A stretch of 64,000 bases of DNA from Cladocopium goreaui (Eukaryota; Sar; Dinophyceae; Suessiales; Symbiodiniaceae). Positions 1-64,000 of this stretch are shown here, piece by piece. The position numbers were made by a program, and so were the translations under genes. The notes beneath the pieces are model-generated. The model searched no databases, had not been told where the DNA came from, and saw only the letters and a program-made list of their open reading frames with translations. The stretch lies in the NCBI GenBank assembly GCA_947184155.2, contig CAMXCT020003713.1:298501-362500 (forward strand), in the 5' to 3' direction. Position 1 is the stretch's first letter; the number at the start of each line of letters is the position of its first letter.

Positions 1-300
1 AGTGGGTAACCGGGGAGGATCTTTATCCGATCAACGGTCGGGCAAGGAGTGCATATTGCAAAGGCGGTAATTGGGAGAACTCAGCTGCAATGCATTTACT
101 GCAGTGGCTGATCATCCCAGCATCAGTAGCATGAAGCCGGTCAGTAGCATGAAACCGAGATTGATTCACTCGTGAGGTCAGTGGCTTGGGTTTATTTCTG
201 GGGCACTAGTGTATAAGTAGTAGAATATGTAGAGTAGAATATAATATGCCAATACTATGATATAATAATATGAGGATATATATATATACACGTAAGGTAA
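1..300. other. Left edge, unrecognised sequence
   Basis: A frame is open on the + strand from about base 3 to 128 (42 codons, beginning WVTGEDLYPINGRARS), but it has no recognisable motif or clear splice edges. It could be an exon fragment of the gene that follows, or chance. The rest is AT-rich and non-coding in appearance. Confidence 0.2.
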
Positions 301-653
301 CGTAACGTAACGTAACGTAACGTATGTATGTATGCATTGTAATGTATGTAATTATGTATGTTATTGTATGTATGTACGTATGTAATGTATGTATGTATGT
401 GCATTATATATGTGCGTGCATATACCTACGTGTGTATGTGCATATATATATATGTGTGTGCTTGTAAATATGTGTGTATGATATACATATACCTATATAG
501 CGTATATAGATACATGTTTGTGTAGATAGTTGATGATATAAACATAATTCGCGGTTGTATATATATATATATATGTATATATGTATATCTGTATATATAT
601 ATGTATATGTATATATATATATGTATATATGTATATATGTATATATATGTATG

Positions 654-687
<34 letters not shown>

Positions 688-800
688 TCTATATGTATAT
701 ATATATTTATATGTATGTATATAACGTGTGCACATATCTATGTATGGGCTGCAATGTAATGTAATGCAATGCAGTGTAGTGTAGTGTAATGTTAGTATGT
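295..800. repeat. AT-rich microsatellite tract (CGTAA, TATG, TA)n
   Basis: Successive short arrays are visible: CGTAA repeats near 298-325, TATG repeats to about 400, long TA/TATG runs from 555 to 720, and then AATGT/AGTGT degenerate repeats. Open frames here encode only Y/I-rich low-complexity strings and are not genes. Confidence 0.85.
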
Positions 801-1134
801 AAGGTTTATTATGTTGTGTTATGTTAGGTTGTGGTATGTTGTGTTGTGGTATGTTATGCAATGTATGCATGTATATGTATGTATATATATAAAAACATGT
901 GCATATTTTTGCATGTAGATGCATGTATTTGCATATTTATGCAAACATATGTGTATATAGATACATGGGTATACAGATACACCCAGACAGATGCATGCAG
1001 ATAGATACATATAGATAGATACGTCTAGATACATATAGAAGCATATATATATGTATATATAGGTAGACACATGTAGATAAATAAAATATACATATACATT
1101 TATATTTATTCATATACATAGATGGGTACACATA

Positions 1135-1137
1135 GAT

Positions 1138-1182
<45 letters not shown>

Positions 1183-1395
1183 CGATAGATAGATAGATAG
1201 ATAGATGGGGAGATAGGTACATAGGTACATAGGTAGACAGGTAGGTAGGTAGATAGGTAGATAGATAGGTATATAGATACAGTATATAGATAGGTAGATG
1301 GATAGATAGGTAGATAGATAGATAGGTAGATAGATAGACAGATAGGTAGATAGATAGACAGACAGATAGATAGAGAGGTAGACAGATAGATAAAA
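1135..1395. repeat. (GATA)n tetranucleotide array with GGTA/GACA variants
   Basis: This is a near-perfect GATA array (read TAGATAGA on the + strand) with interspersed GGTA and GACA units. It lies immediately upstream of the first recognised kinase exon and is probably intronic or intergenic. Confidence 0.9.
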
Positions 1396-1503
1396 AGAAC
1401 AACATATATAAAGATTGTGTGTAGTATGTTTTACATTATAACATGCAGGTTTGAAAGAAAACAAACCGGGTCTTGGCCCACCCATCCTACGTCCTGCCCT
1501 AAG

Positions 1504-1554
1504 GCATCAAGACGGGCATTGACAACCGGGGCCATCCCATGATCAAGGCAGTAG
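1504..1554 (+). CDS. Phosphagen kinase exon a (N-terminal GHP segment)
   Basis: The exon reads -GIKTGIDNRGHPMIKAVG. It matches the conserved N-terminal stretch of guanidino kinases, in which a Gly-x-Asp-Asn-x-Gly-His-Pro segment precedes the helical N-domain. A stop codon lies directly upstream in frame, which places the acceptor at CTAAG just before the exon. A GT donor at 1555 leaves one base, and this joins the two bases starting the next exon to give a glycine codon. The phase agreement supports the model. Exons upstream of this one were not found. Confidence 0.7.
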
Positions 1555-2538
1555 GTGCCCAGCACTGGCCGCGTCGGTGTTCATCGAGCTTTGGGAAAGT
1601 TTGCGACATTGTTGAAAACCCACGATTTTAGAAGATCATTTCATCTCATGTCTATCATTTTCCATTTGGCTTCCTACAATGGGGGTTACCCCTAAATCAT
1701 CCATCATTTATAGATTGATTTTCCATGAGAAACCATCCGGCAATTGGGGTATGGAAACCCCCTTTGTTCACCCACTTGTGGGCCTTGTTTTGTTGGCAAT
1801 GTGCTTTCCACAGGTGCAGTGGCTGGTGATGCCGAGTGTGGCTTTGCAGCATCAACCAGGGGTTATTTGTTAGACATGACAATTGGTTCACAAATATGGC
1901 AGCCTGCCATCTTCCAGTATTTTCCAAAATTGGTGCTGAGAGATGCTGACGTGCCTCAAGCTCCTCCCAGGCAACAGAAAAAATGTAGAGGATTGGCATA
2001 GGATTGGCATATCTCTGTGCCAACGTTTCCCCCAGCCAGTTTTCATCAACACAAAAATAGGTGACGTTCAGACTCTGTGCTTGGTTGATAGCATCAATCA
2101 GTAGCCTCTCCAAAAGAAATCAACAGAGACATCGGCCAGCAAATCCTCATGTTCAAAAATGGTATCCTGATATATCTCTCCAAACATGGATAGAAATGCA
2201 TAGAAATGGTACATTTTCTCTCCATTGCCAGCTAGATTTCCCGGATTTTCCAGGGCTTACCGCTGGCCATAACTGGTGACTGGTGGGACGGCACTAATGA
2301 TCCGCCCTTCGCTAAGCCAGTGAGCTAGGGGTATTCATGTTCCATCGGCTTCCATCGTATTCCATCATATTCCTAGCAATGGGAACCCCCTTATAAAATC
2401 TTATAGATGGAGGTATTAACCGCATAATCATCTACAATAATCTAAAAATGTTCCCGTATTCCGAGTCATATTCCCAATAAATGATCGGGAATTAAGAAGC
2501 TACGAATCTTTGCCGCGTTTCCCACGTGTCATGTCGAG
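1555..2538 (+). other. Intron between kinase exons a and b
   Basis: No coding motif was recognised on the + strand. A 138-codon minus-strand open frame (1697-2113) has no family match and is treated as chance. Around 1676-1740 lies a fragment resembling the TATGGAGGTTTCC inverted-repeat family found complete at 30937 and 59090. Confidence 0.5.
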
Positions 2539-2601
2539 GTTACGACACCTTCCAACCCTTCTTCGACCAGCTCTTAGCACACTGTCATGGCGAGGCAGGC
2601 T
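2539..2601 (+). CDS. Phosphagen kinase exon b (N-domain helix)
   Basis: The exon reads GYDTFQPFFDQLLAHCHGEA. It matches the family stretch in which E-S-Y-x-x-F-x-x-L-F-D-P is followed by a charged/His segment. The acceptor is TCGAG before 2539. The downstream consensus donor GTGAGT begins at 2602. The first two bases complete the glycine codon split with the preceding exon. This 63-nt exon belongs to the small helical ATP-guanidino kinase N-domain. Confidence 0.75.
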
Positions 2602-2950
2602 GTGAGTTGAAACGCCCAAATTTTTGGGATAGACCCTCTGGATCCCTCTATTTATTTATCGCTTTGGAAATCCCCATTTGTAATATTGTAATAGGTTACT
2701 CACCATTTTTTCACATTTTTTTTGTAATTGCTGCAATATAGCTATGTAGGGTACTAATAATCATTGTGAACACCAACGTGCTAGCACACCAACATTGTAG
2801 CCCACTTTTTGAGGAGGCTTTTGGAAGATGTTGGGCCAGAAATTGCCAAGGGATCTGCAGGGTTCCTTTCTGGACCTTACAGGAACATGTCCCCAATTGA
2901 TCTGCATCCCAGGCTGATGACCTAACCCCGGGCTGTCAGGAGGTGTTGAG

Positions 2951-3034
2951 CATGCAGCACGGTTTCTGCCCCGCGCGGAGTGTCTCTGCCTTGGAACCTG
3001 TGGACGTGGTGTCGTGCCACCTTCGGATTTCCAG
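2951..3034 (+). CDS. Phosphagen kinase exon c (substrate/nucleotide-binding strand)
   Basis: The exon reads QHGFCPARSVSALEPVDVV followed by SCHLRISR. The end resembles the family motif D-P-x-Y-V-x-S-x-R-V-R-x-x-R-N. The exon ends at CAG followed by GCAAGA, a good non-canonical GC donor. The final partial codon AG plus the first G of the next exon makes Arg, giving ISR-NLKDMPF across the junction as in known kinases. The 5' edge is uncertain (candidate AGs at 2950 and 2957). Confidence 0.6.
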
Positions 3035-3594
3035 GCAAGAATTGGGGGAGAGGTACCCTGGCTGGCAGTCTGCAACAGTGCTATGGCTGCTATGGTTGTT
3101 GGATATGGCTCAAAACTGTTGACCCCTCAAGTATGGATAGTTTATTAAGTTTATTATAGATATAACAACAGCCATTGTGTAGGTCTTTGGAGTAGCTTTG
3201 GATGTTTCATCCCTGCTTGCTTGTAAAAGCCTTTGCCTGATTGCATAATCCGTTCCCCAATGGGTTTTGAGGACACAAACGCAGGAAACCGGCTGGACAT
3301 TTTCCATTGAAGCACCGGAGTAGTACTGTAATTGGCCAGCTCGCAGTGGTTTTTAAACATGCCAAACTCTACTCTTCGACAATCAAACATGGCCTGGCAG
3401 AAAATGTCACTTCGATGGATTTCCCGGCTGTAAACCTTCAGTTCGGGGATTTCCCAGCTATGTTCGATGACCTAATTGGATATACTGTTGATTATTTCCC
3501 CATATATCGCCATCGTTAAAAACCCAGTCTTCAAGTTATCTTCATTAACGATGGCCGGTTCATGATCTTCCACGGCTGGTGAATCCGGCCGCAG

Positions 3595-3649
3595 GAACTT
3601 AAAGGATATGCCTTTTGTGCCGCACATGCAGCGTGCTGATCGGACGGAG
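3595..3649 (+). CDS. Phosphagen kinase exon d (NLKDMPFVPHM)
   Basis: The exon reads NLKDMPFVPHMQRADRTE. This is a close match to the family segment R-N-L-x-x-F-P-F-x-P-x-M that precedes the Y-Y-P-L motif. The acceptor is CCGCAG. The best donor is GC at 3650 (GAG followed by GCACGA), because the phase then runs exactly into VEQRIV of the next exon. A GT donor further right would insert residues foreign to the family. Confidence 0.8.
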
Positions 3650-4902
3650 GCACGAGGATGCATTGGAGCACCAAGGTGATCCAATGTGTGTTTCTGTGAA
3701 TCTAGATGTACCTGTACATATACATATAGATAAACTACACATGTACTTATACTGGAATGGGAATCATACCCAAATGGCCCTATTTCATCTTATTTGAGCT
3801 ATTTTCGGGGTTGGTGAATTGTTATAATTCAGCCAGACTATTTGTAACGGTGCTTGTGTGAGTATGTACATGTGTAATCACTTTGAATGCATACATAGAT
3901 TTTCTGTCCCTGTTCGGGATAGGGACCGCGGCCGACAACAAAATATTGATGGAATGGATTGACACCAGCCAGTTCAAGACACACAACAGTTGAACCACAT
4001 GGATGGATGGATGGATGGATGGACGGATGGACGGATGGATGGATGGATAGATAGATAAATAGCTGGATTAGATTAGATTAGATAGTTTCGATTTGATTCG
4101 ATGGGATAGGATAGGAAAGGATAGATACGTAGATAGATACATACATTGATGGATGATAGATGGATAGATGGATGGATCGATGGATAGATGGATACTGTAT
4201 ATGGATGGATAGATGGATCGATGGATAGATGGATAGATGGATGGATAGATGGATAGATGGATAGATTGATAGATAGACAGACAGATAGATCGATAGATGG
4301 ATAGATGGATAGATGAATAGATGGATAGATGGATAGATAGGTAGATACTACACATTAGTAATTAGACACTGTTTAAAATCACATTGTGACTCTTGGGCAG
4401 GTTTTCAACTGCCAAGTAAATTTACTGCAGGATGCTCATTCCCATGGGGCCCCAAAGATCCAAATGGGTAGACTAACATCCCAATATATCTTAGAGAAAT
4501 TTCTTCATTCTTCGGATGGTTTTGCTACTGAGAACTACTCCATTTGACAGGCGTTTTGACCCAGTCCCATATCACAAAAAATTGCCCCCTGGTAATCTGA
4601 TTCGTCAAAAACAGACTCCCCATTGATTCAGTCATTCATTTCCCATTGAAGCACCCTGTATCTAAGGCAGATTTCCCAGCACGCCATGATTAATAAAAAT
4701 TGACATCTTTGGGAAAGGTCCAAAATGAATAGAACCCAAAGATTTTGGACACCCTATAGGGCCCCACAGAAGTTGGTTTGATTGCCCTCATGGCGAGCTG
4801 GGGAATCCCAGAACTATGAGGGGTTTCCAGCAAGCCATGTTACCACAGGGTACCCATAGTGAATCTCGTGATTTCCCAGACCATGGAGGTTGCTCCCCCC
4901 AG
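3650..4902 (+). other. Kinase intron with GC donor, containing a GGAT/GATA array
   Basis: This 1.25-kb intron begins GC and ends CCCCCCAG. It contains the tetranucleotide array at 3998-4345. The rest is AT-rich with no recognised coding sequence. Confidence 0.55.
3998..4345. repeat. (GGAT)n/(GATA)n tetranucleotide array
   Basis: A GGAT block (about 4000-4050) and a GATA/GGATA mixed block (4120-4345) are separated by about 70 bases of related GATTA/GATAG sequence. Open frames within it encode only I/Y/S/P strings. Confidence 0.9.
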
Positions 4903-5007
4903 GTGGAACAACGCATCGTGTCAACCCTGATGGGGCACGGTGCCTACTATCCTCTGGCGGGATCCACCAGCTTCGCGGCCAAGCCCTATGGCATGGACGC
5001 TTCCGAG
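4903..5007 (+). CDS. Phosphagen kinase exon e (YYPLAG)
   Basis: The exon reads VEQRIVSTLMGHGAYYPLAG followed by STSFAAKPYGMDASE. It matches the family segment V-E-x-x-V-x-x-A-L-x-x-L-x-G-x-Y-Y-P-L-x-G-M. The acceptor is CCCCCCAG and the GT donor is at 5008. The exon is exactly 35 codons in phase 0, compatible with both neighbours. A 210-codon minus-strand frame overlaps this region and is a shadow. Confidence 0.85.
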
Positions 5008-5107
5008 GTGCTGCATGCTGCATGGTGCTCCTGAAATTCGCATCATTTCGAGTCACCAAAAGGGACTTATCGGACCTACCCCTAAGAACCCCCCTATGTC
5101 TTGCTAG

Positions 5108-5284
5108 GAAAAGATGCTGTTGGACGACGGCCTCCTCTTCCATGAGCCCGACAGTCCAGCGGTGCTCTCCACCGGGGGCGGCCGGCACTGGCCCGAAGGC
5201 CGCGGCGTGATGCTCTTGCAGGGCAGTGAAGGTGGCAATGTCTGGGCCTGGATAAATGAGGAGGAACACTTCAAGCTCAACATA
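5108..5284 (+). CDS. Phosphagen kinase exon f (WPEGRG and INEEEH motifs)
   Basis: The exon begins EKMLLDDGLLFHEPDSPAVL and continues through GGGRHWPEGRGVMLL and NVWAWINEEEHFKLNI. It is the best-preserved kinase exon. W-P-x-G-R-G and the N-E-E-D/E-H box are hallmark motifs, and a glutamate of that box is catalytic in arginine and creatine kinases. Starting after CTAG at 5107 adds EK and gives the usual E-x-x-x-L-x-D-D-x-F-L-F spacing. A GT donor at 5285 keeps phase 0 (59 codons). Confidence 0.9.
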
Positions 5285-5659
5285 GTGCCTTGGAATATTT
5301 GGTGGAGACCTCTGGGTTAAATAGGATCGGATATGATTGGATGACTGGATCTGGAAATCTGTTTGATGTTGGTATCTAGTGCGGGGGATGGAACTGGATG
5401 GAAACTGGGCATATGCGGCATATCCAATCATTCCAAGAGGGGACATATGCAGTCTGTATATGTTTGATGGTTTGGTTAGTCTTAATTTCGTTCATTTATA
5501 TATTATATATATACAGTGTCTTTTTTTTGAATCATCATCCCATTCCTAATTAGCAGTTCAACGGATCACATGGAACACACATTGGCCTCCAAGGCCCATT
5601 AGCCTACCACAAGGCCAGGCATCCATGGCATTTCCAATCCGGCCCCAGCTGGATCTGAG

Positions 5660-5707
5660 GATCGAAAGGATGGCAAGCTGAAGCAGAGTTTGACGGAGGC
5701 CACGGCT
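5660..5707 (+). CDS. Probable phosphagen kinase exon g (KDGKLKQSL)
   Basis: The 16-codon exon reads DRKDGKLKQSLTEATA. It lies where the family has a K-G-G-x-L-K-x-x-x-x-R-L helix after the N-E-E-x-H box. It is phase 0 at both ends, with acceptor CTGAG and GT donor at 5708, which suits its neighbours. Its D-G-K-L core also resembles the DGRL module of the 29-48 kb region, so that alternative should be kept open. Confidence 0.45.
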
Positions 5708-6857
5708 GTGCCTTGACTGTCACAGTGGCCGCCCAGCAACTGGTCACCCAGAGGCCTTCCCATAGGTGGCTCGTAAATGCATGAAGCTATATTTGTTTTT
5801 CTATGTTTTTCTGACTTTCATGTGGGGTTCAAGTTATATAATCCTTTTCAATTGGCCAAATCCCTCCCCCCAAATACTATATACTGTAAATACCCACTGG
5901 AAACTTTGGCATCCTTGGCCCTTAGCTCTGCATTTGTTCATTTTGTTTGGTGGGGCATATTGCCCATATGGAGGATATTTCTCATTTTTCTGGGATGGGG
6001 GTACAAGAAAACACGCCACCAGGTAAATAATCATAAGATAAGGGGCCTAGCATGGAGCCCTGGAACGGGCACATAAAATGGGCTCAGAATTCACATCAAA
6101 TCATCAAATCCAGAATGAATCCAGCAAGACCTGTCCTGAAAAGCTCCTCAAAAGATCAATCCATTGATGCAAACTTACAAAGTCAAAGTTCCATTGAAAA
6201 CATGCATTTTTTCTCAGGTCCTGAAACTGTTGGAGTCCACTGTGGGCTTCGCTAAGACGCAACGATTGGGATATCTGTGCCGAGCTTAGCGAAATTGCGT
6301 GGGCGGGGCTGGAAGGATGTGGAAAAAAACAGATGTGGAAAAGAACTGCGAGGAAGCAGAAAAGCTGTTCTGAGTTTTGTATGATGTATGATTATAAGCT
6401 TTGAAATGTTCAAACAATACTGTGGAGCTCTATACAACAGGAATTTTGCAGGGCTGTGGTCTGGTATCGCAGTGTAAAGACCTGTGATTCAGGGAGAGAA
6501 CAATTGCGCTACTGTAGCGGTTCATCTCAAAATAGGCTAAGTCATGTTAAATTCCGGTTTTCGGTGGGGAAAACAATATCCACTTTTCTTTTCCCCACTT
6601 TTGGCTCACTTGCAAAGGGTCACGGTGGTGATCTTCACTTGTGCCATCTTGTGCCACCATTGTGAACAGCAGCCTTTAGGTGTCGAGCATGTCAGTTGTC
6701 AAATTGGTAAATTACATACCCGAAGTTTGACATTTGTCAAGAACCTGGCCCAAACTTGATTGAAGGACACCATTTCATTACCGGGTCTATACAGTCATTT
6801 ACCCGCGAATTTGGGGCCAAGACATCTTGGTTTCGGGTTTTCGATCCCCCAAAAAAG
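5708..6857 (+). other. Kinase intron, nothing recognised
   Basis: The sequence is AT-rich, and short open frames in several phases lack motifs. An exon for the helix between the INEEEH segment and the cysteine segment is expected here but was not identified. Confidence 0.4.
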
Positions 6858-6966
6858 ATATGGCGAACTTGGCCGCGGGCCTTCGGCTCATTGAGGACGT
6901 CCTGTCCGATGAATCTGGGCATTGCCATGGTGGCCAGCTATGCGCCTTGGAGCCTTTGGGGCCTTG
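6858..6966 (+). CDS. Phosphagen kinase exon h (catalytic cysteine, SCPMNLG)
   Basis: The exon reads IWRTWPRAFGSLRTSCPMN and then LGIAMVASYAPWSLWGL. It matches the family segment F-G-x-L-T-S-C-P-x-N-L-G-T-x-x-R-A-S, whose Cys is the conserved active-site cysteine. The Thr usually following L-G is Ile here, and the usual Arg before A-S is Val, so activity may be altered. The acceptor AAAAAAG gives phase 0. A stop at 6972 forces a donor before it; no GT fits well, so a GA or GC donor is likely. Another frame here reads DMANLAAGLRLIEDVL and is less convincing. Confidence 0.7.
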
Positions 6967-7551
6967 GAAGATGATCACAGTGGGTTTCAACCATTTTCGG
7001 ATTCCTCTCTGTGGATTTCTGGGGTGTTTTGATGACAGCATGGGGTACTACTTTGCTCCTGGTGGGGATGCCACTGGCTGTGTGTTTGCAGGGCTTTCCA
7101 GTGCATTCCAATGCTGGTGATGTTAAAAGTACCCTGTGATACCCTGTGTCTTTGCCATCGCCAGTTGCCATCGCCAGTCATTTGCCCATCAGACTATATC
7201 ATATTAATTCATATTATATCATTGCTTTGAGGCTTTGATTGATCTGTTTGTTTTTGTGTGTCTATCCGATGTTATCCGATGTTGATCGGAGTGGTTCGTG
7301 GCTCGGAGCTATGGGTATCAATATTCCCTATGAACAACGGGGAGCCAGTTGGAGCTTCGAATTGACTTTCCCCACAACCTGATAGTTACGATAGTTTTGG
7401 TAAGTTGAACACTGTTGAACACGTTTATTTATAACATTTTATAACCATTATTTAACAATGTTGAACACTCTTATAACCATTAGAAGCATTACATAAACAT
7501 TATATAATTATATCATATAACATATCCATATAACCATCTTCTTTGTAGAAT

Positions 7552-7676
7552 TGGATGTGGTGTCCATCCGCAAAAACCGCGGAATTCGAGGTCCTGAGAT
7601 TGCCAAATTTGATGCTGGCGACGCTGGGCTGGTGGTTGTAGCCAAACTTGGGGCTTTAGCTGGGCAAATCTTATAA
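7552..7676 (+). CDS. Candidate exon, unrecognised
   Basis: The open frame reads LDVVSIRKNRGIRGPEIAKF followed by DAGDAGLVVVAKLGALAGQI, then a stop. It has protein-like composition and follows a TGTAG acceptor-like site. Its position between kinase exons suggests membership in that gene, but the match to the C-terminal kinase domain is weak. Confidence 0.3.
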
Positions 7677-8271
7677 ACATGGCATAAGATGCAGCCTGAG
7701 ATGGTATAAAACTGGTACACAATGGTCTAAAACCGGTATAACATTGTGTCTAAATGGTATTTCAATGACCCAAACAGTGGTGTATCGCATGGGATTTTTG
7801 ATAGGTCCAACTGGGCTAAGGCCTTGCCAGTTGGCAAGGCGCCACAAACAAACCGCAGGACATGCGCCCAGTTGTTGGGAGAAACAGTGCTGATGTTGTG
7901 CCTTTGATATTATGGAGTTTCTTGATCTTCAAACAATTGTCGTTTGCATTAAACTATTGATTAATCTATTAAACTTAAACTATATATTGATTATGTAATC
8001 ATTCTGATGGTTATTGAATTATTGATTCATCATTCTGATAGCCTTTATATAATGCAGCATCTACACATATAGTCACGCAGTACACGAATGCAACAATAAA
8101 CTCCAAGGTTTGGGTCAAAAACTACCCCTAGGCTCGAAAACAAAACTGGCTGGCAAATTCGACCCCATTGGCCGGCAGGATTCACGATGCATTGATCATG
8201 TGTTCCAAATCCTGCAGTTTTCGGTGATCCCTAGTGATTCTGAATTGGGGGTTCCTGGAATGTCAAGTTGT

Positions 8272-8375
8272 TTGATGTTGGCTGAGCTTGGGATTGCTGA
8301 GGAAAAAGGAGCTGGTGGACTGGTGCAAGACCCGTGATGTCATTGCGCAGCTTGCTCCGAATCAGTGGCGGAAAA
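8272..8375 (+). CDS. Candidate kinase exon (RKKELVDWCKTRDV)
   Basis: One frame reads LRKKELVDWCKTRDVIAQLA followed by PNQWRKTS. Composition and position suggest the helix before the R-G-x-x-G-E loop of guanidino kinases, but the similarity is too weak to be sure. Splice edges are not resolved. Confidence 0.3.
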
Positions 8376-8739
8376 CATCTGTGTTTTATCATATGTTTGT
8401 ATTTTCATCATTCATGTCATCACTTGTAGCTAAGATTTTTGCAGGATTTCCTGGCAATCACTTGTAGCTTGCAGTCAAAAAAGGTGTTTTCCAGCCAATT
8501 TTTGGTGATTTCGATGATTTTCGATTGGTGCCCAGGGGACGGCCCATGGCAACAGGGACCCAGGAACCTGGGAGATCCTGGGATGCTATGAACATGTGGA
8601 GCTTCTGTTGGAGATTCTTATTATATATATATAAATCCTATTCAATTCCCATGATCCCCCAATAAATCAAAACTTCATGCATTAAAACATCCACCTTGGT
8701 CGGTGATGGTGTTTGAGGCGTGGCGTTTTGGATCAGCAG

Positions 8740-8805
8740 GGGCTGCGCGTCGACGGTGTCCTGGAGATCTCGCACCGTCAAAAGATTGGAATCCGTGCAG
8801 AGGAC
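8740..8805 (+). CDS. Probable phosphagen kinase exon (GVLEISHRQKIGI)
   Basis: The exon reads GLRVDGVLEISHRQKIGIRA. It fits the family motif G-G-V-Y-D-I-S-N-x-x-R-L-G-x-x-E near the C-terminus. The acceptor AGCAG precedes 8740. The donor is unclear (GAG followed by GACCGG would be a GA donor). The divergence from consensus (E-I-S-H for D-I-S-N) lowers confidence. Confidence 0.5.
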
Positions 8806-9579
8806 CGGGATTGAAACGCTGATGGCATATATAATATAAATATATTATACATACATATATATATATATATTATATGGATATATACATATGGATATATTGT
8901 AATATATCTGGCATGATGGGTTCATCGTAGTTTTAAGATTTTCTGCTAGACGAGGTGGTCAAAGTTTTGTGCCCCAGCAAAGCCCAATGTTCTCAAAAAT
9001 CCAAATATGAAGGGATATGCGATGATATGGGGTACATCATTAGGATGAAATTAAGGAAGAAGAATGATATGTGCGCCAGTTGCCATTTATTTTTCCCATG
9101 AACATGGCTAGATAGAGATAGGCTAATCCTGCCGGCGATGTTTGTTGGGTAATTCCATAGATCAACGGGCTATAGTTGTATTAAAACATTTCAAATTATT
9201 ATAGAATGTAATTTCATAGTTTAATATTATAACATTTATCATCATTTATCTACCATCATTACTGATCACGTTTAAAAGGCTCAAAGTACTGATGTTCAAA
9301 GTGGTTCGCAGTACATACTATATACGTGAAATCAAAATACATACAGTACATTGACGATTGTGCGATGATGGTGGGGTATCCACTAAGAAAAATCCAACGT
9401 GACTTATAATCACAATTAAACATACAACCATATCATATAATCATAAGTTATATTATATTATATATATATATGGATTGTTACAAATATATATATATATATG
9501 GAATAAACATGTAATGATAATCGCATACAAACCAAATAACATCAAACAATAATCAAAAAATCGTTGGAGGGTAACCATG
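8806..9579. other. AT-rich intronic stretch, no gene seen
   Basis: TA microsatellites occur near 8820-8880 and 9450-9500. No coding motif was recognised on either strand. Confidence 0.6.
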
Positions 9580-9688
9580 TACCCTCCGGTCATTTAACAT
9601 AGCTTTGCAAATGGCCCATAGAACTACATGATTTACCAGTTAAACATTGTGATTTTCCATAGCTATGTGACAGATTACCAGAGGGTAA
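9580..9688. mobile_element. MITE family A copy (ACCCTCTGGTAA ends)
   Basis: The element starts ACCCTCCGGTCATTTAACAT and ends AGATTACCAGAGGGTAA, which are imperfect terminal inverted repeats about 109 bp apart. The inside contains CCATAGCTATG-type blocks shared with copies at 24114, 48045 and 54968. It has no coding capacity. Confidence 0.65.
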
Positions 9689-9899
9689 TAGCCATATAGT
9701 ACACCCGTTCTAATTAACATGCGGCAAACAAATACATGAGTCTGAGTTATACTATGTTATACTGAGTCGCTGTGTTTTGTGCATTTGAGACATCATTCCG
9801 GTGGTTCAATGTTTACTTCGTTGGGGTGGTAACCTATGAAAACCTACAACAACGCGCCCAAGCAGCTGCCGGGCTTGGACTTGGCAATTCCACTTGCAG

Positions 9900-9929
9900 G
9901 AATCTCCGTGCAGCTATGCCTGGCCGGGA
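9900..9929 (+). CDS. Candidate micro-exon
   Basis: Acceptor CTTGCAG at 9899 and a consensus donor GTAAGC at 9930 bracket 30 bases (one frame gives NLRAAMPGR). The upstream AG at CAAGCAG would give a longer exon reading LPGLDLAIPLAGISVQLCLA. The splice signals are good but the product is unrecognised. Confidence 0.35.
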
Positions 9930-10307
9930 GTAAGCAGAAAACCATCAAATAACCATAAAACTACAACGTTACACATGTCGCATATACGTATATATATAAT
10001 TAACAATAAAAATAATGATGATAATGATTATATATCTGTGTGATAGCCACTTGATGTATCAACGATGTTAAATACTAATAACCATTGTTAACTCTAAGAA
10101 CCATATTTGAAAACGCAATATAACAGTTGTAGTATAACCATCGTTCAATAATTGTTAACAACTGTTCTAGCCAAAAACAATATCAATAGTTGAATAGTTA
10201 TAACATGTTATAACCATATCATTAAACCATCAATTGTTTTTCAACTATCATTGTTTCAAATAACCATTGTTATCAAATAACCATTGTTATAACCACTCAA
10301 CGTCCAG

Positions 10308-10389
10308 GACATGGTGGCGGAGCTGTCGCAGGAGGCGTCGCTGCTGTGCCGCGCAGAGGCCTTGGTGGTGCAGGCGCGAAAGCCGTGTC
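10308..10389 (+). CDS. Exon, unrecognised (DMVAELSQEASLL)
   Basis: The exon reads DMVAELSQEASLLCRAEALV then VQARK, following acceptor GTCCAG. GC content rises sharply above the surroundings, as in the other exons. It is helix-forming and could be either the C-terminal helix of the kinase or an early, divergent DGRL-type helix. It starts GAC directly after AG, like several later repeat exons. Confidence 0.5.
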
Positions 10390-10659
10390 GTTTCGCGGTT
10401 AAGGGAGGGGATGAAACAAAGGTGGCAAAACATGGGGAAAATTCAAGGAAATCTCAGAGTTAATGATGCTGAATGATTGAAAATACTGGTTCATGATGCT
10501 TAATAATGTGTTTCTTGATGCTTAATCTGCTTAATTATAGCAAATGAATGCAAATGACAGTTAGTAATCGTTGACATAGTTGATATGGAGGATATTTCAG
10601 GGATACCATGCGGAAGTGACCAACATAGTTAGGATTTGTGTGAATATATGCACACACGC

Positions 10660-10815
10660 ACAGATAGATAGATAAGATAAGGTAAGATAAGGTAAGATAA
10701 GGTAAGGTAAGATAGGATAGATAGATAGATAGATAGACAGATAGATAGATAGATAGATAAATAGACACACACACATATATATATATACGTATATATATAT
10801 ATATATAGAGAGAGA
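10660..10815. repeat. GATAAGGTAA / GATA / TA / GA microsatellite cluster
   Basis: A decamer-like AAGATAAGGT block is followed by (GATA)n, (CA)n, (TA)n and (GA)n. Open frames through it are low complexity only. Confidence 0.85.
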
Positions 10816-11001
10816 GAGGCTTGCATGAACACATGGTCAAACATGTCGCTTAGGAACCTCTACTTGGGGGTGCAGTTGGGGTTACTAATAACCCCCATAC
10901 CTTGGGTTATAGGTCTAGGTCCAATGATATCTCCATTATATCCCCATAAAACCCCCCTAGTTTTGGATGTTTTGGTGGTTAACTCCCCCCATTTTTTTCA
11001 G

Positions 11002-11125
11002 CTCCGCGCCAGGAGGGATTGCCTGTGCAGGAAGCCCTTGATTTGGTGAAGCCGCGGGAGTTGACACCGATTCTGGGCACCTTGACGGTGAAGCCCATGG
11101 CTGGGGCGCCAACCATCCCCACATG
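11002..11125 (+). CDS. Exon, unrecognised (PRQEGLPVQEALDLVKP)
   Basis: A pyrimidine tract and TTTTTTTCAG precede an open segment reading PRQEGLPVQEALDLVKPREL then TPILGTLTVKPMAGAPTIPT. A consensus donor GTAGGT follows at 11126. Both splice signals are strong and GC content is raised. No domain was recognised. Confidence 0.6.
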
Positions 11126-11540
11126 GTAGGTTTATTGTAGATGAAGATGAAGACACCTGTAGATATCTGTAGGTGAATAGGTCAATAGATTTAGAATGAT
11201 TTAGACAAAGTGAATTTTTGGCGATCATATCAATCTCTTCTTCTCTCTTTCTCTCTCCCTCTCTCTCTCTCTCTCTATACACACATACATTGTAAACATG
11301 TACAATGCATATGTACATGATATGCAAGATTCCATCAAACAATGAGCTGGTGCTCAGGTGACGTCTCAGCTTGAAACCAGCCACGTTTTAGACTCTCCCA
11401 AGTGGGGTTACCCTCCGGTAATGGAACCCGGCAAAGGAATACCACCTTTGAAGATACGATCCGTTCTCTGTAATATTTAATACTTTTTCCCGAGAGCGTC
11501 TGAGCGCAGGGTTCTTCCAATAGTGGGGGTCTGTAAAACA

Positions 11541-12553
11541 TCTTCTCATCTTCACATCTTCTCTCACATCTGCTCATCTTCACATCTTCTCTCACATCTT
11601 CTCTCACATCTGCTCATCTTCACATCTGCTCATCTTCACATCTTCTCTCACATCTGCTCATCTTCACTTCTCTCACATCTGCTCATCTTCACATCTTCTC
11701 TCACATCTTCTCTCACATCTGCTCATCTTCACATCTGCTCATCTTCACATCTGCTCACATCTTCTCTCACATCTGCTCATCTTCACATCTGCTCATCTTC
11801 ACATCTGCTCATCTTCACATCTGCTCATCTTCACATCTGCTCATCTTCACATCTGCTCATCTTCATCATCTGCTCATCTTCACATCTGCTCATCTTCACA
11901 TCTGCTCATCTTCACATCTTCTCTCACATCTTCTCTCACATCTGCTCATCTTCATCTTCACACATCTTCATCTTCACATTCTTTCACATCTGTCATCTTC
12001 ACATCTTCTCTCACATCTGCTCATCTTCACATCTGCTCATCTTCACATCTGCTCATCTTCACACCTTCTCTCACATCTTCTCATCTTCACATCTGCTCAT
12101 CTTCACATCTTCTCTCACATCTCTCTCACATCTTCTCTCACATCTGCTCATCTTCACATCTTCTCTTACATATTCTCTCACATCTTCTCTCACATCTTCT
12201 CTCACATCTGCTCATCTTCACATCTTCTCTCACATCTGCTCATCTTCACATCTGCTCATCTTCACATCTGCTCATCTTCACATCTTCTCTCACATCTTCT
12301 CTCATCTGCTCATCTTCATATCTTCTCTCACATCTTCTCTCACATCTGCTCATCTTCACATCTGCTCATCTTCACATCTTCTCTCACATCTGCTCATCGT
12401 CACATCTGCTCATCTTCATATCTTCTCTCACATCTGCTCATCTTCACATCTGCTCATCTTCATATCTTCTCTCACATCTTCTCTCACATCTTCTCTCACA
12501 TCTTCTCTCACATCTTCTCTCACATCTGCTCATCTTCACATCTTCTCTCCTTT
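11541..12553. repeat. Satellite array 1: mixed 12-mer and 16-mer modules
   Basis: About 1 kb is built from two modules, CACATCTTCTCT (12 bp) and CACATCTGCTCATCTT (16 bp), in irregular order. The + strand is almost pyrimidine-only except for A. It is free of stops in the reading frame, which creates a spurious 442-codon open frame ending in the next array. No start context or domain supports translation. Confidence 0.95.
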
Positions 12554-12637
12554 CTCTCTCCCTTTTCTCTCTCATGCCTTCTTTTTATCTTTCTCTCTTA
12601 AGGCCGAGGGTGGTGCCGGCGGCGAGTCACGAAACGT

Positions 12638-13137
12638 CAACCCTTTCGCACGAAATGAGGGTCGATCGGCAAAAACTGAGGTAAAATTGCGATTTGACTT
12701 GTCCCGGAGCAACCCTTTCGCACGAAATGAAGGTCGATCGTCAAAAACTGAGGTAAAATTGCGATTTGACTTGTCCTGGAGCAACTCTTTCGCACGAAAT
12801 GAGGGTCGATCGGCAAAAACTGAGGTAAAATTGCGATTTTACTTGTGCTAAAGCAACCCTTTCGCACGAAATGAGGGTCGATCGGCAAAAACTGAGGTAA
12901 AAGTGCGATTTTACTTGTGCCGGAGCAACCCTTTCGCACGAAATGAGGGTCGATCGGCAAAAACTGAGGTAAAACTGCAATTTTACTTGTGCTAAAGCAA
13001 CCCTTTCGCACGAAATGAGGGTCGATCGGCAAAAACTGAGGGAAAATTGCGATTTTAGTTGTCCTGGAGCAACTCTTTCGCGCGAAATGAGGGTCGATCG
13101 GCAAAAACTGAGGTAAAAGTGCGATTTTTCCTGTGCC
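12638..13137. repeat. Satellite array 2: seven 72-bp units
   Basis: Units begin CAACCCTTTCGCACGAAATG at 12638, 12710, 12782 and so on, at an exact 72-bp period with a few substitutions per copy. The unit contains TTCGCACGAA and CGATCG palindromes. As 72 is a multiple of three, both strands remain open with a 24-residue periodic product. Coding is not supported by splice signals. Confidence 0.95.
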
Positions 13138-15012
13138 GGACTTGTCTGTGTGTAAAAGCGTCTGTGTGTAAAAGCGTCTGTGTGTAAAAGACTGTGTGTG
13201 CAAAAGCGTTTGTGTGCAAAAGCGTGTGTGTGTAAAAGCGTCTGTGTGTAAAAGCTTCTGTGTGTAAAAGCCTCTGTGTGTAAAAGCGTCTGTGTGTAAA
13301 AGCGTCTGTGTGTAAAAGCAACTGTGTGTAAAAGTCTCTGTGTGTAAAAGCGTCTGTGTGTAAAAGCGTCTGTGTGTAAAAGGCTCTGTGTGTAAAAGCG
13401 TCTGTGTGTAAAAGCGTCTGTGTGTAAAAGAGCCTATGTGTAAAAAGCGTTTGTGTGTAAAAGCGTCTGTGTGTAAAAGCGTCTGTGTGTAAAAGCGTCT
13501 GTGTGTAAAAGCTTCTGTGTGTCAAAGCGTCTGTGTGTCCAAGCGTCTGTGTGTAAAAGCGTTTGTGTGTAAAAGTGTCTGTGTGTAAAAGCGTCTGTGT
13601 GTAAAAGCGTCTGTGTGTAAAAGTGTTTGTGTGTAAAAGTGTTTGTGTGTAAAAGTGTTTGTGTGTAAAAGCGTCTGTGTGCAAAAGCGTCTGTGTGCAA
13701 AAGCTTGTGTGTGTAAAAGCCTCTGTGTGTAAAAGCCTCTGTGTGTAAAAGCGTCTGTGTGTAAAAGCGTCTGTGTGTAAAAGCGTCTGTGTGTAAAAGC
13801 GTCTGTGTGTAAAAGCCTCTGTGTGTAAAAGCGGCTGTGTGTCAAAGCGTCTGTGTGTAAAAGCATCTGTGTGTCAAAGCGTCTGTGCGTAAAAGCATCT
13901 GTGTGTAAAAGCGTCTGTGTGTAAAAGCGTCTGTGTGTAAAAGTGTTTGTGTGTAAAAGTGTTTGTGTGTAAAAGTGTTTGTGTAAAAGCGTCTGTGTGC
14001 AAAAGCGTCTGTGTGCAAAAGCTTGTGTGTGTAAAAGCCTCTGTGTGTAAAAGCGTCTGTGTGTAAAAGCGTCTGTGTGTAAAAGCGTCTGTGTGTAAAA
14101 GCGTCTGTGTGTAAAAGGCTCTGTGTGTAAAAGCGTCTGTGTGTAAAAGTGTCTGTGTGTAAAAGAGCCTATGTGTAACAAGCGTCTGTGTGTAAAAGCG
14201 TCTGTGTGTAAAAGCGTCTGTGTGTAAAAGCGTCTGTGTGTCAAAGCGTCTGTGTGTAAAAGCGTGTGTGTGTAAAAGCGTTTGTGTGTAAAAGCGTCTG
14301 TGTGTAAAAGCGTCTGTGTGTAAAAGCGTCTGTGTGTAAAAGCTTCTGTGTGTAAAAGCCTCTGTGTGTAAAAGTGTTTGTGTGTCAAAGCGTCTGTGTG
14401 TAAAAGCATCTGTGTGTAAAAGCGTCTGTGTGTAAACGGGTCTGTGTGTAAAAGCGCCTGTGTGTAAAAGCGTCTGTGTGTCAAAGCGTCTGTGTGCAAA
14501 AGCGTGTGTGTGTAAAAGCCTCTGTGTGTAAAAGCGTCTGTGTAAAAGCGTCTGTGTGTAAAAGCGTCTGTGTGTAAAAGCGTCTGTGTGTAAAAGCGTG
14601 TGTAAAAGCTCTGTGTGTAAAAGCGTCTGTGTGTAAAAAAAGCATCTGTGTGTCAAAGCGTCTGTGTGTCAAAAAGCGTCTGTGTGTAAAAGCGTCTGTG
14701 TGTAAAAGTGTTTGTGTGTAAAAGTGTTTGTGTGTAAAAGTGTTTGTGTGTAAAAGCGTCTGTGTGTAAAAGTGTTTGGGTGTAAAAGTCTCTGTATGCA
14801 AAATCGTCTGTGTGTAAAAGTCTCTGTGTGTAAAAGTGTTTGGGTGTAAAAGTGTAAAAGTCTCTGTATGCAAAATCGTCTGTGTGTAAAAGTCTCTGTG
14901 TGTAAAAGTGTTTGGGTGTAAAAGTCTCTGTGTGCAAAATCGTCTGTGTGTAAAAGCGTCTGTGTGTAAAAGTCTCTGTGTGCAAAAGCGTCTGTCTGTA
15001 AAAAGTTCTGTG
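13138..15012. repeat. Satellite array 3: 16-bp GTCTGTGTGTAAAAGC units
   Basis: More than one hundred 16-bp units run for nearly 1.9 kb. Frequent variants include GTTTGTGTGTAAAAGT and GCCTCTGTGTGTAAAA, and a 3' subarray carries CTCTGTATGCAAAATC. Minus-strand open frames of up to 325 codons with H-T-D/N-x-F-T-H strings are products of the repeat. Confidence 0.95.
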
Positions 15013-17148
15013 TATGAAAAACTTTACAAAAATACGATGCAAACTATTGTCTTGTACTAGTCATATATTGTCTTGATGCTACTCTTCTCGTCTGCCTATA
15101 ATACATCTTTATCATATTATCTTGTAATATAGTGTCTCCATACTAACAACAGAAGACTCTGCTCCTCTACGCTCTCGGGCCATCCGTCGTCTAGTATATT
15201 AACATGGCCCCAAAAAATAAAGTAGATCCAATGCTAATCCAGGGGGATGATTGGGGGGTATTCAATATTTAGCGAAAGGGTTTTTATACACAATATAACA
15301 GAATATAGTACGCACTAGTATGTATATTACAATACTTTACATTTAGTACTGTATATTATGCCTTAAACAAGTACATGCAAAAATAGATAAATATATTATA
15401 TTATATATGTGTACATGTGCGTATATGTATGTATGTATGTGTATACTATTGATCCGTTTATTGACTTCATAGCGGGTTTAACCATTTTCGAGGTTTTTAG
15501 CAATCCGTCACATCGAAGACAAGACATGGGCTTTCAACACGTTTACACAGTTTAAAACGGTATACTGTAAGGAAACACTAGGTAAACTGGATTGATTAAA
15601 GGGAAAATGTACAGGACACTATGGTTTTCCCATCAACTTGATAGGGTTTCCCTGTAAGATTCCCCTTAAAGCAATCCAATGATGCATGGTATGAAAACGA
15701 TTGAACACACATTTTCAATTGCATGAAAACGATGTACAAAACATGTTAAATGGTATGAAAACCATTGCGACAACAATTTATATAAATTTATAAATGGTAC
15801 AAAAACAATTTGTAAACTATCTTAAATGTTATATGAAAAAAACAAATAGAGACCGTTGAGACCACATGTTGGACGGTATCACAACCATAAAAAAAAACTA
15901 ATTTACATAGCAAACAAATTATAAACAGACTAAACTGCATAAAAACCACTCGTATACGCACCTTTTAAATGGTTTTAAAACCATTCAATATTCATAAGAC
16001 ATGTTAAATTTGTATATAACATAAATTGGAGCAACATTTTGAAGGGTGTAAAAAAACATGCAGCAAACATTTTAGATGGTTTCCGGCCCTGCAGATTTGG
16101 CTCCGCCTCAGGTATGGAGGACGAGGTCGGAGGGATACCATTGGTCAATGGTCTTAGTAATACAAAAATGTGCTCAAGCACCATTGAACATGTTAATATT
16201 CAGCAAAAATGGGTGGTTTCAACATGTTTCAACCAGAGATCATGATTGGGTGATAGGCGTTATATATACAGGGTTACTGTATCTATTTAGTGGTTTCAAT
16301 AGCGCGGGAATCGTGAAGCAATTCAAGGTGGGCCCCCACTCTCAACTCGGGAAAAGGGATCACAAAGGGCTTGGCAACAGCAAAAATTACAAGAATCCAG
16401 GACTTTCCTTAAATTAGAGTCAGCAACAGAATCTTGAAAGTAGCATTCCTGGAAATTCAATCGGTTTCTGCGATTTTCGTTGCGTTCCAGTTTTTTTTTC
16501 CGGGACATGTTGGGTTTGCGAGCTGCCTCCCTTATCATACCAGCATAGTTGGTGTGCATCGAGGTACAAACTTGTGGATGACATGTGTTCAGGCTCATGC
16601 AGCAATAAAGATGGATCATCCTATTTGTGTGAGTTGCTGTACCTAATTGCGCCTCACATCCACACCTTATAGCCTGGGAGGGTACCTTTATAATCTTTTA
16701 TGTTTGACTCATTTTTTGGTCGACGTTCATGGCATTATGATATCATCATTTTGCACTATAGACGGCTAAGATTGTGTCAATGATATTGATTGAACACGGT
16801 TGGATCTCCATGATGGCATGATGGCTGGCGACAACTTCAGCTAGGAAACACGGGACAACCCCTTTGTAATATCATGTAATATAGATTATATAATAATAAT
16901 ATTAATAATATACATTTCAATTTCAATTCACATATATTATTTATCATATATTATATATATACAGCTGCATAATGCTGCATATATATACATATATATATAT
17001 ATATACGAGATATGTATGATGATGCTCTAAAGTCATCTAAATTCTATGTATATCACTGAATTATGTGTTTTACATGTATAATATAGTATTATATATATAT
17101 ACTTATACATGTGTAACTATACGTATATTTGCTGTTTCCCAACAGCAG
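15013..17148. other. Intronic/intergenic stretch with a degenerate repeat
   Basis: Between about 15680 and 16030 the phrase ATGGTATGAAAACCATT recurs in degenerate form every few tens of bases. Around 16090-16125 a short GC-richer patch contains CGGCCCTGCAG and CCGCCTCAGG and might hide a very short exon. TA microsatellites lie at 16860-17110. No gene was recognised. Confidence 0.5.
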
Positions 17149-17243
17149 GACGCGATTGCAATGGATGCCTGGGCCTTCTCTGGAGATCAAATGGGAGTTC
17201 CTCGGCACGTGCCGAAGCAATGGAGTGCAATGGCCATTCCATG
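17149..17243 (+). CDS. Candidate exon, frame undecided
   Basis: Acceptor CAACAGCAG opens a GC-richer segment with two open frames. One starts DAIAMDAWAFSGDQMGVPRH, the other RLQWMPGPSLEIKWEFLGTC. Neither is recognised and no clear donor was found. The compositional step against flanking AT-rich sequence is the main evidence. Confidence 0.35.
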
Positions 17244-17289
17244 TATGGTTGGACACAAACGTCTATGATGCTCTTGGTTAATAAATGAA

Positions 17290-17432
17290 ATATGTATGAT
17301 ATATCCCATATATATCCCATATATATATATATCCCATATATATATATATATATCCCATATATATCCCATATATATCCCATATATATCCCATATATATCCC
17401 ATATATATCCCATATATATATATATCCCATGA
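17290..17432. repeat. ATATCCCATAT minisatellite
   Basis: The array is built from TATATATCCCA units of about 12 bp and spacers that vary in TA count. Minus-strand frames reading M-G-Y-I-W-D-I-Y repeats are artefacts of it. Confidence 0.9.
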
Positions 17433-18015
17433 GATCTATTTTCAATGGCCATTTTAGGGGTATGAATCGGTATATATCCCAACTGATGGAGGTTATCCCG
17501 TTCAATGGCCATAAAGCCATACAACTTGGGGGTGTATCCCCTGAAGTTTACATAGGCCTAAAAATAGACCAAAAATATATGGTAGGTACTTCCAATTTAG
17601 CTTCCTGAAATGGAATTCCCATTTCGGATGGATGATACATGGGGCGCTTTTCCTCCTATGTTGCAAAGTGCGAGGGACCCAGGAAGCTGCAGGGGTGAAC
17701 CACGGATGGATGATAAGAATCATCAGTAATAAATCAGGTTGTATAGCCCCCTATCATGGGTAATCAACCAGGGTTTGAACACTGCTCACCAGAAGACTCC
17801 GACTTCCTTTTTGGGCCGAATCCAAACACCATCACATCATTCTCCAAGTGCCAGTAGTAGTCTCGGTTGAAATCCGCATTTTGGTGAGGATGAACTCTAC
17901 ATTTTTAGCGTGGCCAATCCTTCCATTTGTCTTGGTTGAAGCTGAGTACAGGAGCTAAAGTCCAAGTTTATGGTAGGTCATGTTGGGTCATTCATACGAC
18001 ATACATATACAGTAA

Positions 18016-18140
18016 AAAAAGAAAAAAATATATATATCATATACTAGACACAACACAAAACACACAGACACGCCCGCACACATACACACATACACACATA
18101 CACACATACACACATACACACACACACATATATATATATA
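18016..18140. repeat. (CA)n/(TA)n microsatellite
   Basis: ACACATACACAC repeats grade into (TA)n and end at the TA target site of the adjoining Tc1/mariner-type element. Confidence 0.85.
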
Positions 18141-18284
18141 CAGTCACCGACAGAATTATGGAAAAAAACAAAACGTTTCAATTTACAGGCGCCGCCTGTC
18201 TATGATAGAAAAGTTACGAACCTTTTTTTTTTCCATAATTATTTTTTCCATAATTATTTTTTTCCATAATTCTGTCGGTGACTG
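18141..18284. mobile_element. Tc1/mariner-superfamily MITE, perfect 21-bp TIRs
   Basis: The left end CAGTCACCGACAGAATTATG (plus one G) is the exact reverse complement of the right end at 18264-18284. The element is 144 bp, flanked by TA on both sides (18139-18140 and 18285-18286), and has no coding capacity. CAGT..AATTATGG-type termini and a TA target are typical of Tc1/mariner/pogo-like elements. The inside contains GCGCCGCCTGTC and runs of AATTATTTTTTCC. Confidence 0.9.
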
Positions 18285-18586
18285 TATGTCCATCGATTCG
18301 CAATTTGAATGCATTTTAAGGGGGAATATTGAATTATAGAAAATATGTGTCTAAAGATCTGGTATATGCCCCTAAGTCTTCCATAGTGGTACCAACAAAG
18401 GAAAAACAATTGCACCACCAAAACTCATTGTTGTACGTACATACATATGCGGGATGTATCCTTTTGCCAAGCCACCAATTGGGTTGATACTACATACTTG
18501 CATTTGCATACATATTTCCATAACCCCCCAAAAAAGGGGTTTGAATTGTGGATCCATGACATGTCCAACAGGTGGAGCCCCAAACA

Positions 18587-18859
18587 TTAATTATGGAAAA
18601 AATAATTATGGAAAAAATAATTATGGAAAAAAATAATTATGGAAAAACCGGTCAATCTGCCCTAGCCCCCTGATTTTACAGGAAAAAACAATTATGGAAA
18701 TAATGGCCACCTCCAAGAATTATGGAAAAAAAAGGTTCGGATCACTTCCGGGATATTTTGAACCCTTATGGGGAAAAACCTAATTATGGAAAAATCGGAC
18801 GCAGGCGCCGCCTGTCTAAGTTGAACGTTTTTTTTTTCCCCATAATTCTGTCGGTGACC
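18587..18859. mobile_element. Degraded or rearranged relative of the same Tc1/mariner MITE
   Basis: The right end CCATAATTCTGTCGGTGACC and the internal CAGGCGCCGCCTGTCTAAG block of the 18141 element recur here. Several AATTATGGAAAAAA units lie upstream in inverted orientation. No intact left TIR was found. This looks like a nested, partly tandem derivative. Confidence 0.7.
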
Positions 18860-19050
18860 ATATGTCATTATCCTAATATATTGAATGATCTATATATATA
18901 TATATATGCACATAATATGCCCACATGGGCTACATAGACAATATATGTATATAATCCCACCCCCAAACATTGAACACCGCCCAGAAACCATGGGCATATA
19001 AGTTATATGGTTATTATATGGTGCTTTGCAGCGGTTTTTTCCTATCCCAG

Positions 19051-19123
19051 TCGTCATCGATGACGTCTGAGATGCTGATCTCCAACGCCATGATTCTGGA
19101 GGAGGTGGAAGCGGCCAAGGCCT
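19051..19123 (+). CDS. Exon, unrecognised (helical, LEEVEAAKAC)
   Basis: TTTTTTCCTATCCCAG precedes an open segment reading SSSMTSEMLISNAMILEEVE then AAKACG. The composition is helix-forming and resembles the helices of the later repeat exons. The downstream donor is not clear. It lies just 5' of the copia insertion. Confidence 0.5.
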
Positions 19124-19690
19124 GTGGAAGCCATGGCCGATGTACCTCCTAACAGCTAAAATATCCTTTGACCCAGGGTATATATTAATATGTATATATA
19201 TATATATATATGTGTGTGTGTATACTGTATAAATATATATATACTGTATATATATATATATATATGAATAATATTCTTGCCCCCAAAGATCTGATGGGTA
19301 AAAAAGGGGAATTACCCGAAACTTGCAAAACCATGCGTAGCTCTGACTTGGGAATTCTTATGATTTGCCCAGATTAACATCAAAAAAATCAGTGTACAGG
19401 ATCCAAACTAGGAGTCTAGTTTTAAAAAAGGTTTGACAAGCAAAGGTCGCCAACTGCATGATTGCTTTGTTGATTTATTTATGATTGTTGACAATTGTCC
19501 CTTTTCCTTGCTGAACCCTGCTGTATGCATCTCTTAGACTGTTTGACTGTTATTGTGGTGGATTCAGCCCGCTAGATTTGTTGGGCATCCCCATTTTGAC
19601 CGTGGTTCACCATCTCGGAACATGGTAGCTTAATATTCATGATCAGCGGGAAATCCACTTGTCATGCCATGTTCCCCATTGTCCGCTAAG
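19124..19690. other. Intron segment before the copia insertion
   Basis: A TA microsatellite lies at 19180-19270. Nothing coding was recognised. Confidence 0.5.
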
Positions 19691-19841
19691 TGTCAACATC
19701 TGAGCATTCAGCACATGCAGATTCATGATCCTTCGCATCGACAGTGCATTGTCACTTGACTTTGTGCACCGAAATCGCAGGTGCGCACCTCACGCCAATA
19801 GATCAAAATGTGGTAGTGCTAGTGCACTCATTTCGCTGTGT
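19691..19841 (+). repeat. 5' LTR of the copia element
   Basis: The 151-bp repeat begins TGTCAACATCTGAGC and ends CGCTGTGT. Aligned by eye with the 3' LTR it has about ten differences, so roughly 93 percent identity. This implies the insertion is not recent. The end is not the classic CA. Confidence 0.9.
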
Positions 19842-19855
19842 TGGCACCGGAGCCT
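19842..19855 (+). promoter_or_regulatory. Putative primer-binding site
   Basis: TGGCACCGGAGCC starts immediately after the 5' LTR, and its TGG would pair with the CCA end of a tRNA. Position and form are as expected, but the cognate tRNA is not identified. Confidence 0.55.
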
Positions 19856-19885
19856 TTTGAAGGCTCTGCCACTTTTCCATAGCCC

Positions 19886-19889
19886 ATGC

Positions 19890-19923
<34 letters not shown>

Positions 19924-20530
19924 CGACCCAACGCCACAACATGAGGAGCACCAAGTTTTTGTTGCCAGGTCCATGGTTGGATGTGAAAACCACGTCAGAC
20001 TGGCGGACGCTAAAAAGGCTTCTGGCTTCCTCATTTTGGACACCGCATGCCAAAGGTTCTGCGATGGCTGGCAAAGGATGGTCAGATGCTCATTCCGCAG
20101 AGCTGAAACCATGGAGTGTTGTTCCAGTCACCAGGGACAACCACTACAAGCAAGTCATAGACTCCTTTTTCCAGCTGCTCTTGGTGAAGCTTGCGTTGTC
20201 ATTGCACCCTGCATTCTTGATGCCCAGATTCCATGTTTGGCAAGCAGAACTTTGTTGACAGATGTCGGTGCAGCCATAGATTTGGGCAAACATGTTGTTC
20301 ACTTCACCAAACTCAACACTTCAGTGAACTTGCAGATTGTCAATGGTCATGTAGGCATCAACATTGCAGATTTCTCTAATAGTCCACAAGCACTTCAACT
20401 TTGGAACGTTTTTTGCCACGACTGTTTGAAAGAAGGAAATCAGCACATGCACGAGGAGTACATCAATCTCACACCATTGGCATCTCAAAGCACTCTAGCT
20501 GACGCTTCATCAGCTGAAAGTTTCATCTCA
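19886..20530 (+). pseudogene. copia polyprotein fragment: retropepsin-like segment
   Basis: After a run of about 12 Asp codons (GAT microsatellite), the frame reads ASGFLILDTACQRFCDGW. Later come LLFPAALGEACVVIAPCILD and LTDVGAAIDLGKHVVHFTKL. The L-D-T-A-C-Q segment and the later hydrophobic I-D-x-G strand are the layout I associate with the aspartic protease of dinoflagellate copia elements. The recognised D-S/T-G is altered to D-T-A. No gag region precedes it. The frame stays open to about 20947 but changes character after 20530. Confidence 0.6.
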
Positions 20531-21113
20531 CAGTTCGACTCATCACATGGAGCACGGCCCTCGCCCTCCTCCACCATGGATAATAAACTGGCGAATCCTG
20601 GTGAGCAAGGCAATGATCTGGGCAAAGCAGGCTCAGAGATTCTTGCGGACCCCTATATCACTGCCTATGACAACGGCATCAACCGAGCCGTCAACGACAA
20701 GGAGCCAGAGACCACCATGTCAGCACAAGTACATCAAGCGAAGCGGCAATCGCCACGGAAGCTTTGCACGATGTCTGGTGGAAGTACGACCAAGGATGGG
20801 TGCAACACACAGAATCCTCTCGTTCCTCACCATTGCCACTGCCTTCCTCCACCACAACTGTGTTGGACAGCTCATGGAAAAGCGCGGCAGCATCGAGCAA
20901 GAAGGCACCTTCCAAGCCTTCGAAGAATTCTGGGTACCGCGCTTTGACTGCGAAAGCGGCGCCCAAGAGTCAAGCCAAGTCCAAGGGCAAGGCGGCAATG
21001 GTGGACGTCGAGGAACATCCTTGGAAACTTCTGGAACCACCACGCATTGCGGATGAGGAGGAGGAGGAGTTGATAAGCAGCCAGGACGACTACAACTGGG
21101 AAGAGCTCGGGAA

Positions 21114-21509
21114 TTGACTGGACAACTTGAGAGGTCTTCTCAAGTTTTGGAGGCTGAGCTGCAAGCCTACAAGAAGCTGCCGCCAGCAACCAAAGTGTCC
21201 AAGATCGATATAATGGAGCTCTATGCGGGCCATGCCGACATCGCCCACCAGTATGACCTCAAGGCCCTCGAGCCCTACGACCTGATCTATGTGCACAACA
21301 TGAGTAAGGACAAGTACAAGAGGTCATGGCGACAAGCTCAAAAGTGGTTCTCACCACTACTCGTTGTTGTGGAAACGGAATGCACATTCTGGAACATCTT
21401 CAACGAAAACCGGAACTATGCGGGCAAAGACAGAATGGATGAGCTTGAAGCCCTCAGAGAAGAACAGCTGCCACTTGTCAGGGAAGGAGTGCAGTCCTGC
21501 CTTCGATAA
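21114..21509 (+). pseudogene. copia polyprotein fragment: methyltransferase-like segment
   Basis: The frame includes IDIMELYAGHADIAHQYDLK, then LLVVVETECTFWNIFNENRN, then LREEQLPLVREGVQSCL. E-L-x-A-G-x-x followed by a hydrophobic strand and a Cys-containing turn resembles motifs I and IV of cytosine-C5 methyltransferase folds. The catalytic P-C is replaced by E-C and the G-x-G of motif I is poor, so catalysis is unlikely. A stop ends the frame at 21509. The sequence continues in another frame as DADGNYFLFNPEKSRIWDIP, the usual follow-on of this region. Confidence 0.55.
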
Positions 21510-21879
21510 ATAGCTGGTGGATGCTGATGGCAACTACTTCTTGTTTAACCCAGAGAAGTCTCGAATCTGGGACATTCCTGAAGTTCAACAATTAGCAACA
21601 CGTGATGACGTTCACATTACAGCAGACATGCCAGAGCCACCTGTCCCACTGGACACCATCGACCTCACAGATGAGCCGCACCGGTCCTACTACCACAGCT
21701 TCCACAGAAGCGTACACACGAAGCAATGCTGGCACACGCCTGGGATGGATCACCGGAAACCATCACCGTGCCTCACTGTGCTGAACGTGTACCACCAATT
21801 CTACGAGAGGAAGGGCATCCCGCCCTCCTCACCGACCTGACAAGTCATCAATCAGAATCTGATGCTGAGTCCAGCGATC

Positions 21880-22760
21880 TGGAAGAGGAAGCAATGGATC
21901 CGCTGAAGGGGCGTCAGACCAGAAAGGAAGCCAAAGCCTTGGAGCGCGAAGTGCCATGGCGCTCAATGCTTCGGCTACCACCAGAACAAATAGTTGCCTA
22001 CATCAAATTCAATCAGAAGGAAGAAACTGGCTGGCAGAAGTGGGGCTCCATTGAGCCGAATCCTGATGATGAGGAAGACAAAGATTCCTCACAGGAAACG
22101 CCGAGTTTTGAGAAGCAGGGCATGCTACCACAACAAGAGCCGCGATCCCAGCAAGCTGATCGCAAAGACTCGGGTAGTTGCTCTAGGTCACCTCGACCCA
22201 GACCTTTACAAGGTGGCACGCGATTCACCGACACCTTCGAGGACATCTGAATACCTCTTGCTCTCCATCTTCATTGCAGGAGCAAATTCCCTCTTGCAGA
22301 ATTCTCTGGTGACCTGGATGCTATGGGCTGGCGACGTTTCCACCGCCTTCTTGCAGGGGGTCCTTCGACGAAAAGTAGAGGACAGAGCCCTCTTGTACCT
22401 GCTTCCACCAAGAGATCGAGTGACTTTGATGGCAAAGACATCTATGTCAGTCAAATCGAGCATCTATGGACTGGCCAATGCTCCTCGCACCTGGTTTCTT
22501 GAAGTGGTCCGCAGGATGAAGTCCATCAACTATCTTCAACATAGCTTGGGCCACCTGCTTTTTTTTACCAGATCGAAGCAGGTTAACTTCTCTCAGTTTG
22601 CATCGTCTACGTCGACGACTTCCTGCTGACCTGCAAAAAGACTTATAAATAAATCAGAACTGCTTGACCTCTTCACATGCGAATCACAAAAGCAGCTCGC
22701 CTTGGAGCAGCCCCTTGAGTTCAAAGGCAAAGAGCTCACTTTGAAGAAGACCAAAGATAA
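21880..22760 (+). pseudogene. copia reverse transcriptase, frameshifted
   Basis: Segments from several frames reconstitute the order of a copia-type RT. They are KALEREVPWRSMLRLPPEQ, RACYHNKSRDPSKLIAKTRV, VALGHLDPDLYKVARDSPTP, then MLWAGDVSTAFLQGVLRRKV (motif A), SIYGLANAPRTWFLEVVRR, and finally YVDDFLL near 22608 (motif C) in a different frame. A stop follows at about 22648. The YVDD catalytic site is intact, but the frame shifts between motif B and motif C. Confidence 0.85.
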
Positions 22761-22817
22761 CAAGCTGCACCTTCATGTCACGCAAGCAAAGCTCATCATG
22801 AACACTGAGAAGGCAAG

Positions 22818-23520
22818 GTGCAGAAGGGCAGAATCTCTCAAGGTCCTCCACTCACCACCGCCGAGGAGACAGAGCTCAGGTCCGTGACAGGATCACTGCA
22901 GTGGCTGGTGGCCAGTCAAACTCGGCCAGATATAGCAGTGGAAAAGAAACAGGACAACTCTACGAGACATTGGAGTTCTGCAAGCTTACTGCGGAACACG
23001 GCCTGGTGTTCCAAGATGTGGCAATCAATCAAGCCTCCATGTTGGCAGGCTACTCAGACAGCTCCTGGGCAAATGCGGCCCTTCTTATCACCACCCCTGC
23101 CTGCACTGAAGTGGTGGCCAAGGGCAACTTGATCGATTGGAAAAGCAATCGAAGCGCACGGGTCTGTAGATCCACCTTGGCAGCTGAAGCTATCGCATGT
23201 GACGACCGCGTGGACAGGACCATCTACGCCAATGCCATACTGAGCGAACTACACAGCGGCGTCAAGGCCCACAAAGATCCAACTGGATGGCGACTTCGCC
23301 AACTACAAGTCACAAAGAGCTTGTATGATGCCGCTGCCGAAAACCCACACACAACTGAAAGCGAACCTACGTGGACATTCGCAGCATCCAGGAGTATATC
23401 AACCATAAGGCCATTCACTGGGTGCCGAGGACCGTGCAGTGGGCCGATGGACTGACGAAATTCTCGCAGGCACTTCGATCTCTTTTTCTCGAATGGATTA
23501 TGCGACCATTCATCCAACTG
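22818..23520 (+). pseudogene. copia RNase H and C-terminal segment, frameshifted
   Basis: One frame reads TELRSVTGSLQWLVASQTRP, the usual RT-RNase H connector. A second frame carries YSDSSWANA and CRSTLAAEAIACDDRVDRTI, the RNase H-like catalytic segments with acidic residues. A third frame ends in HWVPRTVQWADGLTKFSQAL, the copia C-terminus. At least two frameshifts separate them. Confidence 0.8.
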
Positions 23521-23554
23521 TCAGCAAAGGATCACGAAAAGAAAAACACACCAG

Positions 23555-23705
23555 TGTCAACATTTGAGCATTCAGCACATGCAGATTCATGATCCTTCGC
23601 ATCGACAGCGCATTGTCACTTGACTTTGTGCACTGAAATCGCAGGTGCGCACCTCAAGCCAATAGATCAAAATATGCGAGTGCTAGTGCACGCATTGCGC
23701 TGTGA
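23555..23705 (+). repeat. 3' LTR of the copia element
   Basis: It starts TGTCAACATTTGAGC and ends CGCTGTGA, 151 bp, followed directly by the CTAAG target duplication. Confidence 0.9.
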
Positions 23706-23758
23706 CTAAGTACTTGGTGGATTTCAAATAGCCAATGTGGTTGGCAGCGATTCCGCAG

Positions 23759-23854
23759 GTGAAGTTTGGTCAAGCCTTGATGGCTGGCACCTTGGGGTCC
23801 GAGCTCACCAGCCGTGCCAATGCCTGGCAGCAGGATGAATTTGATTTGGGCGGG
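23759..23854 (+). CDS. Exon, unrecognised (VKFGQALMAGTLGSEL)
   Basis: TTCCGCAG precedes an open segment reading VKFGQALMAGTLGSELTSRA then NAWQQDEFDL. A GT follows at 23855. Composition is coding-like with raised GC. The retroelement ends 53 bases upstream, so it lies inside the intron feeding this acceptor. Confidence 0.5.
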
Positions 23855-24113
23855 GTCCAGGAATTCTGGTTGGATCTTTGTTGAAATTCATCTGTTTTGA
23901 ATGGATTTGAATGGTCTTTGAGGCTTCAAACGCGTCTTTATGTGTTTTTCATGGTTGGCTTACCCTGTGGATTATGATCCCAACTGACTCATACGAGGAT
24001 AAATAACCATTTGGATGGAAATCTGGAATTAGTTTGAATGAACAAACATGATCAGCCGTGGACGTGTAACCACGAACGCATGGGCGCACACGAAAAACTA
24101 AAATTGATGCACT

Positions 24114-24245
24114 TACCCTCTGGTAAACTAACATAACTGTGGAAAATCACAATTTTTAATGGGTAAATCAACTATAAATGGCCATTTTCAATAGCTATGT
24201 TAAATTACCAAGGGGTACACCAAAAATTATCAGGATAATTTCGAG
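24114..24245. mobile_element. MITE family A copy with subterminal palindrome
   Basis: Ends TACCCTCTGGTAAAC and AAATTACCAAGGGGTACACC are inverted repeats. The outer AATTATCAGGATAATT palindrome is the reverse complement of sequence beside the copy at 48045, so the two copies lie in opposite orientation and the element extends past the simple TIR. Confidence 0.75.
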
Positions 24246-24625
24246 CAGCCTCATGGCCCACCGACCCTCAACGATGTTTACGCTTGGGAGGATCAAGTTC
24301 AAGGCCTCAAATGATACGTTGGGAACGGAATCAAAACCAATGATGCATGACAATGCCGGATCATGATTCATAGGTATAGTGATTGGGAATCCAAAAAGGG
24401 TCATTTTTTTTCCATCATTTTTTTCTGTGATGAAGACGCTTGGGCTTGAATGAAAGACTTGCATGGAACAACTCCGCATATGACCTGCGATGTGGACGCA
24501 GCCAATGACTTCGAGTTTTGTTGACTCTGGCTCCCCCAGCCACTAGGGAAATGCCATGCTCAACCATCCACAGGTGATGTTGAAATCCCCAAGAGTTGGA
24601 ACATGTTCCCAGCTCACCTCTCTAG

Positions 24626-24679
24626 GAGCGAGAGGAAGAGTTTGAGCGCCAGAAAGCCGAAGCGGCGATTCGGATCCAG
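24626..24679 (+). CDS. Exon: first half of an IQ motif (AEAAIRIQ)
   Basis: The 18-codon exon reads EREEEFERQKAEAAIRIQ and is bounded by CTCTCTAG and a GTGGGA donor. It is a charged helix ending exactly at the I-Q of an IQ motif. The next exon supplies x-x-x-R-G-x-x-x-R in phase 0. IQ motifs bind calmodulin or EF-hand light chains. Confidence 0.8.
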
Positions 24680-25289
24680 GTGGGAAAAAACCGTTCTTCC
24701 CAGGAATCTTAAGAGGCAGATGATCCAGCAAAATAATATATATAGTTGGGGTTATAACCCGCCTACTACCTGAGGTGAATCACCAAGTTATACAATTGTT
24801 ACTGGTGCATGCTTCTTGCGGGCTGTCCCTGTCCTTGATGGGTTTCTTTCGCCACCAGTGCTGGTTTTGCACGAGTTGTCGTTACCTTCCGGTCTGTTTC
24901 TAGTATTGGTTGCATCGTTTTTGTGTGAGTGTGAAATCTCTGTGCCTGGTGCCTGTCCCATTACCATGTTTGCCATCGTTTTGTGGAGAAACCCGCCATT
25001 CTTGGGTTCTTGATGGCCAGGTTGGATTCCCCATTTTAACGGTGGATCAGATTCCCATCTCCAACATGGTTTGCTGGAAAATCACCCATTTAGTTCGATG
25101 ATTTTCCCATTAATAAAACATTTATATAAACAACATAAACATCCATCCACATGTTTGGGGATTTCCATGGTTTCCGTGGAATGTTCATAGATTCATAGAT
25201 GTTTATGGATTTCCGATGTTTTACCAAGGGAGAACTTCCCCATCCGTGGTGAAAAACTCTCCTCCATTGGCCTTGGCTTGGCTTCACAG

Positions 25290-25374
25290 GCCATCCAGCG
25301 TGGACGGCAAGAACGGGTGAAGGCGGAGCAAAGGGCGAAGGGAAAGCAGGAGCGTTCCGCTGGGCCCGGATGGA
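25290..25374 (+). CDS. Exon: second half of the IQ motif (AIQRGRQERVK)
   Basis: After GGCTTCACAG the frame reads AIQRGRQERVKAEQRAKGKQ and then ERSAGPGWI. Joined to the previous exon it makes I-Q-A-I-Q-R-G-R-Q-E-R, an exact IQxxxRGxxxR calmodulin-binding consensus followed by a basic helix. Both sides are phase 0. The donor lies before the stop at about 25375; candidates are GC or GG sites and are not resolved. Confidence 0.8.
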
Positions 25375-26039
25375 TTTGAGCTGGGAAAAGTTGCAAAAAT
25401 GCTGACTTGACCTGTAAAAAATGAGTGATTTTAATGATGTACATGATTGAAATGTATTTCAGCCATACCATCCCTCCAAACTCGACCCTGCTATGAGTTA
25501 GAGGATGACTTTGCGGCGAGGGGATGCTAGGGGTCTGAGACTAAACGAGGTTGGAACTTCAGTAGCCATGGTGGGCGAAACTGGGAGAAAAATCATCAGT
25601 CAGGTAGCTGGGTGCCGCAAACGAAATGAAGGTATAAAATGGTATAAAAAATATCAAAGAAATACAAAGATTACAAAGAATACATATGAGGTCCTCAGGG
25701 AACTATGGCACCCAGTTGTAAATGTGGTGACTGCGTTGGCAGACTTACAGTGCAAGATTTTAAACGGGAACCACAAATAGGAAAGTTGTTGTCCAAGTTG
25801 GGAGCGGCTGTGCCAGGCTGAGGTGATTAGGACAGCTGGTCATTCATTGAGAGGTTCCAACATGGTCAAAGAACAGGGGAAGACGAACACATTGGTGTTG
25901 TCATGCTTGCAAAGGTTGTGATTACAGGAGATTCTCGTGCGTTTTTCCTTTTTAATTCGATTTCATGAAAATGGAGAAATCATAAACACCCAGCCAGATG
26001 GTCCGTCCATGAAATCATAGCATGTTGGCAACTGTGCAG

Positions 26040-26100
26040 GAACCCTCGGTGCCCGCAAAAGAGGCTGGGCTGCGGCCAGTGGCCCCCGCGATTGGAGCCG
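26040..26100 (+). CDS. Candidate exon (proline/alanine-rich linker)
   Basis: Acceptor AACTGTGCAG and a GTTAAG donor bracket a segment reading EPSVPAKEAGLRPVAPAIGA. It looks like a disordered linker, possibly downstream of the IQ helix. No domain is present. Confidence 0.4.
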
Positions 26101-27234
26101 GTTAAGATTTTCTGCAAACGTGGTGGTTGGTGGTGAACACATTCCATTTTCGGTTGGATATATTGGCAAACACAAGCCCAAACACATCCCGGTGTTGGAA
26201 GTTGGAGTGCCACAGCAAATTGAGCTTGGCGACCTTAAAGAAACATTTCGAATGATAGCGATGACAAGCAAATATCGTACAGAGCGTAGGTGAGTCTTGG
26301 AGATGACCCTCAGCTGGTAGACCATCTTTCTGAGAGCTTGAGATCCTCAACATGTTTTGCCAATCCATTGAAGCCCTGGGAATAGCAGAGATAATCTTAA
26401 TATATTACACCAATAGTATCTGAAACCCATTGAATGTTATGTCTGAAAGTATTCTGAAAAATATCTTGAGGCAATCTTCCCACACACACACACACCGAGT
26501 TTTTTGATGTCGATGGATTTTTCATAAATAGTTGAAAAAGTTGAAAATAAATATTGTTCATTTTTGGATGGATTTGTGGGTTTGACGATTGTTGTTGTGA
26601 AAAATGACAGTCTCATCCCATTTTCAAGGATATCGATATCTACAGTATTTCCGCAGGTTTGGGACCACTTCGTGACCGTTTTGGATAGCAAATTGGTTTT
26701 GTTGTGGGTGACATTGGCCGCCCCCAAAACAATCCGAGTCAACTCTCACAGTTGCCCCAAAACCCACAGGCCGTGCGGTTCCACTTCAGTGGATATATAG
26801 CCATAGTGTGCCATAGTAGCATATACCGATATGATATGACCCAACTTGTGGGGGTCACATTTACACTCGCAATCACAGACTCAGATGTATATATATATAC
26901 ACACATACATATATATATAATATATATATACAAACATACTGTATATATATATGCTATAGAATAATGTATAATATTTACATATATTTCTATAGTAAATCAT
27001 CCCGGCGGACCGGAAACCGTGCTCGTAAAACTCGTTTTTTCCCAAAATGAGTATGGCACTGGGGCGAAACGCGACTTTCTTTTTGTGAAAAACGTCCAAA
27101 AAACGGATTCCATCTTCGCGTTTTACCAACAGCTCATGTTCATCGGTTTTGCGTTTCGAAGCTTCGATCGTCTTCACAAGTTGGCACTGAGGTTTATGTA
27201 CCTCCATTGCCAAGACTTGGTGTACATTTGCCAG
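26101..27234. other. Intronic stretch, no gene recognised
   Basis: A TA microsatellite lies at 26885-26960. Short open frames in various phases have no motif. Confidence 0.45.
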
Positions 27235-27560
27235 TTGTGTTATAAGCGTCGATAACAGCGTAGTAAGAAGTTAATAGAGAAGATAACAATGTAGTTGCAA
27301 CTTGTGTTACAAGAGCCCGTAATGTAGTTGGAAGTTGCTAGAGAAGATAACAACATAGTTGCAAGTTGTGTTACAAGAGTCCCTAACGTAGTTAGAAGTT
27401 GTTAGTACCAAAGACGTTAATAGCCCACCCCACCCCACCCCTCAACCCACCCCACCCATGCAAGTGTTTAGAGAAGTTATAGTGACGTAGTTGGATGTTG
27501 TTAGTAACAAATTAGAAGTTAGTAACGTAGTTACAAGTACAAGTTGTTAACACCGTTAGC
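27235..27560. repeat. Degenerate 64-bp tandem repeat plus a C-rich tract
   Basis: GAGAAGATAACAA..GTAGTTG units start at 27277 and 27341, 64 bp apart, with partial copies on either side (GTAGTTAGAAGTTGTTAGTA phrases up to 27555). A CCCACCCCACCCC tract lies at 27424-27456. Confidence 0.8.
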
Positions 27561-27597
27561 TTTACGAACACTTTTTTTGTCCGCAGGCTAAATCTTA

Positions 27598-28962
27598 TCA
27601 ATGGATGGATGGATAGATGGATAGATAGGTAGATAGATGGATAGATAGGTAGATAGATAGGTAGATAGATAGATGGATAGACGGATAGACAGGTAGACGG
27701 ATAGATGGATAGATAGGTAGATAGATAGATGGATAGATGGATAGATAGGTAGATGAATAGATAGATAGATAGTTAGATAGATGGATAGATACTGTAGATA
27801 TGTATATGGGTAGATGGATAGATAGATAGATAGACAGATAGACAGATAGACAGATAGACAGATAGACAGAAAGACAGATAGACAGATAGATCGATAGATT
27901 CGATGTATTCGATATATTCGATAGATAGAGATAGAGATAGAGATAGATATAGAGATAGAGATGGACATTGATAGATTGATAGATATTAGATAGATTAGAC
28001 AGATTAGGTAGATGGATAGATGGATAGATAGGTAGATAGATAGATGGATAGATAGGTAGATAGATAGGTAGATAGATAGATGGATAGACGGATAGACAGG
28101 TAGACGGATAGATGGATAGATAGGTAGATAGATAGATGGATAGATGGATAGATAGGTAGATAGATTGATGGATAGATAGATAGATAGATGGATAAATAGG
28201 TAGATAGATAGAAGGATGGATTGATAGATAGATAGATAGATAGATAGGTAGATAGATAGATAGGTAGATGGATAGATGGATAGATAGGTAGATAGATAGA
28301 TGAATAGATAGGTAGATAGATAGATGGATAGATGGATAGGCAGATGGATAGAAAGGTACATAGATAGATAGGTATATAGATAGATGGATAGACATGTAGA
28401 TAGATAGAAAGATAGATAGATGGATGGATGGATAGATAGATAGATAGAATAGATGGATAGATGGATAGATGAATAGATGGATAGATGGATAGATGGATAG
28501 ACATGTAGATAGATAGGTAGATGGATAGATGGATAGATGGATAGATAGATGGATAGATGAATATATAGATAGATAGATATTAGATAGATAGATAGATGGA
28601 TAGATAGATAGATAGATCGACCGATTGATCGATCAATCGAAATATATACATATATATAGATAGATAAATAGATAGAAAGATAGATAGATCGATAGATAGA
28701 TCAATAGATAGATTGATAGATAGATCGATAGATAGATAGATAGATAGATCGATAGATCGATAGATCGATAGATCGATCGATAGATGGATAGATGGATAGA
28801 TGGATAGATGGATAGATGGATAGATGGATGGATAGATAGATAGATAGATCGATAGATAGATAGATAGATGGATAGATGGATAGATGGATAGATGGATGGA
28901 TAGATAGATAGATAGATCGATAGATAGATAGATAGATGGATAGATGGATAGATAGATTTGAT

Positions 28963-28993
<31 letters not shown>

Positions 28994-29205
28994 CGATAGA
29001 TCGATAGATCGATAGATCGATAGATCGATAGATCGATCGATAGATGGATAGATGGATAGATGGATAGATGGATAGATGGATGGATAGATAGATAGACAGA
29101 TAGATAGATGGATAGATGGATAGATAGATTTGATGATGGATAGATGGATAGATTGATAGATGGATAGATGGATAGATGGATAGATGGATAAATAGATAGA
29201 TTATA
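27598..29205. repeat. 1.6-kb GATA/GGATA array with higher-order structure
   Basis: TAGATAGA and GGATAGAT units run for 1.6 kb with inserted GACA, GATC and GGTA variants. A characteristic block around GGATAGACGGATAGACAGG at 27675 recurs at 28082 (offset 407 bp) with matching flanks, so the array also grew by duplication of longer segments. Minus-strand frames of up to 265 codons are S/I/Y/L/P repeats, not genes. Confidence 0.95.
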
Positions 29206-29292
29206 TACACATAAATATCATAACTATACATTTGATCAGTCTGTTAAAACCATGATTTGGTTCACTGATTCCGCACGCTTTCCGCCCTTCAG

Positions 29293-29396
29293 GACATCGA
29301 GGCCCGAAAAGCCATGCTTCGAGAAGCCCTGGAGGTGGCGCTGAGCGACGGCACGTTGGACGCTCGGGGATGGCAAACGATATATGCTGGGATGGG
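29293..29396 (+). CDS. DGRL-repeat exon 1 (divergent)
   Basis: Acceptor CCCTTCAG precedes DIEARKAMLREALEVALSDG followed by TLDARGWQTIYAG, with a GTAAGG donor at 29397. The core L-x-x-A-L-S-D-G-T-L matches the 30-residue module seen repeatedly downstream. GC content jumps from the flanking array to coding-like. It begins GAC-ATC after AG, exactly as the next exon does. Confidence 0.7.
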
Positions 29397-30836
29397 GTAA
29401 GGCGGGTTCACATTACTTGCTATATGAATTTGTAAAGCACCATACAGACTATACCATGATATAACATCATATAAAATCTATACAAGATGATTGAACGAAC
29501 ATCCACCGCGCCTGTCCTGTTTAATCTTCAGGAGGATTGCCAGGAATGGTGTTTATCCCCCATCGGATGTGTTACCATGATCTAGTTTCCGATTGTTGTT
29601 CGATAGGGCTTTCCGTATTATTATATGTTGTTTTACCATATGGTAAACTATGTTTTACCATGAATGCAAAGGTCGTATGAATCACCCCCCTAAAAGGTAA
29701 AAATCACCCCCAATTAAAGAACTAGGGCTTGTCATACATAAAAACAACCAACCTGCCCGCCAACCTGCCTGGTCAGAATTTCATTCCGAAATCAATTTAC
29801 TTTCAATTGATTTTCCGTTTAAATCTAAAGGATAAGTCAGGATTTCAATTGAAATCAGTTTATGGCCGGGGGGGCTAAGGGTGTTTTTTAGTTGGGGATG
29901 CGCATGCACACTATTGGGGGGCGACAACCTACCTGAGCGGGTACCCTTTAAGAGCTTCTCAAAATTCAATTTTTTAATAAAAAAGTAATCAGGAAAATAC
30001 ATTTTTGTTCAATCAGAAATTTTGGGATTTCCCGAAAATTTGGGGATTCTATGCCTTGAATCTCTTCAATCTCAGCACCAGAACCATGAGGTCAGAAACA
30101 TCAGAACCAAATCACTTTCTCACCACTGACCACTAAAAAAACTATATAGGATTTCTGAGCAGGGTGTTGTTTAATAGGGCGGGTGTCGCACATGTTGATT
30201 AATAGGGAGGGACCCACCCAAAATAGTATTGCCAAAAGGTTTTTGCTGTGCGGGCGTTGATTAATTCGGGGATGCTTATTCATGTGAATTTAACATAATT
30301 TAACATTATGTTGTTTCTTTTTCCTTCCCTAATAGCCACAAGGACCTTTGAAGGGCGAAGATTTGTCACGGGGGGTGAGACCGCAACAAAAACGTGAGCC
30401 ACGCTTCAAAACATGTTCGACTCCAAAAAAAGGATGGTATATGACGGTTAAAGCGCAACATTTAACCATTTTTTGCATAATTTTTGATGATTGGTACATA
30501 AAATTGCTCACTTACAGTGACAGCTTCAGCTTCCGTATTTCGGGCTGCGCCGGCTGTGCCACATTTTTTCCAACAAGGAACAGGTGCTGATGGACTGCAG
30601 CCCCAAGGTTGAGAAGGATCAGGAAGTTGAAGTTGGGTCAGGGCACAGGTCGCAAATTCACACAATCTTGATGCTTTGTTGGGCGAAAATTAGTCTTCCC
30701 GGCCCTTGGCCAATCTTTTCTCAAGTTGGTCTCAAGCTCAACTTATGCCAACAAACATCTCGATAAACAAAAATCACGAAACCAAACCATTTGTTGAAAT
30801 TCAATCAGGAAGCAGGATTCAGCCCAGCACAGCCAG
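29397..30836. other. Intron, nothing recognised
   Basis: The sequence is AT-rich and unique in appearance. Around 29630-29665 TTTTACCATATGGTAAA forms a short palindrome. Open frames at 30330-30600 on both strands have no motif or splice support. Confidence 0.5.
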
Positions 30837-30921
30837 GACATCCGGATGATGGCCCGCAAATGCCTGACAGATGCAGTCAGTGATGGACGCTTGCAGAAGG
30901 TCGCCATGGAGAAGGCCAGTG
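30837..30921 (+). CDS. DGRL-repeat exon 2
   Basis: CACAGCCAG precedes DIRMMARKCLTDAVSDGRLQ then KVAMEKASG, with a GT donor at 30922. The module L-T-D-A-V-S-D-G-R-L-Q-K matches the repeat core. It starts D-I-x-x-x-x-R-K like the preceding exon, showing the two exons are paralogous along most of their length. Confidence 0.8.
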
Positions 30922-30936
30922 GTAGCATATCATTGC

Positions 30937-31045
30937 TATATGGAGGTTCCATGAGGTTTCCATGGGGGGTACCCCGATAAGGGAAAATCCGATCTATAAA
31001 TGGATGATGAACAGGGGTACCCCCATTTCAGGAAACCTCCATATA
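30937..31045. mobile_element. MITE family B copy (TATATGGAGGTTTCC ends)
   Basis: A 109-bp element with ends TATATGGAGGTT and GGAAACCTCCATATA as inverted repeats, and inner GGGGTACCCC-type blocks also inverted. It begins 15 bases downstream of an exon donor. A sister copy is at 59090. Confidence 0.8.
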
Positions 31046-33050
31046 TTCTTACATAGATCCCCCATTAAATTAAATGGAGAGCTGACTACATGATGGCATA
31101 TGGAAATACAAGGACATGTGTTTAAATCTATTTCATGGGATGTTGTATATAAATGATTTGCTGTTTAGTGGGATTGGAATTGATGTGGTTTGAGAACGGT
31201 TCCCACGCCGGGAACAAGAGACGGGAAGGTCATCAATGCCTGTTACTGTATATAGGTCGTAAAGCATGCTGTTTTAGGATGCACAATCTCGACACATACC
31301 AATATTACTGTAGAATATTGCAAGGGATAGCCAACAGCCATACACCCAGACGAGCGCAGGATGTCAGCTAATAAGAAAAACTAATAATAATAGGGTAATA
31401 TTATATAGACATATATAGACTAATAATATTCATAGTAGTAATTCGAAGGTCTGCGCCAAGGTACTTTCTCGTTTGTGGTCTTGCTCAGGTCAAGTGTCTG
31501 TCTCAAGTATCCCCATTGAAACACGACGGACGACGAAAGACGACGAAGAGAAAAAAACGAGCAAAAGGGTTTCAAGGGTTCCTCTACGGGACCTCCGGGG
31601 GAAGAAATTCCAAGGGTTCCTCTCCGGGACCTCCGGGGAGGAAAAAAAAAAATAAAATAAAAAATTAAGACGGGCACATACCATTGAGAAAAACACATAG
31701 CATGTTTTATGCATATTTGCAATGTTCGGTGGCAAGTGTTCTTCCCCGGGGTATGGGTTTGTCTCCGGGATTTTAGATTTTTTTCTTTTTTTTTTGCGAC
31801 CTTGAGCGCGACCCTTCACTGTGGGAAAACACTTGGCCCTGAGAAATCCTTCGAATATGGGAAAGTTTTCCAGGAATACGGCTGGGAAACCAGGACCTTT
31901 GAGGAGGGGAAAAAGAAAGCACCTTTGATACAGGGAGGAGGGTTGAGACAGGCACATACCATTGAGAAGGTAGAAAACCCTTCATCCAGACTTTTGAGTA
32001 ATAATAAGAATAAAGGTTAATAATGACTATTAATGAATCTGAAGTTTTGCCATCCATTGAATACTGTTTCAGCGACTCATGCCGAACTCTGTATCTTTGC
32101 TCATATGTCAGGGGACATTTATATGGGTAATTACTAATCTGTCCATTAACTGCTAAATCGAAACCATCTTGACGGGATGAGGGCTCAATGATCCAGCATG
32201 TGAAGGCACTTCTTTGCCACAGCATGGAATACATGTGTGCAAATTAGATCACAACGTCATCACATCGTTACCAGATATCCTGGTGACTGTAAACTGCAAA
32301 GTCGTCCAGCATCTCAGGTCAGGTGAATTGTGATTATTACTTTTAACTGTTATCATAGCGCCTCAGGACTATGAAGTCTACTACCCTGGGAAGCTTGAAC
32401 TGTTAATGTTATCATTCAGTTTTATACGTATGGATTCCCACCAGGTACATAGAACGTGGTGCCCCCAAGGTATTTCAATCTATATATATCCGCCGCAAAG
32501 TGTAGCTATACAGAAGTTGTATACCAACGCGGCATAACTTGGCAAACTACTTGGAGGAGGTGCAACTCCAGTCATAAGTGGATATATTTCACCACAGTCA
32601 AAGAGGCCCCATATACCAACAAACATGGGAGTTATAGTCCGATAAGTTGTTATCTCCATGCAACACACCCCAACCGGAGATAATTCGTAGTTTTATTATA
32701 ATTACATATTTATACATTATAACATATTATAACTTGATTTTCATAACTGTCCCACATCATGCCAAAATTATCCCATACTCTCCCAACATTATTCCAGACG
32801 TCCCCGATCATTTTCTCAGACGCAATCATCATCTGTCAAGTTGTTCACAGCCCACCTGAGACTCTGAGATCATCAGCAGTGTTCAAGACCCCTGTTGGTT
32901 GATGATTCTTGATGATTCTTGCACATTTAGAATCATTTATAAAATCATTTTCAGGTTTTTAATAATCCATGGACTGGGGATAATAATATATAATAATCAT
33001 CTCTAATAAACATGTCATTTTGATTCTACTGGGGATCCAAGAAGTGTCAG
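31046..33050. other. Intron with small duplications, no gene recognised
   Basis: AAGGGTTCCTCT..GGGACCTCCGGGG occurs twice at 31567-31641 with a period of about 42 bases. A phrase including GGCACATACCATTGAGAA recurs at 31673 and 31947. No convincing exon was found. Confidence 0.5.
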
Positions 33051-33157
33051 CTCCAGGCGTCCCAGAAACACCTGCAGCTCCGCGAACAGATCTCCGCGCA
33101 GCTGATGAGCGCGGCAGAGGATGGACGCCTTGAGGCCGCCTTGGCGCGGCAGGCCAG
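33051..33157 (+). CDS. DGRL-repeat exon 3 (near consensus)
   Basis: Acceptor GTGTCAG precedes LQASQKHLQLREQISAQLMS then AAEDGRLEAALARQAR, with a GT donor at 33158. This is one of the clearest modules. An amphipathic helix (LREQISAQLMSAAE) leads to D-G-R-L-E-A-A-L and a basic tail. GC content is far above the flanks. The 5' edge could also be 33057 or 33066, as CTCCAG and TCCCAG follow. Confidence 0.85.
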
Positions 33158-34006
33158 GTGGGGGTCGGATGGGGTCCGCGGATCCGGAAGATCTGCCTGG
33201 GCAGTGACTGGAAGGGATGGGAATATAACGGTTATAACATGTTATAACATCTTACTACCACAATGGAGGTTTAATACTACGACAACATGGAGGTTTCATG
33301 ATTTTAGAGGGTTAAACTTCACACATGGGGTGTTCACCATTAGAAGATGTTCGAAGCAGCTCGGTAAATGGCAATTTCATGGGATATTGGGCCAGAATTG
33401 GATATAAAGATATTTCGACTGGGTTAACCAACTGGATGCTGTAGTTTAGTGCGGTCATAACCTTTGGCTATAAGTGAACATGAAGAATCCCAACTGAATG
33501 TATGCAGGATGTCCAAGATCGGCCATGTCTTGGAGGTAATCAGCGAGAATGATATTGATCAATGGATTATTTAGACGATCTTCATAGAGGAATCCCATCC
33601 CCCTGAAGTTCAACAGCACCGAGCCAAAACCCTGGTGGAAGGTATTGTTGGATCTACTGTCCGCCCACTTGGTCATGTAGATAGTTTGCTCAACTCAGCG
33701 GATATTGACATAGCAATCGTTTGTACATGATGTTCCCAACTATAAACCTCCATTTAGTGCTGGGGTTTTCCAGCCATGCTTGATGACACCTGATGCTTCA
33801 ATAAAATCAAGGCTTGACAATGTCCATCTTCTGGCCAGGGTAACGTGAGGTGACCATCGAACAGAATGATATTGGCAGTTCCAAACAACGCCTTTGGGAG
33901 TCCCAAGAAGATGACAAAGATGAGAACAAAGATTTAACAAAGATTAGAACAGTGATTCCAGGATCCATAGGATAACCATCGGGGATGCCCCAGAGAACCT
34001 CCAAAG
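33158..34006. other. Intron, weak candidate exons only
   Basis: Around 33505-33535 CAGGATGTCCAAGATCGGCC could start a tiny exon (MSKIGHVLEV), but there is no corroboration. Nothing else was recognised. Confidence 0.35.
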
Positions 34007-34066
34007 GTGCAGAAGGGCAAGATCGTGGACGAGGTCATTGACGTGAAGAAGGGAATGAGTGCTGGA
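34007..34066 (+). CDS. Tudor-like cassette copy 1, exon A
   Basis: After CCAAAG the frame reads VQKGKIVDEVIDVKKGMSAG. It is paralogous to 34850-34918, with D-E/G-x-I-D-V-x-K-G-M-x-A-G-N shared. An in-frame TGA follows at 34070 where the second copy has TCA. The donor must therefore lie before it, or this copy is broken. Confidence 0.6.
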
Positions 34067-34276
34067 AACTGAGGACCTGTGTGCCGCCAACATTCCCAGG
34101 ATATACAGTGGAGCCATCTTTGACACATTTTAGAGGGAAGATATCTGAGATACAAGGAAACCAGAGATTTCAAAGCTAAGTTTGGGGTTGAACATGGACC
34201 CAGCATGTCCACACTACATCTACTGAGTGGTGACTCCGCGCTAAGTTTGCGCTGAATGACCACGGCATCAGCCAAG

Positions 34277-34350
34277 GTCACCAACATGAGGCGGCAGCAA
34301 AGCGGGCACGTCCTTCAATTCACTGCAACTGATGTGTTGGTGAAGCTTGG
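34277..34350 (+). CDS. Tudor-like cassette copy 1, exon B
   Basis: After GCCAAG the frame reads VTNMRRQQSGHVLQFTATDV then LVKLG. The second copy at 35317 reads VTNTRFQQNGQVMQYTATDV then LVKLG, so they are obvious paralogues at DNA and protein level. The end is where the two copies stop matching. Confidence 0.7.
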
Positions 34351-34508
34351 CCAAGAGCTGCTGTTGGAAATTTAATTTACAATTGACTACAGTACACCTT
34401 TTAAAAAACCGGGAATATGCCGTGCAATATTCATGAATATTCTGCAACTGGGTCAACTTGGTTAGCCCCCCAAAAGTGGATCCCGTGACCAAAATCTTTC
34501 CTCACGGG

Positions 34509-34594
34509 TCTTACTGAGGAAATATGAGGATGGCAAGACGGAGTGGACCGAGATTGAAGACTTGAAAAAGCTGTGGATCCTCAGTTGCGATTAG
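34509..34594 (+). CDS. Tudor-like cassette copy 1, exon C (frameshifted end)
   Basis: The frame reads LLRKYEDGKTEWTEIEDLKK and then L. Compared with 35942-36030 one G is missing after AAGCT, which shifts the frame and leads to TAG. Y-x-D-G-x-x-E-W-x-x-x-x-x-L is the signature I associate with Tudor/agenet-type barrels. This copy may be decaying or may use an earlier donor. Confidence 0.6.
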
Positions 34595-34849
34595 AGTCAG
34601 GTCCAAAGAGCCAACGAACCCACCAGAGGTCAACGGCTGTGGTGATAGCACGTCAGTGATGGTAGGGTCTATCTCAGTTACCACTGTTCCAAAGCATGGT
34701 TGACGCACATGCTTGATTATCAACCAATGCCTAACTTGGATGTTTACCCAGAGGTATCCAGAGATGTGATCCATTGCAGTGCTCTGCTGGTTTTCCCTTT
34801 GTCCATTTGGGATGATGACGATGACCGTGGGATGTGCTGAGCCACCAAG

Positions 34850-34918
34850 GTGGTTCGGAAGGACGAGCTGGTTGGTGAGATCATCGACGTGAGGAAGGGA
34901 ATGCGTGCTGGAAACTCA
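34850..34918 (+). CDS. Tudor-like cassette copy 2, exon A
   Basis: After CCACCAAG the frame reads VVRKDELVGEIIDVRKGMRA then GNS. This is the intact partner of 34007-34066, with no internal stop. The hydrophobic/charged alternation fits the first strands of a small beta-barrel. Confidence 0.65.
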
Positions 34919-35316
34919 GGGGGCGTTCCCCAAAATGCTGATCATGTTAGTAATTTGTATATAGTTATGTATGCAGTAAATTATACCCAATTAAGAACCA
35001 CAAATGGGTGGTATAAACCATCAACATATGGGTGGTTTAACCTCGGACGGGATTGAAGCTGTAGGATGCCAACTTTCCCTGGGTATACCCCAAATTCACC
35101 TGTTCATCACATTTCATCACCATATTCCCCAGAAAAACGTCATTTTGGTGGAAGTCTGGATCCATTTTTATAGGAAGATCTCAAGTCATTAAGGAATACC
35201 TAAAATAATAGAGTATCATAAAACATAGAAACGAACAACATCCGAAGTTTGGGATGGAACGTGAACTCAGACTTTCAGACAGGTCCGTGGCAAGTGTTTA
35301 CCATGGCAGCCCCTAG

Positions 35317-35390
35317 GTCACCAACACGCGTTTCCAACAGAATGGGCAGGTCATGCAGTATACTGCAACAGATGTTTTGGTGAAGCTTGG
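35317..35390 (+). CDS. Tudor-like cassette copy 2, exon B
   Basis: After CCCTAG the frame reads VTNTRFQQNGQVMQYTATDV then LVKLG. It is the paralogue of 34277-34350 and keeps the same start point directly after AG. A TATC array begins about 130 bases downstream inside the next intron. Confidence 0.7.
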
Positions 35391-35524
35391 CTGGTCAAAT
35401 ATGGAGGTGCTATTTTTTTATTTTTTTGTTTTTTTTGTTTTCCAGCCTGGCTTTGTGGCTTTTGTGGCTGCTGTGGCTTTTGTGTGTGTGTGGCTTTTGT
35501 GGCTTTACCATGCTTTACCATGCT

Positions 35525-35722
35525 TTACCTATCTATCTATCCATCCATCCATCCATCCATCCATCTATCCATCTATCTATCTACCTATCTATCCATCCAT
35601 CCATCCATCCATCTATCTATCTACCTATCTATCTATCTATCTCTATCTATCTATCTATCTACCTATCTATCTATCTATCTACCTATCTATCCATCTATCT
35701 ATCTATCTATCTATCTATGCCA
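35525..35722. repeat. (TATC)n/(ATCC)n array inside cassette copy 2
   Basis: CTATCTAT and CCATCCAT units run for about 200 bases. It is absent from the corresponding intron of cassette copy 1 and largely explains the longer exon B to C distance in copy 2. Confidence 0.9.
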
Positions 35723-35941
35723 CAGCTAAATGACCCTAAACCATCCGAGATTCGCCCAGCTCGGAGGATTTGGGTACCGAAACCAATGGGATCTCAAGAG
35801 TTTGTCTCAACATTTGAGACTCCCCCAATGCTTTGGATGGGGAGGATGGAAAACCGTAGGATTTAGGGGTGCCCCATGTTTGGAGGAACGCAACTAGATG
35901 TCGTCGATGTTTTTTGGATATATGAGGCTGGGTCAGGGGTC

Positions 35942-36030
35942 TTGTTTTGTTTGCTGAGGAAATATGCAGATGGCAAGATGGAGTGGACAGAGATTGAAGA
36001 CTTGAAAAAACTGGTGGATCCTCGGTTGCG
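35942..36030 (+). CDS. Tudor-like cassette copy 2, exon C
   Basis: The frame reads LLRKYADGKMEWTEIEDLKK then LVDPRLRLGLD. It keeps the frame that copy 1 has lost. Together A-B-C of this copy give a barrel-like sequence ending in Y-A-D-G-K-M-E-W. Such domains often bind methylated or acetylated chains, but here the function is inference only. Confidence 0.7.
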
Positions 36031-36262
36031 ATTAGGACTTGATACTTGCATGATCACCCATGGAGTTTCAAGTGGTCAGGAGAGTTTCGGGTCGATTTGC
36101 CATGAAATTCCATAAGCCAATGCGGACAAACCATGCTTTCCAGTCAATTTTCTAAGACGTTTGCATCAAACCTCTTATCAAACATTGCGAAATATCGTGG
36201 TTTCCAGTGGGTTTTCTCATCCAAAAACGGCACCTGACCCTGTGATGTCCGAACAAACCCAG

Positions 36263-36378
36263 GTGCCAAACAGCCCTTGTGGGGAAGAGCTTCGAAAGCA
36301 GCTGGGTGCACAGCTGCTGGCGGCCGCGGATGATGGTTCTTTAGAGGCCATGCTGAGAAACAAGGCCAGGAAGGCTTT
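36263..36378 (+). CDS. DGRL-repeat exon 4
   Basis: Acceptor AACCCAG and a consensus GTAAGC donor bracket a segment reading VPNSPCGEELRKQLGAQLLA then AADDGSLEAMLRNKARKA. The module helix L-R-K-Q-L-G-A-Q-L-L-A-A-A is followed by D-D-G-S-L-E-A-M-L. The 116-nt length is close to the 118 nt of two sister exons. A minus-strand frame here is a shadow. Confidence 0.85.
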
Positions 36379-37316
36379 GTAAGCCTTCTCATCCCCAACC
36401 TTGGTAGTCTAAGTATGTTTAATCAGTTTAATCATGTTTAATCCTTTGGTTTGTTGCTATAAATGGAAAATCACCACTTAACCATGAAAAGATTAAGGTA
36501 TTTTTTGTGGACTACCAAAGATTGACCATGTGTATATATATATTATATACATATGACCATGTTATGACCAACAGTTTGCGAACTGGAAAATCACAATTTT
36601 AAGTATATGTTGAACAGCTAATCATCGAGCTAGATGGGCCAGTTTCCATAGCCACATCAATCACGAGAGGGTATTGGAATTGGTTAGATTTTTACGAGTT
36701 AATGCTTGTTATCTAATGATTGTTAATGGCTTGCGATTTAGATGCGTGAATGGATGGGTTGCCACTCCCCTAACATTACGCCAGTTCAACACCTGCGAGT
36801 GAATTATGTGTATATATATATATATAACTCATTTGTACGTTCCGGGATTCCGGTGGCTTTGTTTGGTGGGAGTGGGACCAGGGGCTAGGCCTCCCAGGCT
36901 TTGTGGTTGGAGATTCCCCTACGAAATCTCTCAGTAATAAAGGAAAAACATGGAACAACTGGAGAGATCATGAGAGACCTACAAAATCCTACAAACATGT
37001 GCACCTGACAGCATATATATAGTGAGTATAATGCATGTAGCTAGGGGCTTCTGACAAGATGATCCTATTGAAGCCAGAGCAGTTGCCCAGTCAGGCTGAA
37101 GCCAAGGCGGAAGACTTGCGACTGGAGGCAAGATGGGCATGTACAAATGAATGCAGGTGTAGCTTGTGGATTCATGTGGATTGTAGATATTTATATAATT
37201 TTGATTTTTGCATACGACTTGTTTAAACTTTGCTCACGCTCTTCAACATTTCCATGTGAAGGTTCAGATGCAACTAAGTCTTATATGATCTTATATGTTG
37301 TACGCATTTACTGCAG
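36379..37316. other. Intron with a possible short exon near 37083
   Basis: Between 36575 and 36672 lies a degraded MITE family A copy (AATCACAATTTTAAG to ACGAGAGGGTA). Around 37083-37132 an open stretch reads AEAKAEDLRLEARWA after CAGTCAG, which is helical and exon-like but short. Confidence 0.4.
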
Positions 37317-37393
37317 GTAGCTGTGAAATGCTTGGCGCAATTGGATGCAATTGGCATTTCCCAGCAGATCCCAGTCTTCAGTGATGCTGTCAG
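37317..37393 (+). CDS. Exon, unrecognised (VAVKCLAQLDAIGISQQ)
   Basis: Acceptor TACTGCAG and a GT donor at 37394 bracket a segment reading VAVKCLAQLDAIGISQQIPV then FSDAVR. No repeat core is present. It may be a linker between repeat exons 4 and 5. Confidence 0.6.
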
Positions 37394-37566
37394 GTATCAT
37401 CCCCCCGCAGAACACAATGGTTTACCGTGGTCCATCCCAACCTGTCCAAATTTGTGGATGCATCCCAGGTATTCATGGGATATGTATGGACTGTATGGAT
37501 AGTTACAATCGTATGGATATGATATACGGATATGACCACTCTTTCAAATCCGCCAGCCGCTGCTAG

Positions 37567-37684
37567 ATTGGACAACAGCTGCTGAATGCTGTTGAAGATG
37601 GGAGTCTTGAGAAGATCCTTCAAGAGAAGGCTGAGCCTGTGCTACGGGCTGATATAGGATGGCTGCTTGGGGGTTGCTGGAATC
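37567..37684 (+). CDS. DGRL-repeat exon 5
   Basis: An in-frame TAG just upstream forces the acceptor CTGCTAG. The exon then reads IGQQLLNAVEDGSLEKILQE and KAEPVLRADIGWLLGGCWN, with a consensus GTAAGG donor. The core matches Q-Q-L-L-A-A-A-E-D-G-R-L-E-A-A-L, and 118 nt equals repeat exon 7. Confidence 0.8.
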
Positions 37685-38806
37685 GTAAGGGGGTATATAT
37701 ATATATATGAAGTCTCCTAATTGCATAAATGCGCGTATCTCATGTGTATGTATATATATATATAAATATCCTATTTCCATAGTATAGTTATAGGGATTCT
37801 GGGACGGTGACCAGCAACCAATGAAATACATACTCTCTCACTCTCTCTCTCTCTCTATATACATATATATACATATATACATATATGTATATATATATAT
37901 GTTCCAGGTTCGGGGACCCCCCCTCCCCCCCACGGTCATGGTTCCCCCCCTTCCCCTGTGGATGTGGTCCTGTAGGTAGTATAGGTACTCATGGTCCCCC
38001 CCCTCTCCCCTGTGAATGGGAGTTGGGTGTATATAGTCTCCCCCCCCAGTTGGGTGTATAGAGTCTCCCCCTCCACCCTGTGGATGTGGGAGGTGGGTGG
38101 GTCCTGTAGCTAGTATAGGTAGTAAAGAGGTAATAATATAACTATACTCTTTAGTTCCTATATAAGTAGGTGATATCAGCTTTGAATATTATTCAATGCA
38201 ATGCTGTCATTTTCTATGCCAAATTATGGTCGCCGTTTCATACCAAGGTTTTTGCTGTACATACCATGGAAATATGAGGTTCTCCATCCAAACTGGTGCA
38301 AATACCATGGAAATATGAGGTTTTGCATCCAAAATGTCAGGGAGTAGGGGACCATACCATTGGGGGGGGGCTACGGGACCGGGGACCGGGATCATATATA
38401 TATATATATATGTAATTATATACACGTATACACATATCGATATGCGGAATATCCTTGAATATCCCCGATTATCTACACACACACATACACACACACACAC
38501 GGATATACGTATATATATATATATATGTGTATATATGTATATATATAATATATGCTTTGCACCAGTGCTTAGCAATTTGATTTACAAATTGGAATGCGGA
38601 ACCAAGTAATCAGAGGTGGCAGAATAACTGGTCATTCCACCATGCATCCAAGTTGATGGTGTACATAACCAGCCAATTGCCAGCCCATATCCCCCTTGAC
38701 TTAACATAAGTATGGAAAAAAACATGAACAAACACCATTTTTATCCATTTTTATACATGTTTCATAGGTCAGACATCCATCAACGGGCCATTCTCCACAG
38801 CGCTAG
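37685..38806. other. Intron with C-rich, CT and TA tracts
   Basis: C-rich runs (CCCCCCCTCCCCCCC) lie at 37915-38090 and TA/CA tracts at 37850-37900 and 38390-38560. A roughly 40-bp direct repeat containing ATACCATGGAAATATGAGGT lies at 38261-38333. No gene was seen. Confidence 0.6.
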
Positions 38807-38910
38807 GCCACTTCTCTGGCCGAGCAGGTCAGGCTGCGGGTGGGGCAGCAACTGGTGGCTGCCGCAAGGGATGGGCGTCTGGAGGCAGCGCTCTTGCGAC
38901 AGCAGGCAGG
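38807..38910 (+). CDS. DGRL-repeat exon 6 (near consensus)
   Basis: An upstream in-frame TAG sets the acceptor at GCGCTAG. The exon reads ATSLAEQVRLRVGQQLVAAA then RDGRLEAALLRQQAG, with a GT donor at 38911. A later donor at 38950 would add SDIHQLAHQLADR. The shorter form fits the RQA-R end of repeat exon 3. Confidence 0.85.
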
Positions 38911-39512
38911 GTCAGACATCCACCAGCTGGCCCACCAGCTGGCTGATAGGTGGTTTATCCATTGTTTATCCCATTATTGATAGGGCTGATAGGGTTTCAA
39001 CATGTTTCAGCCATGTCTATTCACAGAAAAAGGGAACAATAAAAAATGTTCCCAAGAAAATGGGGGTTTGAGTGGGAAAGTCATCGAACTCAATGGTGGA
39101 TTTTCCAGACCATGCACCGGACCAAGATGGGGCGTTGGAAGGTGAGTTTCTTGTTGGAAATGAGTGTTTTGGAGTGCCATGTTCAAACTGCAAATCATAG
39201 GTATTTGCTGGCTAAAATCCAGTTCCTGTAGTTTATGTCCCCATGTGTATTGATTATATCTCCATCAAATCCCCTCATTCATGTTTTTTGCTGCCTGTTT
39301 TCAGCTGGAACATTCTAAGAATGGAGCACATGGAGGCTTGCTGCAAACGTTCCATTCAACATTTTCCATCAACCCAGTGAAATTCCAGAACTCATACTTT
39401 TAGTGGTGGTTTATGGTGGTTTCCTTATTTTTGAAGCTAATTTTCAACATTGAAGCGCGAAAACCTGGTGAGGAACCACGGTTTCTTTCGATTTTTCCGT
39501 TTTTTTTCACAG

Positions 39513-39630
39513 CCAAATCCCAGCTGTTCCAGGCTCCCAAGATCGACCACCTGGAGAGCGTTCGGCAGCAGACCGCTGCGCGGCTCCTGGCAGCCGCAGA
39601 GGCAGCGCTTTTCACGTCTTGGGAGAAAGG
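39513..39630 (+). CDS. DGRL-repeat exon 7 (DGRL core lost)
   Basis: A strong pyrimidine tract and TTTTCACAG precede KSQLFQAPKIDHLESVRQQT then AARLLAAAEAALFTSWEKG, with a consensus GTAAGG donor. The helix L-E-S-V-R-Q-Q-T-A-A-R-L-L-A-A-A-E is canonical, but D-G-R-L is replaced by A-A-L-F. Length is 118 nt. Other small edits suggest drift in this copy. Confidence 0.85.
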
Positions 39631-40528
39631 GTAAGGGCCCTAAGAAACCCGAAATCGCATCAACTTCCCAAGAAATGAAAGACATGTGCATGTGGTCTGG
39701 GGAGTTCCGGCCATTTCCCGGGCCATTCCGCCCACTTCAATTCTGCTTAAAGAATAGATGGCTTGCAGATTTCTGACTTGACTGTTGCATTTAGCTGTGA
39801 AGTAACCGAGGGCTTGATAGACAGTGGAGAGCTGGGGCTGGCATTCATTTGGTTTCCAAAGATTTGCAACTCTGTGTTTGTTTTCTTGGCTGACAGTCGA
39901 GTCGATATAGGTTCCCAGGATGAAATCCAAGATCCGTTTTGCTTGATAGACTTAATAAACTGATAAAAGGGACCTCACAAAAACAGGCCAAGACCATGCA
40001 ACACCAGGTTCTGTCAAAATCATGTGAAATTTGGTTTCCGCCCGTTTGATCCAAGTTCCTCCAAATCGTCCATTCTGAGCTAGTTTTCAGGAAAAATAGT
40101 GTTACTTTGGAATGCCCAGACATGTGTACACACATGTTTGACTGTATTTGCGTGTTTGTATATGTATAATATATATATACTAGTATATATATAAACAGAT
40201 TTATGGCACATCAATCTAGGTATATATCATCCAGGTAAACATCATTTGTTGGCAGGGCAACAAAAGTAATCTTGGCCATGAACATGTTGGTGATCATGCG
40301 AATCCTCGTTTGTACTCCCGGTTTTAACCAGTAGAAACAGGAGGTGATCCGTCAAAAAACGTTTCAGTACCCAAAATGCATGTTTCGCACCAAGATCCAA
40401 GTGATTTTGGAGAATGTTGCTGAGTAAACCTGGGCTACGAAGGTGATTTTCAGCCAAAGGTTCGCTGTTTGGAGGGTACCGCCATGATCCCAATGGTGAC
40501 ATGGCGTTCCCCATCCCCGGCCGCGCAG
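39631..40528. other. Intron, nothing recognised
   Basis: The sequence is AT-rich and unique, with a short TA tract at 40165-40195. Overlapping open frames on both strands carry no motif. Confidence 0.5.
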
Positions 40529-40620
40529 GACGGTCGCTTGGACCGTGCCCTGGGCCACAGCGACTTGGAGGCGGCGCGGCAGCGCTTGGCAGCCAACTTC
40601 CTGGCATCGGCAGAGGAGGG
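40529..40620 (+). CDS. DGRL-repeat exon 8 (starts at DGRL)
   Basis: Acceptor CCGCGCAG is followed directly by DGRLDRALGHSDLEAARQRL then AANFLASAEEG, with a GT donor at 40621. The exon is exactly one 30-residue module phased from D-G-R-L to the E before the next D-G. The splice junctions therefore cut the module at E|DGRL. Confidence 0.85.
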
Positions 40621-41009
40621 GTCATGGATGGATGGATCGTTGGTGGATCATGTCAACCCTTGAATAATAACCCCGTAGGCATATCTAGGCATATAATATA
40701 AACAATTGCGTCCTGATTAGTGTGAGGCCCCCCTCAACAATAGCTATACCCTCTTCAAACTTGGGCGCCAAAAATTGTCTTCCCAGGAAAAACGAATATC
40801 CGCACTTAAGTAAGGATTTCAATTGGCTACAATTGAAATCTAATTATATAACTCTTTTTTTTGCCGATGAACTTGTGGTGTTTGTAGTACTTGTAGTACT
40901 TGTAGTACCTGTAGTAGTTGTAGTACTTGTAGTACCTTGTAGTGAGTTGGATTTAACATGTTGACTGCGTTACCTTTTCCACCTTAAGTTTTTATTCAGA
41001 GTGTAATTT

Positions 41010-41100
41010 CTAAGAGAAAGATAAAGACTTAAAGAGAAAGGACAAGAGAGAAAGAGAAAGAGAAAGAGAAAGAGAGAGAGAGAGAGAGGAAGAGGAAGAG

Positions 41101-41132
<32 letters not shown>

Positions 41133-41300
41133 GAAATAGGACGAGGACGAGGAAGAGGAAGAGGAAGAGGAACAGAGAGAGAGAGGAAGAGGCACAGAGA
41201 GAGAGAGGAAGAGGAAGATGAATAGGAAGAGGAAGAGGAAGATGAACAGAGACAGAGAGAGGAAGAGGAAAAGGCAGGGGAAGAGGCAGAGGAAGATGAA
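41010..41300. repeat. Polypurine GA/GGAAGA tract
   Basis: About 290 bases are almost entirely A and G on the + strand, as AGAGAAAG, GAAGAGG and GAAGAA units. Such tracts can form triplex (H-DNA) structures. Serine-rich minus-strand frames here are artefacts. Confidence 0.9.
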
Positions 41301-41302
41301 CT

Positions 41303-41671
41303 CAGGATCAGCTCTGGAAAAGTTTGCTGCAACTGTGAAACCTGAGAACAAACCTACTAAAGTGAACTGGACCCTCTCATGGCCCAGTGCCTTGGAAATT
41401 TGTGGAAAAACTGTTCTTTAATAAGGGTTTAATCAGCGGTCTGATTCTTTTGGGAAAGGCTTGGACTTTGAACTTCTCAATTGCTTTTGTAAAAGGCTTT
41501 TCTTTCTTCTCTTGGCTCCAGGATCAGCTCTGGAAAAGTTTGCTGCAACTGTGAAACCTGAGAACAAACCTACTAAAGTGAACTGGACCCTCTCATGGCC
41601 CAGTGCCTTGGAAATTTGTGGAAAAACTGTTCTTAAATAAGGTTTTAATAAGCTGTCTGATTCTTTTGGGA
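41303..41671. repeat. Direct duplication, two about 153-bp copies offset by 216 bp
   Basis: CAGGATCAGCTCTGGAAAAG starts copies at 41303 and 41519. They match nearly perfectly to GATTCTTTTGGGA at 41455 and 41671. One frame reads SGSALEKFAATVKPENK, but no splice support or domain is seen. Confidence 0.9.
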
Positions 41672-41861
41672 CAGGGAGACAAGCAATATTTTTTTCAGGA
41701 AAAATGTTCAGATTTTTTTTTTACACCTGTTTTTTTGGACAAAACATGGTCTCTCAAGAATTTTGCCACAGTGAAGCTTCCAAACAATAAATGGGCTCAG
41801 AATAATTTGGAGAATTTTTGGCACAATAGCGAACCTATCCACTAATCAGCATCCAACATTA

Positions 41862-41945
41862 TATATATAATAATAATAATAGCAATAATAATAATAGCAA
41901 TAATAATAATGATAATAATGATAATAGTAATAATAACAGTAGACA
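41862..41945. repeat. (AAT)n / (AATAATAGC) array
   Basis: ATAATAATAGCAATAATAAT units, a trinucleotide microsatellite. Confidence 0.9.
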
Positions 41946-42043
41946 AAATGATAATGATGAAGTATATCATATACCCATATGTATCCCCCAATTCATTGTT
42001 GTGATTTGATGAACAAATCCGTTCCAAGGCAGGGTCCTGTGAG

Positions 42044-42172
42044 GACGGTCGCCTGCAACGTTTGCTGAGCGCTGGGAACGACCTGGACGCGCTGCGGCAG
42101 CGCGTCTCCCAGCAGCTCTTGGCCGCCGCGGAGGACGGGCGTCTGGAGAAGGCCATGCAGAAACGCAGCGAG
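42044..42172 (+). CDS. DGRL-repeat exon 9 (one and a half modules)
   Basis: Acceptor CCTGTGAG precedes DGRLQRLLSAGNDLDALRQR then VSQQLLAAAEDGRLEKAMQK and RSE, with a GT donor at 42173. The two D-G-R-L motifs are exactly 30 residues apart and define the repeat length. This exon shows the whole module uninterrupted, including the D-L-D-A-L-R-Q-R-V helix. GC content is about twice that of the flanks. Confidence 0.9.
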
Positions 42173-42320
42173 GTGCGGATGGGCCCGGATGGGCCCAGGG
42201 TGCTGGGGAAATGGCCATGGAAAATGGATTGAACATGGCCATGGAAAGGGTTCCATAAATGTTTCATAGGGATATTCATGGAATAATGGGATAATGGGAT
42301 AACTTAGGGATGATTGTGGA

Positions 42321-42432
42321 GTTACCCTTTGGTAATTAATCAAAACATGGCAATGAAGAATCCTCCATTTATAGTGGGTTTTCCCATTAAAATCTCCATT
42401 TTAAGAGGATTTGCCACGTTTCATTGCCAAAG
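42321..42432. mobile_element. Probable MITE family A relative
   Basis: It starts TTACCCTTTGGTAATTAATC and ends CATTGCCAAAGG, with TTTTCCCATTAAAATC inside. It has weak terminal inverted repeats and a layout like family A. A similar left end (ATTACCCTCTGGTAATCAAA) lies at 50683. Confidence 0.45.
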
Positions 42433-43560
42433 GATAAGTACAGTTATATATCCCACATACACACACCCTAGCCCTAGTCAACCAAGTCCTAAACCACCTT
42501 AGCTTTATCTAGGGGGAAACGTAAGAACAGGTTGAAAACATGGTGGTAACATAGTGGGAAGAAGTGAGAAAATTGAAGTTGGGTTGTGAATCAACGGACA
42601 TGTGTGTTGATTTTGATTCTCAGCCATTTTGATGAAGGAATGATTCCACTGATTGTTTCTCCCAGTAGCCATCCATGCCTGGGGTAGAAGCGTGGTCCAT
42701 AAATTCCTTTGCAAGAAGATTGCCTAGGCAGCTCTGCATTTGAAGGATCCTATGACCCATTTACCTACCTCTGTTGACCCCTGAATTTGTTCGCTCTTTT
42801 CTCACCTGCAACTAATAGTTTTTACCCTGATTGGGGGGCATTAGAAAAAGGCCAGTACAGTATACATCCCAGGCCCATCCCAGGCCAGAAGTGCGGTCAA
42901 ATTCAATTCCTATCGCCGATCATCATTCATAATGCTAATTTAATTAAGGGGCTCCTCTCACATTTTAAGAACAAATGCAGCGGGAGCGTTATATAAGAAT
43001 GTTGGTTGCCGATGGCCAGGGTCCCTCAATTTCTTAACGGAAAGGGCCCATGTATTTCAGTATGTATGTGCAATTAATCGGCCAAGATTCCCAACTTGCT
43101 CCAAATTCCAAATCTAGATTAAAGTCAATCAGAGCGCACAACACAAGAGCAGATAGATTTTCATAAAGTCTCCGCAACCTTAGGCGTGCATCCCAAACTT
43201 CTTAGGCTTGAAGATTCCAGGTCCCTCAATTTCTTAATTTCGATTTCCATATACATTCCACATCATTCCACAACACATATACGCGGGAAACAAATCCAGC
43301 CCCTGATTTTCTTAAACAAGGAATTCTTATACAGTGCTGGGACTGTAAGTGTTTGTCAATTTTATAAGTTATTATCCTGACCATCGGGTCGTGTAAACAT
43401 CAACAGTTATCATCAGTTATCCAGATGACCATTGCTACCCCTTTTTTACATGATGATATAATATGATATGATATATATTAACATATATATAATATCATAT
43501 AATATAAATAATATGGTATATGATTATGTAGCCAAAAAAATGCCTAACATCCAGATCCAG
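42433..43560. other. Intron, nothing recognised
   Basis: AT-rich unique sequence, with a TA/ATATCATA tract at 43450-43520. No exon was identified. Confidence 0.5.
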
Positions 43561-43698
43561 ATCATCCGCACGGCGTCGCCAGGCTGTGCAAGACTTGGTG
43601 CGTGGTAAGGCGGCCATCTCCCTACTGAAAGCTGCCGAGGACGGTCAGCTGGAGGAGTTGTTGATCAAGGGCAGTCTGGCCACTCGGATGAGACCCCC
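43561..43698 (+). CDS. DGRL-repeat exon 10
   Basis: After CATCCAGATCCAG the frame reads SSARRRQAVQDLVRGKAAIS then LLKAAEDGQLEELLIKGSLA and TRMRPPP. The core L-L-K-A-A-E-D-G-Q-L-E-E-L-L is clear. A stop at about 43717 means the donor lies before it. No GT fits well, so a GA or GC donor is likely and the end is approximate. Confidence 0.8.
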
Positions 43699-43881
43699 AC
43701 CCGGCATCAGAAAATAAGGGTAGAATGGCGCAACCCGCCATTCTCCAACTTATGATACTTATATATAATATTACCGTATCATCTTATTAATTATGATAGA
43801 CTATATACATAATTATATATATATAAGTATTAAGTATGTATATATATATAGGTTTTGAAGATGAAGCGTGTTTTTCTCTAG

Positions 43882-43941
43882 GATTGGCGATCCCAGTTGA
43901 TTGATGAACGGATTAGCAGTTTTGCTGAAGCACATGGGGAT
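43882..43941 (+). CDS. Short exon (DWRSQLIDERISSFAEA)
   Basis: A pyrimidine tract ending TCTCTAG and a GTATAA donor bracket 20 codons reading DWRSQLIDERISSFAEAHGD, phase 0 on both sides. It resembles the helix half of a repeat module without the D-G-R-L part. Confidence 0.65.
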
Positions 43942-44677
43942 GTATAATTATCTTTGTTATCTCACATTATACACACAAACGGATTTATATAAATATATAT
44001 CGCAAGAAAAGGGAGTTCCGCCGAAAGGCAGGTAGACATGACCAACAAAAGTTGGGGTATCAACCAAAACCAAAGATTGGATGCTATACAACAAAGCCAA
44101 ACGAAACTCACAATCGGGCGATGCAGCCAGCAGAATCAGAAAGAATGCTGGCGACGGAATGGGGTAGGTCGCCTGTAAATTTGTGTTGCTAGCCATGGGT
44201 ATTGATGCAGCCGCTCCGAACCGGGGGATGATGTAATTACGCTGTGTAAGCGTCTAGGATGTAAATAGTGAACTATTTTGCCTTCAGATGCCCAGCGATT
44301 TGTCGCGATTGCTTTGCAGCTGGCAAACATGAGTACCTACAGCCCGACCTAGCTGTATGTTCAAGGAATATAAGCTGCAAATGATGATGCCCCTGCCCTG
44401 GGATCTACTGGGAGGTCCCACATTGGGAACTGTCCATCCCCTAATCTTAAGAATTTTCTCACAACTCTTGCCAGGTCCCCCAAGGTGTGACTTCTCACCA
44501 AGGATGACATCAGGAGCAGAATCGCGATAAGCGCCTGGGCAGGAAATGCGCCATCCTTCAGCAAAGCATCCCTGAGATGATCCAGTATAGCCTTGAATAA
44601 CTGTGAGATTTCTGACCCGGCTGACCTAACCACCAACCAATACCAACCAGCCTCCAACGGCACTGGCGCGGTGCCAG

Positions 44678-44758
44678 GCATGTTCGAAGCCGCTGAGACA
44701 GATCGTTTGGAAGAAGCTTTGAGGGGCGATAAGCCTCAGGAGACCGAAAGCTTGGAAG
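44678..44758 (+). CDS. DGRL-repeat exon 11 (AAETDRLEEAL)
   Basis: After GTGCCAG the frame reads MFEAAETDRLEEALRGDKPQ then ETESLEG, with a GT donor at 44759. A-A-E-T-D-R-L-E-E-A-L is an evident variant of A-A-E-D-G-R-L-E-A-A-L. A 106-codon minus-strand frame upstream (44361-44681) overlaps only the edge and is not supported. Confidence 0.75.
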
Positions 44759-45387
44759 GTTGAGCTGAGGCTGCGGCGGTCAGTTTTGAAACCCTGGGGC
44801 CACTGTTTTCTTCTGGATATTCTTGGATTATTCGTTTCACCACGTATCATTAGTATCATTACTCAATGTGCATGACACGCTGATATCATGTTTCGTGGTT
44901 TCGCAAGTTCCATGATCCATAGTGGCCATTCTGATGAGATGAATCAGTGCAGTCCCAGTTGTTCCAACTGGTTCATGCAATATGATCGGTAAATATCGGT
45001 AATTTGTGTATTATATATATATATATATTTGTATTTATCTGGGTAAATTATAACGACCTCACTGCGACCTCACTGGAATCATGGTTGGTACTGTGATGCT
45101 GAACTCCCGGAGAGGGCGATGGAGAGAGAGACTGTAAGGGGAATCATCCCCAAATGGCCTTAATTCAGGTTAACGTGAGATATTATAATTTACCCAGATT
45201 TATTGACAATCATTGTAACTAGGTGATAGGTGGCCAAGAGATGGCTTTTGAAAGTGAAAACATACTCAATGGTTTTGCACCTTCGAACTATTTCATGCTA
45301 TTTGGATTGCACATGAGCTTAAACTCAACTTGAGATCATGATGAAAAGAAGCCCTGTGATGATCTGTGAAGCCCACCCACGTTGCAG

Positions 45388-45411
45388 TGCCCCGACGACT
45401 TCACCCCTCAG
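45388..45411 (+). CDS. Candidate 24-nt micro-exon
   Basis: ACGTTGCAG and a GTACAA donor bracket exactly 8 codons (CPDDFTPQ). Splice signals are good on both sides, but the coding content is too short to verify. Confidence 0.4.
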
Positions 45412-45644
45412 GTACAAAGGTGCCCCCAGATCCCGGGTTATTCATGCCTTGGTAGATTGGTAGATCAGTCACATACACGTACATCATTTATACATATTTA
45501 TACATGTATTGTCTCTATGTATGTAATATATATAACTACACATATATATATGCCTACATATCCATCTATCCATCGATCTATCCATTTGTCCATCCATCCA
45601 TCTATGTTGCTACGTGTGAATTTCCCAAATTTCCCCGTTCCCAG

Positions 45645-45759
45645 CTCTTTAACCCTTGGCGATGCGATGCATCAGGAGCTTCGGGTGGCAGCCACGACGC
45701 TAGTGCCATGGTCCGATGTGGTGCCGGATGAGATCCAAAACACGGAACTCATTGCGCAG
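45645..45759 (+). CDS. Exon (ELRVAATTLVPWSDVVPDE)
   Basis: CGTTCCCAG precedes SLTLGDAMHQELRVAATTLV then PWSDVVPDEIQNTELIAQ, with a GT donor at 45760. Length is 115 nt, like several repeat exons. M-H-Q-E-L-R-V-A-A-T-T-L occupies the module-helix position, but the D-G-R-L core is absent. Confidence 0.65.
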
Positions 45760-46726
45760 GTCTAGTCGGTGGCTGGTGGAGTTGATCTACCCCCATCAAA
45801 ATTGGAGGTTTGAATCGGTTTGAATGGGGACATCATGGAAAATCAGTATTATTTGTGGGTCTAAGAGGATCTGTTAGTAAAGCAATCTAAAGGGATCTGT
45901 TAGTAAAGCAATAGGATCCATCATCACCAATTTAACCTGGGTTGCTTAAACTATCCAAATATGGGTGGTTTATGATTGCTTTATACTTTATACCAACATT
46001 ACAGTAAACCCCAAGTATTTTTATAGTAACCTCCAAAATTATAGAAAGTTGTGAATTTTCACTATTTTGATGGAAATGTACTTTTCGATCTGTTTGGGAA
46101 TTACTATATATAGGGAAATGGAAGAATGGTTTTCATGGATTTTGATGGATTTATTTTCTATACAAAATGGTTGATGTGGGGCATATGGAATGCATACGGA
46201 ATAATGGGTGTTCAATGGATTTTGATGGATTTAACGTGTGTAATTATGGGGCTAATGGATTTCTGGGGTAGGCTTGCTTGTGATGTAAACTGTGGACAGC
46301 TGTAGGCGGGGTCATTGCTATGCAAATGGAACCAGCAATCGTGTCTGCAACGAGAATTCCCGATCCATCACTTTACTAATCATCAGAGGGTTTGGATTCT
46401 ACATGTTTTTTCACAGCTGGGGGTCCCCAACAAAAGCATATTATGTAGCCTAGCACGGGGCATTCTTTGTTTGCGTCCCCGCAACCCGCGTCCAGAGTCA
46501 TTGTAATGTTTGTTGCGTAGCAAATGCTGTCCAGCAGTGCGTCAGGCAGTGCATCAGGGAGTCCACAAGGGGAACAAACAAATATCATTCATATTCATAT
46601 TCATATGCATCTATTTACAGATCCTTTTCCAATCAATTTGATGTGGATTTCCTCGGCCAGCCTACGTTTGATGTAGAAAGAGAGGTCATGTACCCCCATT
46701 TTGTTTTTCAATCCACCATCTGGCAG
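45760..46726. other. Intron, nothing recognised
   Basis: A short direct repeat containing GGATCTGTTAGTAAAGCAAT lies at 45870-45912. No exon was identified. Confidence 0.45.
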
Positions 46727-46860
46727 ATGAGACCCCCAGCAACTGCCAGGCACATCTCGCAGCCCAGGGGCAGCTGAATATCGGAGCCCCGGCGGCGCAA
46801 AGCACGCTGCTGCGCTACGAACGCAGGCAGCGAACAGTCAAGGGCACCCCCCTGAAGAAC
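46727..46860 (+). CDS. Exon, unrecognised (NCQAHLAAQGQLNIGAPAA)
   Basis: Acceptor TCTGGCAG precedes an open frame reading ETPSNCQAHLAAQGQLNIGA then PAAQSTLLRYERRQRTVKG, continuing to about 46920 without a clear donor. The C-A-H-L-A-A-Q-G-Q-L part is reminiscent of the repeat module. A minus-strand frame overlaps and is a shadow. The right end is approximate. Confidence 0.5.
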
Positions 46861-47096
46861 ATCCCAAAAGAATGCAAAACATATGTAGAACTCAAAAGGG
46901 GCGTTTTTTTTTTGGGTGTGTGTGGTGGCATATATGCGCATGTATTTAATTTAATACATATTATATATATATAATCTATAATATATATATAGGTATATGT
47001 GTGTCTATGGCTCAGTTAGACATAGCTTTTGGAGTGATTTTGTTGGGATTCAAGGTCTGAGAAACGTTTTGGGGTGTATAATAAAGCCGATGGCAG

Positions 47097-47222
47097 ATTG
47101 TTGACCAGCTTGGAAACCACCAAGACCTGTTTGCGTGTGTGGCCCGTAGTGACAAAATAAAGAAGCGCACTGAACTGGACCAGAACCTGCTGTATTTGGC
47201 GCATTCCACCGAAGAAAATTGG
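47097..47222 (+). CDS. Exon, unrecognised (IVDQLGNHQDLFACVARSD)
   Basis: ATGGCAG precedes IVDQLGNHQDLFACVARSDK then IKKRTELDQNLLYLAHSTEE. A GTAATC donor begins at 47223 and the exon is exactly 42 codons in phase 0. Composition is convincingly protein-like. A 212-codon minus-strand frame over the same bases is less so. In another frame A-D-G-R-L-L-T-S-L occurs, probably by chance. Confidence 0.6.
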
Positions 47223-47756
47223 GTAATCCCGCAGTCCACACTGCCAGTCACCGGGATCATCACAAACCAACTGCACTGTCCAGCTGGCAGTACGGGTTGG
47301 GGAATTAACCAACAAAAGATAAGGATATACAGACAATGATGTACATACGTGAATATTGCCAGCGAATTCCATCGATACATGCGATACGTTCCGGTTATAC
47401 TCGTGGGTGGATATACAACTAAAACCAATCATATAGTTACAAGTAGGGGCCAATCTCCCACCAAACATGGGAGTTCGCTTATAATACCATAGTTCTACAA
47501 GAATTTGTCCCCCCCCCTGACTGCGCCCGAAAAAGGTAAGGTCCCGTGCCATTAGCCCCTCATTGAGTTCGATGATTTTCCCATGCAATTCCATCAAAAT
47601 CCAATAGACGTCCCTAAAAAACTCATTAGAACTGCTTTGAAAACCATTGGACATCCATTACACATCATTAGAAATCCATAAGCATCCATAAAACATCCAT
47701 TAAACATTCATGAAACATCCCATAAAAATCATCAAAATCCCATGGTGTTTCCCCAG

Positions 47757-47880
47757 TTTCGGCGCCAGGATTGGCACCTTAGTGGCTCAGATCCATCAGG
47801 CGGAGAAGGAGAGCCTCACGAAGAGCGCAGAGGCGGCCAGCCTCGAAGTAGCCCTACAGGACCGAATCATGGGACGATGG
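47757..47880 (+). CDS. DGRL-repeat exon 12 (divergent)
   Basis: GTTTCCCCAG precedes FGARIGTLVAQIHQAEKESL then TKSAEAASLEVALQDRIMGR. The S-A-E-A-A-S-L-E-V-A-L segment aligns with A-A-E-D-G-R-L-E-A-A-L. The frame continues to a stop at 47902. The donor is not resolved. Confidence 0.7.
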
Positions 47881-47926
47881 GAGCGATTTTCGGAACTTTT
47901 GTAGGGTTAGATATTGTTAGATATAT

Positions 47927-48025
47927 TCTGGTTGGTGGTTTGGAACATTTTTTATTTTCCATGACATATGGGATAATCCTTCCCATTGACTAATATTTTT
48001 CAGATGGGTTGAAACCACCAACCAG
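47927..48025. mobile_element. Intron element family C copy 1 (introner-like)
   Basis: It runs from TCTGGTTGGTGGTTTGGAAC to GGTTGAAACCACCAACCAG, about 99 bp with inverted-repeat ends. Inside is CCATTGACTAATATTTTTCAG, a branch-point-like CTAAT followed by T-rich sequence and CAG. Other copies are at 62265 and 63510. Confidence 0.75.
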
Positions 48026-48044
48026 TATTGTTAGATATTGTTAG

Positions 48045-48186
48045 ATAATTATCCTGATAATTCTTGGTGTACCCTCTGGTAATTTGTTGCATAGCTATTG
48101 AAAATGGCCATAGAAATAGTGAAATAGTTGATTTACCTATTAAAAATGATGATTTTACATAGTTATGTTAGTTTACCAGAGGGTAG
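48045..48186. mobile_element. MITE family A copy, opposite orientation
   Basis: It starts AATTATCCTGATAATTCTTG, then GTGTACCCTCTGGTAA, and ends TTAGTTTACCAGAGGGTAG. It is the reverse orientation of the 24114 copy, with TATTGTTAGATATTGTTAGA direct repeats on both sides. It follows a family C element by about 20 bases. Confidence 0.75.
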
Positions 48187-48384
48187 ATATTGTTAGATAT
48201 TGTTAGATCTTGTTCGCATTTATTTTTTTGGGGGGGTGTTCATCATTTCTTGGAAGCTTTGTTTTGGACTGTCTTTAGGGAAGTACCAGTACCCCCCACC
48301 AAAAAAAACGACCTAACGAAACAGATCTAAGAATCTAAATTCATCCCAAAGGTGGGTGAAGAAATATGAACAATGCGTATTTCA

Positions 48385-48474
48385 GGTCTGTGCAATGCGA
48401 ATGGGCAGTTGGCAGGGGAAACATCATGACCGAGCCCTGCAACGTCACTGGAATGATGGGAATTGGATTGGGGT
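48385..48474 (+). CDS. Candidate exon (HHDRALQRHWNDG)
   Basis: GCGTATTTCAG precedes VCAMRMGSWQGKHHDRALQR then HWNDGNW. H-D-R-A-L-Q-R-H may be a remnant of the D-G-R-L-x-x-A-L-x-R module. The donor is uncertain. Confidence 0.35.
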
Positions 48475-48984
48475 AGCTATCCCCAAATGGCTGAACTATT
48501 TAGGTTGGCGAATTATTTTATTTTATATAGTGTTTCTATTTTTTATCCAGTAGGTATCCCTCTAGATATCGCCATCGATTGTTAATCCAAGTATGTTCCC
48601 ATTACAATTCCAGTTTGGTATCCATTACATATTTGTCCATTATGATATCCCAGTATGTTCCCATTACATCCCATTACAATATCCATTGCACATTAATACC
48701 CATTATAATGATATCCATAAACGATAATACACCCCCAAGTCATCACCATTTTTATGGGTTCTAGTCATGGTAGCTTTATGGCAATGGGTTTCCCACATTA
48801 CTACCAACATTCACAAACTCCTTGTTCCCATGATATATGATAATATAATATCCATATTATATCATATGTTTTATCATATTTTTATCATATATTTTGTCAT
48901 ATTTTGTCATATTATATCATATTATAGCTATTAATACCCACTATTATACCCCTGCTGCACATATCTCCACCCTGGTCCATCCAG

Positions 48985-49031
48985 GAGGCAGAAATGGAGC
49001 TGCGACGCGTGAACCAGGCCGTGGCGGCCAT
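48985..49031 (+). CDS. Short exon (EAEMELRRVNQAVAAM)
   Basis: GGTCCATCCAG precedes EAEMELRRVNQAVAAMG in a GC-rich patch surrounded by AT-rich sequence. It is a helical segment like the repeat helices. The donor is unresolved; a GA donor after GCCATGG is possible. Confidence 0.5.
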
Positions 49032-49053
49032 GGGATGCAGCATCCCTAATAGC

Positions 49054-49181
49054 TGGATGGTTTAGACTGGAAAATCCTATACAAAAATGGATGATTTTCA
49101 TGGATTTTTCAATGGATCTAAATAGATTTAAATGGATGATAAAATGGGAGGTACCCCATTTTAGGAAACTTCCATACACAC
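49054..49181. mobile_element. Degraded MITE family B copy
   Basis: GGGAGGTACCCCATTTTAGG and AAACTTCCATAC match the right half of family B. The left half is eroded (GGATGGTTTAGACTGG). Confidence 0.5.
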
Positions 49182-49937
49182 GCACACGTATATGTAGAAT
49201 ATATATACATGTATGAACATCTACGTATATGTTCATTGGCGGTGGGGTCAGTGATTAAGTAGTAAGGCCAGTGAACATTACTTCTTGTATCATTGCTATG
49301 GTAGTTTTTTTTTGTGGTTTTCGATATGTTTGCAACAAAAAGTGACAGCCAGATTTATGAAGGATAACCATACGACCAACACTTTCTTCAACCATGTTAT
49401 TCAATATGGTGCAAATAATGGGGGTTGAGACAAACAAATTGCTGCATGAAACATGGAGGAATTAACACCAGCAAATTTGAATAATCTTGAATGCATACAC
49501 ACACACATATATATATACATACACAACTCATTCTATATGTAGAATTGCATATATATATATAACCAGCAATATCACACACACAATGCCTGGGATCAAACAT
49601 CATGTAGCACATCGGATAGAACTGTGTTGGACCCAAAGTTTGCGCTGACAAATCCAATCGGGCCAAGCGCAAGGATTCTTGAAAAACAAACGCACCAGTC
49701 CATTGACGTACTGGTACTTACTGGGTATTTGGCAACATATGGCAACATATTTGGTCCATCAAGCTGATGTTGCCATGAGCGCACAAAATCCCAGGCGCGA
49801 CAAATGATCATGTTTGATATGTTAGGGGCTCTGTATGGTGAAAACCCATGGCATGTGAAATGTGCTACATGTATGGAAGATTTACTCATATTCACCCTCA
49901 AAAATTGGCTCAAAATGAGGTAAAAGAAGAGCCACAG
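49182..49937. other. Intronic stretch, no gene recognised
   Basis: CA/TA tracts lie at 49495-49560. Minus-strand frames of about 100 codons (for example 49593-49913) have no recognised motif or splice support. Confidence 0.45.
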
Positions 49938-50008
49938 ATATCACCTGTGTGCCCAAGGACTTCGAAAGCCAGAAATTGCTGATCGGGAACGAGGACGCTG
50001 AAGACTAG
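49938..50008 (+). CDS. Candidate terminal exon (KLLIGNEDAED then stop)
   Basis: After GAGCCACAG the frame reads ITCVPKDFESQKLLIGNEDA then ED and stop TAG at 50006. The acidic C-terminus followed by a stop would suit a last exon. With no poly(A) signal to check in dinoflagellates, this is tentative. Confidence 0.35.
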
Positions 50009-50800
50009 GCTCATTTTTTGTTGACCCACAAGGCACTGCGAAACCCTAGGTGCTGGATGGGTCAACAGTGGGTAAGGCTAGCCATGGAAAAAGAGGTCAC
50101 TTTGTTTGCAGCAGAAATGCCAATCCGGGGTTACAAAACAATGATTGACTAATTGTAGGACAAGTATATAATGGTCATCGCTGTCAAAATGGTAGCCACC
50201 AATGCAACTGCTCAGGGTTTACGCTGCGGTATATCAACATGGACACGATGGACACGAGAAAATTGACAATTTGCAGATCATAATCATTTGGACGCCCAGG
50301 GGTTTTCCACGTTGAGTTTGATGTAGTGAACATGTTTATTTGGCCTTAGATTGGCATTGGTTCATGGGGGTTAGATACCTTATATCGTCACTTGTCAATA
50401 TCATTAGTGCTTCAGATCCTATTTTCTGATGGTGTTTGTACCCCTGCCACCACCCAACACGCAAAGGCTCATGCAAGGGAATCTTACAGTATACATATGA
50501 AGTATATGTCGTTGTAATGTCGTTGTATGTGCCATGGTCAATTCATGGTATAACATATGGGTTATTGTCATCCCACCATCAGGGCTTATAATTTGTTTCT
50601 TGACCCCATGAATCATGAGAGATGACCATCCTCAGGGCTAAAAAACAAGGTCTTGATCGTGGCACATGTTTTTTTCGGCACATTACCCTCTGGTAATCAA
50701 ACATGGCAATGATCATTCCATTTCAAGACATGTTTTTCTCCACGTTTTTCCTATTTGAAGGACCCGAAGCGACCAGTGAAGCTGTGCAAAAATTGGGCAG

Positions 50801-50865
50801 GAATTGCGCACCTTGCAGCTGCAAGATCGACAACGGCAGCTGATGGATCAGCTTGAAGCTTGGCT
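50801..50865 (+). CDS. Short exon (ELRTLQLQDRQRQLMDQL)
   Basis: TTGGGCAG and a GTAACA donor bracket a segment reading ELRTLQLQDRQRQLMDQLEA then W. It is a charged helix, possibly coiled coil, with clear GC elevation. No domain. Confidence 0.6.
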
Positions 50866-52016
50866 GTAACAATGCTGTAACTATATTTGGGTCCATGGTG
50901 GTCCATGGAACTGGGAACATCTTAGAGATATGGTTTTTGTAAATGTGGCAAAGTGGGCTTTGCCAAGAAGGAAGCCTGAATTCGGGAGGGTGGTTCACCA
51001 CTTTCTAGACTCGGGGTGGTTTATCATTGGGTTTACCACATTCCGTAACATGAAGAGAAACTAGATGGACCCAGGTTTTGGTCCACCTAAATTGGATGTG
51101 TTGTTGTATGTGTTTGTTTTCTTTAGTTCGAATAAACACCCAATGGTTTAAAAACATTGCTCAGCAGAACTTGGTTGCTAGGTTACTTGTGGTTACTCAG
51201 TCTTCTTCTACGTAGGTATGGTTCATATGACTCAATACATGTGTTTTTGAGATGGTATTTAAAATCAGCCGGCTAGACAGAACTTGGCCGTTTCAGCCAT
51301 CTATTCAGCATGCCTCTGTCCACCTTCTTTTTTGTGGGGAAGGAAGACGAGTCCATTCGATGACCATCTTAGGCTGAAGCTACCCTGCAAAAATCATCCT
51401 TTATCACATTGGGTTGCATCCTGCTCTTGAACTCAAAGTGGTAAGTTCTGCTCAAAACGGGGTGCACCTGGAAATATGCTGGTTAGGCAGAAGATTTGTG
51501 GCATGGCTTAGTCTTGACAAACCTAGATTGTACTTGGACAATCGCTCAACCAACAAACGAAAGACAAGTCGTATAGGCCAGTCACCTCATTGGGAGGATT
51601 CATTTGGAATTGTGCTATCTCACCACGGGCCTGTCATAGGGTTTTGCGGTTTTTGATAAGCCCCCAGGGTGATCTAGGGTGATGGTGGTGAATGACCCAG
51701 CTTGCCTTATTTGATAAGGGCTTATTGGCCCTCATCACCCCCATGAAAGGGGCTCCCCAGTTATGAGGTGGTTGAATGTTAGTTTGCAAACCCATCTGCC
51801 TATAGGATTTATATGGATTTATCCACCGTCGTCCACCATCATTCGTTGTTAGCCTAGTTGTGCCTAGTTATTCACCAACTTACCTAATGCAGTTCAATTA
51901 CAGTATCCAGATTTTCATTGGTTTACTCATGTTATCTGATGTTAAATCCTACTTGTTCTATAGTTTTTGATGGTTCCTTCCTCAATTGGAGGGTCCCACC
52001 ACGGCCCTGCCCTCAG
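50866..52016. other. Intron, nothing recognised
   Basis: A 80-codon frame at 51414-51656 (LEICWLGRRFVAWLSLDKPR) has some protein character but no splice or family support. Confidence 0.35.
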
Positions 52017-52088
52017 GATCAAGAGACCCTGAAAGCCAAGCACGCACGCATCGAGTGGCGCGGGAATCCCGCTCGTGAACTCGCTTAG
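52017..52088 (+). CDS. Exon (DQETLKAKHARIEWRGNPA)
   Basis: CTGCCCTCAG precedes DQETLKAKHARIEWRGNPAR then ELA and stop TAG. Either this is a terminal exon or a donor lies before the stop. The helix resembles other exons of the region. Confidence 0.5.
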   Translation, partial: DQETLKAKHARIEWRGNPARELA

Positions 52089-52090
52089 GG

Positions 52091-52291
52091 ATGGCGCTGG
52101 TCGTGCGCAGAGCACCTCATTTGGATGACGAGATTTGCCACACTCCACTGGGCTCCATTGGCCAACGAAGAAAATCAATGAAAATCAGGTATCCCGATGA
52201 ATTAAAGGGCAAACTCAGGCAACGTCCTTCAGATTTTGAAGAGATGAACAAGATTGAAGAAGCCATGCCCCACCAGCTATTGGTCCTATGA
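52091..52291 (+). CDS. Candidate open frame, unrecognised
   Basis: The 66-codon frame reads MALVVRRAPHLDDEICHTPL then SIGQRRKSMKIRYPDELKGK and RQRPSDFEEMNKIEEAMP. Composition is protein-like and basic. It begins three bases after the stop of the preceding exon, so it could be a fragment of an inserted gene copy. No domain was recognised. Confidence 0.3.
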   Translation: MALVVRRAPHLDDEICHTPLGSIGQRRKSMKIRYPDELKGKLRQRPSDFEEMNKIEEAMPHQLLVL

Positions 52292-54967
52292 TCAACGGAC
52301 GACCAGTGCCATAGATTTCACCCACTGGCGCTTTGGCTCGGCCTCTGGGTCCAGGGTCCAATTGTGCTCTGATTGTTGTTGGCCATTTGAATCCTTACCA
52401 ACGGTATTTCTCCCACATGACATCGGAAAGACTCATATATATCTATATATATATATTCTTACAATTTCTTACATTACTCTATGGTTTGAACATGAAAGAT
52501 GTTGACACCACCAATTTCCTCCAAGTCACCCCAAAAAAAGGGCACCGTATCATCCGCATCCTACCGCGACATTGCTGTGGGATAGCTTACACGAGGCCAT
52601 TTCCCAAAGCGCCAGCGACAGAAGTCCGGCCCAGATAGAAGGCGTACGTCTAAGATGGGCGTGCGCTGCTGGCGCCTAAGAATCGAATTTCTGGTGGTGA
52701 CGCTGGTGGCCCTGTCGCGCCTGAAATGAATCCTGGTGAATGAGTTGATATTCTCAACGTTTGAATACGTTTGATGTTATTTGGCTACAAATATCGACAA
52801 ATCCTGGATGTTTGTTTTGGTGAATGGTTGGCCAGTTGCATCTAGTTGGATTTAGTTGGCCTTTTTCGTTTTTTTATCTGCCATAGATGCCACAGATTCA
52901 GTTGTTTCTATTTCACATCCCACTTCAAATGGATATCAATGGTTTTGATTTATGACTTTTATAGAGATAGCCAGCTGCCACCAGCTCGAATCTGGTGCCC
53001 CTTGAAAGGGGGGGAACCCTGGGAGGAAACAGTTGGAAAACAGCGCCGGAGTTGGTTTGCTGAGGGTTCCTGGAATCTTGCAATCCCTTTCCCATCAATG
53101 CTGTAGGCTAGATTAAAACCCTTGTTCTATTATTGGGATTGGATCCATTCATTGTTGAGGTCGATATTGGGGGGAGCACGAATGATTCGCTGTAGAGGAA
53201 GGAATGCATGGGTTGCACTGGCGTTTGCAGTGCAGCGACCACGTACCGATTGAATTGGTTGAAATTTGGATTGGCAGATATTGCAATGCCATCGAGCTTT
53301 AGGGCTTCCAGGGTTTAGAAGAATCGCACCTCGGAAAAAAGGTGTTGGCTCTGGATTCTTAGCTCGTACGCTCTAGCACTAGCACGACCGCTAGTACTTG
53401 CCATTCAAGTTTAACTTTGTGTAGGGGCAAGCACCACAATACTAGGTTCTGGAGGTGCTGTTTTCTCACCATAAACAAATTCCTAGATGACCAACACGAA
53501 ATTATTGCCTGTTGAAAGGTTTCTTGAACCGGCAAAAAATAGCTAAGTTCAGTCTCAGAAGGTGGTTTGACCCATGACTGCTAGAATGATGTGCAGCAGC
53601 CAGATAGATTCATAAGCTTACAGTATCTTAGAGTTATAGTTGCAACTACTACTTGCTGTATACTGTATAAATATACAATAATATACATATATAAATATTC
53701 ACACACTGGATATATAGAACATTATACAATAACTCTTTAAGAGTTGTTCTCATCGATGGACAGCACCATGGAGTTGATCGAGGTTACAACCTGCACTCGT
53801 GGACATTCGTTAAAATCTTGCCAAAAATAGTGGGGAGCCATGGCAGAAAACAAGTGGAAAGTCTCGGGTGCAGCCATGTATTTCTCTCAGCAGAGGTAGT
53901 TCCATCCGGCCTGGGGGGCGAACCGTTGGGTCGTCATCTCAGGCGGATGTCGTGAAGGGGAAAGAACCGCAGGGTTGCTCCAACCAATTGCAGATCAACG
54001 ACTGCCACGAGAAGGGGAAAGCTGTGATTTAACGTTTTACCCGTCTAACTTGCCAAATAAATAAATAAATAAATAAATATATGTATATATATGTATATAA
54101 TATCAAAAGCCGAATAATATGGCCTGCTCTTCAACTTTCCATCAGCATTGGTATGAATAGTTCCGCTTGGCTATTTTGGATGGGTGCCACTGCGGCCGCC
54201 ATCATACCTCTTGGGAGGCTGTCAATGAAGCTATGGTTCCTTTTTGCTGTCATCTCAATGGCAAGGCTCTCTGACAGAATGCTGGGATGATGGCTGTGGG
54301 GCTGTGGGGCTATCAACAAACTGCGGCATTGTTCGCCTCGGAGATTTCGGATGCGTAGTCGCCCGTGGTTCACGGCATGTTCTTCGCGTTTGGGGTTTCA
54401 AGACTTTAAAGGTCCTGTTGCAGTCTATCCCGAAATGCTGTGGTGGTTTACAAATATGCTCATATCATGTTGTGCGTGTTCAACCACATTCGGGATTTCT
54501 TTTCAGCTTGTATTTCTTGGATATCTTGAAATATTTTGCACCAACCAATGTCCACCAATCGTCCAAAAACTGTTCGAAGCGAACAACTACGGGCTGTATA
54601 TTCATCTTGAATGGGAAAAATAACATGGGTTTCAACCAACGATTTCTCCCTGTGCAAACAATTCGATTAATATAAATTTACTGTAAATCCCCCCAAGTCT
54701 CTCGAGAGGGCGCTGTTAAACAAAACAAAAACAAAGTTGATGATGTTGATGGGAAGAAATATATACGTGTTATATATATATATATATATTGATATGATGA
54801 TGGTTAATTATTTGAAATGTCATTTTACAATTTCCCCTAGATCACCAAGAAATCCGTTGACCTCAAATGTTGCTTAGCTTCGCTAAGAGCTGAGGAAACT
54901 GCTGGACGTGAGCTCACCCCTCCGAGCCAGTGCAGGCTGGTGAAGCATGATGATTCCAATGGAGTTT
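52292..54967. other. Long stretch with weak coding candidates only
   Basis: A GC-richer patch at 52535-52730 and the frame at 54081-54290 (MNSSAWLFWMGATAAAIIPL) were inspected, but neither shows clear splice sites or a known motif. Short microsatellites (AAATA at 54055-54080) occur. Confidence 0.4.
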
Positions 54968-55097
54968 ACATAGTTTACCCTCCCGGAAATTAATGGCCCA
55001 TTTATAGATGATAAACAATATGAAACAATATATAAAAATAATGATGAACCTATTCAACTTCTTGATTTCCATAGCTAAGTTAAATTACCAGAGGCTA
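54968..55097. mobile_element. MITE family A copy, divergent
   Basis: It runs from TTACCCTCCCGGAAATTAAT to TTAAATTACCAGAGGCTACC, with the shared CCATAGCTAAGTTAAATTACC block at its right. TIRs are imperfect. Confidence 0.6.
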
Positions 55098-56142
55098 CCC
55101 CCCCAGTAAATTATAGACCCTGACTTTAGCGATTTTTTAGTGGAAGCTGATCTTCCAACCACCTACTTGGCAGGGTCTATGTTAATTACGGGGCAATGGT
55201 AAGATAGGATTCTTAGACTTCAGAGTGACAGAAGGAAATTTCACAATTTAGAATGTGATTGCCCATCTAAACCTATGAGGAGTGCGCCTTCAAGCTGCAA
55301 TGCAATCTATGGGACCCCTTCATGGTTGCCAGGGATCATACCAGTGTAGATTCTAGATGGTCAGATTCCTAGATAGGACCAGCTCGGGGATGGAACCAGG
55401 CAAAGCTGATCAAATTTTTTGTTATGTTGTGCTAGATTCATCTAGGTTCTAGATAGAACTTGTTGTTGGCTTCACAGTTGTTTTGGTGTTCCCTATCTAG
55501 GAATTTGCTGACAGTTTGGGATGTTTGGGCACAGGTTGAAACATGTTGAAACCAATGCAATAATACAGTAGTAACAAAATGTCCACTAGACCTGTCTAAA
55601 ACCGTTTGGGCCCCTCAACTCGTTGTTTTGGGGGCCGTACATTTTGTACATCGCCATTTTTCCTCTAGGAGCTGCAGATTTGATGCCCTAACATTGTAAG
55701 TGAAGCATGTGAACCCATGGCTCTCGGGGTGCTAACGTTGCAGGCATTGACCTCAATGGAATGGAGGCGCAACAGCAAGCGTGGGTGTTTGCGCAATATG
55801 AAATGCACCCATAGAAACCCAGGTCTAGTCTTGGATCTATTGATGTTGGCCACATGTGGGGGAAATTTGCTAAGGACAGATGGGATATCAATGGATGCAT
55901 AGTGGCATAGGCGAACGGAAGAACCACTAAAGAGGTGAACAGATAGATGAAGAAGCAAACAAGCAACAATCATAAAGCACCACATATAGACAGCCAGAAG
56001 CATTTGCAATATAATGATGCACACAGACATATAAATAAATAAAAATATATATATATATATATATAATTATATATATACACATACATATTTTGCCATCCTT
56101 GTTACGCTTCCTCCACTGAGACGCGCTACGCTCTCCCCGCAG
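55098..56142. other. Intron, nothing recognised
   Basis: A TA tract lies at 56045-56080. Open frames of up to 121 codons on the minus strand near 55665-56030 have no motif. Confidence 0.45.
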
Positions 56143-56197
56143 GCGATGGTTCTCCAACTGGGAAGCCAAGCTTCGCCAGAGCCCCTGGGCGAAAACT
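56143..56197 (+). CDS. Short exon (RWFSNWEAKLRQSPWAKT)
   Basis: CTCTCCCCGCAG and a GTGAGG donor bracket a segment reading RWFSNWEAKLRQSPWAKT. Splice signals and composition are good. No domain was identified. Confidence 0.6.
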
Positions 56198-56773
56198 GTG
56201 AGGGGTTCACCTTGGTTTCACCACAAAAACATACAAAAACAATGGTTTGATAGAAAGAACATGGAGGTTGAACCAGGTTAAACCATGTTGAACCAGCGAA
56301 ACATGCTATTTTATCATTGAAACAACGACGATGGGGATTTAAGATGATTTCAGAGCCGACATGGTGGGCTCAGCAACATAAATAAGGGATCTACCAGCTG
56401 ATATTCGAAAATGACCATGAGAAAATCAGAATGTTTCATGGGAAATTATGGAACATCAAGAAGATCATCAATGTTTTGCTGCCATGCCTCCCCTCGAGCA
56501 TCCATGGTGATAGCTAGCCGACACCAATAGCTCTGCTTGCATGGCTTGCTGCATCCAACCGGGAATCCCGCGTGCCTTTTGCCGGGATGTGTAGATACAG
56601 TGATATGTGGGTGATGGGTGCAACTTTCGAGACTGCACGGGGTCGGCGATGTTTGATCATTGTCAGTAACAACCCTCCTTGGAGTATCAAAGTTCGACCT
56701 GCACCCTCACGTAGATCAATCATATCAATCTATCTAGTCGATCCATATACTCCAAAGACAGAGGAATTCTGAG

Positions 56774-56846
56774 GGTTTGGTGAATCTAAGGAAAATGAAG
56801 CCGCTGTTTGACCAATTCCGCACGCTGCTTCGGGAGGTCATTGTGG
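56774..56846 (+). CDS. Short exon (KPLFDQFRTLLREVIV)
   Basis: An open segment reading LVNLRKMKPLFDQFRTLLRE then VIV ends at a consensus GTAAGC donor. The acceptor is either TTCTGAG (used here) or CTAAG at 56790. Amphipathic helix. Confidence 0.55.
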
Positions 56847-57091
56847 GTAAGCAGGGAAGCACCAACAAAGCAGTTGGCTGGTGATGATTCTCGTCTGGTA
56901 ATTTATATAACAAAACCATGGAACATGTCTAACAAAAGATGGACAATTGCCCATTCATAGGTGACTTACCTCTTCAAAATGGTGATTTTCCATAGCAATG
57001 TTGAAGTACTAGAAGGTATTTTTTCATTTTTTTTCTATGTATAGATCATCTAACTATAGATTTTCCATGGCTATGGTGTTTATTTCCCGAG

Positions 57092-57138
57092 CGATTTTCC
57101 ATCTCCGGGATCACCTGGACGACGATCCAATGGCCACA
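57092..57138 (+). CDS. Short exon (IFHLRDHLDDDPMAT)
   Basis: ATTTCCCGAG precedes IFHLRDHLDDDPMAT, ending at the consensus donor GTGAGT. It is an acidic helical segment in a GC-rich patch. Confidence 0.5.
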
Positions 57139-57439
57139 GTGAGTTCGCGAGAACGGTAGGATATCTTGCCATATTTTACCCCTATAGAGTATCTAAGTAT
57201 ATATCTATAAAATTCTATAAATTTATAAATTCTATAAATTTATAAATTCTATAAATTCTATAGTTTATATATCTATAAATTAGATAACTTAAGATGAAAC
57301 CAGCATGCCCAAAAACCCCAGAACTGGCGATCGCGGGGAGGAGATGCTTCCGAGCCTCCAACAAGAACGAGGCCGGGGATTTGGGTGACAATTTTTGGTG
57401 AGTTCTTTGATGTTTTCTGTGGGTTTCTTGGAACATAAA

Positions 57440-57625
57440 TGGCACTTGATGGATGAGGTGATAGAGGTTTCAGATGATGAGGAAGCTGTTTCAACTGGGT
57501 GCAGCGGATATGATGTCAAAGCCAAAGTCGGAGTGTGTGGTTCGACATCAGGCGTGGACCCTACAAAGTCACCCAAACTAATCATTAGATACCCCAACTA
57601 TTCCCAACTAACATACGCTGGCTAG
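57440..57625 (+). CDS. Candidate exon (MDEVIEVSDDEEAV)
   Basis: The open frame includes MDEVIEVSDDEEAVSTGCSG then YDVKAKVGVCGSTSGVDPTK. The D-E-V-I-E-V-S-D-D-E-E stretch resembles a SUMO-interacting or acidic linker, but splice edges are not evident and minus-strand frames overlap. Confidence 0.3.
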   Translation, partial: WHLMDEVIEVSDDEEAVSTGCSGYDVKAKVGVCGSTSGVDPTKSPKLIIRYPNYSQLTYAG

Positions 57626-57719
57626 ATGTGGGCCGCAATCTTAGCTTTTTTCCCCCCTGGTGACTGGTGACCTGGTTTTTCTCCATGGCAGAGATTCCCA
57701 CCATGGAGGAACTATATAT

Positions 57720-58209
57720 TTATAATATATATATATATATATATATGAGCAACCGTAAAAACCCCGGCAATACTAAATATGTATTCGACGGACATTGGTT
57801 TATGGAAATTGATGGAAATTGTTAAAAACACGAGGTAAGCGATGGGACCTTCCCAAATTAGCGATACCCCTTTTCAAGGTTATGTCATCATATTTCTCTA
57901 ATATCCACATTAGCGATACCCAAATATCACATATTATTCATAGTTCATCACATATATATATATATAAATGCAGCAGTTTCCTGCAAGCGATACCCCCCAA
58001 GTTTACCATATATCATTATTGTACAAACGTGTGGTAAGCGATGGGACCTTCCCAAATTTGTGGATGTCCTTTCCGTGAACCTAGGGTTTTCACAATCGCT
58101 CATATATATATATATATTCAAGCTGCCTTGCATCTATCAACATTAGCAACTAGTATATCCAGTGTGTCTCTTCATGTCTTTTCCAAATTTGAAGCCCAGA
58201 AAAACCAGG
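57720..58209. repeat. Local duplication around GTAAGCGATGGGACCTTCCC
   Basis: GGTAAGCGATGGGACCTTCC occurs at 57834 and again at 58033, each followed by CAAATT. TA tracts lie between them. The duplicated phrase contains a GTAAGC donor-like core, so it may mark duplicated exon-intron junctions. Confidence 0.6.
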
Positions 58210-58284
58210 CGCTGCCAATAGCTTGTTGGAGGAGGCGGCCAAAGGTGCCAGGGCGGGATGGGAACTGCCAATTTTGGTCCAGGA
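58210..58284 (+). CDS. Candidate exon (SLLEEAAKGARAGWELPI)
   Basis: After AAAACCAG one frame reads AANSLLEEAAKGARAGWELP then ILVQES. The N-S-L-L-E-E-A-A-K-G-A-R-A part loosely resembles the repeat helix. The donor is not resolved. Confidence 0.4.
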
Positions 58285-58970
58285 GTCCAGGAGAAGATGC
58301 CACTCTTGCGTTCTTCTTATTTATTTAATGTATTGGTTCTAAATAATATCCATAGCAATGCCCAAAAAGATAGAAAAGTAAATTCCTACTACAAACATGA
58401 TGAATTTGCTTTGTTTTTTTTTGGGTTGCTATAAATCTTTAGATGTTGGTTTGTATAGATCTTGGTCTTATAGCTCTTGAAGCTCTTGGCCATCCATCAG
58501 CCGGTCACTTTATATATTTTTGCGGATGGATTAACTGGTCTGCTGACCCTTTCATGGGGTCATCCCATGATAGTCCAACAATGTCCAACATACAGTGGAT
58601 GGAATAAATCCTCCACCAGTTGATAGGTGGCTTATTCCATTGTCTATAACATCCATCCAAGGCGCTGCAGGATTTCTTCCATTCACAGTATCAATTGAAC
58701 AGTCAACAGGTTCAATAAGTGATTCATTTGTACATGGGACAGTTGCCGTCGCCGGGCTGGATTCGGGGAAATTGGGTTCGGATGTGCATTATATTTATAC
58801 ACCCACCATATACATTATGCCATATTTATGTATGCACACTCGTACATTGCGTAAAGTATATTTATATATACACATATAGATACATCCATGGTCCATGTGC
58901 ATTTATTCAATGATTTTCCTCATGTAAAGTTACATGTGTTGGCGGGTTCAAGATGCGTAGCCTGACCCAG

Positions 58971-59050
58971 GATTTGAAAGTTGCCACGGGGTCAACGGCT
59001 GCTTGGCCCAGCCTCGGAGAGAAAAATTGGAAACCTGAAATGGCCCGTGG
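58971..59050 (+). CDS. Exon (DLKVATGSTAAWPSLGEKN)
   Basis: CTGACCCAG and a GTAAAG donor bracket a segment reading DLKVATGSTAAWPSLGEKNW then KPEMARG. Both splice signals are good and the segment stands out in GC. No domain was recognised. Confidence 0.6.
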
Positions 59051-59089
59051 GTAAAGCCAGATACACTCAGAAGCCCAGGAACATGGTGC

Positions 59090-59200
59090 TATATGGAGGT
59101 TTCCTACTATAGGGGTACACCCAAATCATCCAGTTTTAAAAGATGTTCCATTAGAAACCCTTCATTTTGGGGTACCCCCAGTTTACGAAACCTCCATATA
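59090..59200. mobile_element. MITE family B copy 2
   Basis: The 111-bp element from TATATGGAGGTTTCC to ACGAAACCTCCATATA has inner GGGGTACACCC and GGGGTACCCCC blocks in inverted relation. It lies 40 bases after an exon donor, similar to the 15-base distance of the copy at 30937. Confidence 0.8.
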
Positions 59201-59524
59201 TGCTAAGCCCATTGATAACCCCCAGCATTATTATTGACCAATTTTACTCTTTCAGGATATTTAGGGATATTTGGGGGGTAACAAAATCTCAAAAGTAGGG
59301 GGATATCCTTGGAGTCATCACCTGAAAAAAAAAACAAATCCCGAAATGCTTGCCAGTGGTTAGATCAACTTAATATGCAATGGGATACAATTAAATTGGT
59401 ACGATGAGGGAAACGGAAAGAAACTTGTATCTGTTTCCATAGGTGGCAAAAGATCCAGCTTGTTTTTTATGTTTGGCTTGTTTCCCAGGTGTTACTGTAA
59501 ATATCTGTAAATGTTTTCTTTCAG

Positions 59525-59576
59525 TAGCCAACAAGGCGGGGAGTGTCAAATCCTCAAACCAGCTTTGCAGTAAGAG
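59525..59576 (+). CDS. Candidate short exon (ANKAGSVKSSNQLCSK)
   Basis: TTTCTTTCAG and a GTAAAT donor bracket about 17 codons reading ANKAGSVKSSNQLCSK. An alternative GTAAGA donor lies seven bases earlier. Linker-like. Confidence 0.45.
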
Positions 59577-60345
59577 GTAAATGACGTGGGATACACATGT
59601 ATTTACGTAATCTGGATTATGCAGAACTAGTCGTCAATAAACCGATCATTTTAAACAATTCAAATGCTTCAGGGTTATTTGTTCCACATGTTGTTTTGTC
59701 CTGAAAATAGGGTACCGCTAAATCCAATAATTCATCACTATTTCCCTATCAAAATGGCTGTTTTGGGTACACCCCTGCCATTTCGATGGGGGTTCCCATG
59801 GCTGAGGTAGCCGGATTCCAACGCTGGTGGCTGAGCACCAAACGTGTCGTTCAGAGGAATTCCGCCTGAAAATGGCCCAGCACCTTGGCTGAACTGGCTG
59901 TGGCTCCAGACATATGAAACCCAGATGTGGAATGGTGGCTTCTCATGAGTGAAACATAGTGAAACCTATAGCCTATAATTTGATAATTGTTAAATCATGT
60001 TAAATCCACCACACCTCATTTTTGAGTAATTATGCGCACACACACATACATATATATATATACATATTATCTCCGCGTGTTTTGGTTATACTGTGGCAAA
60101 ACTGAAAAATATATATGAGAATATGTTAATCCCCATTGTTGTCATTAATCATGTAACCCCAAGAAGCAACAATCCTCATGGTTCTTGGCTCATTATTGGG
60201 CATACCCTTCTTTGGAACGATGTAATTTGATGGAGGTTTAGCCCACTGTCCGGTGATGTCCAGCTGATATGGTTGGCAAGGCATCCAAACTTAGCCATGC
60301 TACATGTTGAAGTGACCTCACATTTGCTTGAATATTTTTCTGCAG
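59577..60345. other. Intron, one weak exon candidate
   Basis: Around 59853-59890 an open patch reads EEFRLKMAQHLG after GTTCAG. It is helical, like other exons, but lacks a clear donor. Confidence 0.35.
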
Positions 60346-60411
60346 GGATACCTCATGAGAAGAACTGTCCCTGACTGGTCGGAACCCGACCTGAACATAT
60401 CTGAACCATCA
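60346..60411 (+). CDS. Candidate exon (GYLMRRTVPDWSEPDLNIS)
   Basis: A T-rich tract ending TTCTGCAG precedes GYLMRRTVPDWSEPDLNISE then PS before a stop. Acceptor quality is good; the donor is not resolved. Confidence 0.4.
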
Positions 60412-61323
60412 TGAGAAGTATGTAACTGTAGGATACTGATGGATACTGCAGGTCCGTTCAAATTGTCACCCTGCTTTACAGTCACGTGTTCACGTCGCGA
60501 GGTCCTCAAGCTGCAATCGCTCCAACATCATGGCAGATATCCAGCAAAAGACCTGCAAGGCCTTCGAAGGCGCGGAAAGACCACTGTTTTCCACAATGTG
60601 ATGATCTATAGATATCTATATGCAGTAACCCTCAAAAGGTAGAACAGATTAGCATATCGCAATGGGGGGTCTTCCCGCTATTTGGGAATCAGAATTCTGA
60701 TCGGTAGATTGGTAGATGCCTGTTTTGGAGGAGGAATCTCATCCATAACCGGATGTGTTTATCAAGAATTGCCCGCGGCAAGGTTTGATTACCGGAAGGT
60801 ATGCCGGTGAACGCAAAATTTAGATCAGCGTTGTTGTTCTATACAGACATACAGGTTGACAGTTTTTTTGTTTCAAGAATAACACGCTGGTTTAGCAACC
60901 AATGATAAACAGTGACCTGACCAAGCAACACTTGGGAAACTAATTATATGGGAGTTAACTACTTAAACAGGTAAACGTGACTTACTTATTGAAGACCGCC
61001 TTTGAAATACTACTACATGTTCCATTGCATGGATATTATGATATACAACACGATCATACATAAACAACATTGGCAGGACATACTATGAGTTTCATAGTTT
61101 GGGCGCATGGAAACACATCAAACAATTTTTCTGGTCACTAGGCTTGTCGGAGACGATGTATACATTTTCGCCAAGAACATGTGCACATTTTGTTGGGTGT
61201 GCTCATGCTGATGCTCACTGACTAGTTGATATATATATATTACACCAGTCGTGATATGTGTGTTTCCGAAAAATATTTCATACTTTCAAGTGTGTGGATG
61301 CATGTGCAAGATAGCCTCAGAAA
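60412..61323. other. Stretch with no recognised gene
   Basis: A frame at 60439-60642 has mixed basic composition but no motif. The rest is AT-rich. Confidence 0.4.
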
Positions 61324-61500
61324 TTGTTGGTAAAACGCATGGCCCACGGATATCGACTGGCAGATTTGGATGTCTATCCCTCGGAAGTGCCGTTGGTGTG
61401 CAACAAGGCTCGGGTCCCCAGAAGCCGTGGAGCCACCAAAATGAGCCACCATGAGTATACAAGAACATTGCTGTCTCTTACTCTGCAAAAGGGACATCAG
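61324..61500 (+). CDS. Candidate open frame, unrecognised
   Basis: The frame reads MLVKRMAHGYRLADLDVYPS then EVPLVCNKARVPRSRGATKM and SHHEYTRTLLSLTLQKG. Composition is protein-like and continuous for nearly 60 codons, longer than neighbouring exons. It might be a fragment of a retrocopied gene. A minus-strand frame overlaps. Confidence 0.3.
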
Positions 61501-62264
61501 TTTTTTTTTTTTCCGAAGTTGATTTGCACATATAAGTTTAAGATAGTTTAAGTAAAACCTCCTCAAATGGGGGAATCATCGATCACCATGCTTGTTTTCC
61601 TCTTATTTCAGGCTATGTCATGTTATGTCATGATATTTCAGCATTATTTTCCGGATAGAACTTTAACATACTTCAACTTCATAATTGGTTCCGTGAAAAC
61701 GATCTGAAACTATGGTGGATCTGTTTGTTAATTATTAATCAGAGGGCTACCCCCAATTTGTAACTCTCTACAAAATGGCACCCCCGAAATTCAACAGACC
61801 AAGGGGTTATGAATCCAGGATTGACATTACACCCGAGTCTTCAATCGTTGCAAAATTTTTGACAGGCCCGTAATTTTGGCCAAAATCACGAGGACAAGGA
61901 ATGCGCTTTTCAACATAGCGCGAAGGGCCAATTAACCAACAATCTGGCCGCGAGTTCGGGCGCAAATTTACGAGGGGCGCAAGATCAGGAAAAACATTGG
62001 CCAATAATTTAAAACTGAAGGAGCACTTGAAAGTATCGAGCGTTCATGTCACTGTTCAATCGGTATTTTCGAAATTTTGGAAACAATGTTGGGGGAAACT
62101 TTTTAAGCTTTCGAAACAGGCTTGGGCTTGACCAGATCCATGCCTCGGTGCATGCCCACATCAGGTGATGTTAAAACACATCCTTGTTGCTGCCAGGCCC
62201 CTTCATGTCAATGTGTTTTCCATAGATGATCTTCCAAACACACAATGTGTGGGGCCCATGTATG

Positions 62265-62383
62265 TCTGGTTGGTGGTTTGGAACATGTTTTATTTTTTCA
62301 TATATTGGGAATGTCATCATCCCAACTGACGGACTCCATCATTTTTTCAGAGGGGTAGGTCAACCAGGTCAACCACCAACCAG
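62265..62383. mobile_element. Intron element family C copy 2
   Basis: It runs from TCTGGTTGGTGGTTTGGAAC to CAACCACCAACCAG with ATTTTTTCAGAGGGG inside and a small internal duplication (GTCAACCAGGTCAACC). It ends 10 bases before the acceptor of the next exon, so it forms the 3' end of that intron. Confidence 0.75.
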
Positions 62384-62393
62384 ATGATACCAG

Positions 62394-62519
62394 ATGTCCC
62401 TCGAGGACCTGCAGGTGGACAGCAGCCATGAGGCCCACGCCAAACGCGTGCGGGACTTCTATGCAACGATGCTTGGCGAACTTTCTGAGCTTAGCCGATG
62501 CAGATGGCGTGAATGAAAC
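62394..62519 (+). CDS. Exon (MSLEDLQVDSSHEAHAKRV)
   Basis: GATACCAG precedes MSLEDLQVDSSHEAHAKRVR then DFYATMLGELSELSRCRWRE, with a stop after. H-A-K-R-V-R-D-F-Y-A-T-M-L-G-E-L is helical in the style of the repeat helices. The donor is before the stop, possibly after GAGCTTAG. Confidence 0.55.
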
Positions 62520-62636
62520 TGAATCACTACAACGTCCCATGTCCGAAGATACAGCTTTGATGGTTCCTCTCCTAGACATTGTGAAACTGGGTTTTTTGGA
62601 GCCAGTTTGGGGGATCCGATTCCATAGTTATATAGT

Positions 62637-62825
62637 TTGGACAAGGTGAACACCGTTGCTCGCATGCCCTTTCGTGCCACTGAGGAAAGTGCATGTGGAA
62701 AGCTTAGCCACCGCCATTCGCGAGTCATTCTTTGGAAAAGTACGGAACTTTTGCTACATCGCAGCAATCCAGTCATCCACAATCATCCTCTACCCTTGGA
62801 CATTTTGAAGGCTGTTCAGCGCTGA
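62637..62825 (+). CDS. Candidate open frame, unrecognised
   Basis: The 62-codon frame reads MDKVNTVARMPFRATEESAC then GKLSHRHSRVILWKSTELLL and HRSNPVIHNHPLPLDILKAV. It is protein-like, with readthrough past the stop also looking coding (YHDVYSDPRIS). It could be a fragment of an inserted gene copy. No domain was recognised. Confidence 0.35.
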   Translation: MDKVNTVARMPFRATEESACGKLSHRHSRVILWKSTELLLHRSNPVIHNHPLPLDILKAVQR

Positions 62826-63131
62826 TATCATGATGTCTACAGTGATCCCAGGATAAGTAAATTCCAACCAGAGCAATGGGAAACTATGGCAAATCCATTT
62901 CCACAGATACATGTGGCAAATTGTGGCAAAACATAAGTAAACTTACAGTAGGGCAGGTAGGGAATTTACATCCACTGGTTAATGGGAGTAAGAATAACAC
63001 AGAATAAGCACTGTTCAAAAAGTCAATGAAACCCAACATGAGAAACATGCAAATTTTGATGTTCCCAAATAGATCAAAGATATTTATTAATTTTTGATCA
63101 GTAGCTGTAGCTCTCACTTCACTCTCCGCAG

Positions 63132-63305
63132 TCCTGCCGAGGCGCTGTTGAACGCTCAGGCGATTTGCGAAGACAGCACCAAGCAGATGTCCGTTCTGCA
63201 ACGAAGCGCCTCGCCGTCACCGGGAGACGAAGCGAAGCGGACGAGCCACGAAAGGAAACAATTTGGGCCACGAGTCGTGGCGGACATGAGCGCAATTTTG
63301 GGATG
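63132..63305 (+). CDS. Exon (PAEALLNAQAICEDSTKQM), possibly terminal
   Basis: CTCTCCGCAG precedes PAEALLNAQAICEDSTKQMS then VLQRSASPSPGDEAKRTSHE and RKQFGPRVVADMSAILG, then stop TGA at 63303. The start is helical; the rest is a basic, Ser/Pro-rich tail. With no obvious donor this may be the final coding exon. A GC plateau marks the whole segment. Confidence 0.65.
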
Positions 63306-63509
63306 AGTTTTGGACAATATGTGCATGTAGTTATATAATGATAATATATATATATATATGATATATGTATACACATTAAATGATCATTCTCGTATGGAAA
63401 CACAACAAATGTGTATGTGCAGTAAATTGTTTCACTCGCCGGCGCCCTAAATGGGCCTGTCTCCGGACGTGGCGCAAAGTCAAAGTTATACATGACAAAT
63501 TGTGAATAT

Positions 63510-63606
63510 TTGGTTCGTGGTTTGGATCATTTTTTGTTTTTCCATATATAGGGAATAGTAATCCCAACTGACTAATATTTTTCAGAGGGTTGAAACCACC
63601 AACCAG
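63510..63606. mobile_element. Intron element family C copy 3
   Basis: It runs from TTGGTTCGTGGTTTGGATC to GGTTGAAACCACCAACCAG and contains CCCAACTGACTAATATTTTTCAG, the same acceptor-like core as copy 1. Confidence 0.75.
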
Positions 63607-63639
63607 ATATATTGATACTCCATCCTGAGTGAGGCTTGT

Positions 63640-63828
63640 GGAGCTGTTAGCTTTGTCTTTAGAAGTGTAGATGTTCTTTTGGAAGCCAGAAAGCCATGCA
63701 CTCGGGTCATGTTTGAGCGACCGTGCCAGCCTTGCCTGCAATGCTGCCGTGTCCTGAGGCTGCCAGAACGCCACGCTGAGTCTCAAAGCCAAAAGTTGCT
63801 TGACAGCCGAAATGGGTTGGAACACTGG
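63640..63828 (-). CDS. Possible minus-strand exon (LLALRLSVAFWQPQDTAAL)
   Basis: The minus-strand frame reads ISAVKQLLALRLSVAFWQPQ then DTAALQARLARSLKHDPSAW and LSGFQKNIYTSKDKANSS. Composition and GC content are coding-like, and the + strand reading has stops. It would start another gene running left, or be an inverted fragment. No domain was recognised. Confidence 0.4.
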
Positions 63829-64000
63829 GAGTCTTCACCACTTTCCAGTGGTTAGGAGCGACTCACTGATAAATCACCATAGACCTGTTGGTATTTACCA
63901 CCTATACTTTCCATCCTATACAAACCAACCTATACTTTTTACCCCCATATTCCACAGGGAGCTACTTCGGAGCTACCGAGTCGCACCGTGCTCGCCCTGA

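Follow-up and report, generated by a model that had tools for sequence, protein, structure and literature searches.

A phosphagen-kinase-like domain is fused to repeat modules without a known family match in a candidate docking protein of a dinoflagellate

The 64,000-nucleotide stretch of Cladocopium goreaui DNA analysed here (the window) contains most of a single plus-strand gene of ~55.6 kb (C3713:294948-350585), whose exons include a set of small segments encoding variants of one repeat module. The encoded protein of ~1,130 residues joins, in this order, a phosphagen-kinase-like domain, an IQ motif, modules, two Tudor-like units, more modules and a predicted coiled coil. We think it rather probable that this assembly of parts in one gene is a dinoflagellate docking scaffold and, judging from the residues that it has lost, probably a structural protein with no working enzyme. 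Since the module has no accepted match in Pfam, the PDB or, for the four proteins scanned, NCBIfam, proteins that carry it are unannotated or doubtfully named (Ckb, KIF13B, creatine kinase).

Results

An initial annotation of the window had proposed that the module exons form one protein, and this is borne out by the intron-free contigs behind proteins P0002 (4 members) and P0016 (6 members), which link them in window order. The P0016 contig is free of introns, as it is only 3,109 bases long. Mapped on the window, P0016 comprises 46 exons from 2952 to 52085 (all window coordinates are on the plus strand), with 1004 of 1012 residues identical and no internal stop, and a TAG stop codon at 52086 closes the map; the longest intron of the gene is 5,035 bases. 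The final map was built from exact seeds of at least 5 residues, rows from earlier tblastn searches having been discarded below 60% or, in another search, 80% identity. Under a scoring that favoured GC-AG, GA-AG and GT-AG introns, and in which the exact splice position may slide by a base or two, 42 of the 45 junctions fit without mismatch (GC-AG 21, GA-AG 13, GT-AG 8). The other three were read by eye: after exon 26 the window differs from the contig by one base or one residue, after exon 36 a GT-AG intron fits provided that one residue differs between strains, and after exon 39 a GA-AG intron fits with the window one residue longer. The four earliest exons, which include the ATG, precede the window (L014 5949, 6884, 8188 and 9285) and were located by tblastn with the N-terminus of P0026. 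The gene reaches far beyond 29293-47880, the extent first given for the repeat family, and the modules make up the middle part of a protein that falls short of the "very large" one envisaged.

The same tblastn search placed the N-terminal part of the phosphagen-kinase-like domain at 1506..2594 (exons ~1506-1556, 1813-1839 and 2541-2594, with approximate splice sites); the remainder of the domain and the segment after it occupy exons 1-15 of the P0016 map (2952..19119). Pfam PF00217 (ATP-gua_Ptrans) matched P0016 at 3.3e-30, its N-terminal half matched P0026 at 5e-17, and an arginine kinase with two domains matched P0026 at 7e-67 overall, its better domain alone reaching 5.4e-32. The kinase-module fusion is present in seven proteins: both Pfam halves were found in P0018, P0023, P0024, P0026 and P0031, and P0016, whose contig is incomplete, shows the C-terminal half alone. 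Searching the same genome for phosphagen kinases gave one PF00217 match, on contig C1, resembling bacterial McsB; this search, being blind to exons, overlooked even the gene in the window and carries no information on other kinase genes.

We take R124, R126, R229, R280 and R309, in the numbering of Limulus arginine kinase, to be the phosphate-binding arginines. At these sites the window protein has His (3018-3020), Arg, Lys (5273-5275), Val (6930-6932) and Arg, as placed by alignment, and it keeps the sites of Cys271 (6903-6905, in TSCPMN) and Glu225 (in NEEEH). Among the five proteins compared, which include the close kin P0016 and P0026, the R124 site is replaced by His or Tyr and the R280 site by Val, Thr, Asp or Ser in every case, the R229 site is Lys in four, and the Cys271 site is Ser in three (P0018, P0024 and P0031); McsB, in the same alignment, retains all compared sites. 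With two of the five arginines replaced in all five relatives, we regard the kinase domain as a probable pseudoenzyme. Residual activity is possible, because the R126, E225 and R309 sites are conserved in all five and Cys271 is kept in the window lineage. These intact sites, together with the flagellar arginine kinase AK3 of Trypanosoma brucei (PMC4517888), would fit an active kinase of altered chemistry that the IQ motif and modules merely tether, as in flagellar arginine kinases; the losses at R124 and R280, and in four proteins at R229, speak against this alternative, which we regard as unlikely.

Between the kinase-like domain and the modules, two linker exons, 16 (23759..23833) and 19 (26040..26063), flank exons 17-18 (24626-24679 and 25290-25349), which encode the IQ-type motif IQAIQRGRQER. 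A pattern search found IQxxxRGxxxR in all seven kinase-fused proteins, where it may bind calmodulin; P0018 and P0004 showed the pattern in their C-terminal helix as well. At the other end of the protein, exons 40-46 (45673..52085) encode a region with a long predicted helix, which we infer to be a coiled coil. The exon ending near 47880 (47769-47859), at the end of the range first given for the modules, is no module and belongs to this putative coiled coil.

Exons 24-29 (34007..36016) encode two units of 58-59 residues each that are weakly Tudor-like, the best Tudor match in Pfam, PTM_DIR17_Tudor, being non-significant (0.01 in P0002, 0.014 in P0026, 0.031 for a cut unit) and slightly behind DUF1850 on the same units (0.0074, below cut-off). 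If these tandem units read a methyl mark, the protein could be a nuclear adaptor whose modules recruit partners to chromatin, a reading to which the docking domain of the sister proteins described below lends something, as it matches Sdc1-type proteins too. Against it, besides the lack of significance, P0016 gave no Tudor match in Pfam at 0.05, a unit searched against the PDB gave nothing below E 0.9, and the alignment shows the fused relatives P0018, P0023, P0024 and P0031 to lack the units; we consider a nuclear adaptor improbable.

The module has the consensus LRxxAxxxLLxAAxDGxLExxL, of ~25 residues. All seven cores first named lie on the plus strand in open frames, and the proposed minimum of twelve module exons is exceeded, with 14 exons carrying 11 modules. 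The first, on exons 20-21 (29293-29358 and 30578-30622), was recognised by eye; it lies outside the ten profile matches of P0016, and the profile matches its counterpart in P0025 and P0026. Exons 22 (30837..30914; family profile) and 23 (33057..33152) carry one module each and, beyond the Tudor-like units, further modules follow on exon 30 (36263..36364), on exons 31-32 (37095-37127 and 37567-37629; family profile), where an intron divides a single module, and on exon 33 (38807..38905). Three lie on exons 34-36 (39533-39601, 40529-40615 and 42044-42174), where two introns cut modules at the identical place, AAE|DGRL, in junctions first joined by hand before the P0002 and P0016 contigs were found. 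Exon 37 (43585..43678) and exons 38-39 (44503-44530 and 44678-44733; family profile), whose module is without the glycine, end the series. The 42044 exon recurs unchanged in P0001, which comes from a separate contig and differs on both flanks. Exon starts initially placed at 29293, 36263, 37567, 38807, 42044 and 44678 agree with this map, and those at 33051 and 43561 shift to 33057 and ~43580-43585.

A profile of six of the named cores (44678 left out) recovered each of them in leave-one-out runs at 15.0-42.0 bits, five of the six above 30. Scored with the profile of all six modules, none of ten order-1 Markov resamplings of the window exceeded 6.4 bits, and one stretch on the window's own minus strand gave 6.8 bits. 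The 44678 core (4.9 bits) and the 30.8-kb core (5.5 bits) score within this noise, and these two modules rest on the spliced contig and the later family profile, which finds 263 copies, 193 of them distinct, in 32 proteins (the partly redundant set P0001-P0032). The 30-residue period first proposed holds as the distance inside the 42044 exon and fails as a fixed one: neighbouring modules in the window protein are 29, 30, 32 or 35 residues apart, one gap of 153 residues accommodates the Tudor-like units, and across the 32 proteins the spacings start at 25 and extend to far more than 60, with 33 the most frequent.

The AlphaFold2 model of one exon, spanning one and a half modules (mean pLDDT 89), predicts a helix at 2-32, a break at G33 and a helix at 34-43, that is, ~30 residues of helix interrupted at the glycine. 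This agrees with the helical repeat initially suggested; a packed solenoid finds no such backing, as this is the sole confident model and the full-length one (mean pLDDT 41.6) is too poor for use. Each module would be a helix interrupted at the DG glycine, so that successive modules would form a string of ~30-residue helices hinged at glycines. A Foldseek search with the exon model gave no match at E up to 10.

The initial view that the family is unrecognised stands in the searches made: the module is a repeat without a match to a known family there. No Pfam family fell below E 0.03 for 28 single modules, no PDB chain below E 0.1 for the 28-row module profile, and NCBIfam gave no accepted match for the module in four proteins, of which P0016, P0026 and P0018 matched bacterial protein-arginine kinase models far under cut-off (best 76.7 of 385 bits) and P0013 matched nothing. 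The Pfam scan of whole proteins covered 29 of the 32 (all except P0001, P0010 and P0025, Pfam kinase domains being already listed for P0025). Its other nominal matches in module regions, among them DUF3400 (1.1e-4, P0006), DUF445 (0.001, P0003) and TetR_C_28 (0.0012, P0007), were all below Pfam cut-offs. An EF-hand was also rejected: calcium ligands usually precede its DG, where the module has alanines.

Diverged ankyrin repeats are suggested by the commonest spacing of 33, by Ank_2 matches in P0013 (2.9e-4), P0005 (0.018) and P0011 (0.024), and by a PDB search up to E 10 with the 42005-42181 stretch, in which all nine matches were designed ankyrin proteins (best 0.081). These single-sequence matches vanish with the 28-row profile, every Ank_2 score is under the Pfam cut-off (best 21.8 of 27.3 bits, P0013), and the 28 single modules gave no ankyrin match in Pfam at E up to 1. 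The modules also lack the TPLH motif, their spacing varies, and the model has continuous helix (2-32) at the position of the ankyrin loop, which makes an ankyrin origin very improbable. That the exons are chance, or parts of several genes, as introns of such length might suggest, has a negligible probability, given their linkage in order by P0016 and the far lower scores of the resampled windows, and survives solely if the P0016 and P0002 contigs are both assembly artefacts.

Sister proteins bearing the module carry DPY-30/RIIa domains, matched by Pfam Dpy-30 in four of six cut segments (E up to 0.1, best 5.5e-6; the P0013 segment had no Pfam match) and below cut-off throughout in the full-length proteins (best 20.6 of 22 bits, P0029). 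Against the PDB, the profile of this domain best matched the enolase of 7n6g (1.9e-6), EFCAB10 (2.8e-4) and the DPY30 of 7n6g (0.002), followed by yeast Sdc1-type proteins (0.0057 and 0.029); NDK5 (0.11) and FAP385 (0.16) also matched. Because the next matches are Sdc1-type proteins, which we take to be nuclear, the sister domain alone is no proof of a ciliary place. P0016 gave no DPY-30 domain in Pfam at E up to 0.05, and the flagellar link comes from other proteins, with the module alone in common.

Discussion

In the docking scaffold that we favour, the coiled coil would dimerise the protein, the IQ motif would take calmodulin, the modules would offer partners a series of repeated helices, and the kinase fold, being degenerate, would act as a binding domain and not as an enzyme. 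The likeliest site would be the axoneme of the flagellum, whose radial spokes and central-apparatus arms incorporate folds of metabolic enzymes. Enolase and nucleotide enzymes are reported to be assembled in the C1b arm (PMC9113940), and phosphagen kinases of single-cell organisms to be mainly ciliary (PMC6429109). A flagellar place for the window protein is a tentative suggestion, since Sdc1-type proteins, which are not ciliary, supply two of the sister domain's five best PDB matches. For the same reason we put forward, with slightly greater reserve, the broader idea that the module may be a dinoflagellate-specific docking repeat, its glycine-hinged helices anchoring varied proteins in one machine, probably the axoneme, with the pseudo-kinase as a structural subunit. 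Besides degenerate phosphagen kinases, DPY-30-type and other proteins would be anchored in this way.

By linking the repeat to a phosphagen-kinase fold whose catalytic residues have been replaced, the gene provides a definite candidate structural pseudoenzyme, along with a conjecture on dinoflagellate flagella that can be tested. Such genes should not be counted as active creatine or arginine kinases.

Among known systems, ankyrin repeats share the core LLxAAxxGxLExxL and the commonest spacing of 33, and differ in their TPLH motif, in the module's variable spacing and in giving no match to its profile. Axonemal enzymes equipped with docking domains (the enolase of 7n6g, NDK5, FAP385) likewise use a metabolic fold as a structural part, and their docking domain is matched by the profile of the sister proteins' domain; the window protein itself lacks that domain, and its axonemal location is putative. 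T. brucei AK3 (PMC4517888) similarly combines the phosphagen-kinase fold with an extra targeting part, which there is an N-terminal insertion, whereas in the window protein the repeats form a long C-terminal region and catalytic residues have been replaced. Finally, arginine, creatine and taurocyamine kinases have the ATP-gua_Ptrans fold in common with the window protein and its relatives, whereas the window protein has catalytic arginines replaced and adds an IQ motif, modules, Tudor-like units and a putative coiled coil.

The modules belong to a single multi-exon gene

The seven cores of the small-exon-encoded, DGRL-type helical module named in the initial annotation are all present on the + strand of the window. 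In leave-one-out profiles built from six cores, every left-out core was regained (6/6, at 15.0-42.0 bits), and in ten resampled windows the full six-core profile reached a maximum of 6.4 bits. The core at 44678 scores 4.9 bits with the six-core profile, within noise by itself, and is supported because it is included in an intron-less contig, that of P0016.

This contig encodes 1,012 residues in 3,109 bases and was found by profile search; P0002, found with a composite query of exons (576 residues, contig of 1,776 bases), is contained within it. Since the introns of the genome are absent from both contigs, whose source is labelled lgn, we take them for cDNA. Aligned to the window, P0016 resolves into 46 exons spanning 2952-52085, identical at 1004 of its 1012 residues, free of stops and with TAG next, so that the exons do belong to one protein, as had been proposed. 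Exons have a median length of 61.5 bases and introns of 792, with a GC content of 0.59 in coding sequence vs 0.42 in introns. The donors of the 45 introns (GC 21, GA 13, GT 8; three without a clear fit) show a mix typical of dinoflagellates. Because 5' exons lie on the + strand at 5949-9347 of L014, the excerpt upstream of the window, and in the window before 2594, the gene spans about C3713:294948-350585, and 20 of the 25 matches in a genome search with P0016 fell on this contig. At the end of exon 26 (34571-34576), the window is one base or one residue off relative to both the contig and sister exon 29, reflecting either a strain difference or an assembly error.

Two mid-module joins between AAE and DGRL, linking the exon ends at 39601 and 40615 to the exon starts at 40529 and 42044 with GC and GA donors, were made when P0001 (one exon) was the only protein known, and both recur in P0002 and in P0016. 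These introns occupy the same place in two different modules, with AG/G at both ends, as if inserted into a repeated sequence. Other introns hold long tandem repeat arrays: CATCTTCT-type at 11538-12549, 117 copies of a 16-base unit at 13144-15003, and GATA-type at 27604-29201. The intron that separates exon 15 from exon 16 contains a + strand match to the reverse transcriptase family RVT_2 (21994-22626; 2.2e-5, under its cut-off), beside which open frames look, by eye, like a decayed Ty1/copia-type element.

A helical module in dinoflagellates

Profile search of 32 proteins, a redundant set in which, for example, P0002 lies inside P0016 and P0014, P0015 and P0017 are near-identical, yielded 263 module copies with 193 distinct strings, or 132 representatives under 85% identity when counted on 17-residue module cores. 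The commonest spacing is 33, with linkers that vary in length and make-up. With scoring in both searches capped at about 8,000 candidates, the module is likely, though not certainly, restricted to dinoflagellates; the six of the 32 proteins that bear species names all come from Symbiodiniaceae. The description of the family as unrecognised holds, as no Pfam family fell below 0.03 for 28 modules and no PDB chain was matched by the module below 0.1. Given a 28-row alignment drawn from the window and from three paralogous contigs, AlphaFold2 modelled exon 42041-42172 (mean pLDDT 89, pTM 0.51) as one helix over residues 2-32, interrupted at G33 and followed by another helix.

Fusion to a phosphagen kinase-like domain

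P0016 also matches ATP-gua_Ptrans (3.3e-30). Both halves of the kinase domain are present in P0018, P0023, P0024, P0026 and P0031, with P0026 matching arginine kinase at 7e-67, and among the names used by the sources are creatine kinase, in Durusdinium trenchii, and Ckb, in Symbiodinium microadriaticum. An IQ motif stands behind the kinase domain in all seven kinase-fused proteins; in P0016 it precedes modules, two weakly Tudor-like units and further modules, and the protein ends in a long helix. The IQ pattern also matches the C-terminal helix of P0018 and P0004, probably by chance. Tudor-like units are found in P0016, P0025 (one) and P0026 (two), the latter pair being labelled two models of one gene, and are absent from P0018, P0023, P0024 and P0031. 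A second genomic place resembling the two units (C1640:66708-67106) has 50% identity to P0016 508-622 and two stops. Among the papers listed in the open literature, with subscription journals mostly outside it, no title or abstract opening describes such a fusion or repeat.

Five fused proteins were aligned at Limulus arginine kinase sites (P0016, P0026, P0018, P0024 and P0031, in that order), leaving aside P0023, a model missing part of the domain, and P0025, identical to P0026 there. R124 is replaced by His, His, His, His and Tyr, and R280 by Val, Val, Thr, Asp and Ser; the R229 site holds Lys, Lys, Lys, Arg and Lys, and the C271 site Cys, Cys, Ser, Ser and Ser. The R126 and R309 sites are Arg and the E225 site Glu in all five, and McsB from the same assembly retains all these sites. 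HMMER alignments to solved arginine kinase concur for P0026, P0018 and, within their reach, P0031. Since two of the sites have lost their charge in every one of the five, this sequence comparison points to a pseudoenzyme. The McsB-like frame itself (C1 1704830-1705390, in L019; 364 residues, intron-free) resembles bacterial protein-arginine kinase, and C1 may be a bacterial contig within this algal assembly.

Elsewhere in the genome, two paralogues, each a minus-strand single open frame with seven profile-matched modules, occur on C2678 (L017 3186-4514; 443 residues) and C3290 (L018 2638-3915; 426 residues), the latter with an SGKL variant replacing DGRL and proline/glycine-rich linkers. Kinase-like pieces related to P0016 and P0018 (L024 274-731, C2678:43500-44500, minus strand; 53-76% identity to the kinase-like part of P0016) lie about 15 kb upstream of the C2678 frame on the same strand, and C2678 would therefore probably carry a second kinase-module fusion gene. 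The module is also present on C5877, by eye in a P0013-like gene.

A possible flagellar scaffold

Six other module proteins (P0007, P0013, P0014, P0027, P0029 and P0032) contain a DPY-30/RIIa-like segment, matched by Pfam Dpy-30 in four of the six. In PDB the segment is closest to enolase of 7n6g, the central apparatus (1.9e-6), EFCAB10 (2.8e-4), an axonemal protein, and DPY30 of 7n6g (0.002), followed by two yeast proteins of the Sdc1 type (0.0057 and 0.029), Sdc1 being nuclear; NDK5, a PKA regulatory subunit and FAP385 lie at 0.11-0.16. On these matches, together with published accounts of ciliary enzymes, the window protein would most likely belong to a flagellar scaffold, a tentative assignment because the module is the sole link to it from these sister proteins and because DPY-30 domains are not solely ciliary. 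In those accounts, domains of the DPY-30/RIIa-like type, including that of enolase, are tied to cilia (PMC8339350), enolase and nucleotide enzymes are listed as components of the central-apparatus C1b arm (PMC9113940), Tetrahymena radial spokes carry adenylate kinases and other enzymes (PMC12399478), and the phosphagen kinases of single-celled organisms are mainly ciliary (PMC6429109).
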